From Pseudonocardia sp. HH130629-09 (GTDB lineage: Bacteria > Actinomycetota > Actinomycetes > Mycobacteriales > Pseudonocardiaceae), in the NCBI RefSeq assembly GCF_001294645.1, contig NZ_CP011868.1:3658001-3722000 (forward strand): DNA of 64,000 nucleotides, read 5' to 3'. The stretch's first letter is position 1; every line of letters begins with the position of its first letter. Below, piece after piece: positions 1-64,000 of the stretch. The notes below the pieces were generated by a model. The model did not search any database and had not been told where the DNA came from. It saw only the letters and a list, made by a program, of their open reading frames with translations. Both the position numbers and the translations under genes were made by a program.

Positions 1-354
1 CAGCAGGTAGACCCGCAGGCTCGGCTCGCCCTCCTCGGACACCAGCCGGTCCGCGGTCTCCAGGATCGCGCAGCCGCAGGAGTAGGCCGACCAGTCCGCG
101 ACGATCGCCGGCGCGAACGCGTCGACGGTCTGGGCCTGGGTGACCACGTCGAGCGTGCGCCCGGTGTAGCACTGGACGTCGACGTGGTTGAACGGCTCCA
201 GCCGGGCGCCCCACCGCGACCGGGTGCGGCGCACGCCCTTGGCGACCACCCGGATCTTGCCGTGCTGACGGGTCAGCATCGTGATGATCCGGTCCGCCTC
301 GCCCAGCTTCTGCACCCGGAGCACGATCCCGGTGTCGCGGTAGAGCTGGGCCAT
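1..354 (-). CDS. recO: DNA repair protein RecO, N-terminal part
   Basis: RecO helps load RecA onto SSB-coated single-stranded DNA in the RecFOR pathway. Only the first 118 residues are present because the window edge cuts the gene. The reading begins [20 protein letters not shown], followed by a basic OB-fold segment ([15 protein letters not shown]) typical of the family. The ATG at 354-352 is chosen because a TAGACT -10 hexamer lies exactly six bases upstream, which suggests a leaderless transcript. It lies just downstream of era, the usual actinobacterial order. Function is assigned from sequence and context and is quite sure. Confidence 0.93.
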
Positions 355-360
355 CCACCC

Positions 361-366
361 AGTCTA
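361..366 (-). promoter_or_regulatory. Candidate leaderless -10 box for recO
   Basis: On the minus strand TAGACT is followed by six bases and then the recO ATG. In actinobacteria a TANNNT box placed six to eight bases before a start codon usually puts the transcript start on the first base of the codon. It lies in the 20-bp gap after the era stop, so recO may be transcribed separately from era. Confidence 0.5.
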
Positions 367-374
367 GGTTCTCC

Positions 375-1277
375 TCAGAACCCCAGCTTGCGCAGCTGCT
401 TCGGGTCCCGCTGCCAGTCCTCGGCGATCTTCACGTGCAGGTCCAGGTGCACCCGGGTGCCCAGCAGCTTCTCGATCTGGCGACGGGCGTCGCTGCCGAC
501 CTGCTTGAGCCGGGCACCGCCCTTGCCGATCACGATTCCCTTCTGGCTGGACCGCTCGACGTAGATGATCGCGTAGATCTCCAGCAGGTCCTTCTTCTCG
601 ATCGTCTCCTCGACGACGACGGCGATCGAGTGCGGCAGCTCGTCGCGCACGCCCTCCAGTGCCGCCTCCCGCACGAGTTCGGCCACGAGCACGTCGGTCG
701 GCTCGTCGGTGAGGTCGCCGTCCGGGTAGAGCTGCGGGCCCTCCGGCAGCAGCCCGACCAGCAGGTCCGACAGCAGCGAGACCTGGAAGCCCGACCGCGC
801 CGAGGTCGGCACGACCTCGGCGAAGTCCATCAGCGCCGCCACCTCGGTGAGCCGCTCGGCGACCTGCTCGGGGCGGGCGGTGTCGGTCTTGGTGACGACG
901 GCGACCACCGGGGTGTGCGCGGCGATCCGGCTCAGCTCCTCGGCGATGAACCGGTCGCCCTTGCCGACCTTCTCGTTCGCGGGCACGCAGAACCCGACGA
1001 CGTCGACCTCGGACCACGTCTCGCGCACCAGGTCGTTGAGCCGCGACCCGAGCAGGGTCCGGGGGCGGTGCAGCCCAGGGGTGTCGACCAGGACGATCTG
1101 GGCGTCCGGTCGGTGCACGATCCCGCGGATCGCGTGCCGGGTGGTCTGCGGGCGCGAGGAGGTGATCGCGATCTTCTCCCCGACCAGCGCGTTGGTCAGG
1201 GTCGACTTGCCGGCGTTGGGCCTGCCGACGAAGCAGGCGAACCCGGACCGGAAGCCCTCGGGCTGTGCGCCGGTCAT
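375..1277 (-). CDS. era: GTPase Era
   Basis: Era is an essential GTPase that binds the 3' end of 16S rRNA and assists 30S assembly. The 300-residue protein has the P-loop GRPNAGKS at residues 18-25, the DTPG switch II motif at 65-68, a TKTD guanine-specificity motif near 130 (T replaces the usual N) and a C-terminal KH domain containing VIGKGG. Length is normal for the family. Its start overlaps the stop of lhgO by four bases (ATGA), so the two are translationally coupled, with recO downstream. Confidence 0.97.
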
Positions 1278-2506
1278 GCCGCACCGAGCCGGTCGAGGAT
1301 CTCGCGGCCGATCGGCAGCGCCGCCGTCGCCGCCGGGGACGGTGCGTTCAGCACGTGCAGGATCGAGCCGGGACGGCCCGCGCCGTCCGGACCGGCCTGG
1401 TCGAGGAACAGGAAGTCGTCGACCAGGGTGCCGTCGGCCTTCACGGCCTGGGCCCGCACCCCGGCGCCGGCCGGGTGCAGGTCGGAGGCGGTGACCTCGG
1501 GCAGCATCCGCTGGATCTGGCGGACCATCGCGCGCGTCGACAGCGAGCGGCGGACCTCGCCGATGCCGTAGCGCCAGTGCGTGCGCGCCACCGTCACCAT
1601 GCCCGGGTAGGTCAGCGTCCCCAGCAGTTCCTTCGGCTTGACCGTGCGCCAGTCGTAGCCCTCGCGGGCCAGCGCGAGCACGGCGTTCGGGCCGGCGTGG
1701 ACCGTGCCGTCGATCCCGCGGGTGGCGTGCACCCCGAGGAACGGGAACGCCGGGTCGGGCACCGGGTAGATCAGGCCGCGGACCAGCGAGGCGGCCCGCT
1801 CGGAGAAGCCGGAGTACTCGCCGCGGAACGGGATGATCCGCACACCGGGGTCGGCACCGGCGAGGCGGGCGAGCTCGTCGCAGCGCAGTCCGCCGCAGAC
1901 CACGGCGCGGGTGCCGAGCAGGTCACCGCGGGTGGTGCGCACGACGACGTCGGACGGGCGGCGGGCGAACCCGGTGACGGTGCGGCCGAGGTGGACCTCA
2001 CCGCCGTTCTTCTCCACCAGCTCGCCCAGCTTCTCCGCGACCAGCCGGTAGTCGGTGATGCCGGTCGAGGGCACCCAGAGCGCGGCGAGGCCGCGGACGT
2101 CGGGCTCGTAGGTGCGGATGCCGTGCTCGTCGAGGCGGTGGTTCTCCACGCCGTTGGCGTCGCCGCGGCGGGCCAGCTCGTCGAGCCGGGGCAGCTCCTC
2201 GGGCTCGGTCGCGACGACGAGCTTGCCGCACACCTGGTACGGCAGGTCGTGCTCGCGGCAGAACGCGATGGTCTCGGCGCAGCCGGCGACGGCCAGGCGG
2301 GCCTTGTAGCCGCCGGGCGCGTAGTAGAGCCCGGAGTGCACGACGTTGGAGTTGTTGCCGGTCTGGTGGTTCGCCAGGCGCTGCTCGCGCTCGACGACGG
2401 CGACGCTCAGCCCGTTGCGGGTGGCGGCGTACGCGGTGGCCAGGCCGACGATCCCGCCCCCGACGACGACGAGGTCGTAGCGCGGTGTCGCGGGCAGCCC
2501 GGTCAC
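1274..2506 (-). CDS. lhgO: L-2-hydroxyglutarate oxidase LhgO
   Basis: This FAD enzyme oxidises L-2-hydroxyglutarate to 2-oxoglutarate, clearing a by-product of central metabolism. The 410-residue protein opens with a Rossmann dinucleotide motif ([11 protein letters not shown], about residues 13-23) and carries the DAO-fold motif [13 protein letters not shown], which matches the LhgO/YgaF type. A GTG start at 2506 fits the conserved N-terminus. It is wedged between corC and era, not its usual neighbours, and is coupled to era by a four-base overlap. A related glycine/D-amino-acid oxidase function is the main alternative. Confidence 0.85.
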
Positions 2507-2620
2507 CGGGCACGCTCCGCGGGGATGGTCGTGCGGGCAGCCATCAGGTCCTCCTCGCGTCCCGCCCGCGGCAGGACGGTCACGTCCGTCGGTCGTTCCC
2601 CGTGCCCGGGGACGGCCAGG

Positions 2621-2650
2621 TCAGTGCCGTTCAGTGCCGATCAGTGCCGG
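2621..2650. repeat. Three tandem 10-bp units at the corC stop
   Basis: TCAGTGCCG plus one variable base is repeated three times exactly end to end. On the minus strand each unit supplies a TGA; the corC frame ends at the first one. It is a simple slippage-type repeat that changes where the protein could end if copy number changed. Confidence 0.7.
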
Positions 2651-4065
2651 TCGGCGCCGGCGTGCTCGGTGGGGTCCCCCGCGACGTGGTCCGGCACGTC
2701 GGACTCCGAGGCGCCCTGGCGCGGCCCGTCGTGGCCGGTGTCCTCGGTCTCGGCCGGCTCCAGCGGGCTGACCAGCACCGAGGTGATGCGGACCCGACCG
2801 CGGGCGTCCTTGCCGCCCTCGCCCTGCAGTCGCAGCAGGCCGTCCAGCTCCGCGGTGGCCCCGGGCAGCGGCACCTTGCCGAGGCGCTGGGCGAGCAGCC
2901 CGCCGACGGTGTCGACGTCGGCGTTCTCCAGCGCCTCGTGCAGCTCGTCCTCGCGCGGGGTACCGCGGAACCGCCCGGCGAACAGCTCCTCGAGGTCCTC
3001 GACGGGCAGCCGGGCCGCGACCCGGAAGGCGCCGTCGGAGACCTCGGCGACCTCGGGCACCTCCTCGGAGTCGTACTCGTCGGTGATCTCGCCGACGATC
3101 TCCTCCAGGATGTCCTCGATCGTCACCACCCCGGCGGTGCCGCCGTACTCGTCGACGACGACGGCCATGTGGTTGCGGGTGCGCTGCATCTCGCGCATGA
3201 GGTCGTCGCTGCGCTTGGAGTCCGGCACGAAGGCCGCGGGGCGCAGGATGTCGAGCAGGGCGACCTCGCGCTCGCCGCGCCGGGCCTCCTCGCGGGCCCG
3301 CACCAGGTCCTTGAGGTAGGCGATGCCGATGACGTCGTCGATGCCCTCGCCGAGCACCGGGATGCGCGAGTAGCCGCTCTTGAGCGCCAGCCGCAGCACC
3401 TTCTCCACCGGGGTGTCGCGCTCGGTCCAGATCAGGTCCGGCCGCGGCACCATGATGTCGCGGACCGGGGTCTCCCCCAGCTCGAACACCGAGTGGATCA
3501 TCTTGCGCTCGCCCTCGTCGACGACGCCGCGGTTGCTGGCCATGTCGACGAGCTCGCGCAGCTCGACCTCGGTGGAGAACGGGCCGTCGCGGAAGCCGGG
3601 GCCCGGGGTGATCGCGTTGCCGAGCAGGATGAGCAGCTTCGCCAGCGGCGAGAGCACCACCCCGAGGGCGCGGATCGGGGCCGCGAGCAGCAGCCCGATC
3701 CGGTACGGGTGCTGGCGGCCCAGGGTGCGCGGGCCGACGCCGATCAGCACGTAGCTCGCCAGCACCATGATCACGCCGGTGAGCACCAGGCCGATCCAGG
3801 TGGCGGAGAACAGCGGTGCGAGCGCGACGGCCAGCAGGATGGTCGCGACCGTCTCGCAGGTGACCCGCAGCAGCATCAGCAGGTTGACGTGCCGCGGTCG
3901 GTCCGCGACGACGGCGGACAGTGCCCGCGCGCCGGCCCGGCCGGCCCGCACGACGGCGTCGACCCGGGCCCGCGAGATCGACATCAGAGCCGAGTCGGCG
4001 GCGGCGAACACCCCCGCGAGCAACACCAGCAGGGCCGTCGCGACGATCAGCCAGACGGTGGTCAC
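2641..4065 (-). CDS. CNNM/CorC-family transporter with CBS domains
   Basis: The 474-residue protein has the hemolysin-C/CNNM layout: an N-terminal DUF21 membrane domain with about three to four hydrophobic segments (first one near residues 5-25), a CBS pair from roughly 210 to 335 ([11 protein letters not shown] starts it) and a C-terminal CorC/HlyC transporter-associated domain. Members are linked to magnesium/cobalt efflux, but substrate cannot be read here. The last 35 residues are acidic and low in complexity. In the conserved order it sits between ybeY and era. It begins 37 bp after the ybeY end. Confidence 0.9.
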
Positions 4066-4102
4066 TTCTGCTCCTCAGGAGAAAACGGTCGGGGGTGGCC
4101 GG

Positions 4103-4648
4103 TCACCGGCCGGGGTCGTCCTCGAACCCGGCGGCGCCGAGCAGCCGGTCGTCGCTGCGCTTCTGGGCGTCCCGGGCGCGCTCGCGGGCCCGGTCCTCCC
4201 GCCAGCGGACGAGCAGCCGGTTCTGCAGCGCGAACATCTCGCGCTCGTCCTCGGGCTCGAGGTGGTCGTAGCCGAGCAGGTGCAGGATGCCGTGCACGGT
4301 CAACAGGTGCAGCTCGTCGGCCAGGGTGTGCCCGGCCTTGCGCGCCTGGTCCCGGGCGAAGGCCGGGCACAGCACGACGTCACCGAGCAGGGCGGGGCCC
4401 ATGTCCGGTGCGTCGGGCCGCCGGGTGTCCTCGGCGAGGGCGTCCATCGGGAAGGCCATGACGTCGGTGGGGCCGGGCTCGTCCATCCAGCGGACGTGCA
4501 GCTCCTCCATCGCGTCCAGCCCCACGGCGGTGATCGCCAGCTCGGCGGACGGGCTCACCTTCATCGCGTCCAGCGCGTACCGGGCGACCGACACGATCTG
4601 CGCCTCGTCGACCGCGACCCCGGACTCGTTGACGACCTCGATGCTCAC
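4103..4648 (-). CDS. ybeY: Endoribonuclease YbeY (rRNA maturation)
   Basis: YbeY is a zinc-dependent endoribonuclease for 16S rRNA 3'-end maturation and ribosome quality control. The 181-residue protein carries the diagnostic zinc motif HGILHLLGYDH at residues 119-129. An unusual C-terminal tail of about 40 residues, rich in D/R, follows the catalytic domain. It lies downstream of phoH in the usual phoH-ybeY-corC order, which supports a shared operon. Confidence 0.96.
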   Translation of the reverse strand: MSIEVVNESGVAVDEAQIVSVARYALDAMKVSPSAELAITAVGLDAMEELHVRWMDEPGPTDVMAFPMDALAEDTRRPDAPDMGPALLGDVVLCPAFARDQARKAGHTLADELHLLTVHGILHLLGYDHLEPEDEREMFALQNRLLVRWREDRARERARDAQKRSDDRLLGAAGFEDDPGR

Positions 4649-4752
4649 GTCGCCGCTGCCCTGCCCCTGCTCGCCGATACGGATGTACGGGGCAGCCTAG
4701 ACGGCCGCACCGACGGTCCCGGGCGCCACCCGCCCCTGGCCACCGTCCCCGG

Positions 4753-5856
4753 TCACCGCCGCCGGTCGGGACGCCGCGCGGGGCCGTTGCGGGGTGCGCC
4801 GTTGCCGACGGCGGCCGCGCGGTGCTCGACGGCGTCGAACCGGGCGTAGGCGTCGACGATGTCGGACACCAGGCGGTGCCGGACCACGTCGGCGCTCTCG
4901 AGCCGGGAGAAGTGCACGTCGTCGACGCCGTCGAGGATGTCCTGCACGACCGCCAGCCCGGACCGGGCATTGCCCGGCAGGTCGACCTGGGTGATGTCAC
5001 CGGTCACCACGATCCGCGAGCCGAAGCCGAGCCGGGTGAGGAACATCTTCATCTGCTCGGGCGTGGTGTTCTGCGCCTCGTCGAGGATGATGAACGCGTC
5101 GTTGAGCGTCCTTCCCCGCATGTACGCCAGCGGCGCGACCTCGATCGTCCCGGCGGCCATCAGCTTCGGGATCGACTCCGGGTCGATCATGTCGTGCAGC
5201 GCGTCGTAGAGCGGGCGCAGGTACGGGTCGATCTTCTCGAACAGCGTGCCGGGCAGGTAGCCCAGCCGCTCCCCCGCCTCGACCGCGGGCCGGGTCAGGA
5301 TGATCCGGTTGACCTGCTTCGCCTGCAACGCCTGCACGGCCTTGGCCATCGCCAGGTAGGTCTTGCCGGTCCCGGCCGGGCCGATGCCGAAGACGATCGT
5401 GAACGCGTCGATGGCGTCGACATAGCGCTTCTGGTTCAGCGTCTTGGGCCGGATGGTCTTCCCGCGCCGGGACAGGATGTCCAGGCTCAGCACCTCGGCC
5501 GGGGACTCGCCCAGCCGCTCGTCGGCGGTGTTCTCCGCCGAGAGCATCTGCACCGTGCGGCGCACGGTGTCCGCGCCGACCAGCTGGCCGCGCTCGGCCA
5601 GGGTGATCAGCTCGGTGAAGACCCGCTCGGCGAAGGCGACGTCGCCGGGGTCCCCGGACAGGGTCAGCTCGTTGCCGCGGACGTGGACGTCGGCGGTCAG
5701 CTCCTCCTCGGCGGCGCGCAGGCTCTCGTCGCGCGAGCCGAGCAGGGCGAGGAGGGCGGTGTCCGGCACGGCCATCCTCGACCGGACGGTCCCGCCCGGT
5801 GCTGCGTCGGACCGCTCGTCGGTCCGAGGGGTGGGGCCGGGTTCGGTGCCGGTCAA
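4753..5856 (-). CDS. phoH: PhoH family ATPase
   Basis: PhoH-like proteins are P-loop ATPases tied to RNA metabolism and usually found next to ybeY. The protein holds the Walker A GPAGTGKT, the segment [14 protein letters not shown] and the Walker B LDEAQN. A TTG start at 5856 (367 aa) is preferred: it has GAGGCAGG upstream and gives an N-terminus as long as that of mycobacterial PhoH, and a TACGAT -10 box lies about 45 bp upstream. The ATG at 5775 (340 aa) is the alternative but its only GAGG abuts the start codon. The core is certain; the start is not. Confidence 0.92.
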
Positions 5857-5901
5857 GAGTGTGTTCGCCTGCCTCGTACGTCGGATCGCCGGACTGGGCC
5901 G

Positions 5902-5907
5902 ATCGTA
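5902..5907 (-). promoter_or_regulatory. Candidate -10 box for phoH
   Basis: TACGAT on the minus strand lies about 45 bp before the TTG start of phoH. It is the only good TANNNT hexamer noticed in the gap between the hydrolase gene and phoH. Confidence 0.35.
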
Positions 5908-5948
5908 CCGGTCGGACCGCGGACGGCACCCGCGGATTCGGCAGCGGG

Positions 5949-6845
5949 TCAGGCGGGCGCGCTCAGGCGTTCCACCGCCGCCAGCGCCGCCGCCCAGCCC
6001 GGATGGCGCACGTCGATGAGCTGCAGGTGGTTCGCACCCTCGACCCGCACGATCTCCGAGCGGTCCCCGGCGGCCGTCGCGGCGGCGACGAAGTCCTCGC
6101 TCTGGGAGAGCGGGACGACCTCGTCGGCGGTGCCGTGCACGCACACCGACGGCACCCCGAGCGGAACGGCCTCCAGCGGGCTGGTCGCGCGGAACCGGGC
6201 CGGGTCGTCGGCCGGGGTCGCCGCGACGAGGTCGGCGACGGCGCCGTCGCCGAGCAGCATCCCGCCGGCCAGGTCGAGCACCCCGGCCAGCGAGACCACC
6301 CCGGCCGGGCGCACCGCGGGCGCGGCGCCCGGGTCACCGGGGGCGAGCTTCGCGCGCATCGCGAGCCAGCCCGCGAGGTGCCCGCCCGCCGAGTGCCCGA
6401 GCACGACGAGCCGGCGCAGGTCGAGCCGGGTGGAGCGCAGGGTGGCGAGGTGGTCGGCGGCCATCGCGACGTCGTCGAAGGTGGAGGGCCAGCCGCCGCC
6501 GGCGTTCACCGTGCGGTACTCGATGTTCCAGACCGCGAAGTTCGCCGCGACCAGCGCGTCGACCACCGGCCGCATGACCGTGAGGTCGGTACCGGCCCGC
6601 CAGAACCCGCCGTGCACGACGAGCACGGTGCCACGGGGCAGGTCCCGGGTGGCCGGGAAGGTCAGCTCGCCGAACTGCTGGGGCTGGCCGCCGTAGGCCA
6701 TCCGCTCGGTCCGCGGTACGGCCTCGTCACGCGGGGGTCGGCGCGGGGCCGCGGGGGCGTCGTTGCCGCAGGCGCCGAGCAGCGGGGAGGCGGCGAGGCC
6801 GGCCAGCAGCGCGCGACGTCCGATCCGGGGAGCATGGTCACTCAC
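5949..6845 (-). CDS. Exported lipoprotein alpha/beta hydrolase
   Basis: The 298-residue protein begins with a GTG at 6845 and shows a signal containing an RR pair (RIGRRALLAGLAASPLLGAC) that ends in a lipobox, LLGAC, so it should be a membrane-anchored lipoprotein, possibly Tat-exported. The mature part is a BD-FAE/Aes-like esterase fold: oxyanion motif HGGFW, nucleophile GHSAGG, a late Asp (GTADEVVP) and His (GANHLQL). Substrate is unknown. It lies between rsmE and phoH in the same direction. Confidence 0.85.
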   Translation of the reverse strand: MSDHAPRIGRRALLAGLAASPLLGACGNDAPAAPRRPPRDEAVPRTERMAYGGQPQQFGELTFPATRDLPRGTVLVVHGGFWRAGTDLTVMRPVVDALVAANFAVWNIEYRTVNAGGGWPSTFDDVAMAADHLATLRSTRLDLRRLVVLGHSAGGHLAGWLAMRAKLAPGDPGAAPAVRPAGVVSLAGVLDLAGGMLLGDGAVADLVAATPADDPARFRATSPLEAVPLGVPSVCVHGTADEVVPLSQSEDFVAAATAAGDRSEIVRVEGANHLQLIDVRHPGWAAALAAVERLSAPA

Positions 6846-6915
6846 GCGGCGGATGATGGCATCCGAACCCGGCCCACGACGACGGAATCGCCGGAAAGAG
6901 ACGGCCCCGGCGGGG

Positions 6916-7671
6916 TCAGCGGGCCCAGCGGCCGGTGCGCACGGCGAGCGCGCCGAGCGCGACGCAGGCCGCGGTGGAGGCCCGCAGCACCTCAGGCCCC
7001 ATCCGGACCGGGACTGCGCCGGCGTCGGCGAGGTGGTCGAGCTCGGCGTCGTCGACGCCGCCCTCCGGTCCGACGGCGAGCAGCACCTCCCCCGCGGGGG
7101 GCAGCGCGACCGAGGCGAGGTCGTCGCCCGCGGACTCGTGCAGCACCAGCGCGGTGTCGGCGGCACCGACCCGGGCGGCGAGCTGCGCGGTGGTCACCGG
7201 GTCGGCGACCCCGGGCTGCCACGGCCGCCGGGCCTGCTTGGCCGCCTCCCGCACGGTGGACCGCCAGCGTTCGAGGGCCTTCGCCCCGCGCGGGCCGTCG
7301 TCCCAGCGGGTGACGCAGCGCGCCGCCTTCCAGGGGACGAAACCGTCGGCACCGGCCTCGGTCGCGGTCTCCACGGCGAGCTCGCCGCGGTCGCCCTTGA
7401 CCAGCGCCTGCGCGACGACGACGCGGACCGCGGGTGGGGGCACCCGGGTCACCTCGTGCAGCCGCACGGTCAGCGCGTCCCGCCCGGCGACGTCGACGAC
7501 CTCGGCGCGGGCGAGCCCGCCCCGGCCGTCGGAGAGCACCAGCGCCTCGCCGGGGCGCAGCCGTCGCACGGTCGCGGCGTGCCGCCCCTCCGGGCCGTCG
7601 AGAACCGTGTCGGAGCCCGGGCCCGGGAGGGACGCGACGTCGTCGACCAGGAACAGCGGCGCCGTCGTCAC
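6916..7671 (-). CDS. rsmE: 16S rRNA (uracil-1498-N3)-methyltransferase RsmE
   Basis: RsmE makes m3U1498 in 16S rRNA using SAM and a SPOUT/trefoil-knot fold. Knot motifs VGPEGGVDDAEL and LRASTAA are near the C-terminus. A GTG at 7671 gives 251 residues and begins four bases after the dnaJ stop, in agreement with family length; a longer reading upstream would run into dnaJ and is rejected. It belongs to the hrcA-dnaJ2-rsmE cluster conserved in actinobacteria. Confidence 0.95.
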   Translation of the reverse strand: MTTAPLFLVDDVASLPGPGSDTVLDGPEGRHAATVRRLRPGEALVLSDGRGGLARAEVVDVAGRDALTVRLHEVTRVPPPAVRVVVAQALVKGDRGELAVETATEAGADGFVPWKAARCVTRWDDGPRGAKALERWRSTVREAAKQARRPWQPGVADPVTTAQLAARVGAADTALVLHESAGDDLASVALPPAGEVLLAVGPEGGVDDAELDHLADAGAVPVRMGPEVLRASTAACVALGALAVRTGRWAR

Positions 7672-7675
7672 CGGG

Positions 7676-8842
7676 TCAGCGTCCGGTCCAGCTGTCGCGC
7701 AGCTTGGAGAACAGGCCGTGACCGTTGCGCGAGCCACCGATCAGGTCCGGCTGTGCCTCGCCGCGCAGCTCGGCGAGCTTGCGCAGCAGGTCGGTCTGCT
7801 CCTTGTCCAGCCGGGTCGGCACCACCACTTCCACGTGCACGAGGAGGTCGCCGTGGCCGTCGATGCGCCCGGTGGAGCGCAGTCGGGGCATGCCCTTGCC
7901 GCGCAGCGTGCGGACCGTGCCGTGCTGGGTGCCCGGCTCGACGTCGATCTCGGCGATCGTGCCGTCGAGCAGCGGCAGCGGCAGCGTGGTGCCGAGCGCG
8001 GCCGCGGTCATCGGCAGCGGGAGCGTGCAGTGCAGGTCGGCGCCGTCGCGGGTGAACAGCTCGTGCGGCGCCTCCTCCACCTCGACGTAGAGGTCACCGG
8101 CGGGACCGCCACCGGAGCCGACCTCACCCTGCCCGGACAGGCGCACCCGCATGCCCTCGGCGACACCGGCCGGGATCTTGACCGAGACGGTGCGCCGGGA
8201 CCGGACCCGGCCGTCTCCCGCGCACTGGCGGCACGGGTCGGGGATGACCTCGCCGAACCCGCGGCAGGTCGGGCAGGGCCGTGCGGTGACGACCTGACCG
8301 AGGAACGAGCGCTGCACGCTCTGGATCTCGCCGGACCCGCCACAGGTGTCGCAGGCGGTGGGGTGGGTGCCCTCGGCGCAGCCCGAGCCCTGGCACCGGG
8401 TGCACAGGACCGCGGTGTCGACCGCGAGGTCGCGCTGCACACCGGCGGCGCACTCCTCCAGCGTCAGCTCCATCCGGATCAGCGCGTCGGCCCCGGGCTG
8501 GACCCGGCTGCGCGGGCCACGCCCGCGTCCACCGGCCGCGGTGCCGCCGAAGAACGCGTCCATGATGTCGCTGAAGCCGCCGAACCCGGCGAACGGGTCA
8601 CCGCCGCCGCCACCCCCGCCGCGTGCGTCGAGGGGGTCGCCACCGAGGTCGACGACCCGGCGCTTCTCCGGGTCGGTCAGCACCTCGTAGGCGGCGCTCA
8701 CCTCCCGGAACCGCTCCTGGGCGCCGGGATCGGGGTTGACGTCCGGGTGCAGCTCACGGGCGAGCTTGCGGTACGCCCGCTTGATCTCCGAGGCGTCGGC
8801 GCCGCGCTCGACGCCCAGGATCCCGTAGTAGTCGCGTGCCAC
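7676..8842 (-). CDS. dnaJ: Chaperone DnaJ (DnaJ2 type)
   Basis: DnaJ stimulates the DnaK ATPase and delivers unfolded clients. The 388-residue protein has a J domain with HPD at 32-34, a G/F-rich linker ([16 protein letters not shown], about 74-90), four CxxCxGxG-type zinc motifs ([32 protein letters not shown]) and the C-terminal beta domains. Its place directly after hrcA marks it as the actinobacterial DnaJ2 rather than the copy that sits with dnaK-grpE. Confidence 0.97.
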
Positions 8843-8888
8843 CTGGCTCTTTTCCTCTGAGAAGTACCTACAACGACGATGAAAGGGC

Positions 8889-9908
8889 CTACCGACCGGT
8901 CAGGATCTCACCCACGTACCGGGCGACCGCATGCACCGCCGAGATCGTGCCCGGGTAGTCCATCCGGGTGGGCCCGACGACGCCCATCCCGCCCAATGGG
9001 GTCCCCGAGCCGTACCCCACGGTGACCACGGACGCGGTGCGCAGGTCCTCGGCCTCGTTCTCCTCGCCGATCCGGACGGTGACCAGCCCGGACTCCTGCG
9101 ACGCCGCGAGCAGCCGCATGACCACGACCTGCTCCTCCAGCGCCTCCAGGACCTGGCGCAGCGAGCCGGGGAAGTCGGCGTGGCTGCGGGTCAGGTTCGC
9201 CGTGCCGCCCAGCACCATCCGCTCCTCGGGGTGCTCGACGAGGGTCTCGATGAGCACCGTCGCGAGGTGCAGCAGCGGGGTGCGCAGGTCCTCCGGCGCG
9301 GTGTCGGGCAGCTCGGCGACGGCCGCGGAGGCCTCGGCGAGCTTGCGACCGTTGAGGGCGTTGCCCAGCATCTCGCGCAGCCGGGCGACGTCGTCGTCGG
9401 CGAGCACGTCCCCCAGGTCCACGACGCGCTGGTCGACGCGCCCGGAGTCGGTGATCAGCACCAGCATCAGCCGGGCCGGGGTCAGCTGCACGACCTCCAG
9501 GTGGCGGACCGTGGATCGGGTCAGCGTCGGGTACTGGACGACGGCGACCTGCCGGGTCAGCTGCGCGAGCAGCCGCACCGAGCGGCGCAGCACGTCGTCC
9601 AGGTCGACCGCACCGTCCAGGAACGTCTGCACGGCCCGCTTCTCCGCCGACGACAGCGGCTTGAACTGCGAGATCCGGTCGACGAACTGACGGTAGCCCT
9701 TGTCGGTCGGGATCCGGCCGGCGCTGGTGTGCGGCTGGGCGATCAGCCCGTCCTCCTCGAGGACGGCCATGTCGTTGCGGACCGTCGCGCTCGACACCCC
9801 GAGGTTGTGCCGGTCGACGATGGCTTTGGAGCCCACGGGCTCCTGCGTCGACACGTAGTCGGCCACGATGGCCCGCAGTACGGCGAAGCGCCGTTCGTCG
9901 GCGTTCAT
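8889..9908 (-). CDS. hrcA: Heat-inducible transcription repressor HrcA
   Basis: HrcA represses chaperone genes by binding CIRCE operators and is stabilised by GroEL. The 339-residue protein has an N-terminal winged helix ([20 protein letters not shown]) and the conserved [12 protein letters not shown] segment, then the GAF-like and dimerisation domains. The ATG at 9908 has AGGTG eight bases upstream. No CIRCE element was seen before this gene, so its targets, probably groES/groEL, are elsewhere. Confidence 0.96.
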
Positions 9909-9939
9909 CTCATCGCACCTCCCCCGGTGTGCCCCGTCC

Positions 9940-9945
9940 ATCCTA
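9940..9945 (-). promoter_or_regulatory. Candidate -10 box for hrcA
   Basis: TAGGAT on the minus strand lies about 32 bp before the hrcA ATG, leaving room for a short leader that contains the AGGTG ribosome binding site. The divergent gene starting at 10001 shares this gap. Confidence 0.4.
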
Positions 9946-10000
9946 AGCTCCGCCGCGGTCGCGCGGCCGGGGCACACGGCGTGGCACGGTGGGTGGGGTG

Positions 10001-11140
10001 ATGTCCGCACGCCGCTTCGGCCGGCGTTCCCTGATCGTCGGCGCCGGCGCCCTCGCCCTGGTCGCGGCCGGTACGACCGACCGCTGGCTCCCCGTCGACG
10101 GCATCGCCGGGACGCCGGACCCGGTCGCGCTGCGGGCCCGGATCCTGGCGGGTGTCGTCCCCCACTCCGGGCTGGCGACGGCGACCGGCCGGCTCGGGCT
10201 GCCCACCGTCGCGCCGATCGGGTCCGCGGCCCGGCTGCTGTCCACGACCACCCGGATCCGCGTCCAGGTCGCCGACGCCGGCCGCTGGCGGGTCGACGAG
10301 CTGACCCCGGTCGGCGAGATCGACACCTACCGCGACGGGCAGGTCGAGCAGGTCTGGGACTACGGCGCGAACCGGCTCACCACGGTCGAGCCACTCGCCC
10401 CGGTGCGGTTCCCGCGGGCCTCGGACCTCGCCCCGGCCGACCTGGCCCGCCGGCTGCTCGGCGCCACCCCGGACGACCCGGTGACGGCGCTGCCGCCGCG
10501 CCGGGTGGCCGGGCTGGCCGCGGCCGGGCTGCGGGTGACCCCGGCCGACCCGGACAGCCTGGCCGGCCGGATCGACGTGTGGTCGGTCCCCGTCGGCGAC
10601 GGCGCCCTCCCGGTCGCGGTCGAGATCGCCGCGCGGGACGGCGCGGGCCCGCTCCTGGAGACGGCGTTCGAGGCGGTGGAGACCGTCCCGCCGGCCGGCT
10701 CCGGCCTCGTCCCGGCGCCGCCGTCGTCGGCGGAGCGGGTGCGGGCCCGCCCGGACGACCTCACCGGGTCGCTGCGCGGGGTCGGCGCGGTCCCGCCGCC
10801 GGACCGGCTCGCCGGCCGGGACCGGGTGGAGCTGCCGGTGTCCGGGGACGTCCCGGCCGCCGAGCTGCTGCCCGGGGTCGGTGTCTACGGGACGGGGGTC
10901 GGCCGGTTCGTGCTGGTCCCGGCCGGGCCGGAGGTCGTCGACGGGATCGTGCGCGGCTCGGCCGCCGCGGGCGGGGTGGACGTGCCGGGCCTGCCCGGCG
11001 GCTCGGCCGCCCGGGTGGCGACGCCGCTGCTCAGCCTGGTCGTCGCCCGTCGGCGACGGCGCGGGGTGCTGCTGGCCGGGACGGTGCGGCCCGGTGTGCT
11101 GGAGTCCGCCGCCGTCGAGCTGATGGGTGCGGGCCGGTGA
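10001..11140 (+). CDS. Secreted LolA/RseB-like protein, partner of ABC exporter
   Basis: The 379-residue protein starts with an RR-containing export signal ([20 protein letters not shown]) and then has the architecture of actinobacterial outer-membrane-lipoprotein-carrier/RseB-like proteins: a strand-rich domain with [18 protein letters not shown] and [19 protein letters not shown]. Its stop overlaps the GTG of the ABC ATPase gene (GTGA), so it is made with that transporter and may bind its substrate outside the cell. Function is inferred; the substrate is unknown. An alternative GTG start lies one codon upstream. Confidence 0.75.
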
Positions 11141-12087
11141 ACGACCCGGTGGTGGCGACGCACGCCCTGACCAAGCGGTTCGGCCGGGTCACCGCCGTCG
11201 ACGGCGTCGACCTGGCGGTGACCGCCGGGTCGCGGTTCGGGCTGCTGGGCCCGAACGGCTCGGGCAAGACGACGCTGGTGCGGATGCTGCTCGGACTGGT
11301 GCACGCCACCTCGGGGTCGATCGAGGTGCTGGGCTCGCCGATGCCGCGGGCCGCGGCCACGGTGCTGCCGCGGGTCGGGGCGCTGGTCGAGTCCCCCGCC
11401 GCCTGGCCGGGGCTGTCCGGGCGGGCGAACCTGACCCTGCTCGACGCGGCGGGCTCGGTGGGCGGCCCGCTGCACCGGCCCGCCGACCGGCGACGGCGGG
11501 TGCAGGACGCGTTGGACCAGGTCGGCCTGGGCGGGGTCGACCGCCGCCCGGTGCGGGCGTACTCGCTGGGGATGCGCCAGCGCCTGGGCATCGCCTCGGC
11601 GCTGCTGCGTGCCCCGGAGCTGCTGCTGCTCGACGAGCCGACCAACGGCCTGGACCCGCGCGGCATCGGGGAGATGCGTGCCCTGCTGACCGCGCTGAAC
11701 GACCGGGGCACGACCGTGGTGCTGTCCAGCCACCTGCTCGCCGAGGTGGAGACGCTGTGCACCCGGGTCGGGGTGATGGACGCCGGGCAGCTGGTGCTCG
11801 TCCAGGACCTCGACGAGCTGCGCGCACCGACCGGCCGGGTCGTGGTCCGCACCCCGGCCCCGGCGGCCGCGGCGCGGGTGCTCGGCCGGGCGCTGGAGTC
11901 CGCCGACGGCGACCGGCTCGTGGTGCGGGCCGTCGACCCCGCCGACCTCAACGCGCACCTGGTGCGGGCGGGGGTGCCGGTGGCGTCGCTGGAACCCGAG
12001 CGCCGCACCCTGGAACAGGTGGTGCTGGAACGCACCGGTGACGGCTCGGACCGGGTGGCGACGGCCGGGCGGGAGGTGGCGCGGTGA
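11137..12087 (+). CDS. ABC transporter ATP-binding protein
   Basis: ATPase subunit of an ABC-2 type exporter, 316 residues. Walker A GPNGSGKTT, signature SLGMRQRLG, Walker B LLLLDEPTN and the following LSSHLL switch are all intact. It resembles the bacitracin/CcmA-like DRA group. GTGA overlaps on both sides join it to the LolA-like gene upstream and the permease downstream, giving a three-gene operon that produces a complete exporter. Confidence 0.93.
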   Translation: MNDPVVATHALTKRFGRVTAVDGVDLAVTAGSRFGLLGPNGSGKTTLVRMLLGLVHATSGSIEVLGSPMPRAAATVLPRVGALVESPAAWPGLSGRANLTLLDAAGSVGGPLHRPADRRRRVQDALDQVGLGGVDRRPVRAYSLGMRQRLGIASALLRAPELLLLDEPTNGLDPRGIGEMRALLTALNDRGTTVVLSSHLLAEVETLCTRVGVMDAGQLVLVQDLDELRAPTGRVVVRTPAPAAAARVLGRALESADGDRLVVRAVDPADLNAHLVRAGVPVASLEPERRTLEQVVLERTGDGSDRVATAGREVAR

Positions 12088-12941
12088 TCCTCGTCGAGCT
12101 CGCGCTGCTGCTGCGCCGCACCCGGGTGTGGCTGTGCTGGCTGCTGCTGTGCGCGCTGCCGGCGCTGGTCGCGGTGGTCGTCTCGGCCACCGGGATCCTC
12201 CCGCCGCCGGGGCAGGGACCGGCGTTCCTGTCCGCGGTCGCGACGAACGGGCAGATCTTCCCGGCGTTCGCGCTGGCGCTGGTGCTGCCGATCCTGCTGC
12301 CGATCACCGTGGCGGTGGTCGCCGGGGACACCATCGCCGGGGAGGCCGCCGCGGGGACGCTGCGCTACCTGCTGATCCGGCCGGTCGGACGGCTGCGGCT
12401 GCTCGTGGCGAAACTGGTGTCGGTGGCGTTCTTCGTGGTCACCGCGGTGACCCTGGTGGTGCTGACGTCGTACGTCGTGGGGATCGCGGTGTTCGGCACC
12501 GGCACCACCACCGCCACCGGGGGCCTGACCCTGCCCCCGGTCGACGCCGGGCCCGGCTCGGTCGCGTCGCTGTCCGGGACGGTGATCGAGCCGGCGGACC
12601 TGGCGACCCGGACCGGGCTGACCGTGGCCTACCTGGCGCTGTGCATGCTCACCCTGGGCGCGCTGGGGATCTTCTTCTCCACCCTGACCGACTCGCCGCT
12701 GGCGGCGGCGCTGGCGGTGCTCGCGGTCGTCGTGACCAGCGCGTCGCTGCAGGCCCTCGACGCCTCGGCCGCGTTCGTCGACTTCCTGCCGACGGCACAC
12801 TGGCTGGCCTGGATCGACCTCTACCGCGACCCGGTCCTCTACGACGCCGCCCGCACCGGGGCGTGGGTGCAGGCCGGCTGGGTGGCCGTCGCCGTCGGGG
12901 CGGCGTGGGCGAACCTGGCGACCAAGGACATCGCGAGCTGA
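12084..12941 (+). CDS. ABC-2 type transporter permease
   Basis: The 285-residue protein has about six hydrophobic segments, the first at residues 17-37 (LCWLLLCALPALVAVVVSAT), and the AGEAAAGTLRYLLIRP-like cytoplasmic loop typical of ABC-2 permeases contacting the ATPase. It overlaps the ATPase gene by four bases. The most plausible role is export of a lipid, peptide or drug together with the LolA-like protein; the cargo cannot be read from sequence. Confidence 0.9.
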   Translation: MILVELALLLRRTRVWLCWLLLCALPALVAVVVSATGILPPPGQGPAFLSAVATNGQIFPAFALALVLPILLPITVAVVAGDTIAGEAAAGTLRYLLIRPVGRLRLLVAKLVSVAFFVVTAVTLVVLTSYVVGIAVFGTGTTTATGGLTLPPVDAGPGSVASLSGTVIEPADLATRTGLTVAYLALCMLTLGALGIFFSTLTDSPLAAALAVLAVVVTSASLQALDASAAFVDFLPTAHWLAWIDLYRDPVLYDAARTGAWVQAGWVAVAVGAAWANLATKDIAS

Positions 12942-12982
12942 GCGCCCGCCCGCAGCAGCCCGCCCGTCTCAGCCCGCCCGCT

Positions 12983-13768
12983 TCAGCCCGCGGAGCGCAG
13001 GGTGCCGCAGTCGGCCGGGGCCGCCCCGATCGGTGCGGTGGACAGCGCCCGGACGACCAGACCGATCACGGCGTCGTCGGCGGGCAGGGCGCCGTGGCCG
13101 ACGGTCGAGCCCGGGCACAGCTGCTGCAGCTCCACGTTGACCGCGCCGTCGAGGCGGGCCGAGGTGGGCGGGGTGACGACCCGGTCGCGGTCGGTCCACA
13201 CCGACAGCCACGGCACCGCCGTCCCGGCACCGGCGAGCTCCCCCAGCAGCGCCGAGCCCGGGACGAGCTGGCGGCAGGCCTGCGGGCACGCCTCCGGGGC
13301 GAGCGCGGCGGCGGACCCGGCGACGGTCGTCCCGGCCAGCGGGGAGCCGATCGACACGATCCGCCGAGCCCGGGCCGGGCCGTCGTCGCGGACCGCCCAC
13401 AGCCCGGCGACGACGCCGCCCGCGGAGTAGCCGACGACGTCGACCGACGGCGCCCCGGAATCGGTGGCGACGGTGACCGCGCGGTCCAGCACGTCCACCT
13501 GCCGGTCGAGGTCGCCGGTGCCGTCGCCGTCGAGGGCCAGGACGCGGGCGTCGCGGCCCTGGGCGCGCAGGGCCCCGGCGAGGACCTCCAGCCCGGTGCG
13601 GTCGCCGCCGTAGCCGGGGACGAGCAGGACCGGCCCCGGCCGGTCCTGGGCGACGGGCCCGCGCGCGCCGCGGGACGTGTCGGGCAGGGCGACGACGACC
13701 GCGGCCACCACACCCACCGCGACCAGCAGCGCGACGACGACCAGCAGCGCCCGGCGGCGCGGGCTCAC
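12983..13768 (-). CDS. Membrane-anchored alpha/beta hydrolase (lipase-like)
   Basis: A GTG start at 13768 gives 261 residues with an N-terminal membrane anchor (RRRALLVVVALLVAVGVVAAV). The rest is a triacylglycerol-lipase-like alpha/beta hydrolase: LLVPGYGGDRTG oxyanion loop, GYSAGG nucleophile, a late Asp (WTDRDRVV) and His (VGHGALP). Its start overlaps the hemW stop by four bases, so it is co-translated with hemW. An ester hydrolase acting outside the membrane is likely; the substrate is unknown. Confidence 0.82.
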   Translation of the reverse strand: MSPRRRALLVVVALLVAVGVVAAVVVALPDTSRGARGPVAQDRPGPVLLVPGYGGDRTGLEVLAGALRAQGRDARVLALDGDGTGDLDRQVDVLDRAVTVATDSGAPSVDVVGYSAGGVVAGLWAVRDDGPARARRIVSIGSPLAGTTVAGSAAALAPEACPQACRQLVPGSALLGELAGAGTAVPWLSVWTDRDRVVTPPTSARLDGAVNVELQQLCPGSTVGHGALPADDAVIGLVVRALSTAPIGAAPADCGTLRSAG

Positions 13769-15006
13769 CGGACCCCCGCCGGGCCTGCGGTGCCGAGCAC
13801 CCCCGCGGTGGCGGGATCGGTCGCGGCGGGTTCCTCGTCGGCGATCAGCAGGTCGGTGACGACCCGGTCGGCCAGCAGCCGTCCGCGGTCGGTCAGCACG
13901 GCGCGGCCCGCCGCGTGCGCCACCGGGTCCAGCAGCCCCTCGGCGACGGCGCGGGCGGCGGGCGCGCGACCGCCGTCGTGCAGCAGGGTCAGGGCCATGC
14001 CCTCGGCCAGGCGCAGCCGCAGCATGACCCGCTCGGTGTGCCGCTCGTCGGCGGTGAGCTCCTCGCGTCCGCCCTCGGGCGTCTCCCCCGCGGCGAGCGC
14101 GCCGGCCCAGCGCGCCGGGTGCTTGACGTTCCACCAGCGCGTCCCGGCCAGGTGGGAGTGGGCACCGGGGCCGATCCCCCACCAGTCGCCGTCGCGCCAG
14201 TAGCCCAGGTTGTGCCGGCACTCGGCCCCGGGCAGCGACCAGTTCGAGACCTCGTACCAGGCGAGTCCGGCGTCGCGCAGCCGGGCGTCGAGCAGCTCGT
14301 AGCGGGTGGCGGCGACGTCGTCGTCGGGGGCGGGCAGCTCGCCGCGGCGGACCCGGCGGGCCAGCGCGGTCCCGTCCTCGACGATGAGCGCGTAGGCCGA
14401 GACGTGGTCGACACCGGCGTCGAGGACGGCGTCGGCGGAGGCGCGCAGGTCGTCGTCGGTCTCGCCGGGGGTGGCGTAGATCAGGTCCAGGTTGACGTGG
14501 GCGAACCCGGCGGCACGGGCCTCCCGGGCGGCGGCGACGGCGCGCCCGGGGGTGTGCGTGCGGTCGAGCACGGCGAGCACGTGCGGGGCGGCGGACTGCA
14601 TGCCCAGCGAGATGCGGGTGAACCCGCCGGCCCGCAGCCGGTCGAAGAACTCCGGAGAGACCGACTCGGGGTTGGACTCGGTGGTGACCTCGGCGTCCTC
14701 GGCGAGCGGGAGGTGCTCGCGGACGCAGTCGAGCATCGCGACGAGCCGGTCGGCGCCGATCAGCGACGGGGTGCCGCCGCCGACGAACACCGTCTCCACG
14801 GTGCGGTCCCCCACCGTCCGGGCGGCGAGCGCGATCTCGGTGCGGGCGGCGGCGAGCCAGCCGTCCGGGGACGCGGCGTCACCGGCCAGCTCGGAGGCGG
14901 TGTAGGTGTTGAAGTCGCAGTAGCCGCAGCGGGTCGCGCAGAACGGCACGTGGACGTAGAGCCCGAAGGCCGGCGGCACGGAGGTCACGTCCGGCGAGTG
15001 TGCCAC
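13765..15006 (-). CDS. hemW: Radical SAM protein HemW (heme chaperone)
   Basis: HemW proteins resemble coproporphyrinogen III dehydrogenase but act as heme chaperones. The radical SAM cluster motif is CATRCGYC near the N-terminus, followed by VGGGTPS and the long TIM-barrel core. A GTG at 15006 overlaps the upstream TAG by one base; GTG codons at 14988 or 14979 are also possible and no strong ribosome binding site decides. Position next to hrcA agrees with actinobacterial gene order. Confidence 0.92.
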   Translation of the reverse strand: MAHSPDVTSVPPAFGLYVHVPFCATRCGYCDFNTYTASELAGDAASPDGWLAAARTEIALAARTVGDRTVETVFVGGGTPSLIGADRLVAMLDCVREHLPLAEDAEVTTESNPESVSPEFFDRLRAGGFTRISLGMQSAAPHVLAVLDRTHTPGRAVAAAREARAAGFAHVNLDLIYATPGETDDDLRASADAVLDAGVDHVSAYALIVEDGTALARRVRRGELPAPDDDVAATRYELLDARLRDAGLAWYEVSNWSLPGAECRHNLGYWRDGDWWGIGPGAHSHLAGTRWWNVKHPARWAGALAAGETPEGGREELTADERHTERVMLRLRLAEGMALTLLHDGGRAPAARAVAEGLLDPVAHAAGRAVLTDRGRLLADRVVTDLLIADEEPAATDPATAGVLGTAGPAGVR

Positions 15007-15611
15007 TACCGGGTCGGACGGGTCGGCACCCGGACCTCGACCGGGACGCCGAGGGCGCGGGCCACCGCCGGGACGTCGAACCCGTCGAGCGGGTACTCCA
15101 CGATCCCCGGATCGGTCTCCAGCGGCTCGTACACGGCGTCGCCGACCGACGGCACCGACAGCTCCAGGCGCAGGAACGCCGGGACCGGGAGCAGCCGGGG
15201 CGTGGACCGCATCGCGGTGTGCACGGTGACCCGGCGGAGGACGCCGCGGGGCAGCCGCACCGGACGGTCCGGCTCGACGGGGGCGACCAGCTCGACGACG
15301 TCCGGGCCGACGACGACGCGGCGGGCGAGCCGGATCCGCGCGGCCGTGCCGAAGAAGACGACCGCCGTCACCAGCGCGATCGGGCCGAGCACCAGGCCGA
15401 TCAGCCGGGTCACGACGATGTTGCCGGGGCGGCCGTCGTCCATCGCCGACCAGCCGGTGGCCGCCGCCCGCAGGAAGGCGATCGCGGCGAGCATCGCCAC
15501 TGCCGAGACCACGACCCCGACCGCGCCGCGCACCGGTTGCGGCCGAAGACGCACCACGTCCGTCGACGGGGTCGGGTCGTGCTGGCAGGGGGTGGCGTCG
15601 GGCGTCGTCAT
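15006..15611 (-). CDS. Two-TM membrane protein of unknown function
   Basis: The 201-residue protein from the ATG at 15611 has two hydrophobic helices (about residues 25-47 and 65-90) and a C-terminal soluble beta-rich half with a PH-like look (VVVGPDVVELVAPVEP, then ELSVPSVGDAVYEPL). The gene abuts hemW with a one-base overlap. No family could be named with confidence. Confidence 0.7.
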   Translation of the reverse strand: MTTPDATPCQHDPTPSTDVVRLRPQPVRGAVGVVVSAVAMLAAIAFLRAAATGWSAMDDGRPGNIVVTRLIGLVLGPIALVTAVVFFGTAARIRLARRVVVGPDVVELVAPVEPDRPVRLPRGVLRRVTVHTAMRSTPRLLPVPAFLRLELSVPSVGDAVYEPLETDPGIVEYPLDGFDVPAVARALGVPVEVRVPTRPTR

Positions 15612-15735
15612 GGGCGGAGAATGGCCGAACCGGCACCCGCAGCGTGGCGTTTCCGGCCGGAACGGCCGTCCCGGCGACGAACGTCCGGACCTATCCACCC
15701 ACCTCTCCCAGGATGCGAACATCACTTTGTGGCGA

Positions 15736-15747
15736 GTCCGGACACCG
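15736..15747 (-). promoter_or_regulatory. CGGTGTCCGGAC motif before leader 1
   Basis: Read on the minus strand the bases are CGGTGTCCGGAC. The same 12-mer occurs at 20909-20920 and 22311-22322 ahead of leaders 2 and 3. It ends 15 bp before the leader 1 start, where a regulator could occlude the promoter. Role is inferred only from co-occurrence. Confidence 0.4.
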
Positions 15748-15762
15748 TGGCACCCTGTATCC

Positions 15763-15846
15763 GTGCCCGCACTCCGTCTCCGCCTCGTGGCGCGTCGCCA
15801 CGTGGACCTGAACCGGACCCGTAGCGCGCTCTGTCGTCGGCACTGA
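15763..15846 (+). CDS. Leader peptide 1 (RRHVDL type) before the sulfite reductase operon
   Basis: A 27-codon ORF, VPALRLRLVARRHVDLNRTR then SALCRRH, ends 88 bp before sirA. It has the LVxRRHVDLxR...SALC pattern of short putative leader peptides that, to my knowledge, are annotated before actinomycete sulfur genes. A single Cys sits four residues from the end. An internal GTG at 15787 is another start. Likely role: ribosome stalling when Cys-tRNA is scarce, controlling the sulfur operon. The mechanism is inference; the ORF and its position are seen. Confidence 0.8.
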   Translation: MPALRLRLVARRHVDLNRTRSALCRRH

Positions 15847-15867
15847 CCCGACGGCCCCTTCTGAACC

Positions 15868-15897
15868 GCCCGGGCCGCTCCGCGCCCCGTCCCGGGC
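15868..15897 (+). promoter_or_regulatory. Hairpin between leader 1 and sirA
   Basis: GCCCGGG at 15868-15874 pairs exactly with CCCGGGC at 15891-15897 across 16 bases. It lies between the leader stop and the sirA ribosome binding site, where an attenuator structure would be expected. There is no U-tract, so a Rho-linked or translational mechanism would fit better than an intrinsic terminator. Confidence 0.4.
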
Positions 15898-15934
15898 CGG
15901 AGTGCGCCCGAACCCACATCGGAGCACCCACCAC

Positions 15935-17602
15935 ATGGCGCCCTCGAAGACCGCACCCCGCCGCCCGAAGGGCCAGGGGCAGTGGAAGCTCGGCCACCGC
16001 GAACCGCTGAACCCCAACGAGCGCAACAAGCGCGACGACAACCCGCTCAACGTGCGCGCGCGGATCGAGAACGTCTACGCCAAGCGCGGCTTCGACTCGA
16101 TCGACCCCGCCGACCTGCGCGGCCGGTTCCGCTGGATGGGGCTCTACACCCAGCGCAGGCCCGGGATCGACGGCGGCCGCACCGCGGCGCTGGAGCCCGA
16201 GGAGCTCGACGACTCCTACTTCATGATGCGCGTGCGCCTCGACGGCGGCTCGGTCTCGGTCGAGCAGCTGCGCGCGCTCGGTGAGGTCTCGCAGCGCTAC
16301 GGCCGCGACACCGCCGACGTCACCGACCGGGAGAACATCCAGTACCACTGGATCCGCGTCGAGGACGTCCCGGCGATCTGGAACCTGATCGAGCCGCTGG
16401 GCATGCAGACCACCGAGGCCTGCGGCGACTGCCCGCGCGTGGTCATGGGCTCCCCCGTCGCCGGCGTCTCCGCCGACGAGGTGGTGGACCCGACCCCGGC
16501 CATCGACGAGATCGTGCGCCGCTTCATCGGCGACCGCGAGCTGTCGAACCTGCCGCGCAAGTTCAAGTCCGCGATCTCCTGGCAGCAGGACGTCGCGCAC
16601 GAGATCAACGACATCTCCTTCGTCGGCGTGGAGCACCCCGAGCACGGCCCCGGCTTCGACCTGTGGGTCGGCGGTGGCCTGTCGACCAACCCGCGGATCG
16701 CGGAGCGCCTCGGCGCCTGGGTCCCGCTGGACGAGGTGCCCGACGTGTGGCACGGCGTCATCCAGGTCTTCCGCGACTACGGCTACCGTCGCCTGCGCCA
16801 CCGCGCTCGCATCAAGTTCCTCATCGCCGACTGGGGCCCGGAGAAGTTCCGCCAGGTCCTGGAGGACGAGTACCTGGGCCGGAAGCTGGTCGACGGTCCC
16901 GCCCCGGCGGTCCCCGAGCGCCCGATCGACCACGTCGGCGTCCACAAGCAGAAGGACGGCCGCAACTACGTCGGCGCCGCCCCGCCCTCGGGCCGGGTGT
17001 CGGGCACGACGCTGCTCGCCGTCGCCGACGCCGCCGAGCGCGCCGGGTCGGACCGCATCCGGTTCACCCCGTACCAGAAGATCGTCGTGCTGGACGTGGC
17101 CGACGACAAGCTCGACGGGCTGGTCGAGGACCTGAACAAGCTCGGGCTGCCGGCCCGGCCGTCGACCTGGCGTCGTTCGACGATGGCCTGCACCGGCATC
17201 GAGTTCTGCAAGCTCGCGATCGTCGAGACCAAGGAGCGGGCGATCCGGCTGGTCGAGGACCTGGAGAAGCGTCTCGCCGACGTCGTCCCCGACGTGCCGA
17301 TCACGCTGCACCTCAACGGCTGCCCGAACGCCTGCGCCCGCACCCAGGTCGCCGACATCGGGCTCAAGGGCCAGATCGTCACCGACGCCGACGGCAACCA
17401 GGTCGAGGGCTTCCAGGTGCACCTGGGCGGCGGGCTCGGGCTGGACTCCGGGTTCGGCCGCAAGCTGCGCGGGCTCAAGGTCACCAGCGCCGAGCTGGGT
17501 GACTACGTCGAGCGGATCGTGCGCCGCTTCGCCGAGCAGCGCGACGGCGACGAGCGCTTCGCCCAGTGGGTCCTGCGGGCCGACGAGGCGGACCTGAAAT
17601 GA
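15935..17602 (+). CDS. sirA: Ferredoxin-dependent assimilatory sulfite reductase
   Basis: Reduces sulfite to sulfide with six electrons from ferredoxin, using siroheme and a 4Fe-4S cluster. The 555-residue protein has both duplicated nitrite/sulfite reductase halves; cluster ligands are CTGIEFC and CPNAC in the C-terminal half. Position at the head of a cysH-cysD-cysN operon favours sulfite over nitrite. The ATG at 15935 has GGAG about ten bases upstream; a longer in-frame start at 15902 is less likely. The stop overlaps the next ORF (ATGA). Confidence 0.95.
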   Translation: MAPSKTAPRRPKGQGQWKLGHREPLNPNERNKRDDNPLNVRARIENVYAKRGFDSIDPADLRGRFRWMGLYTQRRPGIDGGRTAALEPEELDDSYFMMRVRLDGGSVSVEQLRALGEVSQRYGRDTADVTDRENIQYHWIRVEDVPAIWNLIEPLGMQTTEACGDCPRVVMGSPVAGVSADEVVDPTPAIDEIVRRFIGDRELSNLPRKFKSAISWQQDVAHEINDISFVGVEHPEHGPGFDLWVGGGLSTNPRIAERLGAWVPLDEVPDVWHGVIQVFRDYGYRRLRHRARIKFLIADWGPEKFRQVLEDEYLGRKLVDGPAPAVPERPIDHVGVHKQKDGRNYVGAAPPSGRVSGTTLLAVADAAERAGSDRIRFTPYQKIVVLDVADDKLDGLVEDLNKLGLPARPSTWRRSTMACTGIEFCKLAIVETKERAIRLVEDLEKRLADVVPDVPITLHLNGCPNACARTQVADIGLKGQIVTDADGNQVEGFQVHLGGGLGLDSGFGRKLRGLKVTSAELGDYVERIVRRFAEQRDGDERFAQWVLRADEADLK

Positions 17603-17775
17603 GCGAGCGCGCCGCGACGTTCTACTGCCCGTACTGCGGCGAGGAGGACCTGCGTCCGGCCGAACGGTCGGACAAGGTCCCCGGTGCCGCCTGGTGGTGC
17701 GCCGGTTGCCTGCGCACCTTCGTCGTGACCTTCGTGGGGATCGGCGTCCCCGAGACCTCGGGAGCGGAATCATGA
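17599..17775 (+). CDS. Small zinc-ribbon protein in the sulfur operon
   Basis: A 58-residue protein with two CxxC pairs (CPYC at about 10-13, CAGC at about 36-39) that would bind one zinc. It overlaps sirA upstream and cysH downstream by four bases each, so all three are translationally coupled. Its job is unknown; a role in assembly or regulation of the reductases is a guess from the tight coupling. Confidence 0.85.
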   Translation: MSERAATFYCPYCGEEDLRPAERSDKVPGAAWWCAGCLRTFVVTFVGIGVPETSGAES

Positions 17776-18476
17776 GTGTTGCCATGGAGACCGACCTGCG
17801 GGTCACCGCCGAGCGCGGTGCCGCCGACCTCGGTTCCGACGCGACCGCCGAGCAGGTGCTCGCCTGGGCCGCGGAGACCTTCGGCGACCGGCTGATCGTC
17901 GCCTCCAACATGCAGGACGCCGTCCTGGTCGACCTCGCCCAGCGGGCGAAGCCGGACGTCGACGTGCTGTTCCTGGAGACCGGTTACCACTTCGCGGAGA
18001 CCATCGGCACCCGCGACGCGGTCGACGCCGTCTACCCGCAGCTGCGCATCGTGAACGCGCAGGCGGACCAGTCGGTCGCCGAGCAGGACGCCGAGTACGG
18101 CAAGGACCTGTTCGCCCGCGAGCCGGACCGCTGCTGTGCGCTGCGCAAGGTCGTCCCGCTGGAGCGGACCCTGTCCGGCTACGACGCCTGGGTCACCGGC
18201 GTCCGCCGTGTGGAGGCCCCGACCCGGGCGAACACCCCGCTGGTCACCTACGACGAGAAGTTCGGCCTGGTGAAGGTCAACCCGATCGCCGCCTGGTCCG
18301 ACGAGGACATGGACGCCTACATCGCCGAGCACGGGATCCTGGTGAACCCGCTGGTCGACGCCGGCTACCCGAGCATCGGCTGCGCCCCCTGCACGGCGAA
18401 GCCGCAGCCCGGCGAGGACCCACGCTCCGGTCGCTGGGCCGGTCGCGCCAAGACCGAGTGCGGGCTGCACGCATGA
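17772..18476 (+). CDS. cysH: Adenylyl-sulfate (APS) reductase CysH
   Basis: Reduces APS to sulfite and AMP. The 234-residue protein carries the PP-loop nucleotide fold and the four cysteines of 4Fe-4S type APS reductases: CC in DRCCALRK and GCAPC near residue 205, plus the C-terminal catalytic ECGLH. These cysteines, and the lack of an APS kinase in the operon, indicate APS rather than PAPS as substrate. It overlaps neighbouring genes on both sides. Confidence 0.95.
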   Translation: MSVAMETDLRVTAERGAADLGSDATAEQVLAWAAETFGDRLIVASNMQDAVLVDLAQRAKPDVDVLFLETGYHFAETIGTRDAVDAVYPQLRIVNAQADQSVAEQDAEYGKDLFAREPDRCCALRKVVPLERTLSGYDAWVTGVRRVEAPTRANTPLVTYDEKFGLVKVNPIAAWSDEDMDAYIAEHGILVNPLVDAGYPSIGCAPCTAKPQPGEDPRSGRWAGRAKTECGLHA

Positions 18477-19411
18477 CCGCCCTGGAGGAGACCGCCGTGA
18501 CCCCCGCCGTCACGACCCCGGCCCTCGACGCGCTCGACGCCCTGGAGTCCGAGGCGATCCACGTGTTCCGCGAGGTCGCCGGCGAGTTCGACCGCCCGGT
18601 GATCCTGTTCTCCGGTGGCAAGGACTCGACGCTGCTGGTGCACCTGGCGATCAAGGCGTTCGCGCCGGCCAAGGTGCCGTTCGGTCTGCTGCACGTCGAC
18701 ACCGGGCACAACTACCCCGAGGTCATCGAGTTCCGGGACCGGGTCGCCGCGCAGTACGGGCTGCGCCTGGACGTCGCCCGTGTCGAGGACTACCTCGCCG
18801 ACGGCCGGCTCGTCGAGCGCGCCGACGGCACCCGCAACCCGCTGCAGACCCAGCCGCTGCTCGACGCGATCGCCGAGCACCGCTTCGACGCCGTGTTCGG
18901 CGGTGGCCGGCGCGACGAGGAGCGCGCCAGGGCCAAGGAGCGGATCATGAGCCTGCGCGACGCGTTCGGCCGCTGGGACCCGCGCAAGCAGCGCCCGGAG
19001 CTGTGGAACCTCTACAACGGACGGCACGCCCCCGGTGAGCACGTCCGCGTGTTCCCGATCTCGAACTGGACCGAGCTCGACGTCTGGCGCTACATCCGGC
19101 GCGAGGGCATCGAGCTGCCGTCGATCTACTACGCGCACGAGCGCGAGGTGTTCCGGCGCGACGGCATGTGGCTCGCCGAGGGTCCCTGGGGCGGAGCGCG
19201 CGACGGCGAGAAGCTGGAGCGCAGGTCGATCCGCTACCGCACGGTGGGCGACGGCTCGTGCACCGGAGCCGTCGAGTCCACCGCCATCACCCTCGACGAG
19301 GTCATCGCCGAGGTCACCGCGTCGCGGCTCACCGAGCGTGGCGCGACCCGGGCCGACGACCGGCTGTCCGAGGCCGCGATGGAGGACCGGAAGAAGGAGG
19401 GCTACTTCTGA
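18473..19411 (+). CDS. cysD: Sulfate adenylyltransferase subunit 2 CysD
   Basis: Catalytic subunit of ATP sulfurylase, making APS from sulfate and ATP. The 312-residue protein has the PP-loop SGGKDST, then HVDTGHNYPE and the FGGGRRDEERAR segment. Start ATG at 18473 overlaps the cysH stop by four bases; an earlier in-frame start inside cysH is not needed. It works as a heterodimer with CysN, whose gene overlaps by one base (TGATG). Confidence 0.97.
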   Translation: MTALEETAVTPAVTTPALDALDALESEAIHVFREVAGEFDRPVILFSGGKDSTLLVHLAIKAFAPAKVPFGLLHVDTGHNYPEVIEFRDRVAAQYGLRLDVARVEDYLADGRLVERADGTRNPLQTQPLLDAIAEHRFDAVFGGGRRDEERARAKERIMSLRDAFGRWDPRKQRPELWNLYNGRHAPGEHVRVFPISNWTELDVWRYIRREGIELPSIYYAHEREVFRRDGMWLAEGPWGGARDGEKLERRSIRYRTVGDGSCTGAVESTAITLDEVIAEVTASRLTERGATRADDRLSEAAMEDRKKEGYF

Positions 19412-20709
19412 TGGTGGACACCGCCACCCCGCGCGACCTGCTGCGCTTCGCCACGGCGGGCTCCGTCGACGACGGCAAGTCCACTCTGGTCGGGCGCCTG
19501 CTCTACGACACGAAGTCGGTGCTGGCCGACCAGATCGAGGCCGTCGAGCGCGCCTCGGTCGACAAGGGGATGTCCACCCCGGACCTGTCGCTGCTCGTCG
19601 ACGGCCTGCGCGCCGAGCGCGAGCAGGGCATCACCATCGACGTCGCCTACCGCTACTTCGGCACGCCGACGCGGGAGTTCGTGCTCGCCGACACCCCGGG
19701 CCACGTGCAGTACACCCGCAACACCGTCACCGGAGCCTCCACCGCGGAGCTGGCGGTGCTGCTGGTCGACGCCCGCAACGGCGTGGTCTCCCAGACCCGC
19801 CGGCACGCCGCGGTGCTGTCGCTGCTGCGCGTCCCGCGTCTGGTCCTGGCGATCAACAAGATCGACCTCATCGAGTACGACGAGGCCAAGATCGCCGACA
19901 TCGAGCGCGAGTTCACCGAGCTCACCCGCTCGCTCGGCTTCGACGACGCCACGGTGCAGGTCATCCCGCTGTCCGCGCTGGTCGGGGACAACGTGGCGTC
20001 CCGCAGCGGGCACACCCCCTGGTACACCGGGCCGACGCTGCTGGAGCACCTGGAGTCGGTCCCGGTCGAGGGCCCGGACACCACGGCCCCGTTCCGGATG
20101 CCGGTCCAGTACGTGATCCGGCCCCGCACGGACGAGCTCCACGACTACCGCGGCTACGCGGGCCAGGTCGCCTCGGGCACCGTCCGTCCGGGCGACGAGG
20201 TCGTCGTCCTGCCCGAGGGGCACCGCACCACCGTCTCCGAGGTCCGGACCTCCGACGGCCCGCTGGCGGCCGCCGGGGCCGGGCTCAGCGTGACGGTGCT
20301 GCTCGCCGACGACATCGACGCCCCCCGCGGCGCCCTGATCGCGGCCGCGTCCGACGTCCCGGAGGTCACCTCCGAGATCGACGCGACGCTGTGCTGGCTG
20401 GCCGAGAAGCCGCTGCTGCCCGGCGCGCGGCTGCTGCTCAAGCACGGCACCCGCACCACCCAGGTGATCGTGGGGACGCTGGGGTCGCGGCTGGACACCG
20501 AGACGGTGTCCTACGCCCCCGCCCCGGAGAAGCTGGAGATCAACGACATCGGACGGGTGTCGCTGCGCGTCGCCGACCCGCTGCCGGTCGACGCCTACGC
20601 CCGCGTCCGCACCACCGGCGGGTTCCTGCTGATCGACCCGCCGACGGGCAACACGCTCGCCGCCGGGCTGGTGGGCGACCCGCTCGCGGCGGTGCCGGCC
20701 GCCGGCTGA
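19411..20709 (+). CDS. cysN: Sulfate adenylyltransferase GTPase subunit CysN
   Basis: GTP hydrolysis by CysN drives APS formation by CysD. The 432-residue protein is EF-Tu-like: P-loop GSVDDGKST, DTPGH, NKID, and three beta domains. It ends without a C-terminal CysC (APS kinase) fusion that many actinobacterial homologues have. This fits the APS-using CysH in the same operon. It is the last gene before the terminator at 20727-20759. Confidence 0.96.
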   Translation: MVDTATPRDLLRFATAGSVDDGKSTLVGRLLYDTKSVLADQIEAVERASVDKGMSTPDLSLLVDGLRAEREQGITIDVAYRYFGTPTREFVLADTPGHVQYTRNTVTGASTAELAVLLVDARNGVVSQTRRHAAVLSLLRVPRLVLAINKIDLIEYDEAKIADIEREFTELTRSLGFDDATVQVIPLSALVGDNVASRSGHTPWYTGPTLLEHLESVPVEGPDTTAPFRMPVQYVIRPRTDELHDYRGYAGQVASGTVRPGDEVVVLPEGHRTTVSEVRTSDGPLAAAGAGLSVTVLLADDIDAPRGALIAAASDVPEVTSEIDATLCWLAEKPLLPGARLLLKHGTRTTQVIVGTLGSRLDTETVSYAPAPEKLEINDIGRVSLRVADPLPVDAYARVRTTGGFLLIDPPTGNTLAAGLVGDPLAAVPAAG

Positions 20710-20726
20710 ACACTCCGCGCCGTCCA

Positions 20727-20759
20727 CGGCCCCCGCATCCGCTCCGGGTGCGGGGGCCG
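20727..20759 (+). terminator. Hairpin terminator after cysN
   Basis: CGGCCCCCGCA at 20727-20737 pairs perfectly with TGCGGGGGCCG at 20749-20759 around an 11-base loop. It sits 17 bp after the cysN stop. There is no U-run, as is common in high-GC actinobacteria. Confidence 0.75.
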
Positions 20760-20820
20760 CGTCGTACCCGGCTCCGCGACGACGACCGCGGCCGAGGGTG
20801 GCAGTGGCGTCGCGACCCGG

Positions 20821-20890
20821 CGGTGATCGCGACGGGGGAGGGGATCGGTGCCCGAACCGGCACCGATCCCCTCGCTGCCGGCGATCACCG
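20821..20890. repeat. Nested 70-nt inverted repeat in the cysN-leader 2 gap
   Basis: An inner perfect 15-bp arm pair (GAGGGGATCGGTGCC at 20838-20852, GGCACCGATCCCCTC at 20859-20873, six-base loop) is enclosed by an outer 10-bp pair (CGGTGATCGC at 20821-20830, GCGATCACCG at 20881-20890). In between are seven unpaired bases on each side. It is too long for a simple second terminator; a structured RNA or a protein-binding palindrome are both possible. The 373-bp gap has no other gene before leader 2. Confidence 0.75.
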
Positions 20891-20908
20891 GGTGGGCGCG
20901 ACGGGGCA

Positions 20909-20920
20909 CGGTGTCCGGAC
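20909..20920 (+). promoter_or_regulatory. CGGTGTCCGGAC motif before leader 2
   Basis: Same 12-mer as at 15736-15747 (inverted) and 22311-22322. It is 163 bp before leader 2. A 9-bp inverted repeat (GCCCGGACA at 20979-20987, TGTCCGGGC at 21006-21014) with a similar GTCCGG core lies between. Confidence 0.35.
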
Positions 20921-21083
20921 CGGCCCCGGTGTGTCGGGTCACAGCCGTGGCCCACGACAGCGATTCGTCCACGCCTCCGCCCGGACATCAGCTGGTCACA
21001 GCAGTTGTCCGGGCACCTTCACCGCGGTCCCGGTCTGCGGACGTCGGCTTGTCGACACCCCGCTCGCGTTCCACCATGGATCG

Positions 21084-21236
21084 GTGACCACCACCGCCAC
21101 GCCCGCCGACCGGGTCCTGTCACCCGGCCGCTCGCAGGCGGATCCGGCGGTGTCCTGGCACCTCGTCGCGCACCTCGAGCGGTTCTGGCCGTCGCGCCGG
21201 CTCGACGCGTTCGACGAGTTCTGTCGCGCTCGCTGA
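21084..21236 (+). CDS. Leader peptide 2 (FWPSRR/DEFC type) before TauE/SafE exporter
   Basis: A 50-codon GTG ORF ending 136 bp before the exporter gene. Its C-terminal half reads WHLVAHLERFWPSRRLDAFD then EFCRAR and matches leader 3 residue by residue in the pattern HL.R..E.FWPSRR..A.DEFC.R. The lone Cys is four residues from the end, as in leader 1. I know of no described family with this motif. Conservation with leader 3 at protein level argues that it is translated. Control of the exporter by cysteine supply is inference. Confidence 0.7.
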   Translation: MTTTATPADRVLSPGRSQADPAVSWHLVAHLERFWPSRRLDAFDEFCRAR

Positions 21237-21372
21237 CCCGTCCCACGGCGCCGAGCGCCACCCCACCACACCACCGGTCACCGTGACCGCGGCCGCCCCG
21301 CCACCCGCGTCCCCCACCGGGACGGGCCGGGGCCCGGGACCGCGTCCACCGGCAGTCCGGGAAGGATCGTCC

Positions 21373-22287
21373 GTGCCCACACTCATCGTCTTCGCCCTCG
21401 TCGGCCTCGCGGCCCAGCTGGTCGACGGCGCGCTCGGCATGGCCTACGGCATCACCTCGACCTCGCTGCTGGTCTTCGCCGGGATCAACCCAGCCACCGC
21501 GAGCGCCTCGGTGCACCTGGCCGAGGTCGGCACCACGCTCGCCTCCGGCGCCTCGCACTGGCGCTTCGGCAACGTCGACTGGAAGCTCGTGCTCAAGCTG
21601 GGCGTGCCGGGTGCGATCGGCGCGTTCCTGGGAGCGACGCTGCTGTCGGCCCTGTCCACCGAGAACGCCGCCCCGTTCATGTCGGGGATCCTGCTCGCCC
21701 TCGGCGTCTACGTCCTGCTGCGCTTCAGTGTGCGGCCGCCGAAGGTCGCCACCGCCCGCACCTCCCCGCACGGCGCCCGGTTCCTGTCCCCGCTCGGCCT
21801 GGTCGCCGGATTCGTCGACGCGTCCGGCGGCGGCGGGTGGGGCCCGGTCTCCACCCCGGCCCTGCTCGGCGCCGGACGGACCGCACCGCGCACCGTCGTC
21901 GGTTCGGTCAGCGCCTCGGAGTTCCTGGTGGCGCTCGCCGCGAGCGCCGGGTTCCTCGTCGGGCTCGGCCACGAGGTGCTCGCCCCCTCCACCATCGGCG
22001 GGCTGCTGATCGGTGGGGTGCTGGCCGCGCCGCTGGCGGCCTGGCTCGTCACCCGAATCCCGACGCCGGTCCTGGGCTCGGCGGTCGGCGGCGTCATCAT
22101 CCTCACCAACGCCCGGACGCTGCTGCGGGCCGCCGACGCGAGCGGTGCGGTGACCGCGGCCGTCTACGCCGTCATCCTCGTGCTGTGGGCGCTGGCGATC
22201 GGTGCGGCGGTCACCCGGCTGCGCCGCAGCCGGACCGAGGACGCGGCGACGCCGGTCGACCAGGAGCAGCCGGTCTCCACCGGCTGA
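21373..22287 (+). CDS. TauE/SafE family sulfite exporter
   Basis: The 304-residue membrane protein has the two-repeat TauE/SafE (DUF81) fold with about eight hydrophobic segments; the repeat motifs are GITSTSLLVFAGINPA and GGGGWGPVSTPALLGAG. GTG at 21373 has GGAAGGA six bases upstream, so longer in-frame readings are rejected. Family members move sulfite or organosulfonates; position after the sulfur operon and a Cys leader supports sulfite export. Direction and substrate are inferred. Confidence 0.88.
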   Translation: MPTLIVFALVGLAAQLVDGALGMAYGITSTSLLVFAGINPATASASVHLAEVGTTLASGASHWRFGNVDWKLVLKLGVPGAIGAFLGATLLSALSTENAAPFMSGILLALGVYVLLRFSVRPPKVATARTSPHGARFLSPLGLVAGFVDASGGGGWGPVSTPALLGAGRTAPRTVVGSVSASEFLVALAASAGFLVGLGHEVLAPSTIGGLLIGGVLAAPLAAWLVTRIPTPVLGSAVGGVIILTNARTLLRAADASGAVTAAVYAVILVLWALAIGAAVTRLRRSRTEDAATPVDQEQPVSTG

Positions 22288-22310
22288 CCTCCCCACGGGC
22301 CGGGCGGATG

Positions 22311-22325
22311 CGGTGTCCGGACACC
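22311..22325 (+). promoter_or_regulatory. Palindromic CGGTGTCCGGAC motif before leader 3
   Basis: GGTGTCCGGACACC (22312-22325) is a perfect 14-bp palindrome containing the 12-mer shared with the regions ahead of leaders 1 and 2. It is 58 bp before leader 3, in a gap with no gene. This copy is the most complete and is the best operator candidate. Confidence 0.45.
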
Positions 22326-22383
22326 CCGTCCGTCCCGTGGGCGACACCTTGTCCGCTTCGTCCCGACGGCGCACGATCGGGCC

Positions 22384-22512
22384 ATGACCGCCCCGGTGTC
22401 CCGTCGCTGCGCGACGCACCCCGCGGTCCTCACGCACCTCGCGCGAGACCGGGAGGAGTTCTGGCCGTCCCGGCGGCCGCACGCCTACGACGAGTTCTGT
22501 CCGCGGTTCTGA
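22384..22512 (+). CDS. Leader peptide 3 (FWPSRR/DEFC type) before YeiH-type exporter
   Basis: A 42-codon ATG ORF. Key part: HLARDREEFWPSRRPHAYDE then FCPRF; it also has an early Cys (SRRCATHP). It is clearly related to leader 2 and lies 64 bp before the mini-ORF and small membrane protein that start the next transcription unit. The duplication of this leader before two different sulfur exporters is strong evidence that both are under the same control. Confidence 0.72.
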   Translation: MTAPVSRRCATHPAVLTHLARDREEFWPSRRPHAYDEFCPRF

Positions 22513-22576
22513 GGCGCGTGGCCCGCCGGGCCACGCGCCGCCGTGTACCCGCAGCCACTCGTCGTGGAGGAACTCC

Positions 22577-22609
22577 ATGTCCCGCACCACCTCCGGGGGC
22601 CACCCGTGA
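22577..22609 (+). CDS. Ten-codon coupled mini-ORF
   Basis: ATG at 22577 is preceded by a strong ribosome site (GGAGG, seven bases upstream) and encodes MSRTTSGGHP before a TGA that overlaps the next GTG (GTGA). The best ribosome binding site in the area thus serves this tiny frame, and the small membrane protein downstream would be translated by coupling. It may be only a ribosome-delivery device. Confidence 0.4.
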   Translation: MSRTTSGGHP

Positions 22610-22782
22610 GCACCCCGTCCGACACCCCGCCCGGCACTCGCGCCGGCACCGAACACGAGCCCGGGGACGTCCCCGCACAGCGGCGCCTCGCCCTGAACGA
22701 GGACTGGGCCGCGACGGTCGTCGGCCTCCTCCTGCTCGTCCTGATCCTGTCCGGGCTCTGGCCGGGGTGGCTGGTCCCGTGA
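22606..22782 (+). CDS. Small single-TM protein coupled to YeiH-type exporter
   Basis: A 58-residue protein: hydrophilic first half, then LNEDWAATVVGLLLLVLILS as the start of one membrane helix ending GLWPGWLVP. Its stop overlaps the exporter GTG by four bases. From memory, some long YeiH-family proteins begin with a similar NEDWWAV... helix, so this could be that N-terminal piece encoded as a separate subunit. This is inference. Confidence 0.7.
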   Translation: MSTPSDTPPGTRAGTEHEPGDVPAQRRLALNEDWAATVVGLLLLVLILSGLWPGWLVP

Positions 22783-23963
22783 CCGACCAGCACGCCGGCC
22801 GACCGGCCGAACCAGGGACCACACCGCCGACCACGCCGCAGACCCAGCCGGAGACCGGGCCCGACTCCGGGACGCAGGCGTCGACCCGCTCCACCCTCCT
22901 GTGGGGGCTCGGCGGAGTCGCGGTCGTCCTCGTCCTCGGCGGACTCGTCCGCTTCCTCGAACAGACCGTCCCGGACGCCGCCGAGGGCACCGCGCTGTCC
23001 GGGATCGCCGACGCGATCGAGTACCCGGTCTACGCGATCGCGCTCGGGCTGCTCGGCAACGTCGTGCTCACCCTGACCGGGCTGCGCGAACGGCTCTCGG
23101 GCGGCTTCCGCACCGAGTTCTTCATCAAGACCGGTCTGGTCCTGCTCGGCGCCTCGATCGACTTCTCGATCATCGTCCGCGCCGCCGGACCGGCCGTGGT
23201 GCAGGCGGTCGTCCTGATCACCGTGGTCTTCGGCTTCACCTGGTGGCTCGCCGGGCGGGCCGGGGTCGACGACAAGCTCCGCGCCCTGCTGGCGTCCGCG
23301 GTGTCCATCTGCGGCGTCAGCGCGGCGATCGCGGCCGCCGGCGCGGTGCAGGCCCGCAAGGAGCAGCTCGCCTACACGGCCAGCCTGGTGATCCTCTTCG
23401 CGCTGCCGTCGATCTTCCTGCTGCCCGCCGCCGTCGGGGCGCTGGGTCTGTCGCCCGCCGCCGCCGGTGCGTGGATCGGCGGCAACATCGACACCACCGC
23501 CGCGGTCAGCGCGGCCGGGGCGATCGTCGGCGAGGAGGCGCTGCAGATCGCGACCATCGTGAAGACCACCCAGAACGCGCTGCTGGGCGTCGTCGCGGTG
23601 GCGCTGACGGCCTACTTCACGCTGAAGGTCGAGCGCAGCGGCTCGGCGGGCCGGCCGGGCCTGCGCGAGTTCTGGGAGCGCTTCCCCAAGTTCGTGCTCG
23701 GGTTCCTCGCCGCCTCGGTGATCGCGACCGTGTTCGTCGCGACCGCCGGCTCCGACGTCGCGAAGCCGCTGATCAGCGACGTCAACGCCTTCCGGACGAC
23801 GTTCCTGATCCTGGCCTTCGTCTCGATCGGCCTGGAGTTCCGGGTGGCACCGCTGCGGGAGGCCGGGTGGCGCCCGATCGGGGTGTTCGCCGCGGCGACC
23901 GGGGTCAACCTGGCCGTCGGCCTCGGACTGGCGGTCCTGCTGTTCTCCGGTCTGACGGTCTGA
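22779..23963 (+). CDS. YeiH family putative sulfate exporter
   Basis: The 394-residue membrane protein belongs to the YeiH/UPF0324 (Cons_hypoth698) family: LGLLGNVVLTLTGL, FFIKTGLVLLGASIDF, SICGVSAAIAAAGAVQARKE, IGGNIDTTAAVSAAG and IATIVKTTQNALLG are visible landmarks; about ten helices. The first 35 residues are a polar P/T-rich tail. GTG start is set by overlap with the small membrane protein. Sulfate or sulfonate export is the family guess, here supported by a sulfur-type leader upstream. Confidence 0.87.
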   Translation: MTDQHAGRPAEPGTTPPTTPQTQPETGPDSGTQASTRSTLLWGLGGVAVVLVLGGLVRFLEQTVPDAAEGTALSGIADAIEYPVYAIALGLLGNVVLTLTGLRERLSGGFRTEFFIKTGLVLLGASIDFSIIVRAAGPAVVQAVVLITVVFGFTWWLAGRAGVDDKLRALLASAVSICGVSAAIAAAGAVQARKEQLAYTASLVILFALPSIFLLPAAVGALGLSPAAAGAWIGGNIDTTAAVSAAGAIVGEEALQIATIVKTTQNALLGVVAVALTAYFTLKVERSGSAGRPGLREFWERFPKFVLGFLAASVIATVFVATAGSDVAKPLISDVNAFRTTFLILAFVSIGLEFRVAPLREAGWRPIGVFAAATGVNLAVGLGLAVLLFSGLTV

Positions 23964-23969
23964 GTCCGG

Positions 23970-24000
23970 GTCCCGCCCGGGGGCACACCCCGGGCGGGAC
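23970..24000. terminator. Bidirectional hairpin terminator
   Basis: GTCCCGCCCGGGG (23970-23982) pairs perfectly over 13 bp with CCCCGGGCGGGAC (23988-24000), loop GCACA. It lies between the convergent ends of the exporter gene and the FAD/NAD(P) gene, six and three bases from their stops. Confidence 0.88.
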
Positions 24001-24003
24001 GGC

Positions 24004-25956
24004 TCAGGCCGCCGGGACGGCGCGGGCCGCGGCGCCGGGCAGGGCCCCCAGCACGGCCCGGGCGACGGCGTCGTTGTAGCGCAGGCTCTGCGCGTTCATC
24101 CCGGGCCGGGTGAACGCCCCCGCGACCTTGACCGTGGTGTGCGGCCCGACCGCGAACCGTCGCTCGTGCACCCCGCCGTCCGCGGTGTGCAGTGCGCCGT
24201 CGGCCGGGCGGACCGACAGCAGTCCGGTGTTGCGCAGCGGGGCGCCGTCGTCGTCGTACAGCACCTCTTCGACGGCCTCACCACGGGCGAGCAGCCCGCC
24301 CAGCAGCCCGTCCACGGTGCGCGAGACGCTCGGGTCGGGCAGCCGGGCGTCGACCAGCACCCGGGAGGTGACCGGCTCCGCACCGGCGAGGGTGGTGCTC
24401 GTGGCGTGGAACCCGTCGGCGTCGACGTCGACGGTCATCCCCGCCCCGAGGAACCGCAGGTACCCGGCACGGGAGAGCGCGAGCATCTGGCGGACCCGGA
24501 ACCCCGGCGGGCCGGAGGCGACGGAGTTGAAGAACGACTGCCACCACGGCAGCTCCCGCGCCCGCGAGCGCGGTGAGAGCACCCCGGCCCCGGCGAGGCG
24601 GGTGGTCTCGGTGTAGACCGACAGCATCGCGACGAACGCGCCCAGGTGCGGGGTGTGCCGCTCGTCCACGTGCTGGCGCAGGTCCTCGGAGATGCGCTCG
24701 CGCACCAGCGGTTGCAGCGTCTCCAGGTCCGGGGCGTGCACGCCGTCGAGCGGCCGGTCCAGCGCGGTGAGGTCGAGGCGGTCGAGCGGGTCCGGCACCA
24801 GCTCGGCAATCAGCGCCGTCTCCTCGGGCGAGCCGTGCGCGACGGCCGCGAAGCGCTCGGCGAACTCGTCCCACCCGGCGCGGACACGGTCGGGGTGGCC
24901 GACGAACAGCTCGTGGTACCAGCCCCAGCCGATCTCCTTCGCCATCAGCGGCCACACCTGGGTGCCGACGTCGACCGGGCCACCGGAGGCGATCAGGGCG
25001 TCGACCACCTCGGGCGTGAGGAACCGCGGCAGCGGCGGACGCCCGCCCCGCAGCTGGTAGTGGGTCTTGGAGTGGTAGGTCGCGCCGCGCGGGGACCCGC
25101 CGACCAGCACCGGCTCCCGCCCGCACGGCTCGTAGCGCAGCCGGTCCGGGTCGGTGTCGTCCGGGTCCGCCACGAAGCGCCCGCCGCGGCCCTCGAACAA
25201 CAGCACCACGAGGTCGACGAACGCCAGCCCCAGCCCGCGGGCCAGCACGGTCTCGCCCGGGGCGATGACCGAGAGGTCGGAGTCCGAGGTCTGCTCGGGT
25301 GGCAGGTAGCGCAGGCCGAGCTCGGCGGCGCGGGCGGCGAGCGCGATCTCGTCGTCGGTGGGGGTGGCGTCGAGGTGCCCGGAGGCCAGGACGACGGCGT
25401 CGCCGCGCAGGACGGTGCCGTCGGCGAGGGTCACGACCTGCCGGCCGTCGGCCTCGTCGAGGGCCTCGGCGGTGCTGCGGTGCACGTGCACCCGCATCCC
25501 GGCCGGCGCCCGCTCGACGACCTCGCGCAGCACCGCGGCGAGGTAGTGGCTCTGCAGCCGCCGCGACGGGAACGTCGACGCCGTGACCTGCGCCAGCTCG
25601 TCGGTGAGCTCCGGACCAAGCCCGGCAACCGGGTCACCGTGCTCGCGCAGGTCCCGTGCCCAGTCCCAGAACGACGGGCCGGGCGCCACCGGGCCGTCGC
25701 AGACGACCGAGTCGTCGGTCCACATCGTGACGTCAGCGGCCATCGAGTTCATCGCGAGCAGCGGAAACTGCGCGTGCCGCCAGATGCGGCCCGCCCCGGC
25801 CGGGAACGGGTCGACGAGGTGGACGTTGACGCCGGGTCCCGCGAGGGCGTCGGGCAGCAGCTCGGGGGCACTCGCGACCATCCGCTCGAGCACGCCGGCC
25901 CCGCGGGGGCCGGCGCCGACGATCACGACGGACGGGGCGTGCGGACTACGGGACAT
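24004..25956 (-). CDS. Large FAD/NAD(P)-binding oxidoreductase under a Cys leader
   Basis: The 650-residue protein starts with a Rossmann motif (VVIVGAGPRGAGVLERM) and belongs to the FAD-NAD(P)-binding (NAD_binding_9) group of large proteins of unknown reaction. Other landmarks are FPLLAMNSMAADVTMW, VLASGHLDATPTDDE and a C-terminal KVAGAFTRPGMNAQS. ATG has AGGAG six bases upstream. A leader ORF ends 39 bp before it. The reaction is unknown; the leader suggests a role in sulfur metabolism or a response to low cysteine. Confidence 0.8.
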   Translation of the reverse strand: MSRSPHAPSVVIVGAGPRGAGVLERMVASAPELLPDALAGPGVNVHLVDPFPAGAGRIWRHAQFPLLAMNSMAADVTMWTDDSVVCDGPVAPGPSFWDWARDLREHGDPVAGLGPELTDELAQVTASTFPSRRLQSHYLAAVLREVVERAPAGMRVHVHRSTAEALDEADGRQVVTLADGTVLRGDAVVLASGHLDATPTDDEIALAARAAELGLRYLPPEQTSDSDLSVIAPGETVLARGLGLAFVDLVVLLFEGRGGRFVADPDDTDPDRLRYEPCGREPVLVGGSPRGATYHSKTHYQLRGGRPPLPRFLTPEVVDALIASGGPVDVGTQVWPLMAKEIGWGWYHELFVGHPDRVRAGWDEFAERFAAVAHGSPEETALIAELVPDPLDRLDLTALDRPLDGVHAPDLETLQPLVRERISEDLRQHVDERHTPHLGAFVAMLSVYTETTRLAGAGVLSPRSRARELPWWQSFFNSVASGPPGFRVRQMLALSRAGYLRFLGAGMTVDVDADGFHATSTTLAGAEPVTSRVLVDARLPDPSVSRTVDGLLGGLLARGEAVEEVLYDDDGAPLRNTGLLSVRPADGALHTADGGVHERRFAVGPHTTVKVAGAFTRPGMNAQSLRYNDAVARAVLGALPGAAARAVPAA

Positions 25957-25995
25957 GGGGCGCTCCTGGGTCGGCGGGCGGAGGGGGACGACCCC

Positions 25996-26067
25996 TCACG
26001 GCGCCCACCGCAGGCGGCACAGGTCGACGTGCCTGCGCCTCACCAGCCGGAGACCCATGGCGTCCAC
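25996..26067 (-). CDS. Leader peptide 4 (RRHVDLC type) before the FAD/NAD(P) gene
   Basis: A 23-codon ORF from GTG at 26067 with GGAG seven bases upstream; an internal ATG at 26058 gives MGLRLVRRRHVDLCRLRWAP. The LRLVRRRHVDL core matches leaders 1 and 5, and a Cys follows it directly. It lies on the minus strand, 39 bp ahead of the large oxidoreductase gene and in the same direction. Same inferred role as leader 1. Confidence 0.78.
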   Translation of the reverse strand: MDAMGLRLVRRRHVDLCRLRWAP

Positions 26068-26160
26068 GGTAGGTCTCCTCCCCGTCCACGGCCACCCGTC
26101 ACGGACCGTTCCCCGGGGTCAACGTCGTGCCGCACCTCTGAGATTCCGGGGCGTGGCCGT

Positions 26161-26532
26161 TCAGGTCGCCGGACCCGCCAGGGTGACCCGCAACGGCCGG
26201 TCGGTGCCCGCCGTCGTCTCGACGGCCTCGGCGAGGATCTCCAGGACGGCCGCGTGGGTGCCGGGGTCGGCCGCGGCGAGCGGCCCGTCGGCGACGACGA
26301 GCTCGACCGGCCCGGGGGGCAGCCAGGACAGGTCGCCCAGGCAGTCCGCCAGCGCGTCGAGGTTGTGGCCGTAGTACTCGGGGAAGCTCAGCGCCCGGCC
26401 GAGGGCGGACAGGACCGCGGTGCGGTCCGCGACCCCCTCGACGACGGCGACGAGACCGGTGCCACCGGCCCGCCCCCGGGCCGCGTCGACGGCGGGCGCG
26501 GTTCCGGCGCTCTCACGGGGAAGGGTGCTCAC
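26161..26532 (-). CDS. Barstar family ribonuclease inhibitor
   Basis: The 123-residue protein has the barstar fold signature SFPEYYGHNLDALADCLGDL and a Trp/acidic stretch that in barstar plugs the RNase active site. GTG at 26532 overlaps the RNase stop by four bases, so the inhibitor is made right after the enzyme. It protects the cell from the exported RNase encoded upstream; the pairing is inferred from overlap and families. Confidence 0.88.
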   Translation of the reverse strand: MSTLPRESAGTAPAVDAARGRAGGTGLVAVVEGVADRTAVLSALGRALSFPEYYGHNLDALADCLGDLSWLPPGPVELVVADGPLAAADPGTHAAVLEILAEAVETTAGTDRPLRVTLAGPAT

Positions 26533-27023
26533 CTCGAGACGTCTACCACGACGAACGAGGCGTAGTGGTCGGCCGTGTAGTAGTACTCCCCGCCCGATCC
26601 GGTGACGATCCGCCGGGCACCGCGGGTGCTCGACCCGGGGGTCGTCACGGTGAACTCCTTGTAGTAGCCCGAGGACTTCGCGGGCAGGATCCCCTCCCGG
26701 TTCTGGAAGGTCGTCCCGTCCTGGCTGTACGGGTACGGCCCGCCGGAGCGGATCAGCCGGTAGGTGTCGGTGGCCTGCGACGGCAGCGACGACAGCGCCC
26801 GCACCGGCAGCCCGGACTCCTCCTCCCCCGGCACGGCGGCCGGGGCGGCGGGAGCGGCGACGGCGGCCGGGGCGGCGGGAGCGGCGACGGCGGCCGCCGC
26901 GGCCGGGGCGGGTGCGGCGACGGCCGCGGCGGGCAGGGCGAGGCCGAGGACGGCCAGTACGGCGACGAGCGCCCCGACGATCAGGGCACACAGCCCGGAC
27001 CGCGCATCCGGTCGAATGATCAT
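26529..27023 (-). CDS. Secreted guanyl-specific ribonuclease (RNase Sa/barnase type)
   Basis: A 164-residue protein with a Sec signal (ALIVGALVAVLAVLGLALPA, starting about residue 13), an Ala/Pro-rich spacer and a C-terminal microbial RNase domain of about 95 residues. RNase Sa landmarks are all visible: GGPYPYSQDGTTFQNREG, the catalytic Glu in YKEFTV, Arg in GARRI and His in ADHYASF. ATG at 27023 is used; a GTG at 27047 is an alternative. Encoded with its barstar downstream; likely acts outside the cell. Confidence 0.9.
   Translation of the reverse strand: MIIRPDARSGLCALIVGALVAVLAVLGLALPAAAVAAPAPAAAAAVAAPAAPAAVAAPAAPAAVPGEEESGLPVRALSSLPSQATDTYRLIRSGGPYPYSQDGTTFQNREGILPAKSSGYYKEFTVTTPGSSTRGARRIVTGSGGEYYYTADHYASFVVVDVSR
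26833..26886. repeat. 27-bp tandem repeat in the RNase spacer
   Basis: Two identical 27-bp units plus a partial third encode the repeating Ala-Pro spacer (about AAPAAPAAV per unit) between signal peptide and catalytic domain. Copy number is a multiple of three, so length change keeps the frame. Confidence 0.75.
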
Positions 27024-27338
27024 GGTCCGGACGCTAGGTTGTGTCACCCTTTCGGGTACAGGTGTCGCAACGAACCGTCACGGGCTCGTCACCCGCCGTT
27101 TCCATGACCGGCGCGACGACCACCCTCCGTTCGCCCGCCGACCGCGCCGACCGGCCCCCTGACAGGCGATGATCACGACCGATCACCGCGCCGGTGCACC
27201 CGGTCACCGTGTCCTGCGTCGCACCAGTGTTCTACGCACAGTAAAAGAGCGTTGGAGCGGGTACAACGGAGTACGAGAGACCAGGAACGACTGCGCATGA
27301 CACGCCCCGACCCCGACACGTTCAACGGAGAACGTCGC
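27024..27338. other. Gene-poor gap between RNase and small ORF
   Basis: About 315 bp holding the divergent start regions of the RNase gene and the next small ORF. I see no further gene, and no convincing -35/-10 pair. Confidence 0.5.
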
Positions 27339-27581
27339 ATGACCGCAGAGTTGATTCACCCCCTGCCCGAGGCTCCCCCACCCGTGGAGACCCCGGCACC
27401 CCAGGCCGGCCGCTCGACCGTGGACCGGCTGCTGGACTCGATCGACGACCTGGTGCGCCGCCACCGTGCGCTCGCCGCACACGACGGCGCCTCCGCCGCC
27501 CTGCACGCCGAGCTGATCGCGGCCGAGCTGGACCAGCAGGTCGCGATCCTCCGGACGATGCCCCGCCAACCCGGCGGCTGA
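27339..27581 (+). CDS. Small helical protein of unknown function
   Basis: An 80-residue protein with a Pro-rich start and a helical second half (VDRLLDSIDDLVRRHRALAA, then LHAELIAAELDQQVAILRTM). ATG at 27339 has GGAG eight bases upstream; ATG at 27297 (94 aa, AGGAA upstream) is the alternative. No family recognised. It ends 9 bp before the convergent oxidoreductase stop. Confidence 0.6.
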   Translation: MTAELIHPLPEAPPPVETPAPQAGRSTVDRLLDSIDDLVRRHRALAAHDGASAALHAELIAAELDQQVAILRTMPRQPGG

Positions 27582-27590
27582 CCGAACGGG

Positions 27591-28451
27591 TCAGAGCTCG
27601 GCGGCCGCCGGGATGATCTCCGACCCGAACACCCGCAACGGCTCGATCGCCGCCACGTCCGGCACCATGGTGTGCACGTGCTGCACGCCGAGTGCCGCAT
27701 AGCCGCGCAGCTCCTCGACCGCCGCCTTCGGATCGGCCGGGTCGAGCCGCGTCATGACCGTCTTCTCGATCTCGTCGTAGTCGCGCCCCACCTCCTCGCA
27801 GCGGGTGCGCAGCACGTCCAGCTTGCGCTCCAGCTCGGGGCCGCCGAACAGGTTGCACGCGTCGGCGTACTGCGCGACCAGGCGCAGCGTCTTCCTCTCC
27901 CCACCACCGCCGATCAGGATCGGCGGGTGCGGCCTGCGCAGCGGCTGCGGCGTGTTCAGCGTGGCGCCGAGCCGGTAGTGGGTGCCCTCGAAGGGGCCGT
28001 CGTCGTCGCTCCACATCTGCCGGGCGATGCGCAGCGTCTCCTCCAGCCGCTCGAACCGCTCGGCCGTCGGCGGGAAGAACAGTCCGAGCCCGGTGGCCTC
28101 CTCGTCGTTCCAGGCGGCGCCGATGCCCAGCATCGCGCGGCCCTTCGACAGCACGTCCAGAGTGGTCACGGCCTTCACCAGCAGACCAGGGTCGCGGTAG
28201 GTCACCGCGGTCACCCAGGCCAGCAGGTCGACCTTCTCGGTGCGGGTCGCCAGGTAGCCGAGCACGGTGTAGGCCTCGAGCATGTCGGTCTCGACCGGTC
28301 CGACCGGCCGGATCTGCCAGAGGTGGTCCATGACGCTCACCCGTGCGAAGCCCTGTTCCTCGGCCGCCGCGGCGATCCGGGACAGGTCGTCGGCCAGCCC
28401 GGCCGGGCCGGCCGGGTAGGTGAAGTCCGCGATGTGCAGTCCGATCCTCAC
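27591..28451 (-). CDS. LLM-class (probably F420-dependent) oxidoreductase
   Basis: The 286-residue protein is a luciferase-like monooxygenase TIM barrel, with MDHLWQI, GIGAAWNDEEATGLGLFFPP and PILIGGGGERKTLRLVAQYAD as clear family motifs. In actinobacteria this subgroup normally uses coenzyme F420. GTG at 28451 has GGGAGGA five bases upstream. A 20-bp perfect palindrome lies 14 bp before the start, so a TetR-like regulator probably controls it. Substrate unknown. Confidence 0.85.
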   Translation of the reverse strand: MRIGLHIADFTYPAGPAGLADDLSRIAAAAEEQGFARVSVMDHLWQIRPVGPVETDMLEAYTVLGYLATRTEKVDLLAWVTAVTYRDPGLLVKAVTTLDVLSKGRAMLGIGAAWNDEEATGLGLFFPPTAERFERLEETLRIARQMWSDDDGPFEGTHYRLGATLNTPQPLRRPHPPILIGGGGERKTLRLVAQYADACNLFGGPELERKLDVLRTRCEEVGRDYDEIEKTVMTRLDPADPKAAVEELRGYAALGVQHVHTMVPDVAAIEPLRVFGSEIIPAAAEL

Positions 28452-28465
28452 AGCTGTCCTCCCAG

Positions 28466-28485
28466 AAACGGAGCAATCTCCGTTT
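28466..28485. promoter_or_regulatory. 20-bp perfect palindromic operator before the LLM gene
   Basis: AAACGGAGCAATCTCCGTTT: eight-base perfect arms around CAAT. A second short palindrome, TTACGAGCGTAA, follows immediately at 28484-28495. The shape is typical of TetR-family operators; no regulator gene is adjacent, so it would act in trans. Confidence 0.65.
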
Positions 28486-28602
28486 ACGAGCGTAACCCTC
28501 TCCCGGCGACGGGCGCCACCGCACGCATCGGACCACGGGCGTCGCCGGTTCGGTCGACTCCATCACGTCGCGCAGAACCGTTCGGTGCGGTTCACTGGCG
28601 TC

Positions 28603-28674
28603 GTGATCGCGCTCGTGCGGAGGCTGCACATCGACCTCGCCCGGACGGCCGGGGCGCTCTGTCCGCGCCTCTGA
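28603..28674 (+). CDS. Leader peptide 5 (RRLHIDL type) before OsmC
   Basis: A 23-codon GTG ORF, VIALVRRLHIDLARTAGALC then PRL. It keeps the LVRR.H.DL.R...ALC pattern of leader 1 with conservative changes and has its Cys four residues from the end. It finishes 43 bp before the OsmC start. Linkage of an OsmC peroxidase to cysteine-dependent control is inference. Confidence 0.75.
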   Translation: MIALVRRLHIDLARTAGALCPRL

Positions 28675-28717
28675 TCAGCCGCCCCGCACACGTATCGCAC
28701 CCCTGGGAGTCTCACCC

Positions 28718-29167
28718 ATGCCCCTCGTCACCTTCGCCGTCAGCGGTCAGGGCACCGGTGTCGCGCAGACCGTCGCGGTCGACGGCGCCGACTACGTCAT
28801 CGAGACCGACGCCTACCCCGCCTTCGGCGGCAAGGACGAGCACCCCAGCCCGCTCGCCTACACGCTCGCGTCGCTGTCGTCGTGCAACCAGGTCACCAGC
28901 TCGATCGTCGCGAAGGAGCTCGGCATCACGATCGAGCACGTGCGCTTCGACCTCGCCGCCGACTTCAACCCAACGACGATGACCACCGGCACCCACCGTG
29001 ACGGCGAGACCACCTTCCAGAACCTGCGGATCGACGCCGTCATCACCACCGACGGCACCGAGGAGCAGGTCGCGCAGCTCGCCCGCGAGACCGAGCGCCG
29101 CTGCCCGGTGTCGCAGCTGTTCGCCCTGGCCGGGGTGTCGATCACCAGCACCTGGACGAAGGCCTGA
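28718..29167 (+). CDS. OsmC family peroxide-reducing protein
   Basis: The 149-residue protein has the OsmC/Ohr fold with its two redox cysteines (LSSCNQV near residue 61 and RRCPVSQLF near 130). Family members reduce organic peroxides with thiol help. GGGAG lies eight bases before the ATG. The Cys-type leader upstream groups it with the sulfur genes, which makes sense for an enzyme that depends on low-molecular-weight thiols; this last point is inference. Confidence 0.88.
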   Translation: MPLVTFAVSGQGTGVAQTVAVDGADYVIETDAYPAFGGKDEHPSPLAYTLASLSSCNQVTSSIVAKELGITIEHVRFDLAADFNPTTMTTGTHRDGETTFQNLRIDAVITTDGTEEQVAQLARETERRCPVSQLFALAGVSITSTWTKA

Positions 29168-29172
29168 GGTCC

Positions 29173-29178
29173 TAGTCT
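29173..29178 (+). promoter_or_regulatory. Candidate leaderless -10 box for enoyl-CoA hydratase
   Basis: TAGTCT lies six bases before the GTG at 29185, so the transcript would begin at the start codon. It follows the OsmC stop by five bases. Confidence 0.45.
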
Positions 29179-29184
29179 GCGGGG

Positions 29185-29973
29185 GTGGCAGACACCGTCG
29201 ACTCCCCCGAGCTCGTCCACCTGGCCGTCGAGGCCGGGGTCGCGACCATCACCCTGGACTCCCCGCGCAACCGCAACGCGCTCTCGACGCAGCTGCGCCG
29301 GGAGCTGATCGCGCACCTCGACGCGGCGATCGCCGACGACGCGGTGCGGGTGATCGTGCTGACCCACACCGGCACGGTGTTCTGCGCGGGCATGGATCTG
29401 CGGGAGTCGCGGGGCGCGGGCGCCGAGCAGCAGGGTGTCACCGAGGTGCCGCGGATCCTGACCACGCTGTGGGACTCACCGAAGCCGGTCGTCGCCCGCC
29501 TGTCGGGGCCGGCCCGCGCCGGCGGGGTCGGGATCGTGGCGGCGTGCGACATCGCCGTCGCCGCCGAGTCGGTCACCTTCGCGTTCTCCGAGGTCCGGAT
29601 CGGGGTGGTGCCCGCGGTCATCTCGGTGACCGTCCTGCCCCGGCTGTCCGCCCGCGCCGCGCACGAGCTCTTCCTCACCGGGGAGACCTTCGACGCGCGG
29701 CGCGCGGTGGCCGTCGGGCTGATCAACAGCGCCGTCCCGGCCGAGGCCCTCGACGACGAGGTGGTCCGCTACACCGGGATGCTGCGCCTCGGTGCGCCCG
29801 GCGCCCTGGCCGGAACGAAGGCGATGCTGCGGCGCGAGCGCCCGGCGGCGATGAGCGACGACTTCGCCGCGATGAACACGTTGTCGGCGTCCTACTTCGC
29901 CTCCGAGGAGGGACAGGCGGGCATCCGGGCCTTCGGTGAGAAGCGGACGCCGTCCTGGGTGCCGCAGGGCTGA
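29185..29973 (+). CDS. Enoyl-CoA hydratase/isomerase family protein
   Basis: The 262-residue crotonase-fold protein has the oxyanion segments FCAGMDLRES and GPARAGGVGIVAACDIAVAA. The second usually reads G.A.GGG/GG.., and the glutamates of classical hydratases are not obvious at both positions, so it may be an isomerase or a variant hydratase. Fatty-acid degradation is the general role. GTG start appears leaderless (TAGTCT box). Confidence 0.82.
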   Translation: MADTVDSPELVHLAVEAGVATITLDSPRNRNALSTQLRRELIAHLDAAIADDAVRVIVLTHTGTVFCAGMDLRESRGAGAEQQGVTEVPRILTTLWDSPKPVVARLSGPARAGGVGIVAACDIAVAAESVTFAFSEVRIGVVPAVISVTVLPRLSARAAHELFLTGETFDARRAVAVGLINSAVPAEALDDEVVRYTGMLRLGAPGALAGTKAMLRRERPAAMSDDFAAMNTLSASYFASEEGQAGIRAFGEKRTPSWVPQG

Positions 29974-30068
29974 GCCCGTTGCCCCCCGGCCCGGCTCGCG
30001 CGGCCCGGCCCTGGCCCGGCCTCGCTCGCCCCGCCCGGCCCCGCTCGCCACGCCCTGGCCCTAGCTAG

Positions 30069-30092
30069 CCGGTCCGGTCCGGTCCGGTCCGG
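30069..30092. repeat. CCGGT microsatellite
   Basis: Five-base unit CCGGT repeated almost five times in a 158-bp gene-free, low-complexity stretch after the enoyl-CoA hydratase gene. It directly abuts palindromic repeat copy A. Confidence 0.8.
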
Positions 30093-30152
30093 CGAGTAGC
30101 ACATCAGGCACCTCGGACCCCCTGGGGCGAGTTCACGGCGTGCCACTCGGCG
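30090..30152. repeat. Palindromic dispersed repeat, copy A
   Basis: A 63-bp element whose ends, CGGCGAGTAGCACATCA and GTTCACGGCGTGCCACTCGG, are imperfect inverted copies of each other. Copy B at 31100-31162 has the same ends (CGCCGAGTGGCACACCA, GTTCACCGCGTACCACTCGG) and the same internal CGGACC; the rest differs. The two copies flank the DUF559 gene, and this one runs into its 3' end, including the stop codon. Confidence 0.65.
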
Positions 30153-31014
30153 CGTGGTCCAGAGCCCGGCCGATCTCCGCGACGATGCGCCCGGGCTCGT
30201 CGCGCAGGTCGAACCGGGCGTAGCGGTAGATCCGCCACCCGGCGTCGACGAGGCGGGTCACCCTCGTGGCGTCGCGCAGGACCCGGTCGGGGCCGGTGTG
30301 GTCGGCACACTCGTACTCGATGCCGACGCGGACCGCGGGATAGGCGAGGTCGAGCCACACCGCGCGGCGCCGGACGTCGTCGAGCACCGGGCGCTGGGTC
30401 TGCGGTCTCGGGAGCCCGGCCCGGACCAGGAGCAACCGCAACCGGGTCTCGGGTGGGGACGCGGCGCGCCGGTCGGCGAGCCCCAGGACGCCGGGGACCC
30501 TGGACACCCCGCGCAGGCCCCGGTAGCGGACCACGAAGTGCAGCAGCCGGTCCGGGGAGAACCCGTGCCGGAACGCCAGCGCGTCCACCGCGACGACGGC
30601 GTCGGTCTCGTCCTCCCCGCGGGCGAGGTCGAACGCGGTGCGCAAGGGCGTGGTGACCCGGACCCCGTCGCACCACCCGATCTCACCGGGGTGCAGCCGG
30701 TCGCGGCGCACGCGCACCCCGGCCGGGGCCCGGGCCCGGACCGGGAGCACAACCTCGACCGCCGCCCCGGCCGGCGCGCACGGAGCACCGGACAGCTCCG
30801 CCGCGGCCCATCCCGCGATCACCCCGCGACCGCCGGACCAGCGGAACACCGCCCGGCACCGGTCGGCGTGCCCGAGCGGGACGAGGTGCCCGGCGGCCCA
30901 GGTGTCGGGCAGCACCCGGACGAACGCCGGCCCCTGCAGCCGTCGTGCCGTCACGAGACCGGCGCCGACGGCGGCCGAGCCGCGGAAGATCAGGGGCCAC
31001 CCCGGCACGTCCAC
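30133..31014 (-). CDS. DUF559-type endonuclease-like protein
   Basis: A 293-residue protein from a GTG at 31014. The C-terminal part (VWLDLAYPAVRVGIEYECAD, then a basic RVLRDATRVTRLVDAGWRIYRY) is the DUF559/Vsr-like restriction-endonuclease fold common in multi-copy actinobacterial proteins; the N-terminal half looks like the AbiEi-like region that often precedes it (VIAGWAAAELSG). Possible nuclease or toxin-type role; unproven. Flanked by two copies of a palindromic repeat. Confidence 0.75.
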   Translation of the reverse strand: MDVPGWPLIFRGSAAVGAGLVTARRLQGPAFVRVLPDTWAAGHLVPLGHADRCRAVFRWSGGRGVIAGWAAAELSGAPCAPAGAAVEVVLPVRARAPAGVRVRRDRLHPGEIGWCDGVRVTTPLRTAFDLARGEDETDAVVAVDALAFRHGFSPDRLLHFVVRYRGLRGVSRVPGVLGLADRRAASPPETRLRLLLVRAGLPRPQTQRPVLDDVRRRAVWLDLAYPAVRVGIEYECADHTGPDRVLRDATRVTRLVDAGWRIYRYARFDLRDEPGRIVAEIGRALDHAPSGTP

Positions 31015-31099
31015 CGGCGCAGGATCCGGGACACCGCGCCGGGCGGGGCCGTTCGGCGTCCCCGGTGTGCGATCGCGAACCAGTCCGGTCGCCGGGGTA

Positions 31100-31162
31100 C
31101 GCCGAGTGGCACACCACGGACCCGGGAGCGGCCCCGACGGGTTCACCGCGTACCACTCGGCG
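31100..31162. repeat. Palindromic dispersed repeat, copy B
   Basis: Second copy of the 63-bp element (see 30090-30152), with perfect 10-bp ends CGCCGAGTGG/CCACTCGGCG. It lies in the 250-bp gap between the DUF559 gene and the sirtuin gene, which holds nothing else but the sirtuin promoter. Confidence 0.65.
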
Positions 31163-31254
31163 GGCACGTTCAGCGCCCCGGCGGGGCCGAGAACGCGCGG
31201 CGGGGCGGAGCGGTGACGCGGGCCATCGGAGCGCGCGGAACCGCCGGGCGCGCC

Positions 31255-31260
31255 TACCCT
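31255..31260 (+). promoter_or_regulatory. Candidate leaderless -10 box for the sirtuin gene
   Basis: TACCCT is placed six bases before the ATG at 31267. No separate ribosome binding site is visible, which agrees with a leaderless start. Confidence 0.45.
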
Positions 31261-31266
31261 GGGGGC

Positions 31267-32112
31267 ATGCCCTCCCCCGTCGTCACCACCGACCCGGGTG
31301 CGGCGCTGGATCTGCTCGCCGGGCGACGCCTGGTCGTCCTCACCGGGGCCGGGCTGTCCACCGACTCCGGCATCCCGGACTACCGCGGCCCGGGCTCGCG
31401 CCCGCGCAACCCGATGACCTACTCCGAGTTCGTCTCCGGGGAGGCCGCGCAGCAGCGGTACTGGGCGCGCAGCCACGTCGGCTGGGCCCGGATGCGCCGC
31501 GCCGACCCCAACCCCGGGCACCGCGCGCTGGCCGCGATGGGGGCCGCGGGCGTCGTCGACGGGCTGGTCACGCAGAACGTCGACGGCCTGCACACGGTGG
31601 CCGGCAGCCGCGACGTCGTCGACCTGCACGGGCGCATCGACGAGGTCGTCTGCCTGGACTGCCGGCAGATCACCGCCCGCGACGCGCTGGCGGCCCGGCT
31701 CACCGCGCTGAACCCCGGTTTCACCGAGGCGCACAGCGCGCAGGTCGAGACCGCCCCGGACGGCGACGCCGCGGTGGAGATCACCGACGGGTTCCGGATC
31801 GCGCCGTGCGCGTCCTGCGGCGGGGTCCTCAAGCCGCACGTCGTGTTCTTCGGGGAGAACGTGCCGAAGGACCGGGTGGCGCGGTGCTACGCGATGGTGG
31901 CCACGGTGACCCCCGAGGACGGTGCGCTGCTCGTCGCCGGGTCCTCGCTGACCGTCATGTCGGGGCTGCGGTTCGTCCGGGCCGCCCACCGGGCGGAGGT
32001 ACCGGTCGTGATCGTCAACCGCGGGGCGACCCGGGGCGACGAGCTCGCCGACCTGCGCGTCGACGCCGGCTGCTCGGAGGCCCTGACCGCGCTGGCGGCC
32101 CAGCCGGTCTGA
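31267..32112 (+). CDS. NAD-dependent protein deacylase (sirtuin)
   Basis: Removes acyl groups from lysines using NAD. The 281-residue protein has the NAD motif GAGLSTDSGIPDYRG (27-41), TQNVDGLH (102-109), catalytic H121, and a zinc site C129/C132 plus CASC near 185. Sequence style (class II, SIRT4-like) suggests deacylation beyond acetyl groups, but that is inference. It is a single gene with its own promoter. Confidence 0.93.
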   Translation: MPSPVVTTDPGAALDLLAGRRLVVLTGAGLSTDSGIPDYRGPGSRPRNPMTYSEFVSGEAAQQRYWARSHVGWARMRRADPNPGHRALAAMGAAGVVDGLVTQNVDGLHTVAGSRDVVDLHGRIDEVVCLDCRQITARDALAARLTALNPGFTEAHSAQVETAPDGDAAVEITDGFRIAPCASCGGVLKPHVVFFGENVPKDRVARCYAMVATVTPEDGALLVAGSSLTVMSGLRFVRAAHRAEVPVVIVNRGATRGDELADLRVDAGCSEALTALAAQPV

Positions 32113-32116
32113 GTGC

Positions 32117-32308
32117 TCAGGCCCCGCCGTCGCGGCGCCCGCGGGGCGTGTCGAAGCGCCGGGTGGCACGGTCGGCCCCGATCGCGACCAGCGCGCACGC
32201 GGGCAGGACCACCACCGTCACGAACACGACCTGCACCACGAACGGCAGGCCGGTGAGCCACAGCTCGAACGCGTCCCAGCCGTCGACGATCGTGCGCACA
32301 CTCCACAC
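32117..32308 (-). CDS. Small membrane protein
   Basis: A 63-residue protein with one long hydrophobic helix (LPFVVQVVFVTVVVLPACAL at about 20-40) and a basic C-terminal tail. GTG at 32308 is used; GTG at 32299 is possible. It is convergent with the sirtuin gene, four bases apart, and divergent from the MDR oxidoreductase. Unknown function. Confidence 0.65.
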   Translation of the reverse strand: MWSVRTIVDGWDAFELWLTGLPFVVQVVFVTVVVLPACALVAIGADRATRRFDTPRGRRDGGA

Positions 32309-32330
32309 GGTAGTCCCCGCGCCCAGGCAT

Positions 32331-32336
32331 TAGGTT
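32331..32336 (+). promoter_or_regulatory. Candidate leaderless -10 box for the MDR gene
   Basis: TAGGTT is seven bases before the ATG at 32344 with no ribosome binding site between. Confidence 0.4.
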
Positions 32337-32343
32337 CGGGGCC

Positions 32344-33309
32344 ATGTTCGCTGTCTACGCGCAGGAGCCCAACGCCGACGCTCCCCTCGACTCCCTCGTC
32401 GTGGGCGAGCGGCCCGACCCGGAGGTCCCCGACGGCTGGGTCTCCGTCACCGTCTCCGCCGCCAGCCTCAACATGCACGACCTGTGGACGCTGCGCGGGG
32501 TCGGCATCAAGCCCGACCAGTTCCCGATGATCCTCGGCTGCGACGGCGCCGGTACCCTCGACGACGGCACCGAGGTCGTCCTCTACCCGATCATCGGGGA
32601 CCCGGACTGGCGCGGCGACGAGACCCTCGACCCGCAGCGCACCCTGCTGACCGAGCGCCACCAGGGCACGATGGCCGAGAAGGTGATCGTCCCGGCGCGC
32701 AACGCGGTCCCCGCCCCGAAGAGCCTCACCCCCGGCCAGGGCGCCGTGCTCGGCACCGCCTGGCTGACCGCGTACCGGATGCTGTTCACCAAGTCGGGCC
32801 TGCAGCCGGGCCAGACCGTGCTCGTCCAGGGTGCCTCCGGCGGCGTCTCGACGGCGCTGATCCAGCTGGGCCGCGCCGCGGGCCTCCAGGTGTGGGTCAC
32901 CGGCCGCGACGAGGAGAAGCGCGCGCTGGCCGAGCGGCTCGGCGCGCACGCCGCCTTCGAGTCCGGCGCGAAGCTGCCGGGCAAGGTCGACGCCGTCATG
33001 GAGTCGGTCGGCGAGGCCACCTGGAAGCACTCCATGCGGGCACTGCGCCCCGGTGGCCGCATCGTCATCTGCGGCTCCACCTCGGGCCCGAACCCGCCCG
33101 CGGACCTCCAGCGGCTGTTCTTCCTCCAGCTCGAGGTGGTCGGGTCGACCATGGGGACGCGGCAGGAGCTCGTGGATCTCATGAACTTCGTCGCGACGGC
33201 CGGGATCGCGCCGGAGATCGGGACCGAACTGCCGATGGACTCCGCGAAGGAGGCGTTCGAGGCGATGTCCGCGGGGCGGACGGCGGGGAAGATCGTCCTG
33301 ACCCGCTGA
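32344..33309 (+). CDS. Zinc-free MDR-family oxidoreductase (quinone-oxidoreductase like)
   Basis: The 321-residue protein is a medium-chain dehydrogenase/reductase: GroES-like N-terminal domain (LNMHDLWTLRG, LGCDGAG), then an NADP-binding Rossmann motif VQGASGGVSTALIQLG. No structural zinc cysteines are present. Substrate is not readable; quinones or enals are typical. Appears monocistronic and leaderless. Confidence 0.88.
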   Translation: MFAVYAQEPNADAPLDSLVVGERPDPEVPDGWVSVTVSAASLNMHDLWTLRGVGIKPDQFPMILGCDGAGTLDDGTEVVLYPIIGDPDWRGDETLDPQRTLLTERHQGTMAEKVIVPARNAVPAPKSLTPGQGAVLGTAWLTAYRMLFTKSGLQPGQTVLVQGASGGVSTALIQLGRAAGLQVWVTGRDEEKRALAERLGAHAAFESGAKLPGKVDAVMESVGEATWKHSMRALRPGGRIVICGSTSGPNPPADLQRLFFLQLEVVGSTMGTRQELVDLMNFVATAGIAPEIGTELPMDSAKEAFEAMSAGRTAGKIVLTR

Positions 33310-33488
33310 TCCGTTACGAGATCCGGGTGTGATGCATTCGTGATGTCGTTGGGTCACGTCAAGCGGTCTACGAAATGCCTGGTCGTCGCCCTGTCGGTCA
33401 TCGCTGCGTGACGACCGCCCGGCGCTCGGGGGACGTTTGCCCAGGACAGGGTCGGATTTCGCCCGTTCGGCAAGTACAGTGCGTCATC

Positions 33489-33959
33489 GTGACCGAGCCT
33501 TTCAGTCGACGGGCGTCGGGGACTGCCACCATGGCTGCCCCGACGCCTGGAGCCGCGGGTGTCGTCGAGTTCCTGGACCGGGTCGACCACGCCGTGGCCA
33601 CAGCCCTGTCCACCAACCCGTCCTCGACGGACGTCAGCCGTGACGGCTGGCGCGTCCTGTTGATGCTCGCCCGCGGCACCGGCCGCAGCATGGGCGAGGT
33701 CGCGGGACACACGTCGCTGCCCGCCCCCACGGCCACCCGGATCGTGGACCGCCTCGTCGAGAAGAAGCTGGCCTACCGGTCGGCCGACCCGCTCGACCGG
33801 CGCCGTGTGCTGGTGCACCTGTCTGCCGAGGGACGGACGGTCGTCGAGTCCGTCTGCCAGCGGGTGCAGCGCATCCTGTCGCCGCGCCGCGCCCCCGCCG
33901 CCCGGCCCGCGCCGTGCGACGGGCCGATCCCCGGCCCCCGGGCAGGCCTGGCCATGTAA
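33489..33959 (+). CDS. MarR-family transcriptional regulator
   Basis: A 156-residue winged-helix protein: GDVS.. dimer helices, then the HTH (GRSMGEVAGHTSLPAPTATR) and wing DPLDRRRVLVHLSAEG. The C-terminus ends in an unusual P/R-rich tail instead of the normal dimerisation helix (after QRVQRIL), so the 3' end may be altered. The GTG at 33489 sits eight bases after TACAGT, a leaderless layout; ATG at 33531 (142 aa) is an alternative. Confidence 0.8.
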   Translation: MTEPFSRRASGTATMAAPTPGAAGVVEFLDRVDHAVATALSTNPSSTDVSRDGWRVLLMLARGTGRSMGEVAGHTSLPAPTATRIVDRLVEKKLAYRSADPLDRRRVLVHLSAEGRTVVESVCQRVQRILSPRRAPAARPAPCDGPIPGPRAGLAM

Positions 33960-33996
33960 CCGGCCCCCGCGCTCCCCGCCCCCACCACGTACACGT

Positions 33997-34028
33997 CGGG
34001 CCCGACTCCCCGCTGAGAGTCGGGCCCG
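33997..34028. terminator. Hairpin terminator between marR-type gene and lepA
   Basis: CGGGCCCGACTC (33997-34008) pairs perfectly with GAGTCGGGCCCG (34017-34028), eight-base loop. It lies between two convergent genes, 14 bp after the lepA end in lepA's direction, and can serve both. Confidence 0.85.
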
Positions 34029-34042
34029 CTTCGCGTCCGGGG

Positions 34043-35905
<1,863 letters not shown>

Positions 35906-35940
35906 TCGGCTGTACTCGGCTTTCGCTCATGCGTGGGGCT

Positions 35941-35989
35941 TCGGGCACTTCGGGTGCTCAGGGCACTCGGGGCTCGGGGCACTGGGGCC
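35941..35989. repeat. Degenerate 16-17-bp tandem repeat upstream of lepA
   Basis: Three units beginning TCGGGCACTTCGGG, TCAGGGCACTCGGGG and TCGGGGCACTGGGG, 16-17 bp each, about 35 bp upstream of the lepA start in the 234-bp divergent gap between lepA and cynS. No other feature was recognised in that gap. Confidence 0.6.
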
Positions 35990-36139
35990 CATCGTCCCAT
36001 GTCGGGCCGGGCGGCCGCCGTGGTGGCACCGCAGGTCGTCACACGCTGTTCACGCCGGGCGTCCCCGCGTTGCCCCGACGCGGCCGATCGCGCACGATCG
36101 AACGGCCAGGAGTCGAGTCCCCAACCCGGAGGAGTCACC

Positions 36140-36604
36140 GTGTCGGTCACCCCCGTCCCCCCGCTCGACCGGCTGAGCGCGGCGCGTGTCGTGCTCGCCA
36201 GGAAGAAGAAGCTGGGCCTGACCTGGGACAAGATCGCCGAGGCACTGGGCCGCTCGCTGGAGTGGTCCACCTCGGCCCTGCTCGGGCAGCAGACGCTGAC
36301 CCGCGAGCAGGCCGAGGCCGCAGGCTCCCTGCTGGACCTGGACGACGACGTCGTCGACGCCCTCACCCTCCCGCCGGAGCGCGGCGCGGCCGCGGTGGAC
36401 CTCACCGACCCGCTGGTCTACCGCCTCTCGGAGATGGTGCAGGTGTACGGCACGACGATCTCCGAGCTGGTCCGCGAGGAGTTCGGCGACGGCATCGTGT
36501 CCGCGATCGACTTCGAGCTGGACCTGCAGCGCGTCGCCGACCCGAAGGGCGACCGGGCCGTGATCACGCTGAACGGGAAGTTCCTGCCCTACCGCGTCTG
36601 GTGA
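36140..36604 (+). CDS. cynS: Cyanate hydratase (cyanase)
   Basis: Converts cyanate and bicarbonate to ammonia and CO2. The 154-residue protein has the catalytic triad positions R95, E98 and S121 (RLSEMVQVYG, GDGIVSAIDF) and ends FLPYRVW like the family. The GTG has GGAGGA upstream with good spacing. It stands alone, without cyanate transporter or carbonic anhydrase genes nearby. Confidence 0.96.
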   Translation: MSVTPVPPLDRLSAARVVLARKKKLGLTWDKIAEALGRSLEWSTSALLGQQTLTREQAEAAGSLLDLDDDVVDALTLPPERGAAAVDLTDPLVYRLSEMVQVYGTTISELVREEFGDGIVSAIDFELDLQRVADPKGDRAVITLNGKFLPYRVW

Positions 36605-36633
36605 CCCGGAACAGGGGGCGAGGACGCCACTGG

Positions 36634-36639
36634 TAACCT
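36634..36639 (+). promoter_or_regulatory. Candidate -10 box for rpsT
   Basis: TAACCT in TGGTAACCTTGTG lies about 135 bp before rpsT, leaving a long untranslated leader, as is common for the autoregulated S20 gene. No -35 box is obvious. Confidence 0.35.
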
Positions 36640-36774
36640 TGTGCGTCGAGCGCTCGGCGTGCTCGCCCGAAACGGCCTGGACCCTCTCTCCAGTGATGCT
36701 GTTCGGTGCCGCCGGAGCGGACCCGGACGTACACAAGACCAGCCGACCAGCAGGCAGGAAGACCAGAGGCAGAC

Positions 36775-37038
36775 GTGGCCAACATCAAGTCGCAGATCAA
36801 GCGTGTCAAGACCAACGAAAAGCGCCGGCAGCGCAACAAGTCGGTGAAGTCGTCGGTCAAGACCGCGATCCGCCACTTCCGCGAGGCCGCCGACTCCGGC
36901 GCCGACAACGTCGTGGAGCTGCAGCGCAAGGCGGCCAAGGCCCTCGACAAGGCGGCCGGCAAGGGCGTCATCCACAAGAACCAGGCGGCGAACCGCAAGT
37001 CGGCCCTGGCCAAGCGTCTCAACGACGTCCAGGCCTGA
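36775..37038 (+). CDS. rpsT: 30S ribosomal protein S20
   Basis: An 87-residue, Lys/Arg/Ala-rich helical protein ([20 protein letters not shown] start) binding 16S rRNA near the body of the 30S subunit. Start is GTG at 36775 with AGAGG five bases upstream. It is monocistronic, ended by the strong hairpin at 37056-37090, and is convergent with holA as in mycobacteria. Confidence 0.97.
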
Positions 37039-37055
37039 GCCGCCCCGGTTCCCCC

Positions 37056-37090
37056 ACGACGGCGCCGCCCCATCGGGGCGGCGCCGTCGT
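37056..37090 (+). terminator. Strong intrinsic terminator after rpsT
   Basis: ACGACGGCGCCGCCCC (37056-37071) pairs with GGGGCGGCGCCGTCGT (37075-37090), 16 bp without a mismatch, loop ATC, followed by CGTGTTT. One of the best terminators in the window. Confidence 0.92.
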
Positions 37091-37209
37091 CGTGTTTCCC
37101 GGACCTTTCGTGACCCCCGACCGCTCGTGTCCCCGGACCTCTCGTGTTCCAGGACCGCTCGTGTACCCGCACCGGACACGTCCCTCGACCGATCGCTTTC
37201 CCGGACCGG
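37090..37209. repeat. 17-bp tandem repeat array, seven units
   Basis: Seven consecutive units of 17 bp (first one 18): TCGTGTTTCCCGGACCT, TCGTGACCCCCGACCGC, TCGTGTCCCCGGACCTC, TCGTGTTCCAGGACCGC, TCGTGTACCCGCACCGG, ACACGTCCCTCGACCGA, TCGCTTTCCCGGACCGG. Consensus TCGTGTnCCCGGACCGC. The units are contiguous with no spacers, so this is not CRISPR. It fills the gap between the rpsT terminator and the holA 3' end. Confidence 0.85.
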
Positions 37210-37269
37210 TCACGGCCGCGGGCCGGGGCCCGTCCATGCGCTGCGGGCGCAGGGTGCGAGGTGCGGGGC

Positions 37270-38238
37270 TCAGCGCGGGGTGCGGGCGGACACGACCGCC
37301 AGCACCGCCCGCTCCAACGCGTACCCCGCGTCCGCGGCGACGCCCTTGACGTCGGCGTTCACCCGGGCGGTCGCCGCGATGGCGTCGGCGAGCTGCTCCG
37401 GACGCCACTGCCTGACCGTCTGCTGTGCCTTGCGGATCTTCCACGGAGGCATGCCCAGCTCACCGGCCAGCCGGTTCGGGTCGCCCCGCCCGGCCGAGCC
37501 GACCTTGGCCAGGGTGCGCACCGAGTCCGCGAGCGCGTCGGCGATCAGGACGTGCGGGACACCGAGCACCAGCGCCCACCGCAGCGCCTCCATCGCCGCC
37601 CGCCGGTCCCCCGCGACCGCCGCGTCGGCCACCGCAAAGCCGGAGGACTCGGCCCGGCCGCGGTGATAGCGCCGCACCCCGGCCTCGTCCACGGCGCCGC
37701 CGGTGTCCGCGACGAGCTGTCCGGCCGCGGCCGCCAGCTCCCGCAGGTCCGACCCGACCGCCTCGACCAGTACCGCGAGCGCACCGGGGGTGATCGTGCC
37801 CCCGTGGCGGCGCACCTCGTCGCGCACGAAGTCCGACCGCTCGTCGGCGCGGGTGATGCGGTTGCAGGTGACGGTGTGCGCCCCGGCCTTGCGCATCAGG
37901 TCCAGGACCGCCTTGCCCTTCGCCCCCCCGGCGTGCTGGACCACCAGCACGATCCCGTCGGCCGGGTCCTTCACGTAGTCGGCGAGGGCTGCGGTCATGT
38001 CCTTGTTCGCATCCTGGCCATGAGTGAGCACGATCACCCTGCCCTCCGCGAAGAGCGAGGGGCTGAGGTGCCCGGCGAGCTCGCCGGGGGCAACCTCGGA
38101 GGTGCGGAAGCGGCGCAGCTCGGTCTCCGGATCGCGCTGCCGGGCGCGCCGGACCAGGTCGGACACCGCCCGCTCGGCCAGGAACTCCTCGTCCCCGACG
38201 ACCAGCTGCAGCGGGCCCGGTTCGCTCGTGCTGCTCAC
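37270..38238 (-). CDS. holA: DNA polymerase III subunit delta
   Basis: The clamp-loader delta subunit opens the beta clamp. The 322-residue protein shows the family features LQLVVGDEEFLAERAV at the start, the degenerate AAA+ core (VIVLTHGQDANKDM...) and the C-terminal collar region (KIRKAQQTVRQWRPEQL). GTG at 38238 is the start. As in other actinobacteria it is convergent with rpsT. Confidence 0.95.
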   Translation of the reverse strand: MSSTSEPGPLQLVVGDEEFLAERAVSDLVRRARQRDPETELRRFRTSEVAPGELAGHLSPSLFAEGRVIVLTHGQDANKDMTAALADYVKDPADGIVLVVQHAGGAKGKAVLDLMRKAGAHTVTCNRITRADERSDFVRDEVRRHGGTITPGALAVLVEAVGSDLRELAAAAGQLVADTGGAVDEAGVRRYHRGRAESSGFAVADAAVAGDRRAAMEALRWALVLGVPHVLIADALADSVRTLAKVGSAGRGDPNRLAGELGMPPWKIRKAQQTVRQWRPEQLADAIAATARVNADVKGVAADAGYALERAVLAVVSARTPR

Positions 38239-38380
38239 ACCCCCATGGTGGCCCACACCCCTGACAACGGGTGAGCCGCGTCCCGGCACGACGACCTCGC
38301 CTGGCGGTGCGGTGCCCCGTTCGCGTACCGTCGTCGTCGGTTCCGGCGCTCGGCGTCCGGAGCACCACAACCGCATATGG

Positions 38381-38533
38381 CTCATCCAGAGGGGCAGAGG
38401 GAACGGCCCGTTGAAGCCCCGGCAACCGGCGTCGCACGACGATCCGCCCAGACCTGCGCCTTCCGCGCGGCGAGGACGTCGACGAACACGGTGCCAATTC
38501 CGGCCCGCCACCTCCGGCGGGACAGATGAGGAG
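38381..38533 (+). ncRNA. SAM riboswitch (S-box/SAM-I class) of thrC
   Basis: Core landmarks appear in order: CTCATCCAGAGGGGCAGAGG, then GGAACGGCCCGTTGAAGCCC, CGGCAACC and GGTGCCAATTCC. P1 is CTCATC (38381-38386) with GATGAG (38525-38530). The ribosome binding site GAGGAG (38528-38533) overlaps the 3' strand of P1, and thrC starts five bases later. SAM binding should therefore hide the ribosome site and shut translation. A related SAM-IV fold cannot be fully excluded by eye. Confidence 0.92.
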
Positions 38534-38538
38534 ATCTC

Positions 38539-39807
38539 GTGACTCTCACTGCTGCGCCCGAAACCACCTCTGCCTACGACCTGGGCTCCGCGCGCGCTCT
38601 CGCGTGCCGCGAGTGCCGCCACGAGACCCCGCTCGCCGCGGAGTTCGCGTGTCCGCGCTGTTTCGGCCCCCTCGAGGTGGCCTACGACTTCCCGACGGTC
38701 ACCCGCGCCTCCATCGAGGCCGGCCCGAAGTCGATCTGGCGCTACAAGGACCTGCTGCCGGTCCCCTCGACCGTCGAGCAGCACGCGAACACCGAGCCCG
38801 GCCTGACCCGGCTGATCGAGGCCGACAACCTGGCCCGCGCGCTCGGCGTCCGCAAGATCTGGATCAAGGACGACACGGGTAACCCGACGCACTCGTTCAA
38901 GGACCGCGTCGTCGCCGTCGCGCTCGCCGCTGCCCGTGAGCTCGGCTTCTCGGTGCTGTGCTGCCCCTCCACGGGCAACCTCGCCAACGCCGTGGCCGCC
39001 GCGGCCGCCCGCGCCGGCTGGGACTCGGTCGTGCTGGTCCCGTCCTCCCTGGAGCAGGCGAAGATCGTCACCACCGCGGTCTACGGCGGCACCCTGCTCG
39101 CCGTCGACGGCAACTACGACGACGTCAACCGGCTCGCCACCGAGCTGGCCGCCGAGCACGAGGACTGGGCGTTCGTGAACGTCAACGTCCGCCCGTACTA
39201 CGCCGAGGGCTCGAAGACCCTGGGCTACGAGGTCGCCGAGCAGCTCGGCTGGCGGCTCCCGCAGCAGGTGGTCGTCCCGGTCGCATCCGGCTCCCAGCTC
39301 ACCAAGATCGACAAGGGGTTCACCGAGTTCGGCACCCTGGGTCTGGTCGAGCCCACCCCGTACACCGTGTTCGGTGCCCAGGCCACCGGCTGCTCGCCGG
39401 TCGCGCGGGCCTTCGAGGCCGGTCACGACGTGATCCAGCCGCAGAAGCCGGACACCATCGCGCGCTCGCTGGCGATCGGCAACCCGGCCGACGGTCCGTA
39501 CGTCCTCGACTCGGTGCGCCGCACCGGCGGCTCGGTCGGGCACGTGTCCGACGAGGAGGTCGTCGCCGGCATCCGGCTCCTGGCCCGCACCGAGGGCGTG
39601 TTCGCCGAGACCGCGGGCGGGGTCACCATCGCGACCATCAAGAAGCTGCTCGAGGCCGGGGCGCTCGACCCCGACGCCGAGACCGTCCTGATGATCACCG
39701 GTGACGGGCTCAAGACCCTCGACGCCGTCTCCGGCGAGGTCGGCCCGACGGCGACCGTGCCGTCGACGTCCTCCGCGGTCCGCGAGGCGCTGGCGAACCG
39801 GGGCTGA
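38539..39807 (+). CDS. thrC: Threonine synthase
   Basis: A PLP enzyme turning O-phospho-homoserine into threonine. The 422-residue protein has an N-terminal zinc-ribbon-like region (CREC 23-26, CPRC 38-41), the PLP lysine K121 in NPTHSFKDR, and PSTGNLANA for phosphate binding. It is of the plant-like, SAM-sensitive class judging by this N-terminus (inference). GTG start lies just after the SAM riboswitch, away from hom and thrB. Confidence 0.95.
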   Translation: MTLTAAPETTSAYDLGSARALACRECRHETPLAAEFACPRCFGPLEVAYDFPTVTRASIEAGPKSIWRYKDLLPVPSTVEQHANTEPGLTRLIEADNLARALGVRKIWIKDDTGNPTHSFKDRVVAVALAAARELGFSVLCCPSTGNLANAVAAAAARAGWDSVVLVPSSLEQAKIVTTAVYGGTLLAVDGNYDDVNRLATELAAEHEDWAFVNVNVRPYYAEGSKTLGYEVAEQLGWRLPQQVVVPVASGSQLTKIDKGFTEFGTLGLVEPTPYTVFGAQATGCSPVARAFEAGHDVIQPQKPDTIARSLAIGNPADGPYVLDSVRRTGGSVGHVSDEEVVAGIRLLARTEGVFAETAGGVTIATIKKLLEAGALDPDAETVLMITGDGLKTLDAVSGEVGPTATVPSTSSAVREALANRG

Positions 39808-39881
39808 CCGGCCCCGCCGGCCGGGAGCCGGACGGGGGTCGCCACGCGCGACCACCGTCAGCCCGGCCGGGTCGTCGCCGG

Positions 39882-42269
39882 TCAGGGCCAGGTCACCGGA
39901 CCGGTCGGTGCGTGCGACCACGATGCCCGCCCGGCCAGTCGGTCCACCAGCTCCGGGTTGGGGTGCCGGTAGCTGTTGCCGTTGCCGACGCTGATCACCG
40001 CCGCACGCGGCGCGACGGCGGTGATCAGGTCCGGGACCACCTTGCGGGACCCGTGGTGGGGCATCTTCAGGACGTCGGCCCGCAGGTCGACCCCGGAGTG
40101 GAGCAGGTCGTCCTGGGCGACCAGTTCGGCGTCGCCGGTCAGCAGGATCGTCGCGGCCGGGGTGGTGGCGCGCAGCAGCAGCGAGATGTCGTTCACCGCG
40201 GTCCCGTCGCCGCCGTCAACCGTCAGGGGCGGGTGGACCGGGCCGAGGACCTGCAGGCGCAGCTCCGGCCACCCCAGCTCCATCCCGCGCACGAGCCCCA
40301 CCACCGGAGCCCCGGCCCGCTCGGTGTGCCGGGTGATCTCGCGCAGCCCCGACGCCGGTTCCCGCACCGGCCCGACGGCGATCCCGCCTGCGGCCCGACC
40401 GCGCAGTGCGCCGGCGAGGCCGCCGTCGTGGTCGGCATGGAAGTGGGTGATCACCACGAGCTCCAGGACCCGGACCCCGAGCCGGTCCAGGCAGGTGTCG
40501 ACGGCGTCGTCCGTCGGCCCGGTGTCGACCAGGACGGCGTGCCCCGGGGTGCCGGTGGCGAGGACGAGCGCGTCGCCCTGACCCACGTCGCAGGCCACCA
40601 TCCGCCACCCGGTGGGCGGCCAGCCGGGCGGGGCGAACCGGGTCGGGACGAGGACGACGAGGAGCCCGACCAGCAGCGCCAGCAACAGGGCCCGCAGGCG
40701 CGGCACCCGGCCCATCGCCAGCAGCACGACGAGCACCCCGGTGAGCAGCAGCGCGCCGCCTGTGCCCGCGGGCCACGGCACGGTGGCACCGGGCACCGCG
40801 GCGGCCCGGTCCCCGACCACGACCAGCCACCACACGAACGGACCCGCCAGCCAGGCGCAGCACCACGCTGCGGCCGGGCTCACCGCGGACAGCACCGCAC
40901 CGAGCACGCCCAGCACCGTCGCGGGGGCGACCGCGGGCGCCGCGAGCAGGTTCGCCACCACGGTGACCAGCCCGACTCCCCCGTTGAGCCCGGCGATCAC
41001 CGGCGCGGTGGCCAGCGCCGCGGCGACCGGGACGACCAGTGCCTCGGCCGGCCCGGACGGCAGCCCGCGCCGACGCAGCGCCGCCGTCCACCCCGGTCCG
41101 AGCAGCACCAGCGCACCGGTGGCGACGACGGACAGCACGAAACCCGCGTCGACGGCCAGGGCGGGGACGGCCAGCAGCAGGCCGAGCACGGCCACCGCCA
41201 GCGCCGGCACCGCGGACCGCGCCCGGCCGGCGGCGAACGCGATGAGCACGACCCCGCCCATCACCGCCGCACGCAGCACCGACGGCGACGGCCGGGCCAG
41301 CACGACGAACCCGACCAGGGCGACCATCGCCATCGCGGCCGCGATCCGCGGGTCGATCCGGAACAGGCGCAGCAGGAGCAGCACCGCCCCGGTCACGATC
41401 GCGACGTTGGCGCCGGAGACGGCCGTGAGGTGCGCGAGCCCCGCGGTCCGGAAGTCCTGCTCGGTCTCGGCGAGCTGGGCGCGGGTGTCCCCGATCGCGA
41501 GCCCGGGCAGCAGCCCGGCCGGTGCCTCGGGCAGTGCAGCGACCGCCGCGTCGCGCAGGCCGTCGCGCAGGGCCCCGGCCCCGGTCTGCCACCACGGCGG
41601 CGCGGTCACGTCCTGCGGTGCGCCGCGGACCTTCAGCACGGCGACCGTGAGGTCGGGACGCTGTGCGGGCATGAGCAGCCCGGCGGCGGAGACCTCCTGA
41701 CCGGGGAGCAGCCCGGTCCACTCCGCTGCCGGGGCCAGGAGCAGGAGCTTCCCGCCGGTGGTCGCCCGACCGCCGCCGACGGTGGCCGTGACGAGCTCGG
41801 TGGGGACCAGCGCCATCGCCCGGGCGGCGCCGGACTCGTCTCCACCGCCGGTGGTGCTGCGCAGGATCCGGGGGTCGTCGGTGAGCCGGACGCGGACCTC
41901 GGCGGCGGCGCCACGGTCGGCGGGCCCGCGCAGCGGGTGCGACGCCAGCGCGGCCGCGTGGACGGTGCCCAGGACGGCCGCGACGAGCGCACACCCGGCC
42001 GCGGCGAGCACGATCGAGGACGGCGCCGCGGCGCGAGCGCTGGTCCGGGCACGGAGCAGCGTGACCGTCAGGGCGAGCGCCGCGAGGACGGCGGCGGTGA
42101 TCCCGCCCGCGGTGCCGCCGAGCAGCCCGGCGAGGACGGCGGCCCAGGTGGCGAGCGCGGCCGGGACGAGGCGCAGGTCGGGTGGGGCCGGACGTTCCTG
42201 CTGCTCCGCACGCTCGTCGTCGCGCTCCCCGGACACCGGTTCGGGCCGGCGGGCTCCGGCGCGGGTCAC
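39882..42269 (-). CDS. comEC: ComEC/Rec2 DNA-uptake channel protein
   Basis: The inner-membrane channel for single-stranded DNA in transformation. A 795-residue protein with an N-terminal OB-like domain between helices, the Competence domain (GDTRAQL...HLTAVSGANVAIV) with many helices, and a C-terminal metallo-beta-lactamase domain (THFHADHDGG, LTGDAE, MPHHGS). All parts are intact. It overlaps comEA by four bases. No pilus or DprA genes are in the window. Confidence 0.93.
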   Translation of the reverse strand: MTRAGARRPEPVSGERDDERAEQQERPAPPDLRLVPAALATWAAVLAGLLGGTAGGITAAVLAALALTVTLLRARTSARAAAPSSIVLAAAGCALVAAVLGTVHAAALASHPLRGPADRGAAAEVRVRLTDDPRILRSTTGGGDESGAARAMALVPTELVTATVGGGRATTGGKLLLLAPAAEWTGLLPGQEVSAAGLLMPAQRPDLTVAVLKVRGAPQDVTAPPWWQTGAGALRDGLRDAAVAALPEAPAGLLPGLAIGDTRAQLAETEQDFRTAGLAHLTAVSGANVAIVTGAVLLLLRLFRIDPRIAAAMAMVALVGFVVLARPSPSVLRAAVMGGVVLIAFAAGRARSAVPALAVAVLGLLLAVPALAVDAGFVLSVVATGALVLLGPGWTAALRRRGLPSGPAEALVVPVAAALATAPVIAGLNGGVGLVTVVANLLAAPAVAPATVLGVLGAVLSAVSPAAAWCCAWLAGPFVWWLVVVGDRAAAVPGATVPWPAGTGGALLLTGVLVVLLAMGRVPRLRALLLALLVGLLVVLVPTRFAPPGWPPTGWRMVACDVGQGDALVLATGTPGHAVLVDTGPTDDAVDTCLDRLGVRVLELVVITHFHADHDGGLAGALRGRAAGGIAVGPVREPASGLREITRHTERAGAPVVGLVRGMELGWPELRLQVLGPVHPPLTVDGGDGTAVNDISLLLRATTPAATILLTGDAELVAQDDLLHSGVDLRADVLKMPHHGSRKVVPDLITAVAPRAAVISVGNGNSYRHPNPELVDRLAGRASWSHAPTGPVTWP

Positions 42270-43546
42270 ACCCGCACCAGTTCCTGGAGCTGGGCGAAAC
42301 GGCGCTCGCCGATGCCGTCGATCTCGCGCAGCTGCTCGACCCGGCTGAAGCGCCCGTTGGCGCTGCGCCAGTCGATGATCTTCTTCGCGGTGACCGGGCC
42401 GACGCCGGGCAGGGCGTCGAGGTCCGAGAGGGTGGCGGTGTTCAGGTCGATCTTCCCGCCGGGGGCGGCGGGTGCGGCGGCCGCGCCCGGTTCGGCGCCC
42501 GACGCCGGCTCGGAGCCCGGGGCGGGCAGGACCGGGGCGGCGTCGGCGGCCGGTGGGACCCCGACCGCGATCTGTTCCCCGTCGCCGAGGCGGCGGGCCA
42601 GGTTCAGCGCGCCGAGGTCGACCTCGGGCAGCGCGCCGCCCGCAGCGTCGAGGGCGTCGGCGACGCGTGAGCCGTCGGGGACCCGGACGAGACCGGGCCG
42701 GGCGACCCGCCCGACGACGCTCACGACGAGCGGCCCCGCGGCGACCGGTGCCGCCGCGACGGGCGCCGGCCCACCGGGACCCGCGGACCGGTCCGTCTCC
42801 CCCGTCGCCGCCCCGCCGGGCACCGCCGTCACCTCGGGCAGGCCGCCGACGGGCTGCACGGTGGGACGGTCGAGCCACACACCCACCCCGGCGACGAGCG
42901 CCCCGGCGAGCACCACCGCCACCAGCGCGAGCGCACCGGGGCGGCCCGGGTCCACCCGCGCCCCGGCCAGCGACGGCGGCAGCCACCGCTGGGCTCGGCG
43001 GCGAAACCACGACGGCCGCCCGCCGTGCGGGACGTCGTCGCCGAGCTCCTCGGACGGTGCGGGGTCGTCCCGGGCCAGCAGGGCCAGAGGGTGGCTCGCA
43101 TCGGGGTCGGCGGTCCACACCGGTGTCGGCCCCTCCGGCGCGACGGGACCGGTCGCGCCGCGGTGCGCGGCGGAGGGATCGGCGGACCACACCGGTGGCT
43201 CCCCGTGCGGGGCGGCGGAATCGGGCCGGCCCGGTGTCGCGCCGTGCAGGATGGCTGGGTCGGGCCGGCCGGGCGTCACACCGGGCCAGGTGCCGGGCCG
43301 GGACGCGGACGGCGTCATCCCGGGCCCGGAAGCGCAGGGGGTGTGGAGCGGGAGCGGCACGACGGCGCCCAGCCCGTGGGCCGGCGGTGGTCCGGGACGT
43401 GGCCCGGAGGGGCCGGTGGCCACCGGCAGCGCGGGCAGCGGGACGGTCGGGGGATCGAGCCGGTCCGCGACCGCGTCCACCCGCCCGCGCGTCCCGATCC
43501 CGGCGAGCCGCCGGGCCGGGTCGAGGGAGGCGTCGGTCCTGGTCAC
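42266..43546 (-). CDS. comEA: ComEA DNA receptor with long proline-rich N-terminus
   Basis: The C-terminal 65 residues are a helix-hairpin-helix DNA-binding domain (IDLNTATLSDLDALPGVGPV), preceded by an SLBB domain (VVSVVGRVARPGLVRVPDGS) and one TM helix at about 205-225. The first ~190 residues, cytoplasmic by prediction, are P/G-rich with repeated PGRPDPA/PVWSADP-like phrases, much longer than in classical ComEA. A TAGCGT box seven bases before the GTG suggests a leaderless start. Operon with comEC. Confidence 0.92.
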   Translation of the reverse strand: MTRTDASLDPARRLAGIGTRGRVDAVADRLDPPTVPLPALPVATGPSGPRPGPPPAHGLGAVVPLPLHTPCASGPGMTPSASRPGTWPGVTPGRPDPAILHGATPGRPDSAAPHGEPPVWSADPSAAHRGATGPVAPEGPTPVWTADPDASHPLALLARDDPAPSEELGDDVPHGGRPSWFRRRAQRWLPPSLAGARVDPGRPGALALVAVVLAGALVAGVGVWLDRPTVQPVGGLPEVTAVPGGAATGETDRSAGPGGPAPVAAAPVAAGPLVVSVVGRVARPGLVRVPDGSRVADALDAAGGALPEVDLGALNLARRLGDGEQIAVGVPPAADAAPVLPAPGSEPASGAEPGAAAAPAAPGGKIDLNTATLSDLDALPGVGPVTAKKIIDWRSANGRFSRVEQLREIDGIGERRFAQLQELVRV

Positions 43547-43553
43547 GCACCCG

Positions 43554-43559
43554 ACGCTA
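43554..43559 (-). promoter_or_regulatory. Candidate leaderless -10 box for comEA-comEC
   Basis: TAGCGT on the minus strand, seven bases before the comEA GTG. Confidence 0.45.
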
Positions 43560-43672
43560 GGTGCGCCACCCCCGTTCCGACCGGCCGATGCCGGGCCTGT
43601 GGACGGATCGATCGATTGGGGACCGATGCGCTGCCGTCGGCCACGACGCGGCCGGATCGTCGGCGGTCCGTG

Positions 43673-44539
43673 CTACACACCGGCGGGGCCCGCCGGCACC
43701 ACCACGATCCCCACCAAACCCGCTCCCGCGTGCGCCCCGATCACCGCGCCGACCTCGGAGACGTGCACCTCGGCGGCGTCGGGCAGCTGTTCGCGCAGCC
43801 GGTCGGCGATGTCCTCGGCCCGGTCCTCGGCGCCGAGGTGGTGCACGGCGAGGTGTGCGCCCGGACCCGCCTCGGCGACGGCGAGCGCGACGAGCCGTTC
43901 GGTCGCGCGCGAGGTCGTCCGCACCTTCTCCAGCGGCGCGATCCGGCCGTCGCGCAGGTGCAGGATCGGCTTGACCGACAGGGCCGTGCCCATCAGCGCG
44001 GACGCGGCGCCGATCCGGCCGCCGCGGCGCAGCCGCTCCAGGTCCTGCACCGCGAACAGGACCCGTGCCCGTGCGGCGACGGCGCCGGCCACGGCCTCGA
44101 CGTCGTCGGCGGTGGCGCCGGCTCCGGCGGCGTCGGCGGCGGCGAGCACGGCGAAGCCGAGGCCCATCGCGATGGCACCGGAGTCGACGACCCGGATCCG
44201 GTCCGGGGCGACCTCCTGCGCGGCGAGCCGGGCCGCGTCCCAGGTGCCGGACAGCGCGCGCGACAGGTGCACGGCCACGACGGCGGGGACGCCGTCGTCG
44301 AGCAGGGCGGTGAAGCGCTCGGCGAACGCGGCCGGGGTCGGGCGCGAGGTCTGCACGAGCAGGGTGCGGTCGGCTAGCGCGACGATCAGCTCGGCGGCGG
44401 AGACGTCGACACCGTCGCGGGCGGTGCGCTCGCCGAGCCGGACCTCCAGCGGGACGACGTGGATGCCGCGTCGTTCCGCGACGCCGGGCGGCAGGTGTGC
44501 GGTGGAGTCGGTGACCACGGCGACCGGCGAGGGGGGCAC
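43673..44539 (-). CDS. DegV family fatty-acid-binding protein
   Basis: DegV/FakB-like proteins hold a fatty acid for a kinase. The 288-residue protein has the VTDSTAHLP start and the TSRPTPAAF, HLSRALSGTW and RGGRIG motifs. GTG at 44539 is six bases after a TAGGGT box. It occupies the usual actinobacterial place between comEA and gpgP. No FakA partner is in view. Confidence 0.92.
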   Translation of the reverse strand: MPPSPVAVVTDSTAHLPPGVAERRGIHVVPLEVRLGERTARDGVDVSAAELIVALADRTLLVQTSRPTPAAFAERFTALLDDGVPAVVAVHLSRALSGTWDAARLAAQEVAPDRIRVVDSGAIAMGLGFAVLAAADAAGAGATADDVEAVAGAVAARARVLFAVQDLERLRRGGRIGAASALMGTALSVKPILHLRDGRIAPLEKVRTTSRATERLVALAVAEAGPGAHLAVHHLGAEDRAEDIADRLREQLPDAAEVHVSEVGAVIGAHAGAGLVGIVVVPAGPAGV

Positions 44540-44545
44540 GGCCGG

Positions 44546-44551
44546 ACCCTA
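44546..44551 (-). promoter_or_regulatory. Candidate leaderless -10 box for degV
   Basis: TAGGGT on the minus strand, six bases before the GTG start and overlapping the last codons of the FGGY kinase gene, so degV can be transcribed apart from the genes upstream. Confidence 0.45.
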
Positions 44552-45991
44552 TCCACCCGGCGGGCGGAACAGCGGTGCCAGTGCCCGCTGCGCGGCGAGG
44601 TAGCGGCCGTGCGCGTCGTCCAGGCGGCCGCGGGTACGCGGGTCGGGGGTGAACTCGCGGTCGACCCGCACCATCCGTCCGGCGAGCTCACCGACCGAGG
44701 CGGCCCGGCCGGTCGCGAGCGCGGCGAGCATCGCCGCGCCGAGGACCCCGGCGTCGCGTTCGGCGGTGCGGCGCAGCGGCCGGTCCAGCACGTCGGCCTT
44801 GATCTGGCACCAGAGGTCGCTCGCCGCGCCACCGCCACAGGCGGCGATGGTCTCGGGGCGGCGGCCGGCGGCCGACTCCAGCGGGCCCAGGACGTGCCGG
44901 GCGGCGTGCGCGACCCCCTCCAGCACGGCGCGGCACAGCTCGGCGGACCCGGTGGCGAAGCTCGCGCCGAGCCAGTGCGCGCGCAGGTCGGGGTCCCACA
45001 GCGGGGCCCGCTCCCCGGCGAGCTGGGGCAGGAACAGCACCCGCCCCGGTTCGGCGCCGGCGGCCCGGGCCAGCAGCTCGGCCGGTGCGACGCCCAGCAC
45101 CGCGGACGCCCAGGTCAGCGCGTCGCCGCCGGCCTGGGTGGGCCCTGCGTGCACGTGCAGCCCGCGCCACGGCGGAAACGTGACGATCCCCGGGGCGCCG
45201 CCGCCGGGCGTCGCGGCGAGGGCCAGGACCTCCGAGGTGCCCGCGATGTCGATCGCGTCGCCGGGGGCGGCGATCCCGCCGCCGAGCAGCGCCGCCCAGG
45301 CGTCCATCGTCCCGACGGCGACGGGCAGCCCCGCCGGGAGCCCGCCCGCGCCGGTGGTCTCCCCCGCGACCGACGCCGGGTCGGCCAGGGGCGCCGGCAT
45401 CGAGCGCAACCCGGGGACGAGCAGGTCGAGCCAGTCCGGGTACCGGCCGTCGGGGTCGAGGAGTCCGGTCGAGGAGAGCGGATCGGCCACGGCGGTGCCG
45501 GTGAGGCGTTCGAGCAGCCAGTCCTTGGGCGCGAGCACCCTGCGCGCGCGGTCCCACGCGTCGGGCCGGTGTTCGGCGAGCCAGGCGGCGCGGGCGGCCG
45601 CGTGCGAGGCGTCGACGGTGCCGATCCCGCCACGGCGCCGGGCCCGGTCCGCGGACGACAGCCGCTCGGTGAGCGTCGCCGCGACCGCGCCGCACCGACC
45701 GTCCTGCCAGGTGATCGCCGGGTGCACCGGCGCGCCGGCCCCGTCGACGAACAGGTGGGTGTCGACCTGGGCGCACAGCCCGACGGCGGTCACCCCGGCC
45801 AGTGCCGGGCCGAGCGCACCGACCACCTCGGTCAGCCCGGACCACCAGTCGTCCGGGTGCTGCTCGGCGTGCCCGGGCGCGGGACGCGCGGTCAGGTGCG
45901 TGGCGCGGGCCGCGGCGACGCGGACGCCGTCGTCGTCGAAGACCGCCGCCTTGACCGAGGTGGTGCCGAGGTCGATGCCGAGCAGGGGCAC
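44549..45991 (-). CDS. FGGY-family carbohydrate kinase (xylulokinase-like)
   Basis: The 480-residue protein has the ASKHA fold: GIDLGTTSVKAAVFDD at the start, the substrate-binding WQDGR, and GTMDAWAALLGGG and CGGGAASDLWCQIKADVLD in the C-terminal lobe. It most resembles xylulokinases; the sugar is not certain. The GTG at 45991 begins within the last 100 bp of the GDSL gene, an unusually long overlap. Its presence between degV and the GDSL gene breaks the usual mycobacterial order. Confidence 0.85.
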   Translation of the reverse strand: MPLLGIDLGTTSVKAAVFDDDGVRVAAARATHLTARPAPGHAEQHPDDWWSGLTEVVGALGPALAGVTAVGLCAQVDTHLFVDGAGAPVHPAITWQDGRCGAVAATLTERLSSADRARRRGGIGTVDASHAAARAAWLAEHRPDAWDRARRVLAPKDWLLERLTGTAVADPLSSTGLLDPDGRYPDWLDLLVPGLRSMPAPLADPASVAGETTGAGGLPAGLPVAVGTMDAWAALLGGGIAAPGDAIDIAGTSEVLALAATPGGGAPGIVTFPPWRGLHVHAGPTQAGGDALTWASAVLGVAPAELLARAAGAEPGRVLFLPQLAGERAPLWDPDLRAHWLGASFATGSAELCRAVLEGVAHAARHVLGPLESAAGRRPETIAACGGGAASDLWCQIKADVLDRPLRRTAERDAGVLGAAMLAALATGRAASVGELAGRMVRVDREFTPDPRTRGRLDDAHGRYLAAQRALAPLFRPPGG

Positions 45992-46719
45992 GGCCGGGCC
46001 ACCGTGGCTTCCAGGAGCCCGGCCAGCGCCTCCCCGACGGCGGAGTGTCCCGCCCAGCCCCAGTGCAGGCCGTCGGGGTTGCCGTGTCCGCCGAGGACGT
46101 GTTCGCCGACCAGCGCGGGCACGTCGAGCACGGTCACGGCCGGGGCGCCGGCCGCCCAGCGGCGGACCGCGGCGTCGGTGGCGGCGCGGTGCGGGTGGGC
46201 CAGGCCGTAGTCGGCGGCGCGGTGCACCGACGGGGCCAGCGCCACCACCGGCAGCCCGGGCCGCAGCGCGTGCACCCCGGCCCGGCAGCGTTCCAGGTAG
46301 GCGGCCGTGAGACGGGGCGGCAGCGTCGCCGGTCCTCCGCCGGGGAGCCGCGCCAGCACCGGCGCGATCCGCGGCTGGGCACGCCGGTAGGCGGTGCGGA
46401 CGGTGTGCCGCAGCGGGGCGGGGCGCAGCACCGGGATGAGCTCGCGCAGCGCCGTCGGCAGCGGGGACGGCAGGGAGTCCATCCCGGACACCCCGAGCAC
46501 GACCGCGCCGACCCGTGGCAGTGCCGCCCACACCCGTGGGTCCCCGCTGATCGCCGACCAGGCGTGCCGGGCGGTCCACCCGGCCCGGGCGACGATCTCG
46601 GCGCGGCCCCCGAGCCGGGCGGCGGCGACGTTGGGCCACAGCCGCGGCTCGTCTGCCGGGCAGGGTCGCTCGGGTCCGTGGAAGGCCAGCGAGTCGCCGA
46701 CGACCAGCAGGTCAGGCAC
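45892..46719 (-). CDS. GDSL/SGNH acyl-transferase or esterase (OctT candidate)
   Basis: A 275-residue SGNH protein: GDS block (LLVVGDSLAFHGPERP) and the catalytic Asp-His pair in NPDGLHWGWAGH. In mycobacteria the gene next to gpgP encodes OctT, an octanoyltransferase for glucosylglycerate precursors of methylglucose lipopolysaccharide; position suggests an orthologue. The last ~33 residues overlap the kinase gene and read as low-complexity S/R/P, so the natural stop was probably lost when the kinase gene arrived (inference). Confidence 0.8.
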   Translation of the reverse strand: MPDLLVVGDSLAFHGPERPCPADEPRLWPNVAAARLGGRAEIVARAGWTARHAWSAISGDPRVWAALPRVGAVVLGVSGMDSLPSPLPTALRELIPVLRPAPLRHTVRTAYRRAQPRIAPVLARLPGGGPATLPPRLTAAYLERCRAGVHALRPGLPVVALAPSVHRAADYGLAHPHRAATDAAVRRWAAGAPAVTVLDVPALVGEHVLGGHGNPDGLHWGWAGHSAVGEALAGLLEATVARPCPCSASTSAPPRSRRRSSTTTASASPRPAPRT

Positions 46720-47332
46720 CGATGTTGTACCCCGACAGGCGCCAGCGGGGGTGGTCGTCACGACGGGCGACGACGGCCCAGCGCGTGTTGCCCAGCCCGC
46801 CGATCACCGGCCAGGACGACTGCGGGAGGTCGAGCAGCCCGCACACCATCCCGGCGATCATGCCGCCGTGCGCGACGAGCAGCACCGAGCGGTCCTCCGG
46901 GTCGGCGGCGTACTCCAGGTCCAGCTCCTCGACGACCGGCAGCGACCGGACGACGACGTCGACCCGGGACTCGCCGCCGGGCGGGGTGAACCGCGGGTCG
47001 GACCGCCACTCGGCGATCGCGCCCGGGTCGTCGACGCCGATCTCGTCGATCGTGCGCCCCTGCCAGTCCCCGAGGTGGGTCTCCCGCAGCCGCTTGTCCA
47101 CCGACAGCGGCAGCCCGACGGCCTCGGCCACCGCGGTCGCGGTGTCGTGGGCGCGGGTCAGGTCCGAGGTGATGATCCGGTCGAACCGCTCCTGCGCGAG
47201 CCGCGGTGCGACGGCCGCGGCCTGCGCGCGGCCGACGTCGGTCAGCCGGGTGTCGAGATGTCCCTGCATCCGGCCGACGGAGTTGTACTCGGTCTGCCCG
47301 TGCCGCAGCAGGGTGACCCGGCGCAGCGTCAT
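46712..47332 (-). CDS. gpgP: Glucosyl-3-phosphoglycerate phosphatase (histidine phosphatase)
   Basis: A 206-residue histidine phosphatase with RHGQTEYN at residues 10-17, the second-core RETHLGDWQG and HGG near 160. The stretches GGESRVDV and WPVIGGLGN match mycobacterial GpgP closely as I remember it. It would dephosphorylate glucosyl-3-phosphoglycerate on the way to glucosylglycerate. It overlaps rsfS by four bases and the GDSL gene by eight. Confidence 0.88.
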   Translation of the reverse strand: MTLRRVTLLRHGQTEYNSVGRMQGHLDTRLTDVGRAQAAAVAPRLAQERFDRIITSDLTRAHDTATAVAEAVGLPLSVDKRLRETHLGDWQGRTIDEIGVDDPGAIAEWRSDPRFTPPGGESRVDVVVRSLPVVEELDLEYAADPEDRSVLLVAHGGMIAGMVCGLLDLPQSSWPVIGGLGNTRWAVVARRDDHPRWRLSGYNIGA

Positions 47333-47715
47333 GCAGTGCCCTCCGGGTCGCCCTGGGGGTCGGGCACCTCGATCGCCGGGCAGTCCTTCCAGAGCCGGTC
47401 CAGGCCGTAGAAGCCGCGCTGCTCGGTGTGCATGACGTGCACGACGATGTCGCTGAAGTCCAGCAGCACCCAGCCGTTGTCGTTGTCGCCCTCGCGCCGG
47501 GTCGGCTTGCTGCCGCGCTCGCGCAGCTTCTCCTCGACCTCGTCGACGATGGCCTGGACCTGACGCTCGTTGGCCGCCGACGCCAGCACGAAGCAGTCGG
47601 TCAGCGCGAGCTGGTCGGACACGTCGAGCGCGACGATGTCGACGGCCTTCTTGTCGGCCGCGGCGGCCGCGGCCACCTTCGCCAGCTCGACCGCCTCCGG
47701 TGATGCCGTCACCAC
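47329..47715 (-). CDS. rsfS: Ribosomal silencing factor RsfS
   Basis: RsfS binds L14 on the 50S subunit and blocks subunit joining in poor conditions. The 128-residue protein has the DUF143 landmarks ALDVSDQLALTDCFVLASA, NGWVLLDFSDIVVHVM and ERG-like FYGLDRLW. GTG codons at 47715 and 47712 compete. In mycobacteria nadD lies directly upstream; here it is 15 kb away at 62743-63336. Confidence 0.95.
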   Translation of the reverse strand: MVTASPEAVELAKVAAAAAADKKAVDIVALDVSDQLALTDCFVLASAANERQVQAIVDEVEEKLRERGSKPTRREGDNDNGWVLLDFSDIVVHVMHTEQRGFYGLDRLWKDCPAIEVPDPQGDPEGTA

Positions 47716-47838
47716 ACTGTTCCCTTCACGACCACGATTGACCTCGACAGTGTGTCAGCCGGGCACCGGGGACTTGGGCGGCGGGCACCGGGCGGGATAG
47801 GTTTCCGCCTCACGGTGGAACGTCGAAGGAGACTCCCC

Positions 47839-48711
47839 ATGCCCCTGGCGCCCGATCTCGAGGGCACGCAGTGCGAGCCGGTCGGCTTCGCGTGGGCACG
47901 GGACGACGTGCTCCTGTACGCGATCGCCGTCGGAGCGGGGAGTGAGGACCCCACCGCCGAGCTGTCGCTGACCACGGAGAACACCGCAGGCGTGCGGACG
48001 GCGGTGCTGCCGTCGTTCGCGGAGATCGTCACCGCGGGCGCGAAGGTCGACCTGGGCGAGGTGGACGCCGCCCGTGTCGTGCACGCCGAGCAGGCGTTCC
48101 GGGTGGTCGCGCCGCTTCCGGTGGAAGGGCGGGTCCGGGTGACCGCGACGGTCACCGAGGTGCTGGACAAGGGGTCCGGGGCGCTGGTGCGCACCGAGGC
48201 CGATGCCGTCGACGCGAGCACCGGGGAACTGGTGCTGACCAGCACGAAGACGTTGTTCCTCGGCGGGGAGGGCGGCTTCGGCGGCACCCGCGGGGACAGC
48301 GTGCCGAGCCCGGTGCCCGACCGCGCGCCCGACCACGAGGTCACCTACCGGACCACGCCGGGCCAGGCGCTGCTGTACCGGCTCACCGGGGACCACAACC
48401 CGCTGCACAGCGACCCGGCGTTCGCCGCGAAGGGCGGGTTCGACCAGCCGATCCTGCACGGCATGTGCACCTATGGGTTCACCACGCGCGCGCTGGTCGC
48501 GACCGTCTGCGGCGGCGACCCCCGCCGCCTCGTCGCGATGGACGCCCGGTTCACCCGGCCGGTCGTGCCCGGGCAGTCGCTCACCGTCTCGGTGTGGGAC
48601 ACCGGCGACGGCACGGTCGCGTTCCGGACCGCCGTCGACGGCGAGGTGGTGCTGGACCGCGGCAGCGCGGAGGTCAGCGCGGAGATCACCGCGTCGTCGC
48701 CGGCCGCCTGA
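47839..48711 (+). CDS. MaoC-family enoyl-CoA hydratase 2
   Basis: A 290-residue double hot-dog protein. The hydratase-2 motif LTGDHNPLHSDPAFA with catalytic Asp/His is in the C-terminal half. ATG at 47839 has GAAGGAG seven bases upstream; an earlier in-frame start is not favoured. R-specific hydration of enoyl-CoA, in fatty acid or steroid side-chain degradation. First gene of the segment that separates rsfS and nadD. Confidence 0.9.
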   Translation: MPLAPDLEGTQCEPVGFAWARDDVLLYAIAVGAGSEDPTAELSLTTENTAGVRTAVLPSFAEIVTAGAKVDLGEVDAARVVHAEQAFRVVAPLPVEGRVRVTATVTEVLDKGSGALVRTEADAVDASTGELVLTSTKTLFLGGEGGFGGTRGDSVPSPVPDRAPDHEVTYRTTPGQALLYRLTGDHNPLHSDPAFAAKGGFDQPILHGMCTYGFTTRALVATVCGGDPRRLVAMDARFTRPVVPGQSLTVSVWDTGDGTVAFRTAVDGEVVLDRGSAEVSAEITASSPAA

Positions 48712-48715
48712 GCGC

Positions 48716-49405
48716 TCAGGACGGCGCCGCGGTCACACTCCGCGGCGCCGCGTACCCCGGGTGGTCCCGCCCGCCCCGACGAGCCAGGGCGGACAGCGCG
48801 TCGAGCGCCGCCAGCTGCGGGTAGCTGCGCTCCGGGTCGTCCCGGTGCGGCCACCGGTGGTCCAGCTGGCGGAAGGTCACCGCGCGGTGCAGGGTGATGC
48901 CGAAGAAACGGGGGTTGTCGCGCACGAACCGGGCGTAGGCGTCCCGGAGGCCTGGATCGCGGTCCAGCTCGGTGCGGACGAACCGGTCGACGTCGGTGCC
49001 GATCTCGTGGACGTACTCCCCGCACGGCGCCACTACGAACGGCACCACCCACGCCTCGGGCACGCCGAACAGCTCGCGCACGGCACGCTGGCGGTGCCCG
49101 GCGTTCTCGCTGCGCGACATCCACGCGGCGACGACGGCGCGGCGGCGCGGGCTCAGCCGGCTGAGGACCGCGGCCGGCGGCCAGGGGAACGACACCCGGA
49201 ACGGGATGTGGACCGGATCGCCGTCGACGTGCACGTCGTGGTCGGCGACGCCGCCGCCGGAGTCCTGGACGAGCTGGGCGGACACCGCACCCCACGGGGC
49301 GAGGACGTGCATCGCTGCGTGCGCGTCCCGGCGCACGGGCTGGGGCACCGCGCGGAGCAGCAGCCCGGCCACCGACGGGGTGGGGACAGCGATCACGAGG
49401 GGCAC
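48716..49405 (-). CDS. Hypothetical protein
   Basis: A 229-residue protein from a GTG at 49405. It has W/R/P-rich soluble sequence with no clear helix for membranes: VSFPWPPAAVLSRLSPRRRA, FGVPEAWVVPFVVAPCGEYV, DNPRFFGITLHRAVTFRQLD. I do not recognise a family. It is convergent with the MaoC gene, four bases apart. Confidence 0.65.
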   Translation of the reverse strand: MPLVIAVPTPSVAGLLLRAVPQPVRRDAHAAMHVLAPWGAVSAQLVQDSGGGVADHDVHVDGDPVHIPFRVSFPWPPAAVLSRLSPRRRAVVAAWMSRSENAGHRQRAVRELFGVPEAWVVPFVVAPCGEYVHEIGTDVDRFVRTELDRDPGLRDAYARFVRDNPRFFGITLHRAVTFRQLDHRWPHRDDPERSYPQLAALDALSALARRGGRDHPGYAAPRSVTAAPS

Positions 49406-49445
49406 CGTAGCCCGATCGGTGCAGCTCGGCGTCACCGACGGCCGA

Positions 49446-49946
49446 TTATCGCGCTGCGTTGTCACCCTTTCGGCGCTGCGTGACCGGCAACCGGTAGAGC
49501 GCGGCCACCGGTTCGCGGCCGTCCGGGAACCGCCACCCGGCGGGTGCCGTACCGGTGCGGAGCCAGCCCACGGACCGGTAGAGGCGTTGGGCCGGGACGG
49601 ACTCGACGACGTCGAGCACCCCGTCGCGGCCGCGGGCCGCGAGTTCGGCGGTGATCCCGTCCAGCAGGGCACGGGCGTGGCCGGCCCGGCGGACGGCCGG
49701 GTCGACGAACACCCGGGTCAGCCGCAGCGCTCGGGGTTCGTGGTCGTCGGTCAGCAGGGCGGCGTGCCCCGCGACCCGCCCGCCCGCCGTGACGACCAGC
49801 GCGGTGACCAGCCCCGGCGGGGACAGGAACGCCACCGGGTCGGCCGGCCAGGTCGACGGGTACCGGTCGGTGTCGTGCACGGCGCGCAGCACGGCGACGC
49901 AGGCGGGCAGGTCGTCGTCGGTGCGGAGGCGCGGGGCAGGTGGCAC
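49446..49946 (-). CDS. GNAT-family N-acetyltransferase
   Basis: A 166-residue acetyltransferase fold; the acetyl-CoA loop reads VFVDPAVRRAGHARALLDG, a normal Q/RxxGxG/A variant, and VVESVPAQRLYRSVGWLRTG is the C-terminal GNAT signature. Substrate unknown. GTG start; an ACCGTA/TACGGT box eight bases upstream hints at a leaderless transcript. Confidence 0.85.
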   Translation of the reverse strand: MPPAPRLRTDDDLPACVAVLRAVHDTDRYPSTWPADPVAFLSPPGLVTALVVTAGGRVAGHAALLTDDHEPRALRLTRVFVDPAVRRAGHARALLDGITAELAARGRDGVLDVVESVPAQRLYRSVGWLRTGTAPAGWRFPDGREPVAALYRLPVTQRRKGDNAAR

Positions 49947-49984
49947 GACCGGCGACCGTACCGCCGCGGCCGGGCCCTGCCGGG

Positions 49985-50647
49985 TCAGCGCGGGGTCACC
50001 CCGGCCGGGTAGACGGCGTCGACCTCGACCTCGACCTCCACCAGCCAGCCGGGGACCGGCAGGCTCGCCACCTCCAGCGCGAACCGGCTGGGCCGGGCGG
50101 GGTTGCGCACCAGCGGCGCGGCGGGCGCGGCCGTCCCGGTCGGGACCAGCACCGTCTCCCCGGTGGTCAGATCGGTGTTGGCGAAGTACTGGCGGTAGGC
50201 GCGGTTCCAGCCGGCGTAGTCGGCGCGGGTCGTGCCGGGCGCGTTGTCGAGGAACACCCGCATCGAGGTGACGTCGTCGAGGCGCAGGCCCCGGGCCTCG
50301 AGGTTCTCCTTGATCCTGGCCAGCACGTTCATGCCCTGGGCCTCGGTGATCGTGACCCCGGTGGGGAGGGTGCCGCCGGGGAACTGGCCGGCGTCGACGT
50401 AGGCCTGCGGGGTGCTGTCCGCAGCTGCGGGGTTCGCCGCGGCCGGGCCGAGGCCGCTGGACTTGTACAGCGACGCCCCGCTCACCAGGCTCACCCCCTC
50501 GGCGATCATCGGGTTGGCCTCGCCTGCCTCCAGCACGGGCAGGGCGGGCGGGCCGGGCTCGGCGGGGTCGGGCGCGGCGCCCGCGCAGCCGGTGGCCAGC
50601 GCGGCGGTGACGGCCAGGGCGATCAGGGCGGGAACGGGACGTCGCAT
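49985..50647 (-). CDS. Exported RidA-family lipoprotein
   Basis: A 220-residue protein with a lipoprotein signal (ALIALAVTAALATGCAG) followed by a YjgF/RidA-like domain (TEAQGMNVLARIKENLEARG, MRVFLDN, then VEVEVDAVYP). GAGGAG lies before the ATG. Normal RidA deaminates reactive enamines and imines in the cytoplasm; this one would sit outside. It is directly downstream of an exported amine oxidase whose product is an imine, which makes a functional pair very plausible. Confidence 0.87.
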   Translation of the reverse strand: MRRPVPALIALAVTAALATGCAGAAPDPAEPGPPALPVLEAGEANPMIAEGVSLVSGASLYKSSGLGPAAANPAAADSTPQAYVDAGQFPGGTLPTGVTITEAQGMNVLARIKENLEARGLRLDDVTSMRVFLDNAPGTTRADYAGWNRAYRQYFANTDLTTGETVLVPTGTAAPAAPLVRNPARPSRFALEVASLPVPGWLVEVEVEVDAVYPAGVTPR

Positions 50648-50678
50648 CGTGTCTCCTCGGGGGGGAACGGGGGTGGGG

Positions 50679-53911
<3,233 letters not shown>

Positions 53912-53915
<4 letters not shown>

Positions 53916-54652
53916 GCGAGCCGGGCGCCGCGAGCCGGGCCCTGGAGCTGCTGGAGGCGGTGGCGAGGATCGGGCCGGGCGCGACGGCGCGGGAGCTGTC
54001 GCGCACGACGGGCATCCCGTCCGCGACGGCGTACCGGCTGCTCAACGTGCTCGTCGCCGACGGCTACCTGGTGCGGATCGGCGACCTGTCCGGGTTCGCG
54101 CTGGGGCGCCGCACCCGGGAGCTGGCCGGCGCGGCCGAGGGACCTCCGCAGCTGGCCGAGGTCGTCGCCGGGATCCGCGGCCGGGTCCGGTTCGGGTTGT
54201 TCGTCGCCGACTGGCCCGCGGGCACGCTGCGGCTGGTCGACCGCGACCCGGACCACGAGCTGCCCGGGGAGCGGACGCTGCTCGCCCACCCGCACGCCTC
54301 GGCCATGGGGAAGATCATGCTGGCCGCGCAGCCGGAGCTCGTCCCCGACCGGCCGCGGGCGCTGACCCGGCACACCGTGACCGCCGGGGCCGCGCTGGCC
54401 GCGGAGCTGCGGACGGTGGCACGCACGGGGGTCGCCACCGAGGTCGACGAACTGCGGTCCGGCCGCTCGTCGGTCGCGGTCGCGGTACGCGACGCGGCGG
54501 GCGGGGTCGTCGCCTGTCTCGCCGCGCTCGGCCCGACCGGGCGGCTGCCGGTCACCGACCCGGACCTGACCGCGCTGCTGCGCGCGGGGGCCGACCGGAT
54601 CGGCGGGCTCACGGGCGCGCGGGCACCGGGTCAGCGCGGCCGCAGGACGTAG
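53912..54652 (+). CDS. IclR-family transcriptional regulator
   Basis: A 246-residue protein with an N-terminal winged helix (ARELSRTTGIPSATAYRLLN) and the IclR effector domain (HPHASAMGKIMLAA, then ATEVDELRSGRSSVAVAVRD). GTG overlaps the permease stop by four bases, so the two were an operon; it probably controls the oxidase/RidA/permease set. Its 3' end overlaps the convergent methyltransferase gene by 22 bp. Confidence 0.9.
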
Positions 54653-55368
54653 CCGGTGTAGCCGTACTCGGTGCCGAACCGCTCCCGTACGGCGATCTCG
54701 CCGCCCACCACGTCCAGCGCCGCCGGGTCGACGCCGTCCTCCCGCAGGGTGGCGATCCGGCGGGCCAGCGGGCGGTAGTAGGCGTCCCAGTCGGAGTCGG
54801 GGAGCAGGTAGACCGCCTGGACCGTGTACCCGGCGCGCTGCGCGGCGGCGACGTTCTCCGCGGTCGTCCGCATCCCCGGGTGGCCCGCGTCCCAGAACTC
54901 CCGAGCGCCGGGAGACGGCTCGGTGGTCGTCCACTCGGCCTCGGTGAGGACCAACACCCCGCCCGGGGCGAGCAGCCGCCGCCAGCCGGCGAGCGCCGCG
55001 TCGAACCCCATGACGTAGGCGGCACCCTCGGACCAGACGAGGTCGGTCCCGCCGTCGGGCAGCGGCAGGTCGTCCATCGCGGCGACGAGGGGGCGCACCC
55101 GCTCCCCCAGCCCGGAGGTCGCGGCGCGGCTGCGCAGCCGCTGGAGGAAGGGTTCGTGCAGGTCGACGGCCACGACCTCGCCGCCGGTCGCCGCCGCCAG
55201 CGGCAGCGTCGCCGGACCGGTCCCGCAGCCGATGTCGACGATCCGCGGACGCTCCGGCAGGTCCCCGGCCAGGCGCAGCAGCAGCGCCGTCGTCTCCTCC
55301 GATCCCGGCGCCTCGCGGGGCAGGTCGTCGTGGGCGGCCAGGAAGACCTGCTCCAGCGGTGTGCTCAC
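54631..55368 (-). CDS. SAM-dependent class I methyltransferase
   Basis: The 245-residue protein has motif I VDIGCGTGPATLPLA, acidic post-I VVAVDLHEPFL and AAMDDLPLPDGGTDLVWSEGA. It resembles small-molecule methyltransferases of the UbiE/SmtA style. GTG start at 55368. Substrate unknown; not obviously linked to its convergent and divergent neighbours. Confidence 0.87.
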   Translation of the reverse strand: MSTPLEQVFLAAHDDLPREAPGSEETTALLLRLAGDLPERPRIVDIGCGTGPATLPLAAATGGEVVAVDLHEPFLQRLRSRAATSGLGERVRPLVAAMDDLPLPDGGTDLVWSEGAAYVMGFDAALAGWRRLLAPGGVLVLTEAEWTTTEPSPGAREFWDAGHPGMRTTAENVAAAQRAGYTVQAVYLLPDSDWDAYYRPLARRIATLREDGVDPAALDVVGGEIAVRERFGTEYGYTGYVLRPR

Positions 55369-55416
55369 GTCCGCGCATGATGCCCGCACCGGGCCGCCAC
55401 CGCACCACCGATACGT

Positions 55417-56061
55417 GTGCATGATGGGGTGGTGCACGTCGACACGTTCCTCCTGGCGATCCCCCCGCTCGCGATCTACTTCCTGTGCGCGGGTGTGGTC
55501 GGTGTCGAGAGCATCGGGGTGCCACTGCCCGGTGAGATCGTGCTCGTCGGCGCGGCTTTGCTGGCCGCCCGCCCCGGTTCGCCCATCGATCCGGTGGCCG
55601 TCGCGGCGTCGGCGACGGCGGGGGCGATCGTCGGCGACTCGATCGGCTACACGGTGGGCCGTCGCTACGGCACCGGTCTGCTCGACCGGCTCGGCCGCCG
55701 GTTCCCCAAGCACCTGGGTCCGGCGCACATGACCGTGGCCCGGCGGATCTTCGACCGGCACGGGGTCTGGGCGGTGCTGTTCGGCCGCTTCGTGGCGATC
55801 CTGCGCATCCTCGCGGGCCCGCTGGCCGGGACGATGAAGATGCACTACCCGAAGTTCCTCGCCGCGAACGCGACGGGCGCGGTGCTGTGGGCGGGCGGCA
55901 CGGTCGTCCTGATCTACCTGCTCGGGATCGTCGCCGAGACGTGGCTGAAGCGGTTCTCCTGGATCGGGCTGATCGTCGCCGTGGTCGGCGGGCTGCTGGT
56001 CTCGCGGTACGTGCGGCACCGCGTCGAGCGGGCCGCCGCGCAGGAGGAGACGGCGTCGTGA
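55417..56061 (+). CDS. DedA-family membrane protein
   Basis: A 214-residue membrane protein of the DedA/VTT family: ESIGVPLPGEIVLVGAALLA, GDSIGYTVGRRYG and FGRFVAILRILAGPLAGTMK are hallmark segments. Family members act as lipid (undecaprenyl phosphate or phospholipid) transporters. GTG at 55417, 55429 or 55432 could start it; the first is listed. Confidence 0.9.
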   Translation: MHDGVVHVDTFLLAIPPLAIYFLCAGVVGVESIGVPLPGEIVLVGAALLAARPGSPIDPVAVAASATAGAIVGDSIGYTVGRRYGTGLLDRLGRRFPKHLGPAHMTVARRIFDRHGVWAVLFGRFVAILRILAGPLAGTMKMHYPKFLAANATGAVLWAGGTVVLIYLLGIVAETWLKRFSWIGLIVAVVGGLLVSRYVRHRVERAAAQEETAS

Positions 56062-56146
56062 GCCCCGCCGTCGGGCCGGGCGGGCGAGCGGACGCCGTCG
56101 GCGAGCTGACCGGTCCGGGCCGCGACCTGCTGACGGGGCGGATCGC

Positions 56147-56695
56147 TCAGCGCAGCGCGTGAGCGGTGTAGGTGACCGCGCCGAAGGTCCGCGAGTCGAG
56201 CAGCGGCAGGTGCTCGGTGGACCAGCCGTCCGGGAACAGCCGCCTGCCCGCACCTTGGACGACGGGGTGGTGGAACAGCCGGATCTCGTCGACGAGCCCG
56301 GCCGCGATCAGCGTGTGGCACAGCGTGATGCTGCCGGTGCAGACGATGTCGGCGCCCGGCCGCTCCTTCAGTGCCGCGACCTCGGTGACCGGGTCCCCGG
56401 ACAGGACGGTCGAGTTCTCCCACTCCGGGTCGGTCAGCGTCGACGACACCACGTACTTGTCGACCTGGTTCAGGTAGTCGGTGATGCCGGTGGTGTCGTC
56501 GGCCCGGGCGGGCCAGAAGCCGCGGAAGTCGCAGAACGTGCGGCGCCCGAGCAGCGTCGCGTCGGAGGCGGCGTCCTGGCGGTGCAGCTCGGCGAGAACC
56601 TCGTCCTGGCCGTCGGCGGTGGGGTCGAACCAGTCGCCGAGGAACTCGACGGCGCCGTCGAGGGTGATGTTCTGGGTGATCGCGAGGGTGCGCAC
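56147..56695 (-). CDS. Dihydrofolate-reductase-like protein (RibD C-terminal family)
   Basis: A 182-residue RibD_C-type protein, VRTLAITQNITLDGAVEF at the start and CTGSITLCHTLIAAGLVDEI later. The GTG at 56695 has a good GGAGG eight bases upstream, so it is preferred to the GTG at 56710. Such proteins are NADPH reductases of unknown substrates in actinobacteria. Monocistronic. Confidence 0.87.
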   Translation of the reverse strand: MRTLAITQNITLDGAVEFLGDWFDPTADGQDEVLAELHRQDAASDATLLGRRTFCDFRGFWPARADDTTGITDYLNQVDKYVVSSTLTDPEWENSTVLSGDPVTEVAALKERPGADIVCTGSITLCHTLIAAGLVDEIRLFHHPVVQGAGRRLFPDGWSTEHLPLLDSRTFGAVTYTAHALR

Positions 56696-56776
56696 GGGAG
56701 GTGCCTCCACGGTCGTCGGTGCATAGACACCAGGGTCGACCGCGGAGGCGTCCCGAACTCGTCGGTCGCCGCCGGC

Positions 56777-56974
56777 TCAGCCCTCGACGACGGTGATCGC
56801 CGCCGCCGGGCAGCCGTGCGCGGCGTTGCGCACGGCCTGCTCCTGACCGTCCGGCGGGGTGTCGGTGAGCAGCTCGACGACTGCGTCGGAGTCGCGCTGG
56901 TCGAACACGTCCGGGGCGGTGAGCAGGCACTGCCCCGACCCGACGCAGGCGTGCTGGTCGACCTCGACCTTCAT
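56777..56974 (-). CDS. [3Fe-4S] ferredoxin of the P450
   Basis: A 65-residue ferredoxin with only three cluster cysteines in the CVGSGQC...HGCP pattern that marks 3Fe-4S P450 partners. GAGGAG six bases before the ATG. It begins 14 bp after the P450 stop in the same direction and most likely passes electrons to that P450. The ferredoxin reductase is not in the window. Confidence 0.93.
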   Translation of the reverse strand: MKVEVDQHACVGSGQCLLTAPDVFDQRDSDAVVELLTDTPPDGQEQAVRNAAHGCPAAAITVVEG

Positions 56975-56988
56975 CGCGGGCTCCTCCC

Positions 56989-58200
56989 TCACCAGCGGAC
57001 CGGCAGGCTGCGGACGCCGCCGGTGATGTGGTCGGTGCGCACGTCCAGCTCGTCCATGCCGACGGCGAGCTGCAGATCCGGCAGCCGGCGGGCGAGCGTG
57101 GCGAACACCGCGCGCAGCTCGGTGCGGGCAAGGCTCGCGCCGATGCAGAAGTGCGGCCCGTGTCCGAAGCCGACGTGCCCGCGCTCGGCGCGGTCGGGGT
57201 CGAAGGTCTCGGCGTGGTCGAAGACGTCGACGTCGCGGTTGGCGGCGTTGACCGAGAGGATCACCGCGTCGCCACGCGCGATGGTGACCCCGGCGATCTC
57301 CACGTCCTCGTGGGCGTAGCGCAGCAGCCCCAGGTCACCGGGCGCGCCGAGGCGCATGACCTCCTCGATGACGGCGTCGACCCGGCCCTCGGGGTCGGCG
57401 GCGAGCTTGTCCCACTCGTGCCGGTTGCCCATGAGGAACAGCATGCCCAGCCCGATCCGGTTCACGGTGGTCTCGTGCCCGGCGAACAGCAGCCCGACGC
57501 AGAGCCGGATCATCTGGTCGTAGCCGAAGGTCGGGTCGGCGGCCTGGGCCGCGACGAGGTCGCTGATGACGTCCTCACCGGGCTCGGCGCGCTTGCCCTC
57601 GGCGAGCCCGGCCATGTAGCGGCCGAACTCCTCGCGGGCGGCGTGGGCGTCGTCGCCGGAGTAGGTCGCCATCCGGTCGGACAGCCCGCGGAAGTACTCG
57701 CCGTCGGACTCGGGGACGCCGAGCAGCGAGCAGATCACCGCGACCGGCAGCGGGAAGGCGAGGTGGGCGTGCAGGTCGACCACGCCGTCGGCGGACGCGT
57801 CGTGGTCGGCGACCATCGCGTCGACGTAGCCGTCGACGAGCTCCTGCACGTGCCCGGACAGCCGGCGCATGCGCTTGGCGGAGAACGCCGGGGTGAGCAG
57901 CCGGCGCATCCGGCCGTGCTCCTGCTCCTCGGTCTCGTAGGTGCCGGTCGGGCCGTCCTGGACGGCCGCGGTGCTGATCCTCGACGCCTTCTCCGGTTCC
58001 GGGTGCGACCGGCCGAACCGCTTGTCGCCCAGCAGCTCGCGGACCTCGGCGAACCGGGTCACCAGCCACGCCGGGTCGCCGGCCGGGGTGGTCACCGGCG
58101 CGATCGGCGCCTCACGGCGCAGGACCTCGTAGAACGGCGCGAGGTCGAGCAGGTTCGGTCGGGTGAACGGCAGACGGGGACGCTCGGCGGCGAGGGTCAT
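56989..58200 (-). CDS. Cytochrome P450
   Basis: A 403-residue soluble bacterial P450. Heme-binding loop FGHGPHFCIGASLAR, I-helix oxygen motif AGHETT and K-helix EEVMR are intact. AGGAG five bases before the ATG. It resembles CYP105/CYP107-type enzymes that hydroxylate secondary metabolites or xenobiotics; the substrate is unknown. A palindrome in the promoter region (58245-58259) suggests a dedicated repressor. Confidence 0.94.
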   Translation of the reverse strand: MTLAAERPRLPFTRPNLLDLAPFYEVLRREAPIAPVTTPAGDPAWLVTRFAEVRELLGDKRFGRSHPEPEKASRISTAAVQDGPTGTYETEEQEHGRMRRLLTPAFSAKRMRRLSGHVQELVDGYVDAMVADHDASADGVVDLHAHLAFPLPVAVICSLLGVPESDGEYFRGLSDRMATYSGDDAHAAREEFGRYMAGLAEGKRAEPGEDVISDLVAAQAADPTFGYDQMIRLCVGLLFAGHETTVNRIGLGMLFLMGNRHEWDKLAADPEGRVDAVIEEVMRLGAPGDLGLLRYAHEDVEIAGVTIARGDAVILSVNAANRDVDVFDHAETFDPDRAERGHVGFGHGPHFCIGASLARTELRAVFATLARRLPDLQLAVGMDELDVRTDHITGGVRSLPVRW

Positions 58201-58244
58201 CGACACTCCTGGGGTCGTGGTGGTGACCCCAGCCTACGATTTAC

Positions 58245-58259
58245 TGGCAGCATCTGCCA
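58245..58259. promoter_or_regulatory. Palindromic operator candidate before the P450
   Basis: TGGCAGCATCTGCCA: six-base perfect arms around CAT. On the minus strand it lies nine bases upstream of a TAGGCT -10 box (58231-58236), exactly across the promoter spacer, so a bound protein would block P450-ferredoxin transcription. Confidence 0.5.
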
Positions 58260-58325
58260 CGAATGTGCCCGGAGTGCACCGGACCGTCCCCGAACGGGCG
58301 GGTCGGGGGCGGCCCGGGCCCGCGG

Positions 58326-59417
58326 TCACGCCGGGCCGTCGAGCAGCTCCTGCAGGTACTGGTCGATCTGCGGCATGTAGGTGGGCGCGACACCGAACAG
58401 GGCGAGGTGCCCGAGCAGGTCGTCGACGACGCGGATCGTCGCGTGCGGGGTCAGCTCCAGCTCGGCCTCGTGGTCGCGGACCGGGAAGAACATGTCCTCG
58501 TTGATCGGGATGACCCGGGTGACGGCCTCGTTGCGGCCGAGCGCCTCGGCGAGGTTCCCGCCGGTGTGGCGGGCGACGTCGCCGCGCTGCCACTTCCACG
58601 CCATGCAGAGCAGGTCGTTGGGGTCCATCGCGGTGAAGTACGGCTCCAGGAAGCCCGCCATGAAGGCCTCCTTGGAGTCGAACTCCAGGGCGCGCCAGAC
58701 CTCCTGCTTCCAGAACTCGGTGGAGAAGCCCATGACCGCCCAGATGCCGGCGTGGCGCCGCAGCCCGGCCTCGACGTCGGCGTTGCTCGCGTAGTTCCCG
58801 CTGTTCCAGCCCGGGTCGGAGGTGATCGCCTCGACCAGGGCCTTCGTGTAGAGGAAGTCGTGCGGGGTGTTCTGCGCAGTCCCGGCGATCGGCGCGGCAC
58901 GGCGCACCTTGTCCGGGAACCGGACCATCCACTCGTAGGTCTGCTGCGCACCCATCGATCCGCCGACGACGAGCGCGAGCCGCTCGATCCCGTAGTGCTC
59001 GCGCAGCAGCTGCTCCTGGGCGCGGACGTCGTCGCCGATCCGGACGTGCGGGAAGTTCGACATCGCGATGCCGGCGTTCGCGCCCGAGGCGTTGTGCGGG
59101 CTGGTCGACAGACCGTTGCCGATCTGGTTGACCACGACGATGAAGTACCGCTCCGGGTTCAACGCGTGGTCCGGGCCGATGTAGACGTCGCGGAAGATCT
59201 GGTGCGTCCCCGAGTACCAGGTCGTCACCAGGATCGCGTTGTCCTTCGCCGCGTTCAGCGTGCCGAAGGTGGCGACCGCGAGCTGCAGGTCGGGGATCAC
59301 CCCGCCCTCCTCCAGCGCGAACTCGCCGATGCTGATCAGCTCGTAGTCGCCATGGAACTCGTGGGTGTAGAAGGGATTCTCGATCGCGGCCGGCTGCGCT
59401 GTCGTCACGGTCGTCAC
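58326..59417 (-). CDS. Alpha/beta hydrolase related to homoserine O-acetyltransferase
   Basis: A 363-residue MetX-like protein: NAILVTTWYSGTHQ, then the nucleophile elbow GGSMGAQQTYEW and the GLSTSPHNA loop. The C-terminal His region reads DLLGHLALFGVAP, not the canonical GHDAFL, so a true MetX role is doubtful; it is more likely an esterase/acyltransferase of the same fold. AGGAG twelve bases before the GTG is rather far; a GTG at 59408 is also possible. Confidence 0.82.
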   Translation of the reverse strand: MTTVTTAQPAAIENPFYTHEFHGDYELISIGEFALEEGGVIPDLQLAVATFGTLNAAKDNAILVTTWYSGTHQIFRDVYIGPDHALNPERYFIVVVNQIGNGLSTSPHNASGANAGIAMSNFPHVRIGDDVRAQEQLLREHYGIERLALVVGGSMGAQQTYEWMVRFPDKVRRAAPIAGTAQNTPHDFLYTKALVEAITSDPGWNSGNYASNADVEAGLRRHAGIWAVMGFSTEFWKQEVWRALEFDSKEAFMAGFLEPYFTAMDPNDLLCMAWKWQRGDVARHTGGNLAEALGRNEAVTRVIPINEDMFFPVRDHEAELELTPHATIRVVDDLLGHLALFGVAPTYMPQIDQYLQELLDGPA

Positions 59418-59509
59418 TGCTCTGTCACGCTCCTGCTCCGTCGAAGACGCGGACCGGAGCGACTCTTCACCTTTGTGACGCGCGGCACAAGATCCCGTCC
59501 GGGCGGGGA

Positions 59510-59668
59510 TCAGCTCCAGGCGACGACAAGCACCAGCATCGTCACGACGATGCCGAGCCCCAGCATCATCATCAGCAGCCAGGCCCCGGCGTTCGGTGGC
59601 GGCTCGGCGGGCGCCGGACCGGTGCTGCGGCGCAGCTCGGCGAGCTGGGCGCGGTCGAGGATCGGCAT
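59510..59668 (-). CDS. Small single-TM protein
   Basis: A 52-codon ATG ORF: MPILDRAQLAELRR..., a P/A linker, then one membrane helix (AWLLMMMLGLGIVVTMLVLV) and a WS end. Codon third positions are GC-rich and the composition (polar tail plus one helix) is typical of real small proteins. Unknown role. The 203-bp stretch between it and map holds nothing I can name. Confidence 0.6.
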   Translation of the reverse strand: MPILDRAQLAELRRSTGPAPAEPPPNAGAWLLMMMLGLGIVVTMLVLVVAWS

Positions 59669-59871
59669 GGTCAGGTCATCGGAGTTCACATGGTGGTAAC
59701 GCGCGAAGTCGGGTCGTGGGCACTGAGCTCCCTACTCTCGTGTGCCGCAACAAGATCGATGTCGCGGACGGTGCCGCGCGTACTTCCACCGATATCACGG
59801 TGCGTCGACCTGAGCCCGACGGTCCGTCACGCACGGTCATCAACACCGGCCGGCCGGGACGGTCCGGTCGG

Positions 59872-60648
59872 TCATCCCTGCCCGCGCCGGGTCAGCACCC
59901 GGGATCCGTCCTCGGTGATCGCGACGGTGTGCTCGGAGTGCGCGGCGCGCGAGCCGTCGGCGGAGCGGATGGTCCAGCCGTCGGGGTCGAACACGATCCG
60001 GTCGGTGGTCCGCGCGAACCAGGGTTCGAGCGCGAGCGTCAGCCCCGGTCGCAGCGTGAGGCCGCGACCGGCCCGCCCGGTGTTCGGGATGTGGATGTCG
60101 CCGTGCATGGTGCGGCCGAGGTCGTGCCCACCGAACTCGGTGTTGACGGGGTAGCCGTAGTCGCGGGCGACCCCACCGATGGCGGCGGAGATGTCGCCGA
60201 GCCGGTTGCCCGGCCGGGCCGCGACGATCGCGGCCTCCAGGGCGTCCTCGGTGGCACGGATGACACGTCGGTCGCCCTCGTCGGCCGTGGTGCCGACGAT
60301 GATCGTCCGGGCGGAGTCGGCGACCCAGCCGTCGATGCTGACGGCGATGTCGGCGCTGAGGACGTCGCCGTCGCGCAGGACGTCGTCGTGCGGCAGCCCG
60401 TGCAGCACGGCGTCGTTGACCGAGAGGCAGATGACGTTGCGGAACGGGCCGCGCCCGAAGGACGGGGCGTAGTCCCAGTAGCAGGACTCGGCGCCGCGCT
60501 CGGCGAGCATGCCGCGCACGTGCCGCTCGATGTCGAGGAGGTTCACGCCGACGTCGGCGATCCGGCCGACCTCGGTGAGCACCTCGGCGACGAACCGGCC
60601 GGTCGTGTGCATCCGGTCGATCTCGGCCGGTGTCTTCAGTTCGATCAC
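59872..60648 (-). CDS. map: Methionine aminopeptidase type I
   Basis: Removes N-terminal methionine. The 258-residue protein has the five metal ligands in order: Asp in SADIAVSIDGW, Asp in VADSART, His in HDLGRTMHGD, Glu in LALEPW, Glu in HSEHTVAI. GTG start is six bases after TATAGT, a leaderless layout. Its promoter lies inside one arm of a long inverted repeat shared with the divergent XRE gene. Probably an accessory second copy; the housekeeping copy usually lies with ribosomal protein genes. Confidence 0.92.
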   Translation of the reverse strand: MIELKTPAEIDRMHTTGRFVAEVLTEVGRIADVGVNLLDIERHVRGMLAERGAESCYWDYAPSFGRGPFRNVICLSVNDAVLHGLPHDDVLRDGDVLSADIAVSIDGWVADSARTIIVGTTADEGDRRVIRATEDALEAAIVAARPGNRLGDISAAIGGVARDYGYPVNTEFGGHDLGRTMHGDIHIPNTGRAGRGLTLRPGLTLALEPWFARTTDRIVFDPDGWTIRSADGSRAAHSEHTVAITEDGSRVLTRRGQG

Positions 60649-60695
60649 GGTATTACTATACCGGAGCGTCAACGCTTGCCGGTACAGTAATACCG
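60648..60695. promoter_or_regulatory. 17-bp inverted-repeat operator pair, map/XRE
   Basis: CGGTATTACTATACCGG (60648-60664) and CCGGTACAGTAATACCG (60679-60695) are inverted copies with one mismatch, 14-bp spacer. Each arm is itself a palindrome of the form GGTAT-N4-ATACC. The arms contain the map -10 (TATAGT, 60655-60660) and its mirror TACAGT (60683-60688). This is the layout of a shared operator for divergent promoters, very probably bound by the XRE protein next to it. Confidence 0.82.
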
Positions 60696-60711
60696 ACCTT
60701 AGTCTCGTCCC

Positions 60712-60990
60712 ATGGTCCGCCACCCCCTCACGCCCGAGCAGATCGACGCCGGTCGCCGTCTGGGTGCGCTGCTGCGCCGGGCCCGGGGCGACCGCGACCC
60801 CGTCGAGCTCGCCCGGGCCGCCGGGGTCTCCCCCGAGACCCTGCGCAAGATCGAGACAGGACGCCTGCCGAGCCCGGGGTTCGGGACGATCGTCTGCCTC
60901 GCCGAGGCGCTCGGGATGCCGGTGCAGGAGCTGGCCGACACCTGGCGCGGCAGCGACGTGGCGGACGTGGCGATGGAGGCCGCCGGGTAG
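60712..60990 (+). CDS. XRE-family transcriptional regulator
   Basis: A 92-residue single-domain Cro/C1-type protein, helix-turn-helix VELARAAGVSPETLRKIETG and a short helical tail. ATG is six bases after TAGTCT (leaderless). It is divergent from map with a twin operator between; autoregulation and control of map are inferred. Confidence 0.88.
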   Translation: MVRHPLTPEQIDAGRRLGALLRRARGDRDPVELARAAGVSPETLRKIETGRLPSPGFGTIVCLAEALGMPVQELADTWRGSDVADVAMEAAG

Positions 60991-61021
60991 CGGTGCCCGC
61001 ACCTCCGGCACCGCTACCCGG

Positions 61022-61304
61022 CTATTGACCGGGACGCAGCTCGTAGAGGTGTCCCCGCCCCGCCTTCTCGCTGCACCAGCGTGTCGCCGGCGGGGTCGTG
61101 GTGCCGTCCGGCGAACCGTCGACCGGCCACCCGTTCGGCCGGTCCTCGCCGTCGACGACGCACCAGCCGGCTCCGTCGAGCCACCGGCACCACACGACCC
61201 CGTCCGACCGCCGGTAGACCGGCCGCCCGTTCCTGTCGGCCGCCTCGCGGTGGAACCGGTACACGAGCCCGTCGGACAGGGCGCACGAACTCGAAGGTCT
61301 CCAC
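61022..61304 (-). pseudogene. Small protein gene, probably frameshifted
   Basis: The C-terminal 80 residues (VYRFHREAADRNGRPVYRRS..., CRWLDGAGWCVVDGEDRP) are coherent protein sequence, but the only good start, a GTG at 61304 with AGGA upstream and reading VETFEFVR, is in a different frame; one extra base near 61280-61285 would join them. Otherwise translation must start at an unsupported GTG at 61264. Family unknown. Confidence 0.55.
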
Positions 61305-61432
61305 AGGTCCTGGGTACCCGACGCGGCCGGGCCCGTCGATCGGGTCGAGACCCGCCGGAATGACCGACGACGGGGCGAGGTTGACCCCAGCGGTGCCGGA
61401 CGGCACCGGAACACCCCCTGGAGGAGCACGAG

Positions 61433-61864
61433 ATGAGTGACGCGTCGGCCCCGTTCGACCTCGCGGCGATGAACCGCGCCGTGATCGAGGAGTTCCGGGC
61501 GACCGGAGGACGAGCGGGCGGTATGTTCGAGGGCAAGCCGCTCGTGCTGGTCCACCACACGGGAGCCCGGTCCGGCACCGAGCGGATCGCGCCCCTGGTC
61601 CCGCTCCTCGACGGCGAGCGGATCTTCATCTTCGCCAGCAAGGGCGGCGCCGACTCCAACCCGGACTGGTACCACAACCTCCTGGCGAACCCCGACACCC
61701 GCGTCGAGCTGGGCACCGAGACCCTGCCCGTGCAGGTGCGGGAGGTCACCGGTCCCGAGCGGGACGAGGTCTACGCCCGCCAGGTCGCGCTGGAGCCGCA
61801 GTTCGGCGAGTACCAGCGCTCGACGGAGCGGATCATCCCGGTACTGGAGCTGCAGCGGGTCTGA
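61433..61864 (+). CDS. Deazaflavin (F420)-dependent nitroreductase family protein
   Basis: A 143-residue split-barrel protein of the DDN family: MNRAVIEEFRATGGRAGG, LVHHTGARSGTERIAPLVPL and GADSNPDWYHNLLANPDTRV are family signatures. Members use reduced F420 (or fatty acids as ligands). GGAGGAGC precedes the ATG. Substrate unknown. Confidence 0.9.
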   Translation: MSDASAPFDLAAMNRAVIEEFRATGGRAGGMFEGKPLVLVHHTGARSGTERIAPLVPLLDGERIFIFASKGGADSNPDWYHNLLANPDTRVELGTETLPVQVREVTGPERDEVYARQVALEPQFGEYQRSTERIIPVLELQRV

Positions 61865-62020
61865 GCTCGGACGCTGCACGGGGATACCGGGAGCCCATGC
61901 TCCGTAACGGGAGCCATGCGACGCCCGGTTCCCGTGCAACCCCGGGCCCCGACCCGCCTCGTCCGTACGCTCTGACCGACGACGGCCCCCGGCCCACCGG
62001 CCGGTACACCGTTTCGATGG

Positions 62021-62049
62021 TGAACCGATCGGTCCAGAATTGGTAGCAT
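62021..62049 (+). promoter_or_regulatory. Promoter and operator of the tetR-type gene
   Basis: TGAACC (62021-62026) and TAGCAT (62044-62049) are 17 bp apart, and the ATG follows six bases later. The operator TGAACCGATCGGTCCA (62021-62036), with the perfect core ACCGATCGGT, fills the spacer, so the regulator should repress itself. Confidence 0.65.
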
Positions 62050-62055
62050 CGCGTC

Positions 62056-62640
62056 ATGCCGCGTCCACGCCAGTTCGACGAGAAGCGGGTCCTGTCGTCC
62101 GTGCAGGCGGCGTTCTGGGACAAGGGGTACGCAGGTACCTCGCTCGACGGCCTCCTGGCCGCCAGCGGCCTCGGCAAGGGAAGTCTGTACGGGGCGTTCG
62201 GGGACAAGCGGAGCCTGTTCCTGCGCGTGCTGCGCGAGTACGACGACGCCAACAACGCGATGCTGCGCACCCGTCTGGAGCAGAGCGACCGTGCCGTCGA
62301 CGTCGTTCGTGACTTCGTGACCGGCCCACTGCGCGATCCCGACGGGGCGGAGGCACGGCGGGGCTGTCTGCTCGCCAATACGGCGATGGAGCTGTCCGCC
62401 GGCGACCCCGAGGTGGCTGCCGAGGCCCGGCGCAGCTACGCCGCGACGACGACCCTGCTGGCCGAGGCCGTACGGCGGGCCCAGCGCGAGGGCGACGTCA
62501 CCCCCCAGGTCGACCCCGACGAGACCGCCCACGCGGTGCTCGCCGGGCAACTCGGCCTCCTGGTCCTCGGCCGGGTCGGCCAGGACCCGGCCATCCTGTC
62601 GACCATGGCCGGGAGTCTGCTCCAGGGACTGCTGCCCCCA
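62056..62640 (+). CDS. TetR-family regulator, 3' end damaged
   Basis: The first ~195 codons are a normal TetR/AcrR regulator: MPRPRQFDEKRVLSSVQAAF, HTH TSLDGLLAASGLGKGSLYGA, then the ligand domain ending ...MAGSLLQGLLPP. The frame does not stop there: it stays open, opposite nadD and alkB, to the window end. A one-base insertion in the C-rich tract near 62635 would give a TGA at 62679-62681. I end the feature at the last regulator-like codons. Confidence 0.8.
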
Positions 62641-62677
62641 CCCTGCTCGGCTCCGGAGAGTCGACCTCCCCCTGTTG

Positions 62678-62693
62678 TTGACGGATCGGTCCA
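62678..62693. promoter_or_regulatory. Second copy of the TetR operator, orphan
   Basis: TTGACGGATCGGTCCA matches the operator at 62021-62036 in 13 of 16 positions and includes a TTGACG -35-like box. Downstream, where a target gene would be expected, there is only the 3' end of nadD on the other strand. The target gene seems to be missing. Confidence 0.5.
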
Positions 62694-62742
62694 TATCATA
62701 CCGGATCTGTGCCGGGCGGGATCCGGCCGGCGAACCCCCAGG

Positions 62743-63336
62743 TCAGCGGCCTGGTTCCAGGTAGAGGCTGCGCTTGGAGATGTACTGCACCACCCCGTCC
62801 GGAACGAGGTACCAGACCGGCCGCCCCGAGGCCACCCGGTCCCGGCACTCGCTGGACGAGATCGCCATCGCCGGCACCTCCACCGTCGTCACCGACCCCT
62901 CGGGCAGGTGCCCGTCGGCCAGCTCGTACCCGGGCCGGGTCACGCCGACGAAGTGCGCGTAGCGGAACAGCTCGTCGACCTTGTGCCAGGACAGGATCTG
63001 CTGGAGCGCGTCGGCGCCGGTGATGAAGAACAGCTGCGCGTCGGGCATGGCGTCGTGCAGGTCGGCGAGGGTGTCCGCGGTGTAGGTGGGACCGTCGCGG
63101 TCGACGTCGACGCGGCTGACCGAGAATCGCGGGTTCGACGCCGTCGCGATGACCGTCATCAGGTAGCGGTCCTCGGCGGGCGACACATCGCGGGCGCTCT
63201 TCTGCCACGGCCTCCCGGTCGGTACGAAGATCACCTCGTCGAGGGCGAAGCGGTCCGCCACCTCACTGGCGGCGACGAGGTGGCCGTGGTGGACGGGGTC
63301 GAACGTCCCGCCCATCACGCCGATCTTGCGCTGCAT
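62743..63336 (-). CDS. nadD: Nicotinate-nucleotide adenylyltransferase
   Basis: Makes NaAD from NaMN and ATP in NAD synthesis. The 197-residue protein has the nucleotidyltransferase motif [12 protein letters not shown] at residues 9-20 and the [15 protein letters not shown] region (ISSTxxR-like) near the end. In mycobacteria it is followed by rsfS; here a 15-kb segment intervenes. Confidence 0.97.
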
Positions 63337-63345
63337 CGACGCAGA

Positions 63346-63960
63346 CTATGTCGGCCCCCCGCCCGCCGGCATCCCCGGATACAGGTGCCGGAACTGGACG
63401 CTGATGCGCGGCCCGCTGCGCGCCACCTTCGGCACGCTGTGCTGCCAGGTCCGCTGGCACGTCCCGCCCATGACCAACAGATCCCCCGAGGCGAGCGGGA
63501 ACGACACCGAGGCGCCGCCACCGGTCGGACGCAGCCGCAGCGGCCGCGTCGCGCCGAGGGCGACCAGTGCGACGACGGCGTCGGGCCGCTCACGGGCGAC
63601 CCGGTCGCCGTGCCAGGCCACGCCGTCGGCACCGTCGCGGTAGAGGTTCACGCCGATCTGGGTGAAGGCGTGGCCGTAGCGCTGCCCCAGCGTGCGGCCC
63701 ATGTCGTGCAGCCGGCGGGGCACCGTGTCGTCGGGCAGCACCCAGCGGTGAGTGAGGCGCGGTTCGTCGACCACGCGGTCGTACATGCGGCGGCGGTGAC
63801 CGCGGAACGGCACGGTCGCGCGCAGCAGCGCGAACAGCTCGTCCGGGTCGGGGACCCAGCCGACAGCGACGTCGACCCACGCTCCGTCGGCGAGCTCGTG
63901 CCGGTACGCCGGGGCCGCACCCCCGGCGGTGAAGAGCGAAGCCTGCCCGCCGACGTCCAC
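63346..63960 (-). CDS. AlkB-type 2-oxoglutarate/Fe(II) dioxygenase
   Basis: Repairs alkylated DNA or RNA bases by oxidative demethylation. The 204-residue protein holds the iron ligands HGD (GVAWHGDRV) and the distal His (WQHSVPK), and RISVQFR with the 2-oxoglutarate-binding Arg. It lies nine bases upstream of nadD in the same direction. Of the AlkB subfamilies it looks like the short ALKBH2/3-like bacterial type. The last 40 bp of the window hold nothing further. Confidence 0.93.
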   Translation of the reverse strand: MDVGGQASLFTAGGAAPAYRHELADGAWVDVAVGWVPDPDELFALLRATVPFRGHRRRMYDRVVDEPRLTHRWVLPDDTVPRRLHDMGRTLGQRYGHAFTQIGVNLYRDGADGVAWHGDRVARERPDAVVALVALGATRPLRLRPTGGGASVSFPLASGDLLVMGGTCQRTWQHSVPKVARSGPRISVQFRHLYPGMPAGGGPT

Positions 63961-64000
63961 CTCCGCAACGCTACGCCGGATCGAACGAGAGTTCGAGTGG

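Follow-up and report, generated by a model that had tools for sequence, protein, structure and literature searches.

Candidate cysteine-responsive leader peptides of two families with a near-invariant UGU codon in Pseudonocardia sp. HH130629-09

Introduction

The window analysed here is a stretch of 64,000 nt from the soil actinobacterium Pseudonocardia sp. HH130629-09 (NZ_CP011868.1, positions 3,658,001-3,722,000), and all coordinates below are relative to it. Within this window five short open reading frames, each with at least one Cys codon, lie ahead of larger genes, several of which belong to sulfur metabolism. The question that they raise is whether they encode leader peptides through which cysteine acts on the genes behind them and, if so, which feature of the leader would do the sensing.

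The five leaders and the genes behind them

The coordinates and strands given to all five ORFs in the first-pass annotation are correct. The leaders and the genes that they precede are as follows.

15763..15846, plus strand: leader 1, 27 aa, VPALRLRLVARRHVDLNRTRSALCRRH, GTG start, NF042934 type, ahead of sirA-cysHDN
15935..17602, plus strand: sirA-type sulfite reductase, ATG start, sulfite reductase domains, first gene behind leader 1
21084..21236, plus strand: leader 2, 50 aa, GTG start, FWPSRR family, C-terminal HLERFWPSRRLDAFDEFCRAR
21373..22287, plus strand: TauE/SafE exporter, GTG start, Pfam match, behind leader 2
22384..22512, plus strand: leader 3, 42 aa, ATG start, FWPSRR family, C-terminal DREEFWPSRRPHAYDEFCPRF
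22606..22782, plus strand: membrane-like 58-aa ORF (NEDWAATVVG...), first sizeable gene behind leader 3, overlapping the YeiH start
22779..23963, plus strand: YeiH-type protein, PF03601, GTG at 22779, 266 nt past leader 3
24004..25956, minus strand: FAD/NAD(P)-binding protein, PF13454, behind leader 4
25996..26067, minus strand: leader 4, MGLRLVRRRHVDLCRLRWAP if the start is ATG 26058, NF042934-like, terminal UGU absent
28603..28674, plus strand: leader 5, 23 aa, VIALVRRLHIDLARTAGALCPRL, NF042934 type, above cut-off
28718..29167, plus strand: OsmC-like protein, Pfam match, behind leader 5

Domain matches bear out the downstream genes that had been named for leaders 1, 2, 4 and 5, and the gaps at these loci are 88 nt to the sirA ATG at 15935, 136 nt to the TauE GTG at 21373, 39 nt and 43 nt. 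Leader 3, however, does not stand directly before YeiH, which begins 266 nt beyond it. The 58-aa ORF behind leader 3 is conserved, with similar ORFs at leader loci L080 and L226, and a Pfam scan of it gave no match. By Pfam, sirA is followed by two PAPS-reductase-domain proteins (CysH and CysD) and an EF-Tu-type GTPase (CysN). Sulfur genes lie behind leaders 1, 2 and 3, whereas the genes at leaders 5 (OsmC) and 4 (PF13454) are not sulfur genes by Pfam name. We rule out chance ORFs, because both kinds of leader recur in other genomes, and two related genomes carry orthologues of leaders 1, 4 and 5.

Two peptide families

The five leaders had been taken to be of one kind, but they divide into two families, leaders 1, 4 and 5 in one and leaders 2 and 3 in the other, and leader 4 is without the sensor codon discussed below. 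The motif LVxRR.H.DL ascribed to the first group is exact in leader 1 (LVARRHVDL) and leader 4 (LVRRRHVDL), but leader 5 reads LVRRLHIDL. By their profile scores these three appear to resemble the actinobacterial family NF042934, an NCBIfam cis_reg_atten model (with NF042933 and NF042936) that has a cut-off of 27 bits. Leader 5 lies above this cut-off at 35.1 bits and leaders 1 and 4 lie below it, at 25.6 and 22.4 bits; leaders 2 and 3 gave no match to this model. The family description of NF042934 reads only 'putative leader peptide'. In the profile alignment leaders 1 and 5 extend to position 19 of 19, where the terminal Cys sits and where both have Cys, while leader 4 aligns over positions 1-14 only. 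The first-pass statement that all five carry a Cys in the last third is correct as a count, but the sole Cys of leader 4 is an earlier UGC and its conserved terminal Cys is missing. The leader 4 peptide is nevertheless conserved, and is the same in two related genomes.

Leaders 2 and 3 have in common the motif HL....E.FWPSRR..A.DEFC, which had escaped the first-pass annotation, and they belong to a second family with the C-terminal pattern LExFWPSRRxxAFDEFCR. Its range takes in Pseudonocardia, Actinomycetospora, Mycolicibacterium, Frankiales and Streptomyces-like genomes. This adds a second leader family, for which we looked for a model in NCBIfam and Pfam and found none; an NCBIfam search with leaders 2 and 3 and six relatives matched no model. 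In the literature searched the FWPSRR motif was not found, and RRHVDL occurred only in an unrelated context. The Ser of the motif is encoded by TCN in 86 and by AGY in 21 of 115 leaders, the remaining eight having Gly, and its retention across both codon classes argues for constraint at the protein level. Across genera, both families preserve the residues ahead of the Cys even though the codons for them differ.

The terminal Cys codon

Four of the leaders have a Cys codon at the conserved terminal position.

15832..15834, plus strand: terminal Cys codon UGU of leader 1
21222..21224, plus strand: terminal Cys codon UGU of leader 2
22498..22500, plus strand: terminal Cys codon UGU of leader 3
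28660..28662, plus strand: terminal Cys codon UGU of leader 5

There is one Cys in each of leaders 1, 2, 4 and 5 and there are two, separated, in leader 3; a run of Cys codons near the stop is absent from all five. The distance from Cys to stop is one to four codons in 103 of 115 FWPSRR leaders. The conserved terminal Cys is UGU in each of the 115 distinct FWPSRR leaders and in 66 of the 67 NF042934-type leaders that have Cys there (68 distinct leaders examined). The exception, L130, is a poly-Cys leader with UGC at the terminal position; in poly-Cys leaders UGU is frequent at other positions too. The other Cys codons of NF042934-type leaders are UGC in 94 cases and UGU in 27 (22% UGU), and those of the FWPSRR core and tail UGC in 26 and UGU in five. 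Predicted genes in the DNA analysed have 1323 UGC and 124 UGU codons (8.6% UGU), or 58 and eight in their last 12 codons, a UGU share that is lowered by the choice of genes with high GC at third positions; the p-values for this comparison count related sequences as independent. The score used to find FWPSRR leaders derives from peptides all of which bear the Cys; those lacking it may be under-represented in the counts, and codon choice was not part of this score.

The terminal Cys is nearly always the rare UGU, which suggests that the ribosome may gauge cysteine by this codon to switch the genes on or off. The retention of one synonymous codon, otherwise rare in the genomes, in 115/115 and 66/67 leaders points sharply, and in a testable way, to codon identity as the regulatory signal. 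UGU fixation in such leaders was not found in the literature searched, a search that did not cover Canestrari et al. (2020).

Distribution and gene context

The leaders had been assigned to a local cysteine regulon. The cysteine-linked cis leaders in that description stand, but 'local' is too narrow, as about 20 leaders are spread across the genome and eight of the 20 lie in a second island (C1:3.857-3.894 Mb). They comprise four FWPSRR leaders and 16 of NF042934 type, eight of the 16 above the cut-off; the 16 were accepted from 21 profile rows by peptide, before Cys codons were tabulated (L016, L018, L019, L020 and L021 were dropped). At the same loose limit the NF042934 search also gives matches in ten of 14 control genomes, but not one that exceeds the cut-off. 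From rows L116-L172 we left out L157 and L172 as incomplete, and L112 was left out as not being a leader. One set of loci consists of the best 79 of 153 relatives. Weak matches in the genome searches were counted without one-by-one inspection, and many genomes were scored for part of the candidates only, so the leader tallies may be low.

By a keyword rule, the genes downstream of the 115 FWPSRR leaders include 56 TauE, 12 SsuA-like, four Cys/Met-metabolism PLP enzymes, three cysteine-dioxygenase-like, two CysC, two YeiH, one LLM and one OsmC-like. Eleven leaders stand ahead of a protein of roughly 145 aa, one copy of which was scanned against Pfam and gave no match, and eight, in Streptomyces-like genomes, are followed by a winged-helix gene that has no obvious tie to sulfur. 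The remainder are seven carbonic anhydrases, one 80-aa protein and seven unclassified genes, including that of leader 3 of the window. We note that L043, a close relative of leader 2 in one related genome, precedes a different TauE subtype. Leaders with the terminal UGU offer a sequence tag for mapping the actinobacterial sulfur regulon, and we propose that the loci are tied together genome-wide because all would read the same signal.

Promoters and upstream boxes

The following elements lie upstream of leaders 1-4.

15736..15744, plus strand: GTCCGGACA box upstream of leader 1, from motif enrichment
15751..15756, plus strand: -10-like hexamer CACCCT of leader 1, 6 nt ahead of its GTG, a leaderless arrangement
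21072..21077, plus strand: -10-like hexamer CACCAT of leader 2, 6 nt ahead of its GTG
22314..22323, plus strand: candidate operator upstream of leader 3, a palindromic TGTCCGGACA box
22372..22377, plus strand: -10-like hexamer CACGAT of leader 3, 6 nt ahead of its ATG
26066..26071, minus strand: -10-like hexamer TACCGT, 7 nt before ATG 26058 of leader 4

A hexamer of the form xAnnnT placed 6-7 nt ahead of an in-frame ATG or GTG was found at 52 of 70 FWPSRR and 35 of 68 NF042934-type leaders, compared with about 11% and 9% of random places; the other 18 and 33 leaders, leader 5 among the latter, do not have it. By this rule the -10 position fits a leaderless start in leaders 1-4 but not in leader 5. 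The start of leader 4 is probably ATG 26058, given its spacing of 7 nt from the TACCGT hexamer.

RNA between leader and gene

In the 80 nt past the leader stop the excess of C over G is 0.20 and 0.17 in the two families, compared with 0.03 and 0.02 upstream and 0.07 in coding DNA; before 27 window genes, counted over a slightly different stretch and with the five leader-preceded genes included, it is 0.004. Such a C-rich, G-poor stretch suggests Rho. A classical terminator attenuator is not supported, as neither of the two terminator-like sites in 15700-28800 lies between a leader and its gene in a scan that needs a T-rich tail. An Rfam scan of window positions 10000-32000 matched no curated family and gave only two sub-threshold matches, both to viral families. 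A conserved RNA switch or sequestering structure was sought at 11 SsuA-type loci and not found, the predicted structures being stems within the leader and a single short stem.

A hairpin directly past the UGU is indicated at leader 1 (z = -3.08), the values for leaders 2-5 being -0.70, -1.86, -1.42 and +2.16; as a general feature it was not borne out in 123 and 62 leaders against letter shuffles, not dinucleotide shuffles. Predicted accessibility of the ribosome-binding site on stalling rises by more than 0.1 at 23 of 62 loci and falls at four, an exposure that is weak and, at TauE loci, no better than with a control ribosome position. The consensus for 18 Mycolicibacterium TauE loci (others being left out as near-identical or missed by the start-codon pattern) has one stem after the UGU and another containing it, and places the start codon within a stem-loop whose pairs are almost constant. 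We do not build on these stems, because only three of 26 pairs change on both sides and most never vary.

Proposed mechanism and alternatives

In our view the leaders are probably leaderless, cis-acting, cysteine-responsive peptides of two families that share one sensor, a single UGU codon. Comparison lends good support to the first-pass claim of cysteine-linked cis leader peptides ahead of sulfur genes, through protein-level conservation, gene context, leaderless-type promoters and the fixed UGU, the last of which leader 4 lacks. Judging from the -10 position, transcription would begin at the leader start codon or right beside it. The nascent chain (RRxHVDLxRxxSAL or LExFWPSRRxxAFDEF) would then be made, and its conserved residues may slow the next step from within the exit tunnel, as the protein-level conservation suggests. 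The next codon is the invariant UGU, which tRNA-Cys(GCA) reads through a wobble pair, and at low levels of charged tRNA-Cys the ribosome would stall there, a step that does not cover leader 4. Dwelling at the leader end, it would block the C-rich, G-poor stretch as a Rho loading site or, alternatively, prevent this stretch from pairing across the start region further down, so that the genes would be expressed. When cysteine is plentiful the ribosome would leave the leader and expression would drop.

Plain hungry-codon attenuation would need only a slow Cys codon near the end, the peptide being irrelevant and UGU merely slower. UGU is the rarer Cys codon in predicted genes, and mycobacterial poly-Cys leaders are reported as cysteine-responsive attenuators, going by a title and its mention in a citing paper. 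The residues ahead of the Cys are, however, kept across genera despite codon changes, a constraint that a sensor of codons alone would not require, and we regard this explanation as possible but somewhat doubtful. TnaC of E. coli is a short conserved peptide that stalls near its stop, is under Rho-type control and senses Trp with a ligand. Our leaders are like it in being short and conserved, with a proposed stall near the stop and a Rho-type region, and unlike it in that TnaC senses Trp with a ligand. An arrest peptide of this type, whose nascent chain would capture a small sulfur metabolite inside the ribosome and halt elongation or release around the Cys, would suit the strong peptide conservation, the short Cys-to-stop distance and the C-rich stretch downstream. 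It would make the residue matter and not the codon, leaving the near-constant UGU unexplained, and is in our judgement unlikely.

The UGU might instead be fixed by RNA pairing or by an RNA or DNA motif and not by decoding. The SsuA-type alignment draws its last U paired with an upstream A or G, and the two Mycolicibacterium stems after and containing UGU point the same way. Against this, changing the U to C in silico did not lower the best downstream pairing score (14.42 against 14.52; 14.2-16.6 for other third positions), the upstream partner base varies (G 26, T 18, A 11 and C 7 in 62 leaders), the codons flanking UGU vary, and the codon alone is common to both families, which makes pairing very unlikely. 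Action in trans as small proteins, such as metal or thiol binders, would account for conservation at the protein level. It is, however, hard to reconcile with about 20 leaders in one genome, each ahead of another gene or operon, with leaders that stay while the gene behind them differs, or with a fixed synonymous codon, for which it has no need, and we consider it extremely improbable.

Comparison with known systems

In the polycysteine ORFs of mycobacteria a stalled ribosome is said to free a sequestered ribosome-binding site. These leaderless short ORFs are reportedly cysteine-responsive, by the title of a 2020 article in Mol Microbiol by Canestrari et al. The article is cited for them in PMC13236596 and PMC9094748. 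The first-pass analogy with poly-Cys leaders was right in kind: the present leaders are likewise short, candidate leaderless ORFs before cysteine or sulfur operons with Cys codons near the end. They differ in having no Cys run but one terminal UGU as the constant element, in the second family, FWPSRR, and in the wider gene set. Passages of an earlier paper (PMC1262725, 2005) describe candidate cys leader peptides of Mycobacterium and others, without terminators and before cys operons, and raise Rho-dependent termination as one possibility; those leaders have runs of Cys codons, unlike ours, and codon identity and the FWPSRR family are absent from these passages. The Rhodobacterales cysS uORF (uORFC-8-2), as described in part of PMC8632094, is similar in placing Cys codons ahead of a cysteine-related gene, but has tandem Cys, mostly UGC, and an intrinsic terminator, so that its codon preference is opposite to that found here.

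With the UGU, the loosely annotated 'putative leader peptide' class gains a defined sensor position. More speculatively, UGU may also report the sulfur state of the tRNA, with thiolation read at a single codon across tens of operons; the two nascent peptides would then serve one arrangement, in which a tunnel-primed ribosome reads a single Cys codon by a G-U wobble. We advance both parts of this reading only tentatively. In tRNAs for codons starting with U, A37 is thiomethylated by MiaB, and loss of this modification weakens decoding. If the reading were true, actinobacteria would gauge sulfur via tRNA thiolation at this one codon in tens of operons. A MiaB gene is present.

The leader ORFs and their families

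For all five short Cys-containing ORFs proposed in the first-pass annotation, the translations agree with those given there. They belong to two families, the NF042934 type (leaders 1, 4 and 5) and the FWPSRR family (leaders 2 and 3).

15763-15846, leader 1, ahead of sirA-cysHDN
21084-21236, leader 2, ahead of a TauE/SafE exporter gene
22384-22512, leader 3, ahead of a YeiH-type (PF03601) gene
25996-26067 (-), leader 4, ahead of a PF13454 FAD/NAD(P) protein gene
28603-28674, leader 5, ahead of OsmC

Against the NCBIfam model NF042934 ('putative leader peptide'), leaders 1, 4 and 5 score 25.6, 22.4 and 35.1 bits, respectively; since the first two lie under the 27-bit cut-off, full membership is limited to leader 5. 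Neither leaders 2 and 3 nor six FWPSRR-family peptides matched any NCBIfam model, and Pfam gave a weak sub-cut-off match for leader 3 only. When aligned with each other, leaders 2 and 3 share HL....E.FWPSRR..A.DEFC. Between leader 3 and a 58-aa ORF lies a 10-codon ORF (MSRTTSGGHP; 22577-22609, plus strand) preceded by GGAGG. The stop codon of this short ORF and the GTG of the 58-aa ORF overlap, as do the 58-aa ORF and YeiH, giving a chain of overlapping starts.

A fixed UGU codon

The conserved Cys is encoded by UGU in 70 of 70 FWPSRR leaders (distinct including flanks). A scan of named genomes yielded 153 relatives, and the best 79 of these loci, 50 of them new, all have UGU; the peptide pattern used to draw this set leaves the Cys codon untouched. 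Pooled, the two sets give UGU in 115 of 115 distinct core-to-stop sequences. In the NF042934 type, UGU stands eight residues after the conserved DL in 66 of 68 distinct leaders, the exceptions being leader 4, with a stop at that place, and locus L130, with UGC. Other Cys codons of the same leaders are UGC in 94 cases versus UGU in 27, and those of the FWPSRR core and tail 26 versus 5. In CLC- or CVC-type leaders the aligned position has UGU and the remaining Cys mostly UGC; poly-Cys leaders have UGU there save in L130, but show it at further positions as well. The background, 734 predicted genes of the examined DNA whose choice by third-position GC biases it toward UGC, contains 1323 UGC versus 124 UGU (58 versus 8 in the last 12 codons). 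T occupies 132 of 2070 other third positions of the FWPSRR core. Outside the Cys, codon choice drifts although the residues are kept: at the Ser position 86 of the 115 leaders have TCN, 21 have AGY and eight have Gly.

Cysteine-responsive leaderless ORFs are already published for mycobacteria, according to excerpts of citing or preceding papers (PMC13236596, PMC4633059, PMC9094748), and the genome-wide extent described below widens that picture. Neither the FWPSRR family nor the fixed UGU of both families was found in the literature searched, a set with the original mycobacterial poly-Cys paper outside it. Unlike the leaders here, a Rhodobacterales cysS leader uses predominantly UGC in the excerpt of PMC8632094; a preference for UGU is thus not common to all Cys attenuators.

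Leader 4 terminates ahead of the UGU position, and a role for it as a Cys sensor is not supported. Selection appears to act on it, since its MGLRLVRRRHVDLCRLRWAP residues are kept in two related genomes, with several codons altered in one of them (L252); it may rely on a different signal or on some other arrest close to the stop.

Leaders across the genome

The first-pass annotation had suggested a local regulon; the leaders are instead spread genome-wide, with 16 accepted NF042934-type and four FWPSRR leaders. The former were taken, by peptide and position, from 21 matches at E up to 10, eight of them above the cut-off. The permeases, monooxygenases and dehydrogenase-like proteins behind them are presumably organosulfur genes.

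Genes behind the 16 NF042934-type leaders (Pfam)
Sulfite reductase: 1
ABC permease, PF00528 (one 485 nt from its leader): 2
Acyl-CoA-dehydrogenase-like: 2
Luciferase-like monooxygenase: 3
OsmC: 2
Cys/Met-metabolism PLP enzyme: 1
DUF4395: 1
OpuAC-type binding protein: 1
PF13454 protein: 1
No Pfam match (one, at L009, an uncertain ORF): 2

Searching with the FWPSRR alignment gave four strong hits: leaders 2 and 3, a leader ahead of a beta-carbonic anhydrase gene, and another ahead of the gene for an NMT1-type (SsuA-like) binding protein. Eight of the 20 leaders (six NF042934-type, two FWPSRR) lie in C1:3.857-3.894 Mb of the same genome. Judged by eye, one type of small protein (RLLD.ID.LV.RHRALA-like) recurs adjoining leaders of both families; in the own-genome copy the leader frame continues into the protein with no stop between, and the window copy has no Pfam match.

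27252-27578 (+), window copy
L256:4187-4522 (-), further copy
L192 and L195, copies after the leader

FWPSRR matches occur in 59 of 60 genus genomes at the loose limit of E up to 0.1 and, by best E listed, in 56 of 60 at 0.001; at family level, with a limit of 0.01, they occur in 68 of 249 genomes, spread over 14 of 46 genera. The phylum sample gave 13 of 396 genomes at 0.001 with L112 counted, which on inspection is no leader. The remaining twelve are the window's own, three Mycolicibacterium-like (same order; labelled by likeness to loci from named genomes) and eight from another genus of the class, presumably Streptomyces. The best 79 of the 153 named-genome relatives come from Pseudonocardia, Actinomycetospora, Mycolicibacterium/Mycobacterium, Klenkia, Goekera and MAGs, some labelled Frankiales. 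The NF042934 type was found in 16 of 296 phylum-sample genomes (E up to 0.0001), and within the order the related model NF042933 had matches at 0.001 in 54 of 61 genomes, exceeding its own cut-off in 16 of 61.

Genes behind 115 distinct FWPSRR leaders (keyword rule; representatives verified with Pfam)
TauE type A: 52
TauE type B: 4
SsuA-like: 12
Actinomycetospora-type protein of ~145 aa: 11
Winged helix: 8
Beta-carbonic anhydrase: 7
Cys/Met PLP enzyme: 4
Cysteine-dioxygenase-like (named by eye only): 3
CysC: 2
YeiH: 2
LLM: 1
80-aa protein: 1
OsmC-like: 1
Unclassified (including leader 3, for which an over-long reading frame was used): 7

In a related genome, locus L043 has a close relative of leader 2, with the same FWPSRR end, followed by a different TauE subtype from that in window 21084-22287; what stands behind this leader differs between the two. 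In the Streptomyces-like genomes (L255:2146-2733, plus strand; L104-L111) the gene that follows an FWPSR leader (DLEPFWPSRQHHDFDRVCC) encodes an OmpR-type DNA-binding domain, as Pfam gave for one copy, L108. It sits behind a glutamine-synthetase-like gene (by eye) and is possibly a sulfur regulator. At the Actinomycetospora-like loci L082, L084, L087-L089, L091, L094 and L100 the leader precedes the ~145-aa protein (HGLVDPxGGSRDLDAMLDEA), for which the one copy scanned (L082) gave no Pfam match.

Proposed mode of control

In both families the 80 nt that follow the leader stop are rich in C and poor in G, with C minus G at 0.20 and 0.17, compared with 0.03 and 0.02 upstream of the leaders and 0.07 in coding DNA. 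Stretches before 27 window genes average 0.004 with the five leader-preceded genes counted in, which individually give 0.15, 0.12, 0.11, 0.07 and -0.05. The stretch after the leader showed no general hairpin and no Rfam family match, nor was there an intrinsic terminator between leader and gene. Predicted exposure of the ribosome-binding site climbs weakly on stalling, from 0.35 to 0.43 for TauE (48 loci; earlier-placed control ribosome, 0.44) and from 0.52 to 0.62 for SsuA (14 loci; control, 0.49).

The Cys lies one to four codons from the stop in 103 of the 115 FWPSRR leaders, and stalled and terminating ribosomes therefore cover almost the same RNA. The signal would be carried by ribosome dwell time more than by position, and for this reason a mechanism in which the ribosome occludes the RNA, for instance against Rho, would fit better than alternative hairpins of the classical kind. 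According to an excerpt of PMC1262725, Rho-dependent control in the absence of terminators had been suggested in 2005.

Promoters and upstream boxes

In 52 of 70 FWPSRR and 35 of 68 NF042934-type leaders, an in-frame ATG or GTG follows an xAnnnT element at a distance of 6 or 7 nt, compared with about 11% and 9%, respectively, at randomly chosen sites of this DNA. Leaders 1-4 follow this rule and leader 5 fails it, having TTCACT at 6 nt. In Streptomyces lividans the -10 element is reported to be TAnnnT, with 17% of transcripts leaderless (PMC8079986, in excerpt).

Many Pseudonocardia FWPSRR promoters carry a TGTCCGGACA box upstream and then CGGACnnCnnTTGT near -35, and CCGGACA is present upstream of 34 of 70 FWPSRR leaders versus one of 137 control stretches; because of these boxes and this enrichment, a transcription factor likely works above the FWPSRR leader. 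The palindrome TGTCCGGACA, at 22314-22323 in the window for example, and the second CGGAC box near -35 are spaced like an activator site pair.
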